Below are positions 1-32,394 of a stretch of DNA of 32,394 nt, piece by piece. Under the pieces are notes generated by a model. It saw nothing but the letters and a program-made list of their open reading frames with translations, did not search any database and was not told the DNA's origin. A program made the translations under genes and the position numbers. The DNA is from a virus: positions 1 through 32,394 of the IMG/VR virus record IMGVR_UViG_3300037234_000335; one strand, written 5' to 3'. Numbering within the stretch: position 1 is the first letter of the stretch; each line of letters starts with the position of its first letter.

Positions 1-1786
1 CGCCATCTTCCATTTGATCGTAGAGAGCGTTGAAATAGGGTCTCTCGTTAGCATGTTTATCGGACACCTCCAATACGAGCCAGCGGCGGGATTCAGGTCC
101 AGCCGGTATAAACCAGTCCTCATTACTGGCCACCGCGAGTCTAGCTCTATTCTCATACATAAAGCTATCCACGCCCTTTCGTTCGCATACCAAGAATTTC
201 TCCGTGACCATTGACTTGAGAATCCCAGCTGTCGATCTTGATCCGCCATAAATCACCTCGTCTGCGAATACAAATAATCCGTCCATTAGGTGGTAGTTAA
301 AGTTACCAGTAAGGTGACGTTCATTAGTCACATGTTTATAGTGGGCTTGGCCCACCATCTTGCCCACCATTTCGCAAAAGGTCCCTTTGCCGACTCCCTC
401 TTTACCATGCATTACTATTGCAGTACCTTTGGGGTTCATTGGGTCTTGCAGTATGTCAGCCACCCAATCGAGGACAAAATTATGCAGCTGTTCATTGCCC
501 TCGCACAGGATTTCTTTTATATGATAGTCGAATAAGGCCCAATTTCCCTCTTCGGGTTTGACCCCCCAGCCTTGCCACAGATTGACGTAGCCGTTGTGCC
601 ATAGCTCTTCGTCTGGGAAAAATCCCATACCCCTAATACACTCACGACGATCCACATGTGCCATCCAAATGTCAGCCTCGGTCGGTATTCTGCCTTTCTT
701 GCCCGGGATCGATACCTTACGGTTGTACATCAGGGTGTTAAAATCTTGGGTGCCCATTATGTGGATTCCGCCCACCTTATCCCGGTGTACGATGCGTACC
801 TTGCCGCCGGTTAGGAGTATAGCATTATCATCATTCATAACCTTTACCAATTCCTGGAAGTCTCCCGACCTAGCGGGATCACTGGAAGGATCATATCCAC
901 CTTGCTTGGCGAAATAGATAAGACTACCGATTCGTATGGTGCCAGCGGGATTGAATCCAGGCCAACGACTCTCACATTCGCCGGATATGTAACGCTCCCC
1001 GCCAGCGGACCATGCATCCCAAAGTCCAAGACCGTCTTTATCGGGATACTGAGAGTTAATTGCCTGTCCCACAAATAGCCATTCTTCGTACGATAAAACG
1101 TTGGAGTCAATGTGGTCCAACATTGATGCGATTTGGCTGAGTCCATACTGTACCTCCAAGTCATTTTGTCCTACTCCTTGATTACCTAGCCCGGGTTTAG
1201 CGGCCCAGGGTATTCCCAGCAGGTCACTGACCCACTCGGGTGTCTCGGGTATGTCGCCCCCCGTCACCCAGCTATACGAGCCATCGTCGGTCTTAGAGGG
1301 CCACACGACTATGTGGGAGCGGGGCTGTCCGTCGCCGCCACGGGTGTCGATGCCCGGGCCGAGCTTCCCGGAGCTACTCGTGAGATTATCCTTCCATTGC
1401 ATGAGCAAATGCTCGCCCCCGGTCGGGGTCCGTTGCATGGGACACTTTATTGCCCTATCCGCACTTATCTCGGCCCAAGCTTCTATTCCATTGGCTCGAC
1501 CATGTAAATCCAGGTCTACGGCAAATAGGTCCTCCCCACAGGGTATCCCAAGATTCCATCCTTGATACCGGCCATTCTCCCCAAACCACTTGTCCATGGT
1601 CTTGGGTTTAGTGGATCGTGAAAAGTAATTGATACCAGTTCGCTTTTCCGGCAGTATTTTAGAGTTTGGCCGGAGAGGCACAATAGGAATACCGTGTTGG
1701 GCGTATAATAGCGCAGCTTGGTGTATCCTTGTATTAAAATCTTTTATTCGGTCTATCTCTTGTATGTCGTTTAGCGGTAACAACAT
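1..1786 (-). CDS. Prim-Pol / PriCT / P4-type primase-helicase (3' end beyond window)
   Basis: Probable primase-helicase of the replication fork; 595 residues are visible and the frame is still open at the left edge. The N-terminal third is a bifunctional primase-polymerase (AEP) domain: the metal-binding motif reads VDLDLH (Asp91, Asp93), followed by TPTGGEHL (about 120-127) and GIDTRGGDG (145-152). A PriCT-like linker (YEEWLFVGQAI, about 233-243, with conserved Trp further on) precedes an SF3/P4-type helicase with Walker A GKEGVGKGT (461-469), Walker B FVFADE (Asp509, Glu510), a sensor motif LAVASNEDW (550-558) and an arginine-finger candidate ESRRW (565-569). The ATG at 1786 lies 9 bases after the polymerase stop and is preceded by AGGGGA. 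It probably does the job of T7 gp4 with an unrelated primase fold. Domain assignment is firm; enzymatic activity is inferred. Confidence 0.93.
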   Translation of the reverse strand, partial: MLLPLNDIQEIDRIKDFNTRIHQAALLYAQHGIPIVPLRPNSKILPEKRTGINYFSRSTKPKTMDKWFGENGRYQGWNLGIPCGEDLFAVDLDLHGRANGIEAWAEISADRAIKCPMQRTPTGGEHLLMQWKDNLTSSSGKLGPGIDTRGGDGQPRSHIVVWPSKTDDGSYSWVTGGDIPETPEWVSDLLGIPWAAKPGLGNQGVGQNDLEVQYGLSQIASMLDHIDSNVLSYEEWLFVGQAINSQYPDKDGLGLWDAWSAGGERYISGECESRWPGFNPAGTIRIGSLIYFAKQGGYDPSSDPARSGDFQELVKVMNDDNAILLTGGKVRIVHRDKVGGIHIMGTQDFNTLMYNRKVSIPGKKGRIPTEADIWMAHVDRRECIRGMGFFPDEELWHNGYVNLWQGWGVKPEEGNWALFDYHIKEILCEGNEQLHNFVLDWVADILQDPMNPKGTAIVMHGKEGVGKGTFCEMVGKMVGQAHYKHVTNERHLTGNFNYHLMDGLFVFADEVIYGGSRSTAGILKSMVTEKFLVCERKGVDSFMYENRARLAVASNEDWFIPAGPESRRWLVLEVSDKHANERPYFNALYDQMEDG

Positions 1787-1795
1787 TTCTATCCC

Positions 1796-3610
1796 CTAAT
1801 TTCCTAAGGCCAACCACCAGTTCGGCCCTACTCCATTACAATCCAGTATTAGCGGTACTCCTAAAAATTCTCGCTCAACTGCCCCTGTGACGTCCTCCAT
1901 GACTCCTTTTACACTATCCATACTAACTGACATACCGTAACTATCGTGCGTATTAAGGATTATCCTCCCTCTGCTGTCTAATGCTTCATCTATCAGGCTC
2001 CAATTTTCTTTATTGATATCTGCGGACGTTGCTTGGATAAGGATGCCCGAAGCTTTGTAGGTTTTGTACTTCTTGGGGAAACGAACGTGGCGTCCATACT
2101 TAGTTCGTAAATACCCTCGTCGCTCACTAATCTTACGAGCCGTTTCAGCCAGTTTGCGTACCCCCCGAACTTTCGCATGATACTGGTCGATAATTCGATA
2201 TGCATCGTCACCTGCACGTTGGTACTTAATCGTGTCTCCCCATTCATCTGTAAACTCCGCGTCTGTGGTCTTAAGGCCCATTTTCTGGGCGGTTGCCCCA
2301 GCACCTTGGGAAAAGATCATGCTGAGATTGAGTTGCTTAGCATTTGGCTCTCCCCCATACTCCGCATTGCGCTTCAATCCTGTGAGTTGGGCTACAAGAT
2401 CATGGAAGTCTAAGTGGGGGTCTTTCTGATAGAGTCTAACGAGATAGGGGTTATACATCCCGGCAAGGGCGGCAAAGATGCGTACCTCAAATGAGGCTAA
2501 GTCATAATCCAACCATACTTGCCCTTCATCAGGCAAAAAGCAGGGCTTAACGATTGATGCCGTAATCTTGTCGCGGGATGGGATTTGTTGCATGGCAGGA
2601 TCGACATAAGAGAGACGTCCCCACTTTGTACCGCCCGTTTCCCGGACTGTCTGATTGATGGTGGGGTAAACACGGTCTCCAATGGCGTGTTCAAGGATAT
2701 GCTTGGCCAGAAAAGTATCCCGTGTTTTAAGAGCGGATCGGATATTTGTAACCAAACGCGCACGTGGGTCAAACTCTGCGAGTTCTTCAAGGTACTCCTT
2801 ACGGAAGCTAGGTGCCCCCTTATCCGTTATACCTATCCTATTGCGGCCAACCCACCAGCCTGATTCAGTCTTGGTTGGGTCAAATAACTTAATCATCTGG
2901 GGGCCGGAATTAACATTAAATTCCCACCCTGCTATGCCATCTATTTCGTTCTGGAGCTTTTTGATATGGGGCGTCATTCGCACCATTGCACACTCAGCTT
3001 CATCGAGGTCGACCCGTATTCCCTCCATTTGGGACTCTATGATTACAGGCATACAGCGGCGTTCAAGCCGCTCGATCTGGTTTAGATGCTGGGCCTCAAT
3101 TTCTACTTGTTGCCACTCCCAAAGCTCTAGAGTAAGCACCGCATCTTGCTTTGCGTACTCTGCAGCTTCCTCATAGGGAAGATCAGCTATATTGGTCACA
3201 TCAATCTCAAGCTTCTTCTTCTTGATATACTTCCGGCAAAGATAATCAAGGCTATAGCCCCCGGGCTTACGATTCTTATTCCAAGGGAATCTAGTGGCCT
3301 CATGTTCATTGATCAGACAAGCACGTACAACTGTGTCATCTAATAGATGTAGGGGGATTGAAATCCCGGCGACAGCCGACATACACGCGTCAAATGGCGC
3401 GTTGTGGCAAATAATCCGGGAGTGCTGGGGTAATTCAGCAAAGGAATCATTTAACCACTCGATGGCTTTAGGCTGTCGCCGGAAATCAAAGTACCATGAA
3501 TCCCCGGGTACGGCTATTGAACAGGCAAAGGCCTTATCAATAGGATAACGTAATCCGGTTGTCTCCGTATCGTACGCAAAGTACGGGTATTTGCGTAGAT
3601 TGGGATACAC
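1796..3610 (-). CDS. Family A DNA polymerase with 3'-5' exonuclease
   Basis: Replicative DNA polymerase, 604 residues, about the size of T7 gp5-type enzymes without a 5'-3' nuclease domain. The exonuclease has DEDDy residues: YDTETTGL (Asp14, Glu16), HNAPFD (69-74), and Tyr152/Asp156 in YAKQD. Polymerase motif A is DLASFEVR (Asp370, Glu375, Arg377). The O-helix is NAKQLNLSMIF (Lys425), with Leu429 at the place of E. coli Phe762 and Phe433 at the place of Tyr766. GYLRTKYGRHVRFP (499-512) and IQATSADINK (525-534) follow. Motif C is HDS (555-557) where HDE is usual. The start is GTG and shares its first G with the TAG of the upstream gene, so translation is probably coupled; the exonuclease motif starts at residue 13, so no later start is possible. 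It sits between the SSB-tailed protein and the primase-helicase. Confidence 0.97.
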   Translation of the reverse strand: MYPNLRKYPYFAYDTETTGLRYPIDKAFACSIAVPGDSWYFDFRRQPKAIEWLNDSFAELPQHSRIICHNAPFDACMSAVAGISIPLHLLDDTVVRACLINEHEATRFPWNKNRKPGGYSLDYLCRKYIKKKKLEIDVTNIADLPYEEAAEYAKQDAVLTLELWEWQQVEIEAQHLNQIERLERRCMPVIIESQMEGIRVDLDEAECAMVRMTPHIKKLQNEIDGIAGWEFNVNSGPQMIKLFDPTKTESGWWVGRNRIGITDKGAPSFRKEYLEELAEFDPRARLVTNIRSALKTRDTFLAKHILEHAIGDRVYPTINQTVRETGGTKWGRLSYVDPAMQQIPSRDKITASIVKPCFLPDEGQVWLDYDLASFEVRIFAALAGMYNPYLVRLYQKDPHLDFHDLVAQLTGLKRNAEYGGEPNAKQLNLSMIFSQGAGATAQKMGLKTTDAEFTDEWGDTIKYQRAGDDAYRIIDQYHAKVRGVRKLAETARKISERRGYLRTKYGRHVRFPKKYKTYKASGILIQATSADINKENWSLIDEALDSRGRIILNTHDSYGMSVSMDSVKGVMEDVTGAVEREFLGVPLILDCNGVGPNWWLALGN

Positions 3611-3882
3611 TAGAACGGTATGTCGTCGTCAAAGTCACCCTGTGCTGGCGGTGTACTTGGTGCCATATCAGGTTGATCCTCCTTCGGCGTAAAGGCTAGG
3701 CTAAAATATCTACCCGGCTTGTTCTTAAGATCGTTGACCCACGCTGAAATCCAGGTATCGTGGGTCTTGTCGCAATGGGGACACACTATTCTTGCATCGC
3801 CCTTGTGATCGGGTTGGCTCTCTTTTTCCTTTCGATCATTCTTAAAGATCGAACCCTTATTGGGATTGTGCTCAAATGCCAT
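3610..3882 (-). CDS. Small replication protein with an SSB-type C-terminal tail (DFDDDIPF)
   Basis: 90 residues. The body (NKGSIFKNDRKE near the N-terminus, then WISAWVNDLKNKPGRYFSLAF, here split as WISAWVNDLK and NKPGRYFSLAF, about 44-64) resembles a common small phage protein family that looks beta-rich and OB-like. A CPHC pair (Cys34, Cys37) with nearby His36 and His41 may form a half zinc-ribbon. After a Pro-rich linker the last eight residues are DFDDDIPF, the same as the tip of E. coli SSB, which docks SSB-interacting proteins. It is translationally coupled to both neighbours (TAATG at its start, shared base at its stop) directly upstream of the DNA polymerase. I infer a single-strand-binding or partner-recruiting role; the fold is not proven. 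Confidence 0.8.
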   Translation of the reverse strand: MAFEHNPNKGSIFKNDRKEKESQPDHKGDARIVCPHCDKTHDTWISAWVNDLKNKPGRYFSLAFTPKEDQPDMAPSTPPAQGDFDDDIPF

Positions 3883-4082
3883 TACTGTTTCTCCCTTATT
3901 GCGATTAGGGCACTAAAGTCGATGCCAGTGCATTTTTGTATTCTGACATATTGATCTTTGGTCAAGTCCCTGACGAATGATCTTCCTCCATTGCCGCTTC
4001 CTGTGAATAACAATTCCACAGATTGAACCAAATGCTCCTTTATTTTCTTTTCCGTAGGTGTTGCGTTAATTGCTGTGCTCAT
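3882..4082 (-). CDS. Conserved-looking small protein of the replication module, function unknown
   Basis: 66 residues, starting MSTAINATPTEKKIKEHL. The ATG at 4082 is chosen because AGAAGGAG lies a few bases upstream; a longer frame to 4130 would start inside the hairpin at 4106-4129 and has no ribosome-binding site. The middle reads LLFTGSGNGGRSFVRDLTK and there is one Cys. No catalytic or membrane motif is visible. Its stop overlaps the start of the SSB-tailed gene (TAATG), so the two are probably co-translated. I do not recognise the family. Confidence 0.75.
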   Translation of the reverse strand: MSTAINATPTEKKIKEHLVQSVELLFTGSGNGGRSFVRDLTKDQYVRIQKCTGIDFSALIAIREKQ

Positions 4083-4105
4083 AACGTCTCCTTCTGGCGA
4101 TAAAC

Positions 4106-4129
4106 TGGGGTCCCGACACCGGGACCCCA
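4106..4129 (-). terminator. Perfect hairpin between replication genes (partial terminator or processing site)
   Basis: Ten-base arms TGGGGTCCCG and CGGGACCCCA flank a 4-base loop. It lies 7 bases after the stop of the 255-residue gene and 24 bases before the next start. The minus-strand sequence after it (AGTTTATC) has only a short T run, so it may reduce rather than stop transcription, or protect the upstream mRNA end. The inner nine-base arms recur exactly in the terminator behind the capsid gene (19530-19557). Confidence 0.6.
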
Positions 4130-4135
4130 AATCAC

Positions 4136-4903
4136 TTACATGTTATCATCGTCCTCTTCTGTCGATTTAGGTTCGCCACGATCTACGTCGCGTTGCCCGG
4201 ATATAACGCTCTCGTACAGGGCCTCTGCTTGCGCATAGACCCCCTCAGAGACAAATCCAAGTTGCTGAACCTTCCAGTTGTAATAATCGCCCCGAGGTCC
4301 ATTAACCATCACGGCGGAGAGCTTGTAATAACGCTCCCACCGATCACCACCCGCAATGCGGATTTGGCTATTGAACTGTCTGGACGGTTTCAACTGAGAT
4401 CGGGACATTGAGATAACAATCTCAGTAGCCCGTGGGTCTTCGGCTGGTGAGTTGGGGTCAAGTAGCAGCCCGAAATGCTGGGCTGTGTCCAAAACCTCGA
4501 GTACTGGTTCACCTTTTTCTGTCGTTTGACCGGCATTAGGGTGAGCGGCGACTGCGGCAACTGCCTCATCTTGTGTAGGATAAGCTCCCACAAATCCGCC
4601 TCCAGCATCCCGATTCTTCCAAACTACCCACTCCATACGGAAGTATACCGGTGTAAACAGCACAAACTCGGGATAAAGTTCGTTTGTCACTGAGTTAAAC
4701 AGCATACCTTCTTCAGCGCCTTCGATAAACTCAGCCTCGTTCTTCTTACGCTGAGGACTTAGGCTCTGAACCATCTGCAGCCGAGGAATCGTGAGGTCTT
4801 GTATGCCGACCTCTTCCGACCCTCGAGTACCTTCACCCATCCACGAAGGTCTCTCTGCAATGTCCGTACTGGACGCCACTGTTACTTCTTTACCTTTTGC
4901 CAT
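4136..4903 (-). CDS. Acidic-tailed replication-module protein, possible ssDNA-binding protein
   Basis: 255 residues. The N-terminal third contains DLTIPRLQMVQSLSP (about 36-50), followed by a region with WVVWKNRDAGGGF (92-104). This layout is common in a phage protein that sits in replication or recombination modules and has no firm function. The C-terminus is strongly acidic (EEDDDNM), as in gp2.5-type and other ssDNA-binding proteins, which suggests but does not prove that role. The start at 4903 has two tandem Shine-Dalgarno sequences (AAAGGAG twice), and a strong hairpin follows the gene, both consistent with high expression. Alternative: a recombination mediator or a structural chaperone. 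Confidence 0.85.
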   Translation of the reverse strand: MAKGKEVTVASSTDIAERPSWMGEGTRGSEEVGIQDLTIPRLQMVQSLSPQRKKNEAEFIEGAEEGMLFNSVTNELYPEFVLFTPVYFRMEWVVWKNRDAGGGFVGAYPTQDEAVAAVAAHPNAGQTTEKGEPVLEVLDTAQHFGLLLDPNSPAEDPRATEIVISMSRSQLKPSRQFNSQIRIAGGDRWERYYKLSAVMVNGPRGDYYNWKVQQLGFVSEGVYAQAEALYESVISGQRDVDRGEPKSTEEDDDNM

Positions 4904-4920
4904 TCTCCTTTCTCCTTTCT

Positions 4921-4948
4921 CGATTTACGATTTACGATTTACGATTCT
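4921..4948. repeat. Four tandem copies of a 7-base repeat (CGATTTA) in a 5' leader
   Basis: CGATTTA is repeated three times exactly and a fourth time as CGATTCT, immediately upstream of the doubled Shine-Dalgarno of the 4136-4903 gene. On the transcript it reads as TAAATCG repeats, an A/U-rich unstructured leader. It could be replication slippage, a translation enhancer or a binding site; nothing in the sequence decides. Confidence 0.85.
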
Positions 4949-5005
4949 AGGGTCTTTCCCTCCAGTCAACCCCTCTTCCGGCGGGGGTGTTGCCATTTAA
5001 CAGGT

Positions 5006-5029
5006 AAAAGGTGGGGCCGTAGCCCCACC
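5006..5029 (-). terminator. Intrinsic terminator after the 150-residue gene
   Basis: On the minus strand GGTGGGGC, loop TACG, GCCCCACC is followed at once by TTTT. The stem is 8 bp, all paired. It lies about 55 bases downstream of the stop at 5083 and would end the transcript from the promoter at 5579-5609, isolating the next gene (4136-4903), which then needs its own promoter in 4950-5000. Confidence 0.75.
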
Positions 5030-5082
5030 AGTAGTCCAATTTCCGCAAGCCGGGGGACCAAAACCGGGACACAGGAGCCTCT

Positions 5083-5535
5083 TCAGGCTTTGCGAAGCGA
5101 GGCGGTGGAGTACGAGCTTATCTCGAGCAAGTCGGCAGGATATGGTTCTCCTTGCCGCATCTGCTCTCGAATGTACCCAGCCAAGGTTGAGGAGTTCACC
5201 GTTTCGGTGATCAGGTGTTCTGCGTCGTGTCCACGCAACCACTCCCAAAGGTTCAGCTTATTCTCGGCTGGCGTCTTAACAGTCACTTGGTCGAGAATGA
5301 TCAGCTGTTTCTTGCTACCGTCAGGTAGAATGACGGTGATGTTCTGCACGTTATCCGCATCCATTCGGCGGGGGATAACGGTGCGGGAGACGAACTTAAA
5401 CTCTTCGTATAGCCTGGAAGCCTCGGCTTTTGCCGCCTTATAGGCTTCGTCCGCCCCCATCATTGAGGCTACGAGTTCATCGTAACCGTATCCGTTAAAG
5501 CGCATAAGGCGCTCTTCCAACTCTGTGTCTTCCAT
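5083..5535 (-). CDS. Phage protein of unknown function with N-terminal helical segment
   Basis: 150 residues from the ATG at 5535, chosen because CAGGAGC lies 5 bases upstream; a longer frame begins inside the leader hairpin. The N-terminal part (about 10-45) is helical and charged, with AYKAAKAEASRLYEEF suggesting a coiled coil. The C-terminal half contains LWEWLRGHDAEHLITETVN and STLAGYIREQM (about 105-134), a pattern often seen in small phage proteins encoded near recombination or nuclease genes. It is the only gene between a promoter (5579-5609) and a terminator (5006-5029), so it is a monocistronic unit. Function not recognised. Confidence 0.85.
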   Translation of the reverse strand: MEDTELEERLMRFNGYGYDELVASMMGADEAYKAAKAEASRLYEEFKFVSRTVIPRRMDADNVQNITVILPDGSKKQLIILDQVTVKTPAENKLNLWEWLRGHDAEHLITETVNSSTLAGYIREQMRQGEPYPADLLEISSYSTASLRKA

Positions 5536-5578
5536 AAGTAGCTCCTGTGTAATGGGGCGGTGCCCCACGTGGCCCACC

Positions 5579-5609
5579 AGTATACCACGGCACCCGGGGG
5601 GTCTGTCAA
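5579..5609 (-). promoter_or_regulatory. Sigma-70-type promoter P1 (19-base spacer, extended -10)
   Basis: Minus-strand TTGACA (5604-5609), 19 bases, TATACT (5579-5584) preceded by TG-G. The spacer begins GACCCCCCGGGT, a G/C-rich dyad. ATAAA lies exactly 7 bases upstream of the -35 and overlaps the helicase stop. Predicted +1 is near 5572, and a TGGGGC/GCCCCA hairpin (5553-5567) lies at the very start of the transcript. It drives the 150-residue gene at 5083-5535. Confidence 0.85.
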
Positions 5610-5617
5610 GTACTGGT

Positions 5618-7027
5618 TTATGACAAAGCTTCCTCCACTATTAACGCAAGGTCCTTCTTCTTTCTTATAGCCTTAAGGATCATGCGATCCTGTGGTACAG
5701 CCATTTCAATGTCTTGGTACGTAACGTGATTGTGTTGTCCTTTTCTATGAGCGCGATCTTCGCTTTGGTACCTATCCTCGTATGAAAACGTGTTGGAATA
5801 GTAGATAACGTAAGTTGCAGCCGTCCAAGTCTGTCCATATCCTCCGACCGTCTGATTACTGACAATAAAACGTACCTGTGGGTTTTCTTGGAACGCTCGG
5901 CTATTCGCTTTACGTTCCTCTCCGCTTGTTGCGCCATAGAAAGGCACGATAGAGGTAGCCCCATATTCCTCAGTGATAACCTTGGTAATGTACTGAATCT
6001 CTGGTACAAACCTAGCCCATATAATAACTTTGGCTTCTTCCGGTAAGTCATCTATATACTCCATCATTGCATCGAGTTTCGGATTCTTCCCTAGTATGGG
6101 TTTCGTGTGATATTCACCGTCTTCTTCATATGGGAACGTTCCCCCTATAACTTGCTGGTATCTTAGCATTCGCTCCAGGACTGTTGACACCGTAATCTCG
6201 TCTAACCCATCAATCATGGTAAATTCATCGGTCAACTGTTTCATAACTCGCTTTTGCTCGTCAGATTGCTGGACGATAATTGGCCCCGGACGAACCTTGT
6301 CTGGTAAGTCAAGACATTCGTCCTTGGTTATGTAGTCAACATAGGGTTTGACTTTTTCGAATAGGTGTTCCTGGAACTGGTAGCCCAGCACCTGCTTACC
6401 TTGAAAACCCCCCATCACACAGTATTTGTTCCTAAACACGAAGAAATTTTTACATCCAATTATCCCCCTGTTCAAGAAGAGGAATTGCCCGAACAAATCC
6501 TCCAAACCCTGTGTGACGGGAGTTCCGGTCAGCAGGAGCCGGTATTCTGCCCAACCACCCACTTTCACAACAGTCTGTGAACGGGCGGCCTTCCAGTTCT
6601 TGATGCGTGAGCTTTCATCTACCACACACATGAACTTATGAAATCGTTGAAAATACTCTAGCTGTTGGACCGATTGACCATTCCTGATCGATAGCGATTC
6701 AACTCCAACTATGAAGACTTTTAGTTCATCACGCTTTTCACGTATCCAAATAGAAGGTTTATCCCCAGATTCGTAAATCCAGGTACTGTAGCTTATGGGA
6801 CAGAACTTTTCAAGTTCATCCTCCCATATGTTTTTAATTGGGGTGGGGCAGATCACAACAAGAGCGTTTATTTGACCCGCTCCGTAACGTGCTGCAGCTA
6901 AATTTATAGCAGTAAACGTTTTTCCTGTTCCCATTTCGTGAAACAGGGCATACTCGTTCTTATTCCAGGCCCTCCGCAAGGCCACCAACTGGTGGCCCAT
7001 TGGAGGTTGCTTAAACTCGAAGGCCAT
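5618..7027 (-). CDS. SNF2-type (SF2) DNA helicase/translocase
   Basis: 469 residues with a full set of SF2/SNF2 motifs: GHQ (11-13, Q-like), motif I HEMGTGKT (30-37), Ia ICPTPIKNIW (59-68), motif II DESS (137-140, in place of DEAH), motif III LTGTPVTQGLEDLFG (166-180), motif IV KVIIWARF (333-340), and motif VI QSEDRAHRKGQ (421-431) with Arg425 and Arg428 as candidate arginine fingers. The family moves along double-stranded DNA using ATP. In phages it sits in replication or recombination modules, where it may help origin opening, fork restart or removal of host proteins. Its ATG overlaps the stop of the paralog gene upstream (TGATG), and its stop lies 8 bases before promoter P1. Confidence 0.95.
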   Translation of the reverse strand: MAFEFKQPPMGHQLVALRRAWNKNEYALFHEMGTGKTFTAINLAAARYGAGQINALVVICPTPIKNIWEDELEKFCPISYSTWIYESGDKPSIWIREKRDELKVFIVGVESLSIRNGQSVQQLEYFQRFHKFMCVVDESSRIKNWKAARSQTVVKVGGWAEYRLLLTGTPVTQGLEDLFGQFLFLNRGIIGCKNFFVFRNKYCVMGGFQGKQVLGYQFQEHLFEKVKPYVDYITKDECLDLPDKVRPGPIIVQQSDEQKRVMKQLTDEFTMIDGLDEITVSTVLERMLRYQQVIGGTFPYEEDGEYHTKPILGKNPKLDAMMEYIDDLPEEAKVIIWARFVPEIQYITKVITEEYGATSIVPFYGATSGEERKANSRAFQENPQVRFIVSNQTVGGYGQTWTAATYVIYYSNTFSYEDRYQSEDRAHRKGQHNHVTYQDIEMAVPQDRMILKAIRKKKDLALIVEEALS

Positions 7028-7488
7028 CAGGCAGCTTTAGACTTACCTTTTCCTTCTTCTGCCTTGGCTTTCGCCGCTGCTTTGGCTTCGGCTTCTTTTG
7101 CCTTAGCCGCTTTAGCGGTTGCGCGTTTGTCAGCCGCTTCACGAGGCTTGTCACACGCGACTTGCAGGAGTTTCAGGCCATTCGCGATGCTCTTGTCCTT
7201 CTCGCGGGCCTTATCCTGCTTGGCGATAGCGCCACGAATCCGGTTGCCCAGGTTCATGCGCTGCATCCCCACGTTTAAGTGACCGTACTTTGTTTGCAGT
7301 TCCTTGGCCGAAACGTCGGTCAATTCTGCTGCAACTCGGTAGGTTTCCTCAAGCGTGAACCCATCAAGCGACTCTGCAACTTGGTCCTTACAACGCATAG
7401 TGCGTTTGCCGCTACCACTTACGCCTTTAACGTAAGTTTCGAGGTTAGGTTTTACCTTTACCTCTTTTACTGCTTCTTTGTCAGCCAT
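7027..7488 (-). CDS. NxGxxRMNxGNxIRG-family protein, copy A, with Lys/Ala-rich tail
   Basis: 153 residues. The core (about 18-90) runs from LETY through LEETYRVAAELTDVSAKEL to NVGMQRMNLGNRIRGA, and is clearly paralogous to the gene at 12526-12933. The last ~40 residues are a Lys/Ala/Glu repeat ending EEGKGKSKAA, like histone-H1-type tails that bind nucleic acid. The ATG at 7488 has AAGGAGAAACC upstream. It is the first gene after promoter P2 and overlaps the helicase start. I know this signature only as an unassigned phage protein; DNA binding is an inference from charge and neighbours. Confidence 0.87.
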   Translation of the reverse strand: MADKEAVKEVKVKPNLETYVKGVSGSGKRTMRCKDQVAESLDGFTLEETYRVAAELTDVSAKELQTKYGHLNVGMQRMNLGNRIRGAIAKQDKAREKDKSIANGLKLLQVACDKPREAADKRATAKAAKAKEAEAKAAAKAKAEEGKGKSKAA

Positions 7489-7508
7489 TGGTTTCTCCTT
7501 CTGGCGTT

Positions 7509-7539
7509 AAAAAATGGGGCGGCAGTATGGCCCGCCCCA
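7509..7539 (-). terminator. Hairpin plus T6 just downstream of promoter P2
   Basis: On the minus strand TGGGGCGG, a 9-base loop, then CCGCCCCA, directly followed by six T. It is a well-formed intrinsic terminator for transcripts coming from the DUF3102-like gene (stop at 7587). It starts only about 2 bases after the predicted +1 of P2 (near 7541), so every P2 transcript also carries it at its 5' end. It could be an attenuator, a 5'-end stabiliser, or both. Confidence 0.7.
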
Positions 7540-7547
7540 CGTACACC

Positions 7548-7578
7548 AGTATAGCACAGCACCCATGGGTGCTGTCAA
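7548..7578 (-). promoter_or_regulatory. Sigma-70-type promoter P2 with a perfect 20-bp palindrome
   Basis: Minus-strand TTGACA (7573-7578), 19 bases, TATACT (7548-7553) with extended TG-C. ACAGCACCCATGGGTGCTGT (7556-7575) is a perfect palindrome that starts within the -35 and fills most of the spacer. ATAAA lies 7 bases upstream of the -35. It drives the copy-A paralog and the SNF2 helicase. The palindrome is a natural operator candidate. Confidence 0.87.
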
Positions 7579-7586
7579 GCCCCTGT

Positions 7587-8369
7587 TTATGAGCGAGTGT
7601 TCCAGTTTTTAAACTCCTTGTAAACTGCGCTATACGATGTTGTGACCACATGTTCCTCATGGTCATTTTCTGCTGCTTCTACCCATTCTGTCCTTATTCC
7701 AAGCAGCGTATCTGGGTGGCATGGGCATTGGGGATCTGGGTCCATTCCCAGGATTACAAGATGCCCCTCAATTCCCTTAATTCCCTGCTCCACTACTTGC
7801 TGGATTCGTCGGGTCAGACCCAACTGCACCAGCGCGTTTATAGGAGTGTTGGGCGCGTCCATTTGGACGTGCTTGAGGCTACCACTCATCTTTAGGGCCT
7901 TCTTACTTGTGCCCTTGGTTTTCTTAACTTGCTCCCGTGTTTCCACCATTGTTGGTGGGTCTCCTGACTCAATACGTGCTTCAACCCATTCGATATCCTT
8001 CTGTTCAGCGAGTATCAGTTCTTGTAGCACTGAATAATTCGCTCCATCGATGAGTTGAGGCGCGTCATGAAATCGCTCAGCTACCTTCATCAGGTAATGA
8101 GCGTGCTGTTTCGATTGAACGAGCGTATTGTCCTTGCGCCACTTACCAAACGCCTGATCCTCGATGAACATAGCCCGGGCTTCAAGAAGGAGTTTCCCTA
8201 CCTTGATTTTGCCCCGGGCTACGTGTTTCACCGTGGCGTCTATGGTTTTATTGATATCTTTGGCCAAAGCCTCTAATTGGGTAAGGCCGCTTGCATCAAT
8301 ACCGTGGTGCCATTTAGTCACGCTCGTCTTCATCGGTTCTAGCGATCCTGCGGGTTTTGTGCTTGTCAT
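7587..8369 (-). CDS. DUF3102-like phage protein, possible DNA-binding/ParB-like
   Basis: 260 residues. The segment from about 33 to 100 (LAKDINKTIDATVKHVARG, KLLLEARAMF, FGKWRKDN, HYLMKVAERF) resembles the DUF3102 domain found in phages and plasmids, helical and sometimes linked to DNA binding. A Lys-rich stretch (KKTKGTSKKALK, about 148-159) and a C-terminal region with CPCHPDTLLGIRTEW follow. The start at 8369 has GGAG 9 bases upstream; an internal ATG (residue 13) is possible. The first ~18 codons overlap a small membrane-protein frame. The stop codon is part of the ATAAA element of promoter P2. The domain call is by eye and moderate. Confidence 0.85.
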   Translation of the reverse strand: MTSTKPAGSLEPMKTSVTKWHHGIDASGLTQLEALAKDINKTIDATVKHVARGKIKVGKLLLEARAMFIEDQAFGKWRKDNTLVQSKQHAHYLMKVAERFHDAPQLIDGANYSVLQELILAEQKDIEWVEARIESGDPPTMVETREQVKKTKGTSKKALKMSGSLKHVQMDAPNTPINALVQLGLTRRIQQVVEQGIKGIEGHLVILGMDPDPQCPCHPDTLLGIRTEWVEAAENDHEEHVVTTSYSAVYKEFKNWNTRS

Positions 8370-8430
8370 ATAGACTCGCTCCGTAACCGATTAACGAGAA
8401 AAATAGAAATAGTGCAAAGAAACCTAGCAC
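8314..8430 (-). CDS. Possible 38-residue single-pass membrane protein
   Basis: GTG start at 8430 with GGGGA 4 bases upstream (an adjacent GTG at 8433 is also possible). The product is one strongly hydrophobic segment (LGFFALFLFFSLIGYG, about 3-18) followed by a charged tail with KHKTRR and ending DEDERD, giving an N-out or N-in single-pass topology. It fills the otherwise empty 91-base gap between two genes and overlaps the next gene by 56 bases in another frame. Small single-span phage proteins can be holins, inhibitors or exclusion proteins; none can be assigned here. Confidence 0.45.
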   Translation of the reverse strand: MLGFFALFLFFSLIGYGASLYDKHKTRRIARTDEDERD

Positions 8431-8460
8431 CACTTCCCCAAGTTCTATCAGAGTTTCAAT

Positions 8461-8661
8461 TTACCTCACCCCCTCTTCATTAAGGAACACAGCGTCCTCG
8501 ATTTGCTGGATCAAGGATTCTGCGTTCGTAACGTGGGCACCGCCCACACGATTCAGGTTAAGACGTATCACCTTCACCTGCTTGTATTTATCAGGCTCGC
8601 GCCGAATGACGATTACCTCATAACCGTCAATCGGCGCTGCCAGCGGGGTTTCTCCGCTCAT
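8461..8661 (-). CDS. Small phage protein, function unknown
   Basis: 66 residues, beginning MSGETPLAAPIDGYEVIVIRR. It alternates beta-like stretches (YEVIVIRR, QVKVIRLNLNRVGG) with a helical end (NAESLIQQIEDAVFL). The start overlaps the previous stop as ATGA, so it is translationally coupled to 8658-9059. No signal, membrane or metal motif. Family not recognised. Confidence 0.8.
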   Translation of the reverse strand: MSGETPLAAPIDGYEVIVIRREPDKYKQVKVIRLNLNRVGGAHVTNAESLIQQIEDAVFLNEEGVR

Positions 8662-9059
8662 TCACAAACTACCTCGTAAAGGTCGACTTCCCGGGTCTCA
8701 GTGCCGACTTTGATTCGGGTACACTTACTCGACGAGAAGTAGAGCCAAAATCTGGCATCTTCTGTCGTGTGTTCCCAATGACAACTGAATGACGGATCGG
8801 GTTTGTCGGTTGGGCGATCTGTGGGTTCGTAGCCCAACTTGCGAAAGGCTGAGAAGATCGCGTTTAGCGTGTGCCTGTCTCCCGTGATTGAGAGGTCAAC
8901 ACACTGGCCGCACAGCGTTGCCCGTTGGATTTCTATCTTGTTCAATCCACTAGCAACCCTGCCTATTTCAGCCTTGTTGGAATGATACCAACTGGCTGTT
9001 TTGGTCAGGGTTTCTTGCTCCCTTACCAATTCTTCCTTCATTTGCTGTATGAACATCAT
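8658..9059 (-). CDS. Phage protein with N-terminal coiled coil, function unknown
   Basis: 133 residues from the first of two adjacent ATGs (9059, 9056), both close to CACAGGAGC; a longer frame to 9098 lacks a binding site. Residues 1-35 are a charged helix (IQQMKEELVREQETL). Later there is a CGQC pair (about 52-55) and FRKLGYEPTDRPTDKPDPSF. The CxxC could be redox-active or metal-binding, but there is no second pair. Overlaps the next gene by ATGA. Confidence 0.8.
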   Translation of the reverse strand: MMFIQQMKEELVREQETLTKTASWYHSNKAEIGRVASGLNKIEIQRATLCGQCVDLSITGDRHTLNAIFSAFRKLGYEPTDRPTDKPDPSFSCHWEHTTEDARFWLYFSSSKCTRIKVGTETREVDLYEVVCE

Positions 9060-9116
9060 AAGCTCCTGTGTGGGATGATTCCCAGGTTGGCCCCTCATTG
9101 AAGGGACAACCAGCGA

Positions 9117-9299
9117 TCACACTTTCTTGTAGACGTTCAGGCCGATCATGATTTCATCGGCCCCCGGGACTCTTGCGTTGCCCCGTGTTGTAGCGATTAC
9201 CTGTGATTTTTGGGATTTGCTAAGTCCCAGATTCTTGTTGAGGTTCACCGTAATTGTGAGGATTCCCTCTCTTACTGTCATTTCGCAGTTTTCTGGCAT
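9117..9299 (-). CDS. Small conserved phage/bacterial protein, function unknown
   Basis: 60 residues from the ATG at 9299 (MPENCEMTV), preceded by AAGGAGAAGG; the longer frame to 9350 would start inside promoter P3. The pattern GILTITVNLNKNLGLSKSQKS, here broken as GILTITVNL and NKNLGLSKSQKS, then VIATTRGNARVPG and IGLNVYKK matches a recurrent small all-beta-looking family in phages and bacteria whose members keep LSKSGKS-VIATT-GN-VPG-GLNVYR. It is the first gene after P3. No function is known to me. Confidence 0.85.
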   Translation of the reverse strand: MPENCEMTVREGILTITVNLNKNLGLSKSQKSQVIATTRGNARVPGADEIMIGLNVYKKV

Positions 9300-9338
9300 G
9301 TTACCTTCTCCTTCCCCGGACCCCCCGGGGCAGCCCCT

Positions 9339-9367
9339 AGTGTAGCACACGGGGCCGCTCCCGTCAA
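9339..9367 (-). promoter_or_regulatory. Sigma-70-type promoter P3 (17-base spacer)
   Basis: Minus-strand TTGACG (9362-9367), 17 bases, TACACT (9339-9344) with extended TG-C. The dyad ACGGG...CCCGT begins in the -35. ATAAA lies 7 bases upstream, inside a CTAGTTT/AAACTAG stem (9371-9391). It is the weakest of the set by sequence. The leader is G/C-rich (9313-9338). It drives the cluster 9299 to 7587. Confidence 0.75.
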
Positions 9368-9387
9368 GTCCTAGTTTATCACTAAAA

Positions 9388-9546
9388 CTAGAGCCACGCC
9401 TCGTAATCGGGGTGTGGTTCCAGTCGAGTTACTACGATCTCCTTGATCTCAGTTTGCTCCATGATTTGTGTAACTCTATTGAAGTAATCCTTGTCTGCGG
9501 AGACGAGTTTTACCTCGCCTCCGACTGTTACGACCCAAACAACCAC
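9388..9546 (-). CDS. 52-residue phage protein, function unknown
   Basis: GTG start at 9546, one base after the TGA of the upstream gene and with AGGAGA 5 bases before it, so coupled translation is likely. The product begins VVVWVVTVGGEVKLVSAD and continues DYFNRVTQIMEQTEIKEIV, ending PHPDYEAWL. Beta-alpha-beta character, no membrane or metal motif. It is the last gene of the P4 operon; its stop lies inside the stem-loop before P3. Confidence 0.75.
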   Translation of the reverse strand: MVVWVVTVGGEVKLVSADKDYFNRVTQIMEQTEIKEIVVTRLEPHPDYEAWL

Positions 9547-9547
9547 A

Positions 9548-9805
9548 TCATTCTCCTATGTAATTTTGGTCTATGAACCCTCTGATTGTCTCCAGGGTTT
9601 CCGCTACTTCTGCCATGTATTCCTCATGAAACTTAAGCTCAAAGTTCCTGAGGTCCCGTTTTGTGCTTATTAACCCATCTAGCTGGGCGTCTAGTGCTTC
9701 CACTATGATCGCCAGTTCATGGCTTTTAAGCTCGCTGTAAGTGCGTCCGTCCGGGATTGCCCCTTCCAGAACGCACAAGACAACGTGCGTCTCTTCATTA
9801 CTCAT
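9548..9805 (-). CDS. Small helical phage protein, function unknown
   Basis: 85 residues, MSNEETHVVLCVLEGAIP then a long helical part (SHELAIIVEALDAQLDGLI, FHEEYMAEVAETLETIRGF) likely to form a coiled coil. Shine-Dalgarno AGGAGCC precedes the ATG at 9805. It overlaps nothing but is spaced 12 bases from its upstream neighbour. Function not recognised. Confidence 0.82.
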   Translation of the reverse strand: MSNEETHVVLCVLEGAIPDGRTYSELKSHELAIIVEALDAQLDGLISTKRDLRNFELKFHEEYMAEVAETLETIRGFIDQNYIGE

Positions 9806-9817
9806 TCTTGGCTCCTG

Positions 9818-10123
9818 TTACTTGATTCCGTAGAATCTCCTGATTTCACTGATTATGTGCTCTTCCGTTTCTTGCGCCCACGGTTCGTCTTCCGGCACAA
9901 GCCACTCTTCCACGTCTTTATCGGTCTGTGGTTGCATCCCTTCCTGCACAAAATGTGCCCAATCCTTGGTTGTGTAGTCTTCCCGCATTGCGTCCGCTAT
10001 TTGATAAGCTACGAACCAATGCGCCTCCTTTTCGTAATCTCGCTTCCCCTCGGGTGGGTCTTCCATCCCCTCAGTTTCTCGCTCGATTGCGGCGGCCAAA
10101 CTAGCCGTGTTGATAATTCCCAT
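9818..10123 (-). CDS. Acidic small phage protein, function unknown
   Basis: 101 residues, rich in Glu and Asp (ETEGMEDPPEGKRDYEKE; EEWLVPEDEPWAQETEEH). Contains several Trp and ends EIRRFYGIK. The ATG at 10123 follows CAGGAGCAAGAAG and lies inside the end of the preceding gene (23-base overlap). Acidic early phage proteins of this size are often DNA mimics or inhibitors of host enzymes, but nothing specific supports that here. Confidence 0.82.
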   Translation of the reverse strand: MGIINTASLAAAIERETEGMEDPPEGKRDYEKEAHWFVAYQIADAMREDYTTKDWAHFVQEGMQPQTDKDVEEWLVPEDEPWAQETEEHIISEIRRFYGIK

Positions 10124-10283
10124 CTTCTTGCTCCTGCATTGCCTTACGGTGTTGTATCCGCTTTACGCGGCGTTCGTGCCGCGCTTGCGCTGTAATGATC
10201 TTACGGCTCAAATGCGGATTCGCTTCGAGGAATTCGCTTATCTCCTCGTTCGTCGTCGTTACACTGATTGGTAGTGTATTCAT
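10101..10283 (-). CDS. Basic small phage protein, function unknown
   Basis: 60 residues with a very basic middle (ITAQARHERRVKRIQHRKAM, residues 30-49) after an acidic helix (NEEISEFLEANPHL). A nucleic-acid-binding helix is plausible. CACAGGAGC precedes the ATG at 10283. Overlaps the next gene by 23 bases in another frame. Confidence 0.75.
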   Translation of the reverse strand: MNTLPISVTTTNEEISEFLEANPHLSRKIITAQARHERRVKRIQHRKAMQEQEDGNYQHG

Positions 10284-10309
10284 GATTGCTCCTGTGTTGT
10301 GCTTCTATG

Positions 10310-10510
10310 TTACGGCGTCCAAATTGCAAACAACGCCCCACCGATTACCCCGTCTTTGTACGGTTCTGACGGGATTCTCTCTTCTGCTTCTCTTGCAATT
10401 TCTAACACGTAATAGGACAGGTCTTGTTGGCTTGCTTTGCCTGTCCCCATGCTTTCAAACGTTGCACCGCGTTCTACTGCGGCTTCTACGAGTTGTGTTA
10501 CGCCTGGCAT
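10310..10510 (-). CDS. Small phage protein, function unknown
   Basis: 66 residues, MPGVTQLVEAAVERGATFES then a helical stretch (QQDLSYYVLEIAREAEERI) and a short hydrophobic end (GVIGGALFAIW). AAGGAG lies 6 bases upstream of the ATG at 10510. The start sits one base after the preceding stop. The C-terminal hydrophobic patch is too short for a clear membrane span. Confidence 0.78.
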   Translation of the reverse strand: MPGVTQLVEAAVERGATFESMGTGKASQQDLSYYVLEIAREAEERIPSEPYKDGVIGGALFAIWTP

Positions 10511-10511
10511 T

Positions 10512-10718
10512 TCATTCTCCTTCGAAAGCAGGGTGGTCTTCCACGTCTATTGCTTCGCGGTCGGCCATCAAAGCCATCATAATTTCACCAGTTCTCATGT
10601 TGGTCACGATTCTGTAACCACTTATCCGGCCAGCGCAATCATCCGAATCCGCTACGATTTCGGTTTCAGGCGGCAAGCCCAACCTCTTCAGGTCTTCTGC
10701 CATTTCTAGCACGTTCAT
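10512..10718 (-). CDS. Small phage protein, function unknown
   Basis: 68 residues, MNVLEMAEDLKRLGLPPETE followed by IVADSDDCAGRISGYRIV and an acidic end (DVEDHPAFEGE). ACAGGAG precedes the ATG at 10718. Beta-sheet-like middle with one Cys. Part of the tightly packed P4 operon. Not recognised. Confidence 0.78.
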   Translation of the reverse strand: MNVLEMAEDLKRLGLPPETEIVADSDDCAGRISGYRIVTNMRTGEIMMALMADREAIDVEDHPAFEGE

Positions 10719-10732
10719 TGCTATTTCTCCTG

Positions 10733-10909
10733 TTATTGAATTTCCAGTTCATCAACATCGATAAAGTGGATTCCTGTGTCCCTTAGTTCCTGTGCGCGTT
10801 CCATCGCGTCCTTCTCTGTGTTATAAACTTCCACGCTGGAAAGCTCTCCGTTGTAAACCGCAACCACCGTGTAAACACGGTCTGTTGCTTCGTCGCTGTA
10901 TTCACTCAT
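10733..10909 (-). CDS. 58-residue phage protein, function unknown
   Basis: MSEYSDEATDRVYTVVAVYN, then GELSSVEVYNTEKDAMERAQ and an acidic end with HFIDVDELEIQ. The beta-beta-alpha-beta-like order (a short strand pair, then a helix carrying EKDAMERAQEL) is typical of tiny phage proteins. AAGTAGGAAG precedes the ATG at 10909, and that ATG overlaps the previous TGA (ATGA). It fills an otherwise unexplained 190-base gap in the operon. Confidence 0.75.
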   Translation of the reverse strand: MSEYSDEATDRVYTVVAVYNGELSSVEVYNTEKDAMERAQELRDTGIHFIDVDELEIQ

Positions 10910-11070
10910 CTTCCTACTTCCTCTAACAGCTTATCAAGTTCGATTGTGTCGTCTTTGGTCCAGTTCTCGAAGCTTTCGTCCCCGAGCCACTCTTCCATCG
11001 ATAACACCCTCTCCATTTCGATCGCAAGCGCTAAAAGCGCCCGGACGAATCTCAGTTGCTCTTCGTTCAT
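10906..11070 (-). CDS. 54-residue helical phage protein, function unknown
   Basis: MNEEQLRFVRALLALAIEME followed by RVLSMEEWLGDESFENW and a charged helical end (IELDKLLEEVGR). Almost entirely helical and acidic. AAGGAAAACCC precedes the ATG at 11070. Both ends overlap neighbours as ATGA, so it sits in a chain of coupled genes. Not recognised. Confidence 0.75.
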   Translation of the reverse strand: MNEEQLRFVRALLALAIEMERVLSMEEWLGDESFENWTKDDTIELDKLLEEVGR

Positions 11071-11393
11071 GGGTTTTCCTTGTTGTGCTTCCGGATTGCT
11101 TCGTCGCTGATTACGGCGTCTATTCCCGCCGCCGCGTCGAAATAGGCTCGAACGAGCCGCTTACAAACTTCCGGGTCTGGCCCTCTTACTTGCATTGCCA
11201 GGTGGTTTCGGTCACTTCTGAATTCAGTAACCGTGTAATTGAAAAACTGCGACCAATATCTTACTGGGCCGCCCCAGGTTGCGGATTCTTCGATATCTTT
11301 CGCGGAGAACTGTGTTATTGCCTCCCCGCCGTCGATTTCGTCGATTCCGAACGTTACCATTTCTGGCTCGCTCCTTCTTGACGTTGTGTTCAC
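11067..11393 (-). CDS. First gene of the P4 operon, function unknown
   Basis: 108 residues from a GTG at 11393 with GAGGA 8 bases upstream. An ATG at residue 12 (MVTFGIDEIDGG) with AAGGAG 11 bases upstream is an alternative. The body has WGGPVRYWSQFFNYTVTEF and a C-terminal helix (CKRLVRAYFDAAAGIDAVI), ending in a basic HNKENP. No recognised domain. Overlaps the next gene by ATGA. Confidence 0.78.
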   Translation of the reverse strand: MNTTSRRSEPEMVTFGIDEIDGGEAITQFSAKDIEESATWGGPVRYWSQFFNYTVTEFRSDRNHLAMQVRGPDPEVCKRLVRAYFDAAAGIDAVISDEAIRKHNKENP

Positions 11394-11494
11394 GTTATTT
11401 CCTCTTCCTGTGTCGCCCCCGATTTCCCCCGGGGGTTTGGGGTTCCGGCCCTTCTGTGTTTATCGCATTCTGCGCGGGGCCGGGGCGCGCCCCC

Positions 11495-11523
11495 AGTATA
11501 ACACAGCGGGGGGCCGCTGTCAA
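11495..11523 (-). promoter_or_regulatory. Sigma-70-type promoter P4 (17-base spacer, dyad in spacer)
   Basis: Minus-strand TTGACA (11518-11523), 17 bases, TATACT (11495-11500) with extended TG-T. The dyad ACAGCGG / CCGCTGT (11503-11520) overlaps the -35. ATAAA lies 7 bases upstream. A GGGGCGCGCCCC palindrome (11482-11493) covers the predicted +1 near 11488. It drives nine small genes (11393 down to 9388). Confidence 0.85.
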
Positions 11524-11668
11524 GCCCCCCTTTATCACGCCCAGAACACTTCCAGTGATAAACCCGTGTTGCCCGGTCCTTCTGGGTGTTGGTTCGTGAA
11601 CCAAGCCGGGGTGAACCCCCCTCCCCTCAATTCTGTGTTGCCCCCCGCGAAAGCCAGGAAAAGGACCG

Positions 11669-11746
11669 GAAGGACCGGCAAGACCGTCGTTCCGTGTTTC
11701 GGCCCCCGTCGTTCGGGGTTGGTCTCCCCGGTCTTCCTGGTCCTTC
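11669..11746. repeat. Interrupted inverted repeat (18-base arms, 16 matches)
   Basis: GAAGGACCGGCAAGACCG (11669-11686) pairs with CGGTCTTCCTGGTCCTTC (11729-11746) at 16 of 18 positions, around a 42-base loop that itself contains CCCCCGTCGTTCGGGG. It could form a long stem in DNA or RNA. Confidence 0.7.
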
Positions 11747-11957
11747 TCTCTGGAAGAGGAGAGAAGAGAGAAAAAAGGGGGATGTATTCGCGAATACCCT
11801 CCCCCGGTCGAGTGGTTCAGGGGCGGCCCGAACCGGTCCCAGGACCGGTAACTCGTCGCAGCGGTGGGTTTAGGGACTCGTTCACCCGCGCTTCCGTCCG
11901 CGACCAGCGGAGCGCCTTCCCCGCGCCCTTGGTTCGCTCCGGGACCTGTTCCTTGCC

Positions 11958-12086
11958 GGGGAACGCGTTTTGGGCGTGGGAATAGATTCGCTTTCTGGGG
12001 AACGTGTTCTTACAACAGAATAAATTCGCTTAGAGATAGGTTCGCTTCCTGGTGAACGTGTTCCCACCAAGGATAAATCCGCTTCC
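11958..12086. repeat. Three imperfect ~36-base direct repeats (iteron-like)
   Basis: Copies at 11958-11993, 11997-12031 and 12051-12086 share GGGGAACG-GTT (GGTGAACG in the third) near the left end and ATTCGCTT or ATCCGCTT near the right end; the central part varies. A partial fourth (AAACGCGTTT then TCCGCTTCC) follows to about 12108. Left ends are spaced 39 and 54 bases. GAACGCGTTT, GAACGTGTTC and AAACGCGTTT are (near-)palindromic cores. Confidence 0.7.
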
Positions 12087-12214
12087 AAACGCGTTTAGGT
12101 CCGCTTCCGGGTTCCCGGAACTCGGGCACAGTCCCTCCTTCCCTCACCGTCATTCGGGATTCCGATAATGCGGCCTAGCCGATGTGATTAGTTCCTCTGT
12201 GGCCCTGAATAAGT

Positions 12215-12232
12215 GGGGCCGTCCTTGGCCCC
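12215..12232 (-). terminator. G/C hairpin after the 73-residue gene
   Basis: GGGGCC-GTCCTT-GGCCCC, 14 bases beyond the stop of 12246-12467 on the minus strand. No T run follows, so it may be a weak terminator or an mRNA-end stabiliser. The same 18 bases recur at 12496-12513. Confidence 0.5.
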
Positions 12233-12245
12233 GGTGGCGCTGTCC

Positions 12246-12467
12246 TTAGCTCATTGCTTTCTTGATGGCCCCCATGATGCTGATTGTTGTTGCGTAACCA
12301 GCTAATTCATCGGATTCTTGCTCGGTCAGGCCAATCCCGAGACAGAAGTCCCTGAAGTTGGTCTGTGCCTTGGAACTCCACTTGGTCTGTGGAATCAATT
12401 CCAGGCCATCGTCGTGGGGTCTAACCTCAACCCCATGCCCTGATAGGGCGTCGTATCTTAAGAACAT
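12246..12467 (-). CDS. Small phage protein, function unknown
   Basis: 73 residues, MFLRYDALSGHGVEVRPHDD then LELIPQTKWSSKAQTNFRDF and an end rich in small helices (LTEQESDELAGYATTISIM). CACAGGAG lies 6 bases upstream of the ATG at 12467. It follows the copy-B paralog in the same direction, with identical hairpins on either side (12215-12232, 12496-12513). Not recognised. Confidence 0.78.
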   Translation of the reverse strand: MFLRYDALSGHGVEVRPHDDGLELIPQTKWSSKAQTNFRDFCLGIGLTEQESDELAGYATTISIMGAIKKAMS

Positions 12468-12495
12468 GTTGTACTCCTGTGTTGATAGAAAGGGC

Positions 12496-12513
12496 GGGGC
12501 CGTCCTTGGCCCC
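12496..12513 (-). repeat. Second copy of the GGGGCC-GTCCTT-GGCCCC hairpin
   Basis: Identical to 12215-12232 and lying between the copy-B paralog stop (12526) and the next start (12467). It probably acts on mRNA stability or partial termination so that the two genes are expressed at different levels. Confidence 0.65.
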
Positions 12514-12525
12514 TTGTCTGCGCTC

Positions 12526-12933
12526 CTAGCTAGCCGTGTTGATCTCGGCTGATGCGGCCTTGAGGGCCGTCTCTAGGTCCTGAATCGTCTTATCACGGTT
12601 CAGGCAGCCTCGGATGATGTTCCCTGCGTTCATCCTCTTGGCTCCGTTGTTCCTCGCGGCGTACCGCTCGGTCAACGTCCCTGGCTCCAGTCCCCGCAGC
12701 TTCTCTGCTGCTGCCATCACCACTTCTGGTGAGGCTCCCCGGAGCTTCAGCGCGGCTGCGTCGCCGTTGTCCATGCTGAGGCTTCCGTTGGGGGCCTGGT
12801 AAGTCTCGTACCGTCCTTTGTACGCCCGGAGCTGCTCTGACTTGCTCCTCTTGGGTTTTCCGTCGACTTCCGTCTTCGGTCCTTGGGGCTGTGGGCCGCC
12901 CTCTTCCTTCGCCTTGCTTCGCTTCGTGGCCAT
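12526..12933 (-). CDS. NxGxxRMNxGNxIRG-family protein, copy B
   Basis: 135 residues from the ATG at 12933 (MATKRSKAKEEGG), chosen because GAGGAGG lies 5 bases upstream. The frame stays open to 13347, but that extension is Pro/Gly/Arg low-complexity sequence from GC-rich DNA. A basic N-terminal tail is followed by a core from YETY through DAAALKLRGASPEVV to NNGAKRMNAGNIIRGCL, aligning along its length with the gene at 7027-7488. Copy B carries its Lys/Arg-rich extension at the N-terminus; copy A carries one at the C-terminus. Function unknown; nucleic-acid binding is plausible. Confidence 0.85.
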   Translation of the reverse strand: MATKRSKAKEEGGPQPQGPKTEVDGKPKRSKSEQLRAYKGRYETYQAPNGSLSMDNGDAAALKLRGASPEVVMAAAEKLRGLEPGTLTERYAARNNGAKRMNAGNIIRGCLNRDKTIQDLETALKAASAEINTAS

Positions 12934-13432
12934 CGTGGCCTCCTCTGCTTCGCTTCGCTCCGCTTCGGGCCGCTCCTTCGGCCTCGGCCCGCCCCGGCGC
13001 GCTGGCCGGGGGGCCGGGCTTCCGGGCGGTGTCGGCGGGGCGCGGGGCGGGGCCGCCGCCGACCCCCCAAGGAAAACACAGGCGCGGCCCCGGCGCAACC
13101 CCCCCGGCAAACGCGGCCCCAGAGGCCCCGGGGGACGGGCACCCGGCCCGGCAAGGGGCACGCCGGGGGGCCGCCCGGCCCCGCCCGCCGCGCAAGCCGG
13201 GGGGGGGCCGGGGGAGAAAACAAGGAACCGCGCACGCGGACAAACAAGGAACGAGCGCCCGACCCCCGGGCACCCCCCGGGGCGCGGCCCGCGTTTAGCG
13301 TTATAGGGGGTTGCGCGGGGACTCGATGCCTCCTTAAAGCGCGCCATTGCCGATTCCTTTTTTTCCGCGTGCGCGGACGCGTATTACAGTGTCCCTATAT
13401 GGGTCGCTGCTTCGCTGTTCCCTTGCCAGGAC
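12934..13432. other. Very GC-rich divergent intergenic region beside terS
   Basis: About 500 bases with no credible gene, where transcription diverges. By hand count only 26 of 180 bases in 13021-13200 are A or T (about 86% GC), against roughly even composition in neighbouring coding DNA. Long C and G runs dominate. ACAAGGAAC is directly repeated at 13220 and 13244, and TCCGCG-TG-CGCGGA is a short palindrome near 13365. A TATAAC box (minus strand, 13300-13305) without a good -35 is the only promoter hint for copy B. Its place next to the terminase genes makes a packaging site or genome end possible, but nothing proves it. Confidence 0.6.
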
Positions 13433-13463
13433 TTGACAGACCCCCCGGGGAGCGTGGTATACT
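13433..13463 (+). promoter_or_regulatory. Sigma-70-type promoter P5 for packaging genes
   Basis: TTGACA (13433-13438), 19 bases, TATACT (13458-13463) with extended TG-G. The spacer starts GACCCCCCGGGG. CTTGCCAGG upstream is shared with P6; the ATAAA element of the minus-strand promoters is absent. With a standard 6-base discriminator the +1 is 13470, which is the A of an ATG. Confidence 0.87.
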
Positions 13464-13469
13464 TCCCGA

Positions 13470-13658
13470 ATGAGAGAGTCTACTTTCAGAGAGCTTCCAA
13501 AGTTGACCATTGTTGAAGCAGCCGAGCCTTTTAATCTTGAGGAACGGACCCACTTGCTTAACGAAAGGATGAGGGAAATTGGCCGAGCAAGAACTCGCAT
13601 TGACGGAAGAATTATCGCAGCAGAAAAGCGAACTACGGTCCGCCGAACAGGAACTTAA
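13470..13658 (+). CDS. Possible leaderless 62-residue protein upstream of terS
   Basis: The ATG coincides with the predicted +1 of P5, so it would have to be translated leaderless. The product (MRESTFRELPKLTIVEAAEP, then FNLEERTHLLNERMREIGRA and a basic end) looks protein-like in its first 40 residues. It overlaps terS by 80 bases in another frame, and its translation would bring ribosomes to the TTG start of terS. Alternative: only a short coding leader whose real role is coupling. Confidence 0.5.
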   Translation: MRESTFRELPKLTIVEAAEPFNLEERTHLLNERMREIGRARTRIDGRIIAAEKRTTVRRTGT

Positions 13659-14112
13659 TCCTCAAGAGCGGCTATTCTGCTATGACTACCTTGTTGATTT
13701 TAACCATCGCAGGGCAGCTACTAGTGTTGGCCGCTCTGCAGATGCAGGTAAAAAACTTCTTAGAAACCCAAAAGTTGCTCGCTTTATTAAGCTACTTAGT
13801 AATGAGCTTGCTACTGAGTCTCTTATATCTGCTGATATGGTCCAATACGAGTTGCTCCATGAGTATCTCCCAAGAGCAAAGGGCGAGACAGAAATCAATG
13901 GAGTCGACCGGGACGGTATTGGGTGGTCTGGAAAGGTCACAAATATGGCCGCATACGGTAAGGGGATCGATTTAATGGCCCGTCACAGTGGTTTCATGGC
14001 CGCTGAAGTAGTCAAGGGCGGTCTAACCATCAACATCAATCATAAGGCTATGGGCATCACTGTGGAAGGGGAGTATAGCGAGCAGGACGATGGCACTGAA
14101 CCTTCCGAATGA
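13579..14112 (+). CDS. terS: Terminase small subunit
   Basis: 177 residues. It recognises phage DNA and loads the large terminase. The core LNPQERLFCYDYLVDF, then RRAATSVGRSADAGKKLLRN and PKVARFI (about 25-70) is the helix-turn-helix region typical of small terminases (LTPQERLFV-EYL-D-N...KLLRNP-V). The C-terminus is acidic (EYSEQDDGTEPSE). The start must be the TTG at 13579, because the frame has a stop at 13570 and the next Met is far inside the domain; GAGGG lies 5 bases upstream. Overlaps terL by 23 bases. Confidence 0.88.
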   Translation: MAEQELALTEELSQQKSELRSAEQELNPQERLFCYDYLVDFNHRRAATSVGRSADAGKKLLRNPKVARFIKLLSNELATESLISADMVQYELLHEYLPRAKGETEINGVDRDGIGWSGKVTNMAAYGKGIDLMARHSGFMAAEVVKGGLTININHKAMGITVEGEYSEQDDGTEPSE

Positions 14113-15517
14113 ATGGGCAGCACGTGATTACCAGGCTCCCCTTTTTCGGCACATGTTTGAGGGGGGTCTTGAACGTAAACGTGGCTGTGCCGTATGGCAT
14201 CGGCGTGGTGGAAAGGACTCCTGTTGCCTTCAATTATCGGCAGTTTCCTCCCAAATGCGCGTGGGAACAATTTGGCACATGTTGCCAACTCTCAAACAGG
14301 GCCGGAGGGTAATATGGGATGGTATAGACCGAGAAGGTCGAAAGATGATAGATCAGGCGTTTCCCAAGGAAATGCGCGATCTGGCATCCCCGATCAACAA
14401 CTCGGATATGCAGATTCGCTTCCGGAACGGGAGCATTTACCAGGTAGTTGGAAGTGACAACTATGATAGCCTCGTCGGCACTAACCCAGTTGGTGTTATA
14501 TTCTCGGAGTTCGCGGTCGCGGACCCAAAGGCTTGGGATTATATTCGCCCGATCTTGGCGGAGAACGGTGGGTGGGCACTCTTTATATACACCCCTAGAG
14601 GCAAGAATCACGGGAAGAAGCTATATGATATGGCTAAGAGTAATCCTAACTGGTTCTGTAGCCTGCTTACAGTCGACGACACCTTCCGGCCCGATGGAAC
14701 TCATGTTATTGGACCGGACATTATTGCACAAGAACGGGTTGAGGGTATGGCTGAGGAGAAGATTCTTCAGGAGTATTTTTGCTCGTTTGAAGCGGGTATG
14801 GAAGGAGCATTCTATACTCTGGAACTCAACCTAGCGGAAGATGAAGGCCGGATCGGAGATTTCCCACACGATCCGATGAAACCTTGTCAAACATGGTGGG
14901 ATATAGGATTTAGAGATGCGACAGCCATTATTGTTACACAGCGCGGCGACGATGGCAAGCCGGTTATCATCGACTACCTCGAAGCTCGGAACAAGGCTCT
15001 TGACGAATGGATTAGAGACGTCCGCTCGCTTCCCTACGATTATGACGAGCATCAAGGACCCCACGATCTTGAGAACACCGATTGGACGACAGGAAAGACA
15101 AGGCGAGAATTCGCGCTTGGTCTCAACTTTACGTTCGAGATTGTACCGAAACTCCCGGTTCAGGATGGGATTGACGCAACAAGAGCGATCATTCGGTGCG
15201 CGAGGTTCAATGAAGCGAAAGTTGGCAGGCTCTTAGATGGATTGTACTCTTATAGAAGGGAGTATGACGATCGGTTACAGATGTTCCGAGATAAACCACT
15301 CCACGATTGGGCAAGTCACCCGGCAGACGCCATGCGATACTTGTCCGTGGGGTGGAGAGATTATATCGGGGGACAAAAATATACCAGTCAACGATATAAC
15401 GTTAAACCAGCACTAAATTCACATGCCAGTCGCCAGAAGCCAAATTACCAAGATATGTATCCTTGGATGTTCAATGACGATGGAAGCCTAAGAAATGGAC
15501 GGCAAAGAAATTCGTAG
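14090..15517 (+). CDS. terL: Terminase large subunit
   Basis: 475 residues. The packaging motor pumps DNA into the prohead and cuts it. ATPase: Walker A HRRGGKDS (37-44), Walker B VIFSE (136-140, with Ser in place of the first acid, common in this group) and motif III YTPRG (167-171). RNase H-like nuclease: WWDIGFRDATAI (269-280, Asp271 and Asp276) and the final acid in SHPADAMRY (Asp413). Length and order fit T7-like and P22-like large terminases. AGGA precedes the ATG at 14090; it overlaps terS by 23 and the portal by 23 bases. Confidence 0.97.
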   Translation: MALNLPNEWAARDYQAPLFRHMFEGGLERKRGCAVWHRRGGKDSCCLQLSAVSSQMRVGTIWHMLPTLKQGRRVIWDGIDREGRKMIDQAFPKEMRDLASPINNSDMQIRFRNGSIYQVVGSDNYDSLVGTNPVGVIFSEFAVADPKAWDYIRPILAENGGWALFIYTPRGKNHGKKLYDMAKSNPNWFCSLLTVDDTFRPDGTHVIGPDIIAQERVEGMAEEKILQEYFCSFEAGMEGAFYTLELNLAEDEGRIGDFPHDPMKPCQTWWDIGFRDATAIIVTQRGDDGKPVIIDYLEARNKALDEWIRDVRSLPYDYDEHQGPHDLENTDWTTGKTRREFALGLNFTFEIVPKLPVQDGIDATRAIIRCARFNEAKVGRLLDGLYSYRREYDDRLQMFRDKPLHDWASHPADAMRYLSVGWRDYIGGQKYTSQRYNVKPALNSHASRQKPNYQDMYPWMFNDDGSLRNGRQRNS

Positions 15518-17165
15518 ACGTTATGATTCCCTTGTATCCCAACGAAAAACTGTTGAGGATGTTTGGGAAGTTATCAATCAACTGGTGGTCCCATTTCGTG
15601 GTGATTTCTTCCGCGACATTACCTCCGAGCATGCAGTTACGTGGAGAGATAATCGTGAGATTTTTGACTCAACGGCTGTGGACGCTGCTAATACTCTTGC
15701 TGCTAGTATACATGGTAGTCTTACTAGCCCCGCTATTCGTTGGTTCGAATTAGCGTACCGCAACACAGAACTAAATAGTCTCAAGGAACCCCGGGCATGG
15801 CTCGAAAATGCTGCCAGTATATGTTATACGGCGCTCCAGGATTCTAATTTCAACCTCGAAGCCAATGAAACATACCTTGACCTAGTTACATATGGCACTT
15901 CGATGATTATCGAGGAGGTTGAAGAGAGAAACGGACGATTCCGGAACCTGATTTTTCAATCGGTCCCGGTCGAGGAAATGTGGTTTGAGCAAGATTGGCG
16001 GGGTCAAGCACATCGGGCATACCGTCGTTATATGTGGACCCCGGTTCAGATAGTTACCAAATTCGGTGAGGAGGGTGTTCCTGAGGATATTCTCAAGAAA
16101 TCCAAAACAACGCAGGGCATGGACGTCAAAGAAAAAGTAGTAATGGTCATCTTCCCGCGTGACGATAAGAAAGATGCCGATGTTTCGAATGTTCTATCAC
16201 CTAAAGAACGCCCGTGGGGGATGAAATATATCCTCCATAAGAGCGCCTATGAACTCGGGGACGAGGGCGGATATTACGAAATGCCCGCTTTTATACCCCG
16301 ATGGCGTAAGACTTCCAAGTCGATGTGGGGCCATGGCCCAGCAATGATAGCCCTGCCGGATATACTGACAATCAATAGTCTCGTGGAGCTTATTCTTAAA
16401 GCAACAGAGAAGGTTGTCGACCCTCCGACGAAAGTAACAGAGCGGGGTCTTCTGTCCGACCTCGACTTGGAACCTGCCGGTCTAACCGTCGTACGCACGA
16501 TGGATTCAATGGAACCCTACGAGTCAGGTGCCCGGTTCGATGTAAGTCAGCTCCAACGTGAGGAGCTTAAACAATCGATCCGAAGCATCTTCTACGTAGA
16601 CCAGTTGGAGCTTAAGGAATCTCCGGCAATGACCGCGACGGAGGTTCAAACTCGTTATGAACTTATGCAGCGACTTCTCGGGCCGACTCTTGGAAGATTG
16701 CAGTCGGATTATCTTGACCCGCTTATTCAGAGAACATTTAACATTCTCTATCGAGCCGATCAATTCGGTGAGCCACCCGGAGTTGTTTTCGAAGGCTCTA
16801 ACGAGCTTGACATTATCTACACAGGACCGTTGGTACGTGCACAACGAGCTGATATTGCCCAAGGCGTGACTCGGTGGGTCGCTTCACTTGCTGAATTAGG
16901 TGAAGTTGCCCCTGATGTTTTAGACGTCCCGGATTGGGATGCTATCGCTAAAGAACTCGGATCGCTGGAAGGAGTCCCGGCCAAATTGATGCATTCTGAT
17001 ACTGAGATTAATCAGGTTCGTAGGGAGCGTCAAGAGGCCCAGGCTGCTCAGCAACAGGCCATACAAGCACAAGAACAAGGCGCAGGTATGGAGGCAATGG
17101 GTAAAGGAAGGACTGCATTAGCGGAGGTACCACCAGTTGAGCCAGGAGCAGAAGAAGCCGCGTAG
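15495..17165 (+). CDS. Portal (head-to-tail connector, T7 gp8 type)
   Basis: 556 residues, the usual length for the Bacteriophage head-to-tail connecting protein family. It forms the ring at one capsid vertex through which DNA enters and leaves. Typical segments: RRYDSLVSQRKTVEDVWEVI near the N-terminus, DSTAVDAANTLAASIHGSL (58-76) and SPAMTATEVQTRYELMQRLL (about 376-395), the conserved MTATEV helix. The C-terminus is a Gln/Ala-rich tail (AQAAQQQAIQAQEQ) and may be flexible inside the head. It follows terL directly. Confidence 0.96.
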   Translation: MDGKEIRRRYDSLVSQRKTVEDVWEVINQLVVPFRGDFFRDITSEHAVTWRDNREIFDSTAVDAANTLAASIHGSLTSPAIRWFELAYRNTELNSLKEPRAWLENAASICYTALQDSNFNLEANETYLDLVTYGTSMIIEEVEERNGRFRNLIFQSVPVEEMWFEQDWRGQAHRAYRRYMWTPVQIVTKFGEEGVPEDILKKSKTTQGMDVKEKVVMVIFPRDDKKDADVSNVLSPKERPWGMKYILHKSAYELGDEGGYYEMPAFIPRWRKTSKSMWGHGPAMIALPDILTINSLVELILKATEKVVDPPTKVTERGLLSDLDLEPAGLTVVRTMDSMEPYESGARFDVSQLQREELKQSIRSIFYVDQLELKESPAMTATEVQTRYELMQRLLGPTLGRLQSDYLDPLIQRTFNILYRADQFGEPPGVVFEGSNELDIIYTGPLVRAQRADIAQGVTRWVASLAELGEVAPDVLDVPDWDAIAKELGSLEGVPAKLMHSDTEINQVRRERQEAQAAQQQAIQAQEQGAGMEAMGKGRTALAEVPPVEPGAEEAA

Positions 17166-17418
17166 TAAGAAACAGCAAGCGGTCGACAACGTAGTTAGTA
17201 AATCAGGATTTTTTTACCGTATATTCACTTCGCCAGATGGTAAAAAGGTCCTGGAAGCGCTGGAAGAGGAGTTCGATGCGGACGAAATCTTCACAGCCGG
17301 GGAACCCGATACCACGAGCTATAATCTTGGTAAACGGGATGTTATAGTATACATTCGTCAGATGATAAGGTTGAAAGAAAATGCCACCAGAGCCGAATTG
17401 GAAGGACAGTCTTCCTGA
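17137..17418 (+). CDS. Bbp19-like small protein between portal and scaffold
   Basis: 93 residues. The segment FFYRIFTSPDGKKVLEALEE (25-44) and GKRDVIVYIRQMIRL (65-79) resemble the small Bbp19-like proteins found beside the portal gene in BPP-1-type podoviruses; their role in head assembly is not settled. The start is TTG at 17137 with GCGGAGGT 9 bases upstream; no ATG or GTG start fits. Overlaps the portal end and the scaffold start in other frames. Confidence 0.78.
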   Translation: MSQEQKKPRSKKQQAVDNVVSKSGFFYRIFTSPDGKKVLEALEEEFDADEIFTAGEPDTTSYNLGKRDVIVYIRQMIRLKENATRAELEGQSS

Positions 17419-18196
17419 GGAAATAAGAGGTCATAAGACCCTAGCAGATGTTGAAGATGTTGGGGCATTGGCCAAACAGTTCATTGATGCTCAAGCGACA
17501 ATGGGAACATCGATTCGTATTCCCGGGCCAGATGCCGGGAACGAAGCATTAACGAGCTTTCACACAAAGCTCGCTGAAAAGGTGCCTGGGCTTATCCCAA
17601 CACCGGACCCAGATAATGCGGAGCAAATGAATGCCCTATATACCCGTATGGGACGTCCATCGGAGGCTATCGGGTACGAACACCCCGATGGCGTGGACCC
17701 AACGCAGATGGCGGATTTCGCTGATCTTGCCCATAGCTTAGGACTAACTAAGACCCAGTATAAGGGGATGCTCTCCTCGCTTGTGGAGAAAACCGCAAAG
17801 ACAGCGGAGACAACTACCGCTGAATTTGACGCGGCTACTCGCGCCCTTAAGCAGGAATGGGGCATCGTGTATGAGGATAATCTCCAATTGGTCCAGTCCG
17901 TGATGAAAGGAACAGGTGCACCTGCAGAATTCCTGGAAGCAGCAGCGGATAGTAAACTTCCAGCGGGTACGATCAAATGGCTCCATAACATAGGAAAGCA
18001 ATTGGGCAGCGAAGGCATAAATTTCCAGAAGGATGAATCGACAAGTCGACTCGCTCCTGCTGAGGCAAAGGCCCGGGTAGCTGAAATCATGGGCGATCGC
18101 GAAGGCCCTTATTGGGATGGAGCGCATCCTCAGCATAAGGAATATGTACAGCGTGTTGTTGACCTGAATAGGGCGGCAGCGGTTGGCGGCGGATAA
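17381..18196 (+). CDS. Scaffolding protein
   Basis: 271 residues. It guides capsid shell assembly and leaves before or during packaging. The beginning WKDSLPEEIRGHKTLADVED, then ALAKQFIDAQATMG and SIRIPGPDAGNEAL, then GLIPTPDPDNAEQMNALYTRMGRP (broken here as GLIPTPDPDN and MNALYTRMGRP) is characteristic of phage scaffold proteins placed just before the capsid. Helical middle and charged C-terminal region with a repeat of HPQHKEYVQRVVD near the end. The ATG at 17381 overlaps the previous gene by 38 bases. Confidence 0.9.
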   Translation: MPPEPNWKDSLPEEIRGHKTLADVEDVGALAKQFIDAQATMGTSIRIPGPDAGNEALTSFHTKLAEKVPGLIPTPDPDNAEQMNALYTRMGRPSEAIGYEHPDGVDPTQMADFADLAHSLGLTKTQYKGMLSSLVEKTAKTAETTTAEFDAATRALKQEWGIVYEDNLQLVQSVMKGTGAPAEFLEAAADSKLPAGTIKWLHNIGKQLGSEGINFQKDESTSRLAPAEAKARVAEIMGDREGPYWDGAHPQHKEYVQRVVDLNRAAAVGGG

Positions 18197-18443
18197 GTTC
18201 GAGTGCTGGCAATGCGGGGCCTGTTGCCGATTAGTTGGGTTCAAGGCCCCGGAGCTTGATCGTGGTGACAAAGCGTGTATCCACCTTACGGAGGATAACC
18301 TCTGCGAAATTTATGAGGACAGGCCAGATTTCTGTCGCCTCAATCCGAGCCGCGATCCGAAAGAGCAAACTGCGTGGTGTAAGCTCCAAGAAGCGAACTG
18401 GCCGGAATACGTCGAGCAATTAAAGAAACTTGCCAGGGGTTGA
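18183..18443 (+). CDS. CxxCxxCC zinc/iron-binding protein (YkgJ-like)
   Basis: 86 residues with eight Cys. CWQCGACC (8-15) is the CxxCxxCC motif, followed by Cys32 (ACIHL), Cys41 and Cys51 (LCEIYEDRPDFCRLNP) and Cys66. This is the pattern of the Zn/Fe-chelating YkgJ/UPF0153 family. It lies between scaffold and capsid, where it could be a metal-dependent chaperone or a passenger gene. The start is TTG (18183) with AGGGCGG upstream and overlaps the scaffold by 14 bases. Its stop TGA is part of the -35 of promoter P6. Confidence 0.85.
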   Translation: MAADKFECWQCGACCRLVGFKAPELDRGDKACIHLTEDNLCEIYEDRPDFCRLNPSRDPKEQTAWCKLQEANWPEYVEQLKKLARG

Positions 18444-18470
18444 CAGACCCCCCGGGTCGCGTGGTATACT
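18440..18470 (+). promoter_or_regulatory. Sigma-70-type promoter P6 for the capsid gene
   Basis: TTGACA (18440-18445), 19 bases, TATACT (18465-18470) with extended TG-G. The spacer begins with the dyad GACCC-CCC-GGGTC. The whole element and the nine bases before it (CTTGCCAGG) closely match P5. It overlaps the stop of the CxxCxxCC gene, giving the capsid its own strong transcript. Confidence 0.87.
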
Positions 18471-18476
18471 CGTTCG

Positions 18477-18618
18477 CGAATGAGATCGATGGGGGGTAGC
18501 CTAATTCTAGGTCCTTTATCACCTCCGGTTGCCAGCACGAACGCTGGAAGCTGAGGGTCCGGGCAACCGGGTAGCTCCAAGCGCAAACTTTGTCTTTTAA
18601 TTTGTGTAGGAGCCAATC
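18477..18618 (+). promoter_or_regulatory. Structured capsid leader with a 24-codon upstream frame
   Basis: From the predicted +1 near 18477 to the capsid ATG is about 142 bases. An ATG at 18480 (+4) opens a 24-codon frame ending at TGA 18552-18554. CCGGTTGCC (18525-18533) pairs perfectly with GGCAACCGG (18562-18570); CCAGC (18532-18536) with GCTGG (18543-18547) is an alternative inner stem. Translation of the short frame would cover the left arm of the large stem, an arrangement like attenuation. The capsid itself has TAGGAG before its ATG. Confidence 0.5.
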
Positions 18619-19503
18619 ATGGTTAACACTGTTGACAATGTTTTCGTAGCAACTTTCGAAAGCATTTTGCGTCACCTTGCGCAACAGATGCCTTCACGAC
18701 TTCGAGCTAAAGTCACGGAACGTGGCGTAAACTCTGAAGAGCACAACTGGGAACGGTTGGGCACTCGTGAAGCGCAGGTGAAAACCACTAGACTCCAAGC
18801 GACCCCGGTTCAAGATTGGCCGTGGTCAAGACGTGTGTCAGTCCCGACAACGTACGATACCGGTGATTCCACCGAGCAAGAAGATATCGTGCAGATGATC
18901 ATTGATCCGAATTCCAACCTCTCACAGTCGCAAGGCTATGCAATGAGGCGAGCGTTCGATGATGAGATCATTGCGGCGGCGACCGGCACCGCGCTTGATG
19001 GTTTAGGCGTTGCCAATGTATTCCCCGATTCTCAAAAAGTCTTCGGGGTCACGGTTGATGTTTACGACACCAGCCTTAACTTCGATCTCGTTACTCAGGT
19101 CACTGAAAGGTTCCTGGATAACGATATCGATCCAGACGAGCCGAAGTGCATAGTGATCGGCCCTGTTCAGGCCCGAAAGCTCTTGCAGCTAACGGAAGCG
19201 ACCAGTGGCGATTATGTCTATGTTAAAGCCCTCGCAGAAATGGGCTACATCGACAATTGGATGGGGTACCAGTGGATTGTATCCACACGGTTGAACCATC
19301 CGACAGGTCCTGGCATTGATATCGATTGCTTTGCAATGACCAAGAAAGCACTCGGTATGATGGTTGATCGCGATATCACTTCGCGTGTCGCAGAAGACCC
19401 ATCCATCAGCTTCGCATGGCGGATTTATTCGTTCATGACTATCGGGGCTGTACGGGTTGAGGACGAGCATATCGTCAATCTGCAACTGCTGGATACGATT
19501 TAA
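18619..19503 (+). CDS. Major capsid protein
   Basis: 294 residues. Position after the scaffold and a dedicated strong promoter, Shine-Dalgarno (TAGGAGCC) and terminator all point to the main shell protein. Sequence features of the short (about 300-residue) phage capsid family: EAQVKTTRLQATPVQDWPWS (51-70), RAFDDEIIAAATGTA (about 110-124), CIVIGPVQARKLLQL and the end AWRIYSFMTIGAVRVEDEHI. An HK97-type fold is expected but cannot be read from sequence alone. Confidence 0.93.
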   Translation: MVNTVDNVFVATFESILRHLAQQMPSRLRAKVTERGVNSEEHNWERLGTREAQVKTTRLQATPVQDWPWSRRVSVPTTYDTGDSTEQEDIVQMIIDPNSNLSQSQGYAMRRAFDDEIIAAATGTALDGLGVANVFPDSQKVFGVTVDVYDTSLNFDLVTQVTERFLDNDIDPDEPKCIVIGPVQARKLLQLTEATSGDYVYVKALAEMGYIDNWMGYQWIVSTRLNHPTGPGIDIDCFAMTKKALGMMVDRDITSRVAEDPSISFAWRIYSFMTIGAVRVEDEHIVNLQLLDTI

Positions 19504-19529
19504 CCCGTACTTCTGGCGAAGTGTGAGTT

Positions 19530-19557
19530 GGGGTCCCGGTATCGGGACCCCGTTTTT
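19530..19557 (+). terminator. Intrinsic terminator after the capsid gene
   Basis: GGGGTCCCG, loop GTAT, CGGGACCCC, then GTTTTT. Nine-base perfect stem and five T, 26 bases after the capsid stop. Probably partial, because the downstream virion genes have no visible promoter of their own. Its arms are identical to the hairpin at 4106-4129. Confidence 0.87.
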
Positions 19558-19570
19558 ACCGGAGAACAAA

Positions 19571-20020
19571 GTGGATAAAATCATTTCTGATAGCATCGCT
19601 AACTCGAAGCCGAGTTTTACGGTAGTAACCGAGGCGGCCGGTGCATTGACTGTTGGCGCTGGCGAAATTGCTATTTTTATGGGTGATAACGTTGCAGCCG
19701 ATCATACGGTTCTGGTTCCCGGAGTCGCGCCAATTGGCAACAATCAACGAGTAATTACAGCATTCGAGAACCTCCGAGACCGCCTAAAGGAAGCGAATTT
19801 CCCAGTGGGTCCGGGGGCTGTTTCATTTGTTACTGGAACCCCGCCAAGCGCAGAAGGCTATGTCGTGGGCGAAGGTGCAGGTATACCCGCATTAACCGAG
19901 GATGATGCCGCTATTGCCTACGGTGATGGCTTTTATCCGGCGGGTAATTCTAGCAATTACCTCAACATGATTAACCGCCTAATGGAGCGGTTTCAAGAGG
20001 ATTTGCTGCCATTTAACTAA
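19571..20020 (+). CDS. Virion-module protein after capsid, function unknown
   Basis: 149 residues from the GTG at 19571 (V-DKIISDSIANSK), preceded by CCGGAG; a longer frame would start inside the capsid gene and cross the terminator. The sequence is Gly/Ala/Pro-rich with beta character (FTVVTEAAGALTVGAGEIAI; VSFVTGTPPSAEGYVVGEGA) and ends NRLMERFQEDLLPFN. Position suggests a head decoration or fibre protein; no family recognised. Confidence 0.83.
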   Translation: MDKIISDSIANSKPSFTVVTEAAGALTVGAGEIAIFMGDNVAADHTVLVPGVAPIGNNQRVITAFENLRDRLKEANFPVGPGAVSFVTGTPPSAEGYVVGEGAGIPALTEDDAAIAYGDGFYPAGNSSNYLNMINRLMERFQEDLLPFN

Positions 20021-20037
20021 AATAAGGGGAAATCCCC

Positions 20038-20385
20038 ATGAGAGTAGGAGCAAACGTTCGCCAGTTTCATCGGATCAAGAAAATGCATGCGGAAGGAGTA
20101 CCAGCAGATGTGATTGCTAACTCTATTCCACTAACGCCACAGAGTCTTGAGAAAATCTTGGCTCATATGGATGGCAGGGCTGAAGTAGTCTTGGCGGTAG
20201 AAGAAAATGCCGAGGTTCAGGCTTTGCGGCTGCAAGTCGCTGAGCAAGCTCAAAAATTGGCTAGATTTGAGGAGCCAACTGATGGCGCAGAAAGCGAGGC
20301 CGAAAAGGTCAAAGTTGAAGAAACGGTCGAAGGTGGTGAAAAAGTCGAAGATAGTGAAGAAGTCTCGGCTCAAGAAAGCACCTAA
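20038..20385 (+). CDS. Virion-module protein with helical N-terminus and acidic tail
   Basis: 115 residues. Residues 1-45 (VRQFHRIKKMHAEGVPADVI, then SIPLTPQSLEKILAHM) resemble a small helix-turn-helix fold. About 55-80 form a coiled coil (ALRLQVAEQAQKLARFEE), and the last 35 residues are Glu-rich (EAEKVKVEETVEGGEKVEDS). AAGGGGAAA precedes the ATG. Could be an adaptor or assembly factor. Not recognised. Confidence 0.82.
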   Translation: MRVGANVRQFHRIKKMHAEGVPADVIANSIPLTPQSLEKILAHMDGRAEVVLAVEENAEVQALRLQVAEQAQKLARFEEPTDGAESEAEKVKVEETVEGGEKVEDSEEVSAQEST

Positions 20386-20408
20386 GGCTTATTACTGAGG
20401 AGAGAGTA

Positions 20409-20531
20409 ATGCCGAAAGGTATGGGGTACAAACGCGGGCATGCCGCAATGACCAGGAAGAGGCGTATTAAGCCTCTGACAGCGAAGCGCAAACGGACTGG
20501 GAACGTTAAGGCAAAGTCTAGGAAGTACTAG
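20409..20531 (+). CDS. 40-residue protamine-like basic protein
   Basis: MPKGMGYKRGHAAMTRKRRI, then PLTAKRKRTGNVKAKSRKY. Sixteen of 40 residues are Lys or Arg and there is no Asp or Glu. GAGGAGAGAG lies just before the ATG, and the gene fills the gap between its neighbours with 3 bases to the next start. Tiny basic peptides with an MPKGxGY start occur in other phage head modules. It is likely to bind DNA or RNA, perhaps inside the capsid; this is inferred from charge and place. Confidence 0.8.
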   Translation: MPKGMGYKRGHAAMTRKRRIKPLTAKRKRTGNVKAKSRKY

Positions 20532-20534
20532 ACA

Positions 20535-20903
20535 ATGCCTCATTTTTCCGATGCGCGTCACGCAGCGCTACGGGCGCAATTCCCTCTAGCGCCCCCGCAT
20601 ACTAATGATCTTCTGTTCGTGTGGGCGGAGGCTAATGGTGGTACTGGTAAGACCTTAAACGACCGAATTCGTACCATGCTCATTGCTCAGGGGGCAGCTC
20701 CCGGGCATGTTAATGATATGTGGTATACGGTCCTTGGTTTACACGGAGCTACAGGCTCCTTGAATGACAGAATGTTTTTCTTTTGGGATACTCTTGGCGG
20801 CTCCTTTGGTGGTGGCCCCGGTGTAAGTAATTGGCAATTAGAAGGATCAACTGACTCTTGGGCTACTGAAAGTGGCGGAGTTTGGTTAACAGAGGCACCA
20901 TAA
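20535..20903 (+). CDS. Small virion protein with internal NDR/LND repeats
   Basis: 122 residues. Three related units of about 28 residues: FVWAEANGGTGKTLNDRIR, MLIAQGAAPGHVNDMWYTVL and GLHGATGSLNDRMFFFWDTL. A Gly-rich C-terminus ends SGGVWLTEAP. Such lnD-repeat proteins accompany tail fibre genes in several phages. The ATG at 20535 follows the basic-peptide stop by 3 bases. Confidence 0.82.
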   Translation: MPHFSDARHAALRAQFPLAPPHTNDLLFVWAEANGGTGKTLNDRIRTMLIAQGAAPGHVNDMWYTVLGLHGATGSLNDRMFFFWDTLGGSFGGGPGVSNWQLEGSTDSWATESGGVWLTEAP

Positions 20904-20905
20904 TC

Positions 20906-23416
20906 ATGGCCGATCTTAAAATTTCAGCAGCAACCCCCAATCCAGCCCCTGTAGGGACTGATAGCTTTGCAACAAATAAGGCCGGTGTTGATTTTCAAAC
21001 CACACTTACTCAAATATTGAGTTTGGTTACTCTTCCCGAATCGCCTCAAGGATTGGGAGTGTGGAAATATCGCACTGAGACAGGCGAGCCACCGGCTAGT
21101 GGACAAATTAGGTTTGATAATGCCAATATTTCATTGGCAACTGAACTTTATATCGCTGAAACAAACAGTGGTGGGCCAACAGATGTTTCACTCTTTCTGG
21201 ACATTTTGCTTGTGCCCGGTGCTATCCTGTATATTCAGGATAAGACGGTCTCTGCTAATAACGTTCTCGTTGAATGTGGCGCTGTTACAGATGAAGGCAC
21301 ATATCGAAAGGTTATCATTGCCAATATCCTCGAGAATGGCACAGAACCCAGCAACAACACGGACATTATCCTTGTAATTGGTATTGCACCAAGTGGTGTC
21401 GTAGAAGTCAACGATCTTACTTCTATCGTTACATGGGATGATATTCCGGATGCGAACGTACCGGAAAGTGCGGTCACACAGCACGAAGCTGCATTAACCA
21501 TTATCGAGAGCCAAATTACTGGTGCGGCATTTGGGAACTGGAATACTGCTTTTGGTTGGGGTAATCATGCCCTTGCCGGTTATCTGACGTCATTTACCGA
21601 GACAAATGACCTTACAGCGGCTGTTGTATGGGCCAATATCCCAGATGCAAATGTACCTGCAAGTGCGGTGACCCAGCATGTAGCTGCAATTGACCACGAT
21701 GCTTTGCTCAATTTTCTGGCGAGTGAGCATTTTACACAAGCTGCGATCTCAATTCCGGCATCGCAGATCAGTGATTTCGATGTAGAAGTAGCGAACAATG
21801 CAGACGTTGCCGCTAATTCAGCGAAAGTTAGCAATGCCACTCATACCGATGAAGTTACAGGCTCGGGAGCGTTGGCCGCAGCCCCGCCCATAATTTCAAA
21901 TAAGGCTGTTGTTACTGCGGTAGCGACAGATAAAGTCCTCTTATTGGATGCTACGGACGGGCTGCTGAAAGCTGCCGATGTGAGTGACTTTTTGGTTGCA
22001 GCCAGCGAAGTTAACGATCTATCTGTTATTGTTACGTGGGCTGATATTCCGGACGCGAATGTGCCGGAAAGTGCTGTCACCCAACATGTAGCCGCACTTG
22101 ATCATGACCAACTTCTGAATTTCCTTACCTCTGAACATTTTACACAAGCTGCGATTTCTATCCCGGCATCACAAATCAGTGACTTTGATACCGAAGTTGG
22201 CAATAACGCTGCGGTCGCCGCTAATACTGCCAAGGTTACGAACGCTACGCATACCGGACAGGTAACTGGAGCCACGGCTCTAGCTTTGGCTGTCTCTGCA
22301 ATCACGGCACAACCAGCATCGGGCGTGTTGGTAGGTGCAGATACCATGATCGTCAATGACGGTGGGGTGCTGTCCGAAGCCACGATGGACCAGCTTGCTA
22401 CGTTCATTGGTGGTGGTGGGGACGTATTCAAAGTCGATACTCCGCTTATTGATCAAATTGGAGTGTGGACTGGTGATGGAACCATTAAAGGTTTTGCGGG
22501 TTTTGAATTTGATGGGTCGCAGTTACTTCTACCTGATGGAGCAGCAGGAACTCCATCTTTAGCATTTAACTCTGGCGGAGAAGGATTCTGGACAGGTGGT
22601 GTCGCCCAGCTAAATGCGAGTATTGGTGGCGTCCGTAAAATGTTCCTTAACAGTTCAGCATTTACTGTTGATGGGAGTATTGGGGTAGAATCAGCAACAG
22701 GCCCAAGAATGCTTCTTGAGGTTCCTTCTGCTACGAACCCAGTCATAAATGTAAGGCAATTTGATGCCAATACAGGTCTTGGTTCTGTTGCCAATGGTTC
22801 AATGTCTCAAATTAGTGACGGGGAGGAATCTACTCGTACTGTAGCAGCATCCGCTGGTGGGCTTCAAGCTAATAACCAAGATACCGGCGGTGGCCTGGAA
22901 CGAGTATTAACCGAATCAGACCTTGGTGGTGGTGGTCTTGCGAATGATGCGGTTCAGGCACGACGCACAACATCTTTCACAATAATCGCATCCTTTGTTG
23001 ATGTGACACTCGATGCAACAGATGTTGAAACTGACGATGCGGTAATTGAACACGATGCTGTTACGGATAGAATTGTCGTCAAAGAGACTGGCACATATAA
23101 GATTGCATATGAATTAGATATTGATAATCAACTCACAACCGGTAGCGATTTAGTAGTTGTGCAGGGAAGAGTGAGATTAAACGATGCAGGAACCGGCATA
23201 AATGGTTCGATAACAAACCAAAGCGCATTTCGGGATACTTCGGTCGGTGACGGTGCTAATGAGGGACGAATGAATCCCCATTTAAGCAATGAATTTATTG
23301 CTAATCTGTCTGCTAGTGATTTTATTACATTACAATTAAATCAGATACCGGATACTGGGGGACTTGAGATTTTTACTGCGGAAAATGTTACGCTTCAAGT
23401 AACAAGGTTACTCTAA
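20906..23416 (+). CDS. Tail fibre-like protein with internal repeats and a C1q-like end
   Basis: 836 residues from the ATG at 20906 (MADLKISAATPNPAPVGTDS), preceded by GAGGC; a longer TTG frame runs into the previous gene. The N-terminal ~180 residues begin like virion-anchor regions of other fibres (DSFATNKAG). Three repeats (PDANVPESAVTQH; SIPASQISDFD) occupy about 165-455. Residues about 490-680 hold FNSGGEGFWTGG-type beta segments. The last ~145 residues (TTSFTIIASFVDVTLDA; VVKETGTYKIAYELDI; LSASDFITLQLNQI) look like a C1q/TNF jelly-roll, which in fibres often forms the receptor-binding tip. No chaperone or lyase motif seen. Confidence 0.87.
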   Translation: MADLKISAATPNPAPVGTDSFATNKAGVDFQTTLTQILSLVTLPESPQGLGVWKYRTETGEPPASGQIRFDNANISLATELYIAETNSGGPTDVSLFLDILLVPGAILYIQDKTVSANNVLVECGAVTDEGTYRKVIIANILENGTEPSNNTDIILVIGIAPSGVVEVNDLTSIVTWDDIPDANVPESAVTQHEAALTIIESQITGAAFGNWNTAFGWGNHALAGYLTSFTETNDLTAAVVWANIPDANVPASAVTQHVAAIDHDALLNFLASEHFTQAAISIPASQISDFDVEVANNADVAANSAKVSNATHTDEVTGSGALAAAPPIISNKAVVTAVATDKVLLLDATDGLLKAADVSDFLVAASEVNDLSVIVTWADIPDANVPESAVTQHVAALDHDQLLNFLTSEHFTQAAISIPASQISDFDTEVGNNAAVAANTAKVTNATHTGQVTGATALALAVSAITAQPASGVLVGADTMIVNDGGVLSEATMDQLATFIGGGGDVFKVDTPLIDQIGVWTGDGTIKGFAGFEFDGSQLLLPDGAAGTPSLAFNSGGEGFWTGGVAQLNASIGGVRKMFLNSSAFTVDGSIGVESATGPRMLLEVPSATNPVINVRQFDANTGLGSVANGSMSQISDGEESTRTVAASAGGLQANNQDTGGGLERVLTESDLGGGGLANDAVQARRTTSFTIIASFVDVTLDATDVETDDAVIEHDAVTDRIVVKETGTYKIAYELDIDNQLTTGSDLVVVQGRVRLNDAGTGINGSITNQSAFRDTSVGDGANEGRMNPHLSNEFIANLSASDFITLQLNQIPDTGGLEIFTAENVTLQVTRLL
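21404..22280. repeat. Intragenic repeats in the fibre gene
   Basis: A short first copy (about 21404-21498) and two long copies (about 21599-21860 and 22006-22280). The two long copies are offset by about 408 bases and encode near-identical stretches such as SEHFTQAAISIPASQISDFD. Repeats of this kind let fibres lengthen or recombine. Confidence 0.75.
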
Positions 23417-23790
23417 TGGCTAAAGTAATTACGACACCGGGACAAGACCTACGAAAAATTGCTGAGATTGCGGGTGGCAATCCTAACCTAACTTTATTCG
23501 ATCCACCAACGAATGAATTAGAAGTTACCGATGTAACCCAAGCCGCACTTGATGCGGCGCTCGCAACTTACGTTGCTGATCAGGCGAACATCGATGCTGC
23601 AACTGCGGCGGCTGGAGTTGCTATTTCCAGGGATAAGGAGAAAGATTTGTACGATAGTAGGAGATTATTCAGGGCATTGGTGGAAGTTTTAATTGATGAA
23701 ATTAATGTCTTACGCGCTATTGAAAGTTTGCCTAATCGCACATTAGCGCAGGCTCGTACAGCCATTCAAGCTAAGATCGATAACTTATGA
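23416..23790 (+). CDS. Fibre-associated protein, function unknown
   Basis: 124 residues, starting in the fibre stop (TAATG). Ala-rich helical middle (AALDAALATYVADQANIDAA), then YDSRRLFRALVEVLIDEINV and an end with LPNRTLAQARTAIQAKI. Placement after a fibre suggests a chaperone, cap or assembly factor. Its last codon overlaps the lipoprotein start by ATGA. Confidence 0.83.
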   Translation: MAKVITTPGQDLRKIAEIAGGNPNLTLFDPPTNELEVTDVTQAALDAALATYVADQANIDAATAAAGVAISRDKEKDLYDSRRLFRALVEVLIDEINVLRAIESLPNRTLAQARTAIQAKIDNL

Positions 23791-24089
23791 GGATTTATCT
23801 ACTTCTAGTCATTGTTTTTATCTTATCCGCGTGTACTTTACATGATGATCACTGGAGCATGGTTTATGAGGCTGTGCAGGTGCCAGAAGTACCGGGGGGA
23901 CAGAAGCGGTTTGTTCTATTTAATGAGGATAAATTATCAGAGCAAGAGTGTTCAAATGTGTACGCAGAGCATTTGCGTAGACTGAATAACAATGCTGCGA
24001 TAATTTCTTACGATATCTGGTGTGATCACCTGAAAACGAAAGGTCACGGCTACCTTTTTCAACGACAAATTGACTGGCTTATAGGGTAA
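23787..24089 (+). CDS. Phage-encoded lipoprotein
   Basis: 100 residues. MRIYLLLVIVFILSAC is a lipoprotein signal peptide with lipobox LSAC (Cys16). Residue +2 is Thr, not Asp, so sorting to the outer membrane is expected in Gram-negatives. Two further Cys (QECSNVY, IWCDHL) could form a disulfide in the periplasm. It could be a superinfection-exclusion lipoprotein, an outer-membrane spanin or an envelope factor; no partner inner-membrane spanin is next to it. It starts in the stop of the previous gene (ATGA) and lies 2 bases before the nozzle gene. Confidence 0.87.
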   Translation: MRIYLLLVIVFILSACTLHDDHWSMVYEAVQVPEVPGGQKRFVLFNEDKLSEQECSNVYAEHLRRLNNNAAIISYDIWCDHLKTKGHGYLFQRQIDWLIG

Positions 24090-24091
24090 CA

Positions 24092-26650
24092 ATGGCCCGT
24101 GTATCACCAATACAAGAATCTTTTAGCGCTGGAGAAATCGGGCAACGCATCCGTGGCCGGGTAACCTCGGATGTATACGCAAGAGGATTAGCCGCTGCTG
24201 TAAATTGGAGGCCGATGGTTCAAGGGCCTATTCGTTTACGCAGTGGGTCTTTGTATGTTACACCCGTTGATGCCGATAATTGGCAATCCGGCCAAGTCGG
24301 AAACACTGGAATTCGGGTATTTACCTTTCAACGTGGCATCGATGAGGATGCAATTGTTGAGGTTGGCTCCGATACCATTACTGTCCGTAGTTCGATTGAT
24401 GGGGGGCCTGTTACCGGCGGTAATACTGGTAATTTAATCGTTGACCCAGGGTGGCTTAACGTAGCATTCGGCCCGGGTGTTAATAGTACCGATTGGCAAA
24501 CAGAAGAAAATAAGTATATTTTTGCCACTGATCCTGGCTTTCCTCAAGATGCCTTTTGCTCATATAGCATAGCTACGGTATTAGGGGGCAGTATGCCCCG
24601 GTCAGTCCTCTTCCATGGCCATACTAAGGGTGCCCCTAGCGGATTTAACGCTGGTGGGCTTGGAAACACCGTTGGATCGCCTGTTATACTCCCTGCTGGC
24701 TCGGAACTTGAACTTAATGAATTCAGGTTCTCATATACCATAAGCTCCACATCAGCTTCACAAAATCCAGCTGTTTATGACCCGCTTCTGCCGTTTCCGT
24801 GGGCCGATCCTAGGTGGAGACTTGTCATTGGCACTACCCCGGGTGGGAATGATATTCACACTGAAGATATTCAGATACTGAATCAGAATATTACGAATGA
24901 TGTAGTAATCACTTTTACCCCCGGTGTAGGTAATAATACTTTATATTTCAGCATTGGATGGGTATGGACCGGGGCCTTGACACCTGTGCCGGTTCTTAAT
25001 CTTGGTACTGGGTGTGGTGGCGAGGATAATTTGATCGGGTTTATTCCCCCTATGCAATGGATTGCGCCACTGTCAGGTGGGTCAGGTACTCCTGTTGAAT
25101 TCGTATCACCTTATACTACTGTACAGTTAGAATGTTTACAGTATGTTATGGACCCGGGCGAGAAGGTTGCGTATTTCATGCACCCCGAGGTTGAAACTCA
25201 TCGACTAAGACTTGCTGTAGGGGAATGGACATTTGAGCCAATATCCTCTATATTATTACCTACTGTATTTCAGCCTCCTTCTCCGGATACTTGGGCAACA
25301 AATAATTTCCCGGCAGCTGGGACTATTCACGAGGGCCGTTTATGGTTAGCGGGTTCCCCAAATGAGCCTGCTACGATTTGGGGATCAGCGTCTGGTGATT
25401 ATCAGAATTTTAATAATGCTGGTCCAGCGGATAAAGCTGATCCATTATTGTTTCCGTTATCGTCTTCTGGCAATATACAGACTCTTACCAGTAGGAAGGA
25501 ATTAGTAGTACTTACTGATATCTCGGAAGTGATAGGTACATCACTACAAGGTGTGATTGCTTTTGATGATTTCTCCTTCCCGAAGCAAACGGATTGGGGA
25601 TCAAATTGCATACAACCGATAGAAGTTGGTCGGGAAATGGTCTTTACATCCAATAGTCGTCAAAGAATACGAACATTTGCGGATGAAGGCGGCACAAATT
25701 TTGGTTGGGATGGTCAGGAAATGAGTCTTCTGGCCCAAGAAATATTCAGTACTCCGGTACGTCGTATGATTTATCTCGATGAACCGGCTTATCAAGCAGT
25801 TTTCCTATTAACGGATGGTACGATGGGTATGGCCACGTACTTCTATCCGGAGGAAGTTATCGGATGGTGGCGTTATAGAACTGCGTATAATGGCAATAGG
25901 GAATATGGTGATGAAAGTAAGCCTGGATTGCTTAATCAAGGGCCAAATGGCTCTCAGTTGACAAACCAGATCATGGACATAACTAAGATTAATACATCAC
26001 AGGGAGCTAAGTTGTGGTTGGTTATTAATCGAGTTGGATTCCCGGGTACACAATTACCCGGCCATGAAGTATTATCATTTGATAATTTACTTTTACCACC
26101 AATAGCGATAGATAGTTGGGCTGAGCGTCTTATTGATCCCGTAACTAAGACCATTTCTGATATCGATTTTTTAACTGATCAGAGCGTAAATTGTGTGGTT
26201 GAACGAACTGATACCGGACTATTCGGCATACAAACAAGATCATACACAGTACATCCAAATATTACAGTAATTGCTGGTGTATCTTCACCATTTGAGGATT
26301 GGGCCGCGCAAACAGGCAATGTTGCTTATGTAGGTTTATTCTATTCAAATAACTGGCAGTTATTACCAATTGAAGGGGTTTCTAATCGAGGCTCCTCTCA
26401 ATCTTCTAAACGCAGGTGGAACAAGATTCATCTACGACTTAATAATTCAATTGCTCCATTAGTTAATGGTGAACCACCTAAGGATCGCACACCAGTAACC
26501 CCTATGGGCGAGGGTGAGCCGTTTATGACAGAGGACAAAGAATACTCTGAGCTTGGTACGGATCAGGGGGAATTAAATGTTACACAAGATAAGCCGCTAC
26601 AGACAGAGGTATTAGCCCTGTTTGGTAAGCTTATCTCTGAGGAAGTATAA
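24092..26650 (+). CDS. Tail nozzle (tail tubular protein B-like)
   Basis: 852 residues, close to T7 gp12-type nozzle proteins. The N-terminus SPIQESFSAGEIGQRIRGRV, then YARGLAAAVNWRPMVQGPIR and LRSGSLYV matches the common beginning of these proteins (FNAGELSPRL-GR-D--KY--G--N--P--QG---RRPG--F). Further in, TNNFPAAGTIHEGRLWLAGS, then ELVVLTDISEVIGTS and RRMIYLDEPAYQAVFLLTDG are beta-propeller-like segments typical of the family. It forms the tail tip below the adaptor ring. Confidence 0.9.
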   Translation: MARVSPIQESFSAGEIGQRIRGRVTSDVYARGLAAAVNWRPMVQGPIRLRSGSLYVTPVDADNWQSGQVGNTGIRVFTFQRGIDEDAIVEVGSDTITVRSSIDGGPVTGGNTGNLIVDPGWLNVAFGPGVNSTDWQTEENKYIFATDPGFPQDAFCSYSIATVLGGSMPRSVLFHGHTKGAPSGFNAGGLGNTVGSPVILPAGSELELNEFRFSYTISSTSASQNPAVYDPLLPFPWADPRWRLVIGTTPGGNDIHTEDIQILNQNITNDVVITFTPGVGNNTLYFSIGWVWTGALTPVPVLNLGTGCGGEDNLIGFIPPMQWIAPLSGGSGTPVEFVSPYTTVQLECLQYVMDPGEKVAYFMHPEVETHRLRLAVGEWTFEPISSILLPTVFQPPSPDTWATNNFPAAGTIHEGRLWLAGSPNEPATIWGSASGDYQNFNNAGPADKADPLLFPLSSSGNIQTLTSRKELVVLTDISEVIGTSLQGVIAFDDFSFPKQTDWGSNCIQPIEVGREMVFTSNSRQRIRTFADEGGTNFGWDGQEMSLLAQEIFSTPVRRMIYLDEPAYQAVFLLTDGTMGMATYFYPEEVIGWWRYRTAYNGNREYGDESKPGLLNQGPNGSQLTNQIMDITKINTSQGAKLWLVINRVGFPGTQLPGHEVLSFDNLLLPPIAIDSWAERLIDPVTKTISDIDFLTDQSVNCVVERTDTGLFGIQTRSYTVHPNITVIAGVSSPFEDWAAQTGNVAYVGLFYSNNWQLLPIEGVSNRGSSQSSKRRWNKIHLRLNNSIAPLVNGEPPKDRTPVTPMGEGEPFMTEDKEYSELGTDQGELNVTQDKPLQTEVLALFGKLISEEV

Positions 26651-27264
26651 TGGCTACTAGTCCAACACAAATAGTGAATCTTGCTCTGTCTTGGCTGGGT
26701 CAGAATCAGATTAACGCGTTAACTGATGAGCAACATGAAGCACAGGTCATGGATGCTAATTATCAGCTATCCCGTGATAAGGTATTGAATGATAATGCCT
26801 GGACCTTTGCAATAAGGCGGGAGGTATTAGCTCCTATAGTCCCGGCACCAGCGTTTGGATTTGATAACCAGTTTTTAATTCCAAGCGACGTATTATTCGT
26901 ACACAGGGTATTACGGCCCCAAAGCGCGGGTGCTACTTTGTTCAGTCAGGTAAGGTCCAGAACCGGTGTAAATGCCGACTGGATCAGAGAGGGTAACCAT
27001 ATCCTTGCGAGAGAGGAAGTAATACACTGTATCTTTATTGTTCGGGTGACAAATGCTGATTTATTTAGTCCATCTTTCATTCATGCATTGGCTGCTAGAC
27101 TTGCAGCGGATACAGCGTTAACTTTCACTGAAAACAGGAAGTTGAAAGAAGATATGGAAATAATGTACATGAACAAACTTGCTGAAGCTCAGTATGCTGA
27201 TGGAAGACAGGGACGAACGGAAAGAATCCAGAGCAATTTGCTCACAGGTACGAGGACACGATAA
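26650..27264 (+). CDS. Tail adaptor (tail tubular protein A-like)
   Basis: 204 residues, near the usual 190-200. IVNLALSWLGQNQINAL (9-25), NDNAWTFAIRREVLAP (about 47-62), FLIPSDVLFVHRVL and FIHALAARLAADTALTFTEN (about 142-161) follow the T7 gp11/P22 gp4 adaptor pattern. The protein joins the portal to the nozzle. It starts in the nozzle stop (TAATG). Here the adaptor follows the nozzle, the reverse of T7 gene order. Confidence 0.9.
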   Translation: MATSPTQIVNLALSWLGQNQINALTDEQHEAQVMDANYQLSRDKVLNDNAWTFAIRREVLAPIVPAPAFGFDNQFLIPSDVLFVHRVLRPQSAGATLFSQVRSRTGVNADWIREGNHILAREEVIHCIFIVRVTNADLFSPSFIHALAARLAADTALTFTENRKLKEDMEIMYMNKLAEAQYADGRQGRTERIQSNLLTGTRTR

Positions 27265-27707
27265 TGGGATGGGTCGCAGCAGCAATCGGTATCGCTCAGG
27301 CCGGGTTTGGTATAGTTGGTGCCGGAAAACAAAAGGATGTTGATCAGGCACAGGCTGAACTCGCTTATCGGGATAATCTTGAGAAGATACGTAGGCGTAG
27401 ATTCACGCAAGAGCAGGTCAAAGGGACCGCTAAAGCGTTCAGTGAGCATACTGGCGTTTTGCATACATTCGGTTCTTCGGCCCAAGGTTATTTAGACACG
27501 ATGGCTAGAGAATTTAAGCTTGAGCTTGACTGGATGCGTAGATTCGCTGAGGAAGCCCGAAAAATTGGCTATGCGAGAGCTAGCGCTGCTCACGGTGCTA
27601 ATGTACTTGGCTCCATTAGTAGTGGTGTTTCAACTGGTCTGTCTATATATGGTGGGCTTGGTGGTGGGGGTACTACAACCACTAAGGGCAGCCCAACAGG
27701 TACATAA
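27264..27707 (+). CDS. Internal virion protein, gp14-like
   Basis: 147 residues. A hydrophobic Gly/Ala-rich start (GWVAAAIGIAQAGFGIVGAG) is followed by a long helical charged part (LAYRDNLEKIRRRRFTQEQV; DTMAREFKLELDWMRRFAEE) and a Gly/Ser/Thr-rich end. Size, order and the membrane-like N-terminus fit the first ejected internal protein of T7-like phages, which inserts into the outer membrane. Starts at a TAATG overlap. Confidence 0.8.
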   Translation: MGWVAAAIGIAQAGFGIVGAGKQKDVDQAQAELAYRDNLEKIRRRRFTQEQVKGTAKAFSEHTGVLHTFGSSAQGYLDTMAREFKLELDWMRRFAEEARKIGYARASAAHGANVLGSISSGVSTGLSIYGGLGGGGTTTTKGSPTGT

Positions 27708-27709
27708 TA

Positions 27710-29464
27710 ATGCCATTAAAGTTACCAGCCATTGTACAACAGCCCGTGGGTGAATATGCTCTGGGGAATGTTCCGCAGCCTCAATACGCTCGAAAGGGGC
27801 AAGCTGCAGGTCAGCTTGTAGCTCAGGCCGGTGGTTTGTTGGTGGCGTTGCAGGACACTGATTCTGAGATTGCTGAGGCCACAGGTGCTACCGCTAAGAC
27901 TTTGCAGGAACTTCGGGCTAGGTTAACGGCCACGAAGACCATTCCTACAGAAGAAGTACCAGACTTCATTGTTCATGAGGTTGGTTTTACTGTGCTTGAT
28001 GAACTAGGGAATGAGAAGCAAGTCGGAAAACCATTTGCATATACACATGAAATTGCAGAAGAGTGGTGGAACATTGGTTCTGAGCAAATAATACAGCACT
28101 ATGCAGGTCAGATTAAGAATAGAGTTGCACGGGCCAAATTCGTTGGGGAAATGCGTACACGTTATAGCGCTCCCGGTGCCCTTGCAATCGGCATATCAAA
28201 TATTGAAAAGGGCAGGGCGTATAATCAAGCCCAGGCTCTTAGGGCCATAGATGATATTATATCATCCGATGGGACTCCCACAGAGCGATTGACGCAAACT
28301 AGAGAGATTTTAGCTCGGCAATTGGTACTTGGTCAGGACCCTATTTGGGTCGCGGAAAAAGAAATTGAGATCGTAAATAGGATCGAACAGTTTGATCTAA
28401 CTAGGGACATTCAAGAGGCCACGTCCGCTGACGCAGTTCAACGGATCGAGGAACAAATGATAACGGGGGGTACCACCCTTACTCCGGCTCAGCAGCGTAC
28501 AATATTTAATATAGCCGATGAACGGAAAAGAGACTTTCGGCAGGAGGAACTTGAAAGATGGGAGGATGGTAAGATAGCCCTCGCCAGCTTGCTGCTGAAT
28601 AATAAATTGACATTAGATAAGATAGATACCGACCTACGGGGGGGTAATATATCAGCTGAGGCTGCTTTAGGATTCCGTACTGCCTTGTTGGCTGGCTCTG
28701 GTAGTTCTAGAGATACGAATCCAATACTGCTATCGCACATGCGGTCCAAGATCACGGCTTTACGTTTTGTAGGTGGGTCAGGGCTAACTATTTCAGATAA
28801 AGCAAATCTTCTTAGAATAGAAGTTGCGTCTGGAACCACAGGCATTACTGCGGGGAATAGTCCTACAGATACGCCTCCCTGGATAACTGGTACTGATTCG
28901 GCTGTTCTGATGCGAGAAATTGATGCGGCGGAGGCAGCCGCTATAGAGAATCTTGCATTTAACTTCGCTTGGGACGATATTAAGCACATATCCCAGGTTA
29001 CTGATATCATGGGCAATCTCATGGGTAATCAGTCTAATATAAATGCAGCCTTAGCATTCAGATCGGCATTGGTTAGGTACATGAACGAATTTGGTATCGA
29101 CGCTAAACCAGGTGAATTTGTGCGATTGAATCGGGAACGATATGACCCTGCCCTTTACGATGAACCTGTGGCCAGGGAATTTGTAAAATTATTCTCGGAG
29201 GCTCGGGGCAGACACGGGGTTTTAGGCACTGGCGTAAAAGATGACCCCTATGTATTTAATGCTGCTCAACAAACCATTTTTGAGGCATGGCTAATAAGGG
29301 AGTTCAATGAAGGACGTCTTGATCCTGCAAGAGCAAATAGTATGGCGGCCCAGTTTAATGCATTTTACCGTGGTCAGGGTTTAGCGCCCAATGGGCAGCA
29401 GTTATTACTAGAACCCGATAGCCCACTATATCACCAACTTGAGCAACAATTCGAGCAACAGTAA
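27710..29464 (+). CDS. Internal virion protein, gp15-like
   Basis: 584 residues, largely helical. N-terminal PAIVQQPVGEYALGNVPQPQ and QAAGQLVAQAGGLLVALQD are seen in this class; Arg/Glu-rich helices and a Gln-rich end (YHQLEQQFEQQ) follow. In T7 the equivalent protein forms part of the DNA-ejection tube through the periplasm. It stands between the gp14-like and gp16-like genes and has no enzymatic motif. Confidence 0.82.
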   Translation: MPLKLPAIVQQPVGEYALGNVPQPQYARKGQAAGQLVAQAGGLLVALQDTDSEIAEATGATAKTLQELRARLTATKTIPTEEVPDFIVHEVGFTVLDELGNEKQVGKPFAYTHEIAEEWWNIGSEQIIQHYAGQIKNRVARAKFVGEMRTRYSAPGALAIGISNIEKGRAYNQAQALRAIDDIISSDGTPTERLTQTREILARQLVLGQDPIWVAEKEIEIVNRIEQFDLTRDIQEATSADAVQRIEEQMITGGTTLTPAQQRTIFNIADERKRDFRQEELERWEDGKIALASLLLNNKLTLDKIDTDLRGGNISAEAALGFRTALLAGSGSSRDTNPILLSHMRSKITALRFVGGSGLTISDKANLLRIEVASGTTGITAGNSPTDTPPWITGTDSAVLMREIDAAEAAAIENLAFNFAWDDIKHISQVTDIMGNLMGNQSNINAALAFRSALVRYMNEFGIDAKPGEFVRLNRERYDPALYDEPVAREFVKLFSEARGRHGVLGTGVKDDPYVFNAAQQTIFEAWLIREFNEGRLDPARANSMAAQFNAFYRGQGLAPNGQQLLLEPDSPLYHQLEQQFEQQ

Positions 29465-32394
29465 TGGCACAAGAAGATCAAAGTTCTCAATCATTAAATG
29501 ACCTCCAACAGCGCGTGGAAGAGGATAAGAATGCCCAGCTTGAGGCTGCTGGCATTAGGGGACCTTTCGACTCGTGGCGTGAATCTTTACCCGACGAGCG
29601 TGTTCCAGACCCTGTAGTACTTGATACTTTCATGAATGCCCAGGAGGACGAGGGCATTGCCATAAATGAGCTACTTGGAGGGGCCACGGGAGGGCCGCAG
29701 ACGCCACCCCCGATGGATGTACCGACCCCCGGTCCCGGTGACGAGGACGGTGGTCCCGGTGCGCCCGGAGAGGTATCGGAAGGGGCTGCCGAGGACGACG
29801 GGGACGACGGGGACGCCGAGCTAGAGGCAATAGAGGGATACTGGAAGGCACCCCCGGAAGCTGAGGCCACAAATTACATCGAGCCTACAACGAAGGAAAT
29901 GATAGAAACCGACGAGTGGCTAGAAAATGCTAAGATCGTTTATCAGGCATATTCTGTAGATGCACTAAAAGGGTTTGTTAATTTAGAGGACCAAGATATC
30001 ACTGATGGGTTCGTAAGAAAATGGGCCAAAGATCAGATACAGGGATTTAATTGGAACCTATTAATGACCCAGGATTGGGCGCGTAAGATTGTAACGAGAG
30101 AGGACCCAAGAGTTGCGTTAGCATTCCTGAATCTACTTAACATGTATGATCATTCAGATGGTGGGGCAGGAGAATTCGGTAAAGCTTTAGCCTACCTTGC
30201 CACTGATCCGACTACTTACCTGGGTCTTGGTGTTGGCGGCCTAGCTTCGAAGGGTGCAGCTAAGTTGTTGGCTAAGAAAGCGTTAAAACAAGCCGTTAAA
30301 CTAAGTATAGGGGGCGGTGTTGCTGCTGGAATCGAGGGCGGTGCAATAGCTACTGGCTATGATTATGCTAGGCAAAAAGTTGAACAAGCAGCCAAAGTCC
30401 GTGAAGACGTTGACCCATGGCAGATGCTTAAGATGGGTGCTTTTGGAGTTACGCTTGGCGGTGGACTTGGTGGTAGTTTAGGCTATGCAGCTGGTAAGTG
30501 GGTTGATAAAATAGCCGCAGCCGCTAGGAAAAGGGCCACTGATGCTGTTGGTGATACCCCATTTGCTGATATCCCCCATGAAAATTTAGTTGGGGACATA
30601 AGAGAACAGTTACGAGTTCTTGACTTAATGGGCGAGCGTGATGAAGATGCCTTAGAAGCCATGAAGATTATGTTTGATCTTGATTTTGAGATTCCTCGGG
30701 ATCGACTCGGTAAAGTGGACATAGACGCGTTATCCGCTCAAATTGGCAAGAAAAGAACAGAAGCTCAGGTTAGAAATGAGGCTTTTGTGCAAGATATCAT
30801 CGAACAGGGGGATGATTATGTTATATTTCCTAAAGGCGCGACCCATGTAATCGACGCAGCGGATGAAATGAATCTTAAGTTCGATGATGTTATTGATTCA
30901 CCAGATGAAATGGTAGTTTGGATCAAAGACCCAACAAAGATGGACTTATTTCTTGATAAGGTAGGGTTAAAACGTCGTGCCACGGATGCGACAATACCCC
31001 CCAGAGAAAAGCCACCTACGCCGGTAAGTTACGCTGAGTCTAGGTCACTTGCTAAGCTAATCGCTGATATGGATGAATTGAAAGACATACCGATTGAGGC
31101 CAAATCTGCTGGAACGCGAGGAACCACGGTTGTCACTAGAGAGACAGTAGAGACTGGAGAACGCACTTTAACGCGTGAAGGTCTTGTGCGAAAGCCAGAT
31201 CCTAAGGGTGTCACATGGGAGATTATCGGTAAGACCAAGAATGGGTGGTTCCGGCTCCAGCAACGGACTACCGGCAAAATTATCAATGCCCGACGTAAAG
31301 ATTTCGAGGTAACTGAAAGAGCGATACCTGAAATGGCCGGGGTGATGGAACTATCACCCTTCACCGACGATGCTGCCATTGTTATGAAGATGGCTGAGGA
31401 ATTATCTGAGCACCCGCTTAAAGAGCCTAGAATGACTGAGAAAGAGATATTGAAAAATGTCGCGGCTCTCCAGGCAATGGGTGTTGATATAACTGCTAAG
31501 CAGCTTCATACGTATTGGGACCCGACCACCATGCGGTGGTTACGTGATACGTTTAACGCTATGAGCGTTGAACTAGCGATGTTGATTAGACGTAACATGG
31601 TCAAGATTCAACAGACTGGATTCCGTAAGCCGAAGAACATATACGCCCTTACGGACGAGGAACTGGCGATCTTTAATAACGCCCATACTAAATATGCTGC
31701 GGTCCGTGACTTATTCTATGGCGTTAGCCGTAACGCTGCCCAGAAATTAAGGCAGCTGCAAACCAGACCCACAGAAACGGGGTATGATTTCACTCAGTCC
31801 GTCCTTGATAGCATTAGCTTACAGGGTGGACGAGCTAATACCATTCGTGCGATAAACACGCTTCATAATTTTATGCGGCGAGAAGGCGATCAAATCGCCA
31901 ATATGAACAAAGGTAGTAAGAAACTTTTCGGTGAGACAGTCGGCCAGTGGGTTATGAACATTCGGTATAACAATATGTTATACAGCTGGCGGACCCAAGC
32001 TAAAAATATGCTTGGTAACAAGTCGACTGGCATTTATGAGCACTTGATAATTAGTCCAATGAACATGGTAGTAGGTAATGCCTATTATGCAGCTAGGCTG
32101 GCTGCTTCGTTTGTTGGTGCCCCACCGATAGATAAGGCTACTAGGCCATTTCCCACGTATTTTGCAAGGGACGCAGAGACTGGTAAAATGCGTATGGAGG
32201 GTATGTGGATTTCTGAGGTAGCTTCTGCATTTGATTCTCTTCATTCTAGCCTAGTTGTCGCTAAGGAAATTATCCTAGGCCATGAGATAGGCGAAGGTAA
32301 AATTGCTAATGAAATTGGCCTTCGCTATGATGTGGTAAATGTACCTAAAACTGCTATGGGTAAAATTGGATCTACTGCGGTCCGTACGTTGGAG
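29464..32394 (+). CDS. Large internal virion protein, gp16-like (3' end beyond window)
   Basis: 977 codons are visible and the frame is still open at the right edge. The ATG at 29464 overlaps the previous stop (TAATG). Residues about 75-125 are a Pro/Gly/Asp/Glu low-complexity linker in locally GC-rich DNA. LAYLATDPTTYLGLGVGG (242-259) then VAAGIEGGAIATGYDY (about 286-301) is the DPT...GLG plus Gly-rich hydrophobic pattern common in giant ejection proteins. From about residue 700 it is helical with WVMNIRYNNMLYSWRTQAKN. No lytic transglycosylase motif is seen in the visible part. It probably forms the ejectosome core. Confidence 0.87.
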   Translation, partial: MAQEDQSSQSLNDLQQRVEEDKNAQLEAAGIRGPFDSWRESLPDERVPDPVVLDTFMNAQEDEGIAINELLGGATGGPQTPPPMDVPTPGPGDEDGGPGAPGEVSEGAAEDDGDDGDAELEAIEGYWKAPPEAEATNYIEPTTKEMIETDEWLENAKIVYQAYSVDALKGFVNLEDQDITDGFVRKWAKDQIQGFNWNLLMTQDWARKIVTREDPRVALAFLNLLNMYDHSDGGAGEFGKALAYLATDPTTYLGLGVGGLASKGAAKLLAKKALKQAVKLSIGGGVAAGIEGGAIATGYDYARQKVEQAAKVREDVDPWQMLKMGAFGVTLGGGLGGSLGYAAGKWVDKIAAAARKRATDAVGDTPFADIPHENLVGDIREQLRVLDLMGERDEDALEAMKIMFDLDFEIPRDRLGKVDIDALSAQIGKKRTEAQVRNEAFVQDIIEQGDDYVIFPKGATHVIDAADEMNLKFDDVIDSPDEMVVWIKDPTKMDLFLDKVGLKRRATDATIPPREKPPTPVSYAESRSLAKLIADMDELKDIPIEAKSAGTRGTTVVTRETVETGERTLTREGLVRKPDPKGVTWEIIGKTKNGWFRLQQRTTGKIINARRKDFEVTERAIPEMAGVMELSPFTDDAAIVMKMAEELSEHPLKEPRMTEKEILKNVAALQAMGVDITAKQLHTYWDPTTMRWLRDTFNAMSVELAMLIRRNMVKIQQTGFRKPKNIYALTDEELAIFNNAHTKYAAVRDLFYGVSRNAAQKLRQLQTRPTETGYDFTQSVLDSISLQGGRANTIRAINTLHNFMRREGDQIANMNKGSKKLFGETVGQWVMNIRYNNMLYSWRTQAKNMLGNKSTGIYEHLIISPMNMVVGNAYYAARLAASFVGAPPIDKATRPFPTYFARDAETGKMRMEGMWISEVASAFDSLHSSLVVAKEIILGHEIGEGKIANEIGLRYDVVNVPKTAMGKIGSTAVRTLE

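Follow-up and report, generated by a model that had tools for sequence, protein, structure and literature searches.

The stretch of viral DNA analysed here (IMG/VR virus record IMGVR_UViG_3300037234_000335, 32,394 nucleotides, in the following called the window) carries six near-identical promoter-like sequences, which raises the question whether they are starting points for the RNA polymerase of the host and whether the G/C-rich dyad noticed in their spacers serves a regulator. A check of the letters of the window confirmed the six promoters P1 to P6 as originally described in sequence, strand, coordinates, hexamers, TGn motif and spacer length, the latter being 19 bases in P1, P2, P5 and P6 and 17 bases in P3 and P4. 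Their locations and those of their upstream signals are as follows:

5579..5609, minus strand: P1, TTGACA-19-TATACT with TG, upstream of a Pam3 gp33-like gene (5083-5577)
5617..5621, minus strand: ATAAA, early-arm upstream signal of P1
7548..7578, minus strand: P2, TTGACA-19-TATACT, upstream of g2 (7027-7488)
7586..7590, minus strand: ATAAA, early-arm signal of P2
9339..9367, minus strand: P3, TTGACG-17-TACACT, early genes
9375..9379, minus strand: ATAAA, early-arm signal of P3
11495..11523, minus strand: P4, TTGACA-17-TATACT, with an 18-bp dyad ACAGCGGCCCCCCGCTGT, early genes
11531..11535, minus strand: ATAAA, early-arm signal of P4
13422..13430, plus strand: CTTGCCAGG, late-arm upstream signal of P5
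13433..13463, plus strand: P5, TTGACA-19-TATACT, packaging genes (g5, terminase)
18429..18437, plus strand: CTTGCCAGG, late-arm upstream signal of P6
18440..18470, plus strand: P6, TTGACA-19-TATACT, upstream of the major capsid gene (18619-19503)

P1 is situated immediately downstream of the helicase gene, and P2 carries a perfect palindrome of 20 bp, ACAGCACCCATGGGTGCTGT.

Near-consensus -35 and -10 hexamers, together with a TG one base before the -10 hexamer, place these sequences among the sigma-70 promoters of the extended -10 type. The spacing of 17 ± 1 bases typical of sigma-70 is found in P3 and P4 (17 bases), while P1, P2, P5 and P6 have 19 bases and relatives show 17, 18 or 19 bases at the same sites. 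Promoters of this type in lytic phages lacking an RNA polymerase of their own are alike in TTGACA, TGn, TATACT or TATAAT, a spacing of about 17 bases and the presence of one promoter per transcription unit; the family described here stands apart through a consensus that is remarkably full in almost all copies, through G/C-rich spacers (78% G+C) of up to 19 bases and through two arm-specific types of flank. Zero-mismatch matches to the 17- and 19-base spacer patterns in the window were precisely P1 to P6. With a scoring matrix built from the promoters of relatives alone, the window being left out, P1 to P6 ranked first with scores of 19.1-28.2, followed by a site scoring 9.1; in 30 Markov copies of the window the mean best score was 5.6, with one copy reaching 17.3. 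The bare promoter core is not diagnostic, because a broad scan of viral contigs with the core pattern gave mostly single matches among the matches listed.

The prediction was to be given up if the elements were absent at equivalent sites of related phages, and they were found to be present there. No nucleotide-level match to the window DNA was found in the phage collection. Nearly all relatives retrieved via helicase and portal searches contained the promoter family. A family promoter was located at the P1 junction in 11 of 11, at the P2 junction in 13 of 14, at the P5 junction in 20 of 20 and at the P6 junction in 22 of 22 genomes examined, or in 66 of 67 site-by-genome cases when pooled, as expected for sigma-70 promoters at orthologous positions. 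This conservation extends to the cultured relatives with 2-aminoadenine genomes, Vibrio phages VP5, phiVC8 and K300 and Alteromonas phage ZP6, which still have family promoters at the same junctions at a protein identity of about 50%. On this comparative evidence we regard the six sites as real promoters, and the claim that promoters of host sigma-70 type form a set spanning the phage is borne out. A seventh site corresponds to the first leftward promoter of relatives, named P0:

13070..13098, minus strand: degenerate trace of P0, TTGCGC-17-TTTCCT with TGTG

Judging from its position and letters, this site is probably a remnant of P0.

Promoters 1 (39373-39422) and 13 (38150-38200) published for Vibrio phage phiVC8 belong to the same family. 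Table 3 of the respective paper (Virol J 2016, PMC4802629) gives 15 single PromoterHunter predictions, mostly unlike one another; a promoter family, an upstream signal or arm classes are not described in the available part of that article.

Two other roles of these sites were considered. Near-identical copies ahead of each transcription unit resemble the promoter sets of phage-encoded RNA polymerases, but here the core follows the consensus of sigma-70 and the spacer varies, and a T7-type RNA polymerase was found neither in the window, an incomplete contig, nor in relatives (12 records), although the T7 positive control was detected; such an origin is therefore very improbable. Equally far-fetched is a function of the sites as promoter-resembling repeats in replication, packaging or recombination. 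Such roles would be conceivable for G/C-rich palindromes that recur near genome junctions, but every copy is directed into the gene it precedes, the promoter hexamers are the best-conserved part and P5 holds a fixed distance to a start codon. A phage sigma factor, searched for as sigma-70 region 2, was likewise not found in the 12 records.

The predicted arm-specific upstream signal was substantiated. ATAAA occurs exactly 7 bases ahead of the -35 hexamer in all four minus-strand promoters, and CTTGCCAGG, searched on both strands, occurs twice in the window, only at P5 and P6. Across the promoters of the family, TAAA at -11..-8 was present in 40 of 57 early and 0 of 38 late promoters, and at least four G among the five bases that directly follow the -10 hexamer in 40 of 57 early and 2 of 38 late promoters; an upstream CTT was confined to the late class (0/57 versus 23/38). 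Besides TAAA, early-arm promoters are thus marked by a G-run start, and late-arm promoters by CTTGCnAGG upstream and a CCCGGGAATG-like start. Spacers of at least 18 bases were more frequent in late (21/38) than in early promoters (11/57; p 0.0004). The short A-tract TAAAC, at a fixed position of about -47 to -43 relative to the predicted transcription start, is reminiscent of the proximal UP-element subsite bound by alpha-CTD, but it comprises just five bases with mixed flanks, and the late arm has CTTGCnAGG. From its fixed position, TAAAC is a candidate for an alpha-CTD contact.

The shared G/C-rich dyad fared less well. Compared with shuffled versions of the same letters, the best stems of P1, P3, P5 and P6 were not longer (p 0.20-0.60), unlike the palindrome of P2 (p 0.001) and the 7-bp arms of P4 (p 0.03). 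The dyads of P1 to P6 also vary in size, and their centres range from +5.5 to +7.5 bases beyond the -35. With relatives included, stem lengths in 17- and 18-base spacers equalled those of shuffles and no covariation was found, and for these classes the idea of a covarying stem in the spacer was rejected. At the axis common to -35 and TGTG no covariation was detected (z 0.46, 65 promoters), and over seven axes one reached an uncorrected p of 0.006. The 19-base class showed stems of 5.5 bp versus 3.5 and 4.3 bp in shuffles (8 non-redundant spacers of one clade). In most copies, the spacer dyad is probably a by-product of a spacer built of purine run, C-run and G-run, and no operator. This illustrates that an operator-like palindrome can stem from base composition.

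The likeness to MerR-type activated promoters, drawn from the 19-base spacer with an internal dyad, breaks down over the constancy of the spacer. In the mer and znt promoters the dyad directly follows the -35, with its centre about 8.5 bases on; P1, P2, P5 and P6 share the 19-base spacer and a dyad close after the -35, but here spacer and dyad vary at equivalent sites and a TG-extended -10 is present. A constant spacer of 19-20 bases was not observed, since a single site can have 17, 18 or 19 bases across sister phages, and as to an operator dyad common to the regulon, stems did not exceed shuffles in the 17- and 18-base classes but did so in the 19-base class. Step twist does not offset spacer length, as the summed twist climbs from 608 to 640 and 671 degrees.

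Spacer length is coupled to sequence. TACC was found in 0/64 17-base, 10/26 18-base and 0/11 19-base spacers, ACCCC occurs early in 10 of 11 19-base spacers, and the longest C-run grows with the length class (2.7, 3.8 and 5.4 bases). The 19-base spacers of the window's clade have GACCCC(N)2GGG in common and other long spacers GTACC. This typing was defined after the data had been seen; within a genome the long-spacer type was coherent in 20 of 21 pairs, with a post hoc p of 0.0017 that became 0.02 once the sister clade was collapsed, whereas over all promoters a genome-specific spacer signature was lacking (p 0.81).

One may ask whether the C-tracts alone account for these patterns. C runs followed by G are inherently palindromic and could change by 1-2 bases through slippage, which extended -10 promoters, with their lowered demands on the -35, would tolerate. 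The growth of the C-run with length class and the site-by-site differences between sister phages agree with slippage, but it leaves unexplained the GTACC type of the 18-base spacers, the coherence within genomes and the strong conservation of TTGACA, and we consider it a fair contender rather than the probable answer. Alternatively, the promoters with 18-19 base spacers might depend on a MerR-like activator, a phage or host factor that binds GACCCC..GGG or GTACC, untwists the DNA and aligns the hexamers. The excess palindromy of the 19-base spacers, the coupling of length to sequence, the coherence within genomes and a dyad centre (+7 to +7.5) only about 1 base from that of mer and znt speak for such a factor; against it stand the 17-base, dyad-free spacers of sister phages at the same sites, the mostly compositional dyads, the missing similarity over all spacers and the post hoc typing. 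Searches for a candidate also weigh against it: 12 phage records had no MerR-family match above cut-off (one sub-threshold match in ZP6), and in the window, Pfam searches with 10 larger ORFs at E 0.001 and with 20 ORFs at E 1 left no family of DNA-binding regulators above cut-off, a sub-threshold TetR C-terminal domain being the only regulator-named match. Such an activator is thus unlikely, although a host-encoded MerR-type regulator is possible. As a general feature of the promoter set, the predicted dyad-binding regulator is unsupported; what survives is a weaker form, a spacer-reading factor for the long-spacer subset, which is possible because the long-spacer promoters of one genome have a common spacer type.

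The product of g2, a phrog_8941 family member with a paralog as first early gene, found no support as the regulator: its model, of moderate confidence (pLDDT 74), had no convincing structural match. A factor that binds the polymerase could be among the products of the uncharacterised small early genes.

We consider it highly probable that P1 to P6 are the window's part of a conserved, two-class promoter set for host sigma-70, with a mostly compositional dyad; the palindromy of the 19-base class above shuffles, the genome-coherent spacer type and the possible polymerase-binding factor from a small early gene are points against this reading. The phage would belong to a lytic podovirus clade akin to the Vibrio and Alteromonas phages with 2-aminoadenine in their DNA (Z genomes); in this clade, each transcription unit would have its own start for sigma-70 RNA polymerase. 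Both arms, the leftward one for early and replication genes and the rightward one for packaging and structural genes, would use the same core of near-consensus -35, extended -10 (TGTGnTATACT) and G/C-rich spacer of 17-19 bases, and would be distinguishable because their fixed-distance upstream signals and initial transcribed sequences differ. The discrimination would most likely rest on contacts made by the alpha subunit of the polymerase or by a phage factor. Spacers of 19 bases suit sigma-70 poorly, so four of the six promoters may need help, which also counts against this reading.

PurZ was present in 9 related contigs and in both isolates tested; it is absent from the 32-kb window, but the window stops inside the primase gene, which adjoins the place of PurZ in relatives. 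The promoter family and the leader RNA described below were not found by these scans in the non-Z Pelagibacter phage HTVC010P, a comparison uninformative about Z because that genome has 32% G+C. How the host polymerase transcribes phages with 2-aminoadenine DNA seems to have received little attention; the literature found is concerned with synthesis of the base. For cultivable relatives, the family supplies a ready list of promoters in fixed positions, whose arm signals can be swapped.

The transcripts of the two late promoters have further features:

13470..13658, plus strand: g5, a conserved ORF of 62 amino acids with its ATG 6 bases downstream of the -10 hexamer of P5
18471..18621, plus strand: whole leader RNA of P6, with hairpins A, B and C and a hairpin pairing GCUCC with the capsid Shine-Dalgarno sequence GGAGC
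18485..18522, plus strand: hairpin A of the leader, a GG-GUA-GCY bulged stem-loop with covariation

An ATG 6-9 bases after the -10 with an MRES/MRDS-like start was found in 13 of 18 environmental genomes. The mRNA from P5 looks leaderless by prediction, the position of its start codon being consistent with a transcript start 5-9 bases downstream of the -10. The whole programme of the Z-genome clade might comprise two-class promoters for host sigma-70, gating of the late long-spacer ones by a co-evolving spacer-reading factor and, subsequently, control of the capsid transcript by a structured leader RNA; this combined scheme is speculative and rather improbable. The leader of P6 shows strong covariation and is not catalogued, and its structure is predicted to bury the ribosome site of the capsid gene. 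It represents a new candidate regulatory RNA, whose hairpin A was seen only ahead of the capsid gene.

The six promoters of the window lie where the original prediction had placed them, with every letter in agreement: P1 (5579-5609), P2 (7548-7578), P3 (9339-9367) and P4 (11495-11523) on the minus strand of the early arm, P5 (13433-13463) and P6 (18440-18470) on the plus strand of the late arm. Exact pattern scans of the window returned these sites only. A matrix of the -35 and the TGTG-extended -10, trained solely on relatives, scored them at 19.1 to 28.2 and the next-best site at 9.1; the best score in 30 Markov copies of the window averaged 5.6, with one copy reaching 17.3. The proposed arm-specific upstream signals were likewise recovered, as ATAAA precedes the -35 by 7 bases at all minus-strand promoters and CTTGCCAGG is confined to P5 and P6. 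Scans, matrix and signal placement together demonstrate that the promoter family is not due to chance. The window, a virus record of 32,394 bases, carries:

minus strand, primase, truncated by the contig end
minus strand, family A DNA polymerase
minus strand, SSB-like protein
minus strand, Pam3 gp34-like and gp33-like proteins
minus strand, SNF2 helicase
minus strand, small genes
7027-7488, minus strand, phrog_8941 small protein with Lys/Ala-rich tail, after P2
about 12526-12936, minus strand, paralogous phrog_8941 small protein, first early gene
plus strand, terminase, portal, scaffold-position, major capsid and tail genes
13463-13658, plus strand, g5 after P5, start codon 6 bases past the -10, MRES..FRNLPPLT conserved in relatives
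18471-18621, plus strand, strongly covarying structured RNA leading the major capsid mRNA, at the start of the predicted P6 transcript

Helicase and portal searches yielded 52 related loci, nearly all with members of the family. Absence from equivalent sites in relatives, which had been named as evidence against the family, was not borne out: in 28 mapped records promoters occupy the matching junctions of P1 (11/11), P2 (13/14), P5 (20/20) and P6 (22/22). The nearest cultured relatives are Vibrio phages VP2/VP5/phiVC8/K300 and Alteromonas phage ZP6 (~50% protein identity). Family promoters are present in cultured phages as well, where the extended -10 reads TGTGnTATAAT and the upstream signal is AAC-like; the phiVC8 paper (2016, PMC4802629) includes two among its 15 single predictions. 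Genes for PurZ (2-aminoadenine synthase) were detected in nine related contigs and in phiVC8 and ZP6, the two isolates tested. The window's contig ends short of the place where relatives carry PurZ; a 2-aminoadenine genome is likely for this phage.

The promoters are conserved together with their placement, orientation and arm-specific flanks. The early arm is marked by TAAA at -11 to -8 before the -35, seen in 40/57 early but 0/38 late promoters, and by a start with a G-run, in 40/57 early and 2/38 late ones. Marks of the late arm are upstream CTT (23/38 late, 0/57 early) and a start that includes ATG, in 26/38 late and 2/57 early promoters. Spacers of 18-19 bases are commoner in late promoters (21/38 versus 11/57, p 0.0004; p 0.0017 with the window's clade omitted), p-values which serve as guides because the sequences share ancestry. 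P0, the first leftward promoter of relatives, lacks TAAA in each of them and is visible in the window only as an apparent degenerate trace (13070-13098). It appears with A letters replaced (TTGCGC..TGTGTTTTCCT) within 12801-13300, where G+C reaches 76% and the plus strand is poor in A relative to T; this stretch adjoins the divergent promoters. Predicted early-arm transcripts, e.g. 5534-5572 and 11440-11488 (minus strand), begin with a G-run and in many cases a G/C hairpin; folding of such starts gave a mean z of about -1 against letter shuffles.

The consensus core, and the failure to find a phage sigma factor in 12 records or a T7-type polymerase in the window or relatives (the T7 positive control was detected), suggest that host sigma-70 uses the family. 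Upstream and start signals may set the timing of each arm, and long-spacer promoters might depend on their extended -10 or need a helper. The phrog_8941 paralogs, both conserved across relatives, are candidates for factors that bind DNA or the polymerase; they share an MNxGNxIRG motif and matched no recognised fold.

The spacer dyad, originally suspected to be a regulator site, exceeded shuffles, by length class, only in the 19-base spacers. Among 55-65 non-redundant 17-base spacers, letters that would pair about the axis defined by ACA in the -35 and by TGT showed no covariation, and the longest stem was at shuffle level in both 17- and 18-base spacers. Spacers (78% G+C versus 55% in flanks) contain runs of purines, of C and of G, so that short palindromes arise unaided. 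Stems of 19-base spacers averaged 5.5 versus 3.5 with letters and 4.3 with columns shuffled, in eight sequences of one clade. Spacer sequence is linked to length, TACC occurring in 18-base spacers only and GACCCC(N)2GGG in 19-base ones. By a typing devised after data inspection, genomes with several long-spacer promoters keep to one type (20/21 pairs, 11.5 expected, p 0.0017; p 0.02 with the sister clade collapsed), a coherence which leaves room for a factor reading these spacers, as there is room for C-tract slippage combined with shared history. In classical MerR promoters the dyad is centred ~8.5 bases past the -35, so that P1, P2, P5 and P6, with their centres at +7 to +7.5, come nearer to MerR geometry than the original prediction supposed. 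Unlike in MerR promoters, spacing is not constant in the family, and no MerR-family regulator matched above cut-off in 12 phage records.

In 13 of 18 environmental genomes the P5 -10 lies 6-9 bases before the ATG of the conserved 62-residue protein g5, whose mRNA is therefore probably leaderless. The P6 leader comprises 42 base pairs, with pairing kept at 93.3% over 30 relatives; both partners had changed in 92 cells, against 30 in shuffles (hairpin A by itself, 51 versus 15), and the signal collapsed when slid. Model matches occur only 5' of the capsid gene, once per genome and twice in two distant contigs; they include ZP6 and the distant contigs L247, L258 and L241, and the leader is partly recognisable by eye in VP5/phiVC8/K300. 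It has a recurrent internal loop (GG-GUA-GCUC/GGGU-CC) and matched no Rfam family. Because its last hairpin pairs the capsid Shine-Dalgarno GGAGC with GCUCC, translational control of the capsid is the natural reading and is predicted here; this stem hardly varies, so that covariation provides no proof of it. Directly 3' of the capsid gene, a strong terminator-like hairpin (19529-19552, plus strand; 10 bp, then TTTTT) would make P6, leader and capsid a nearly separate unit.
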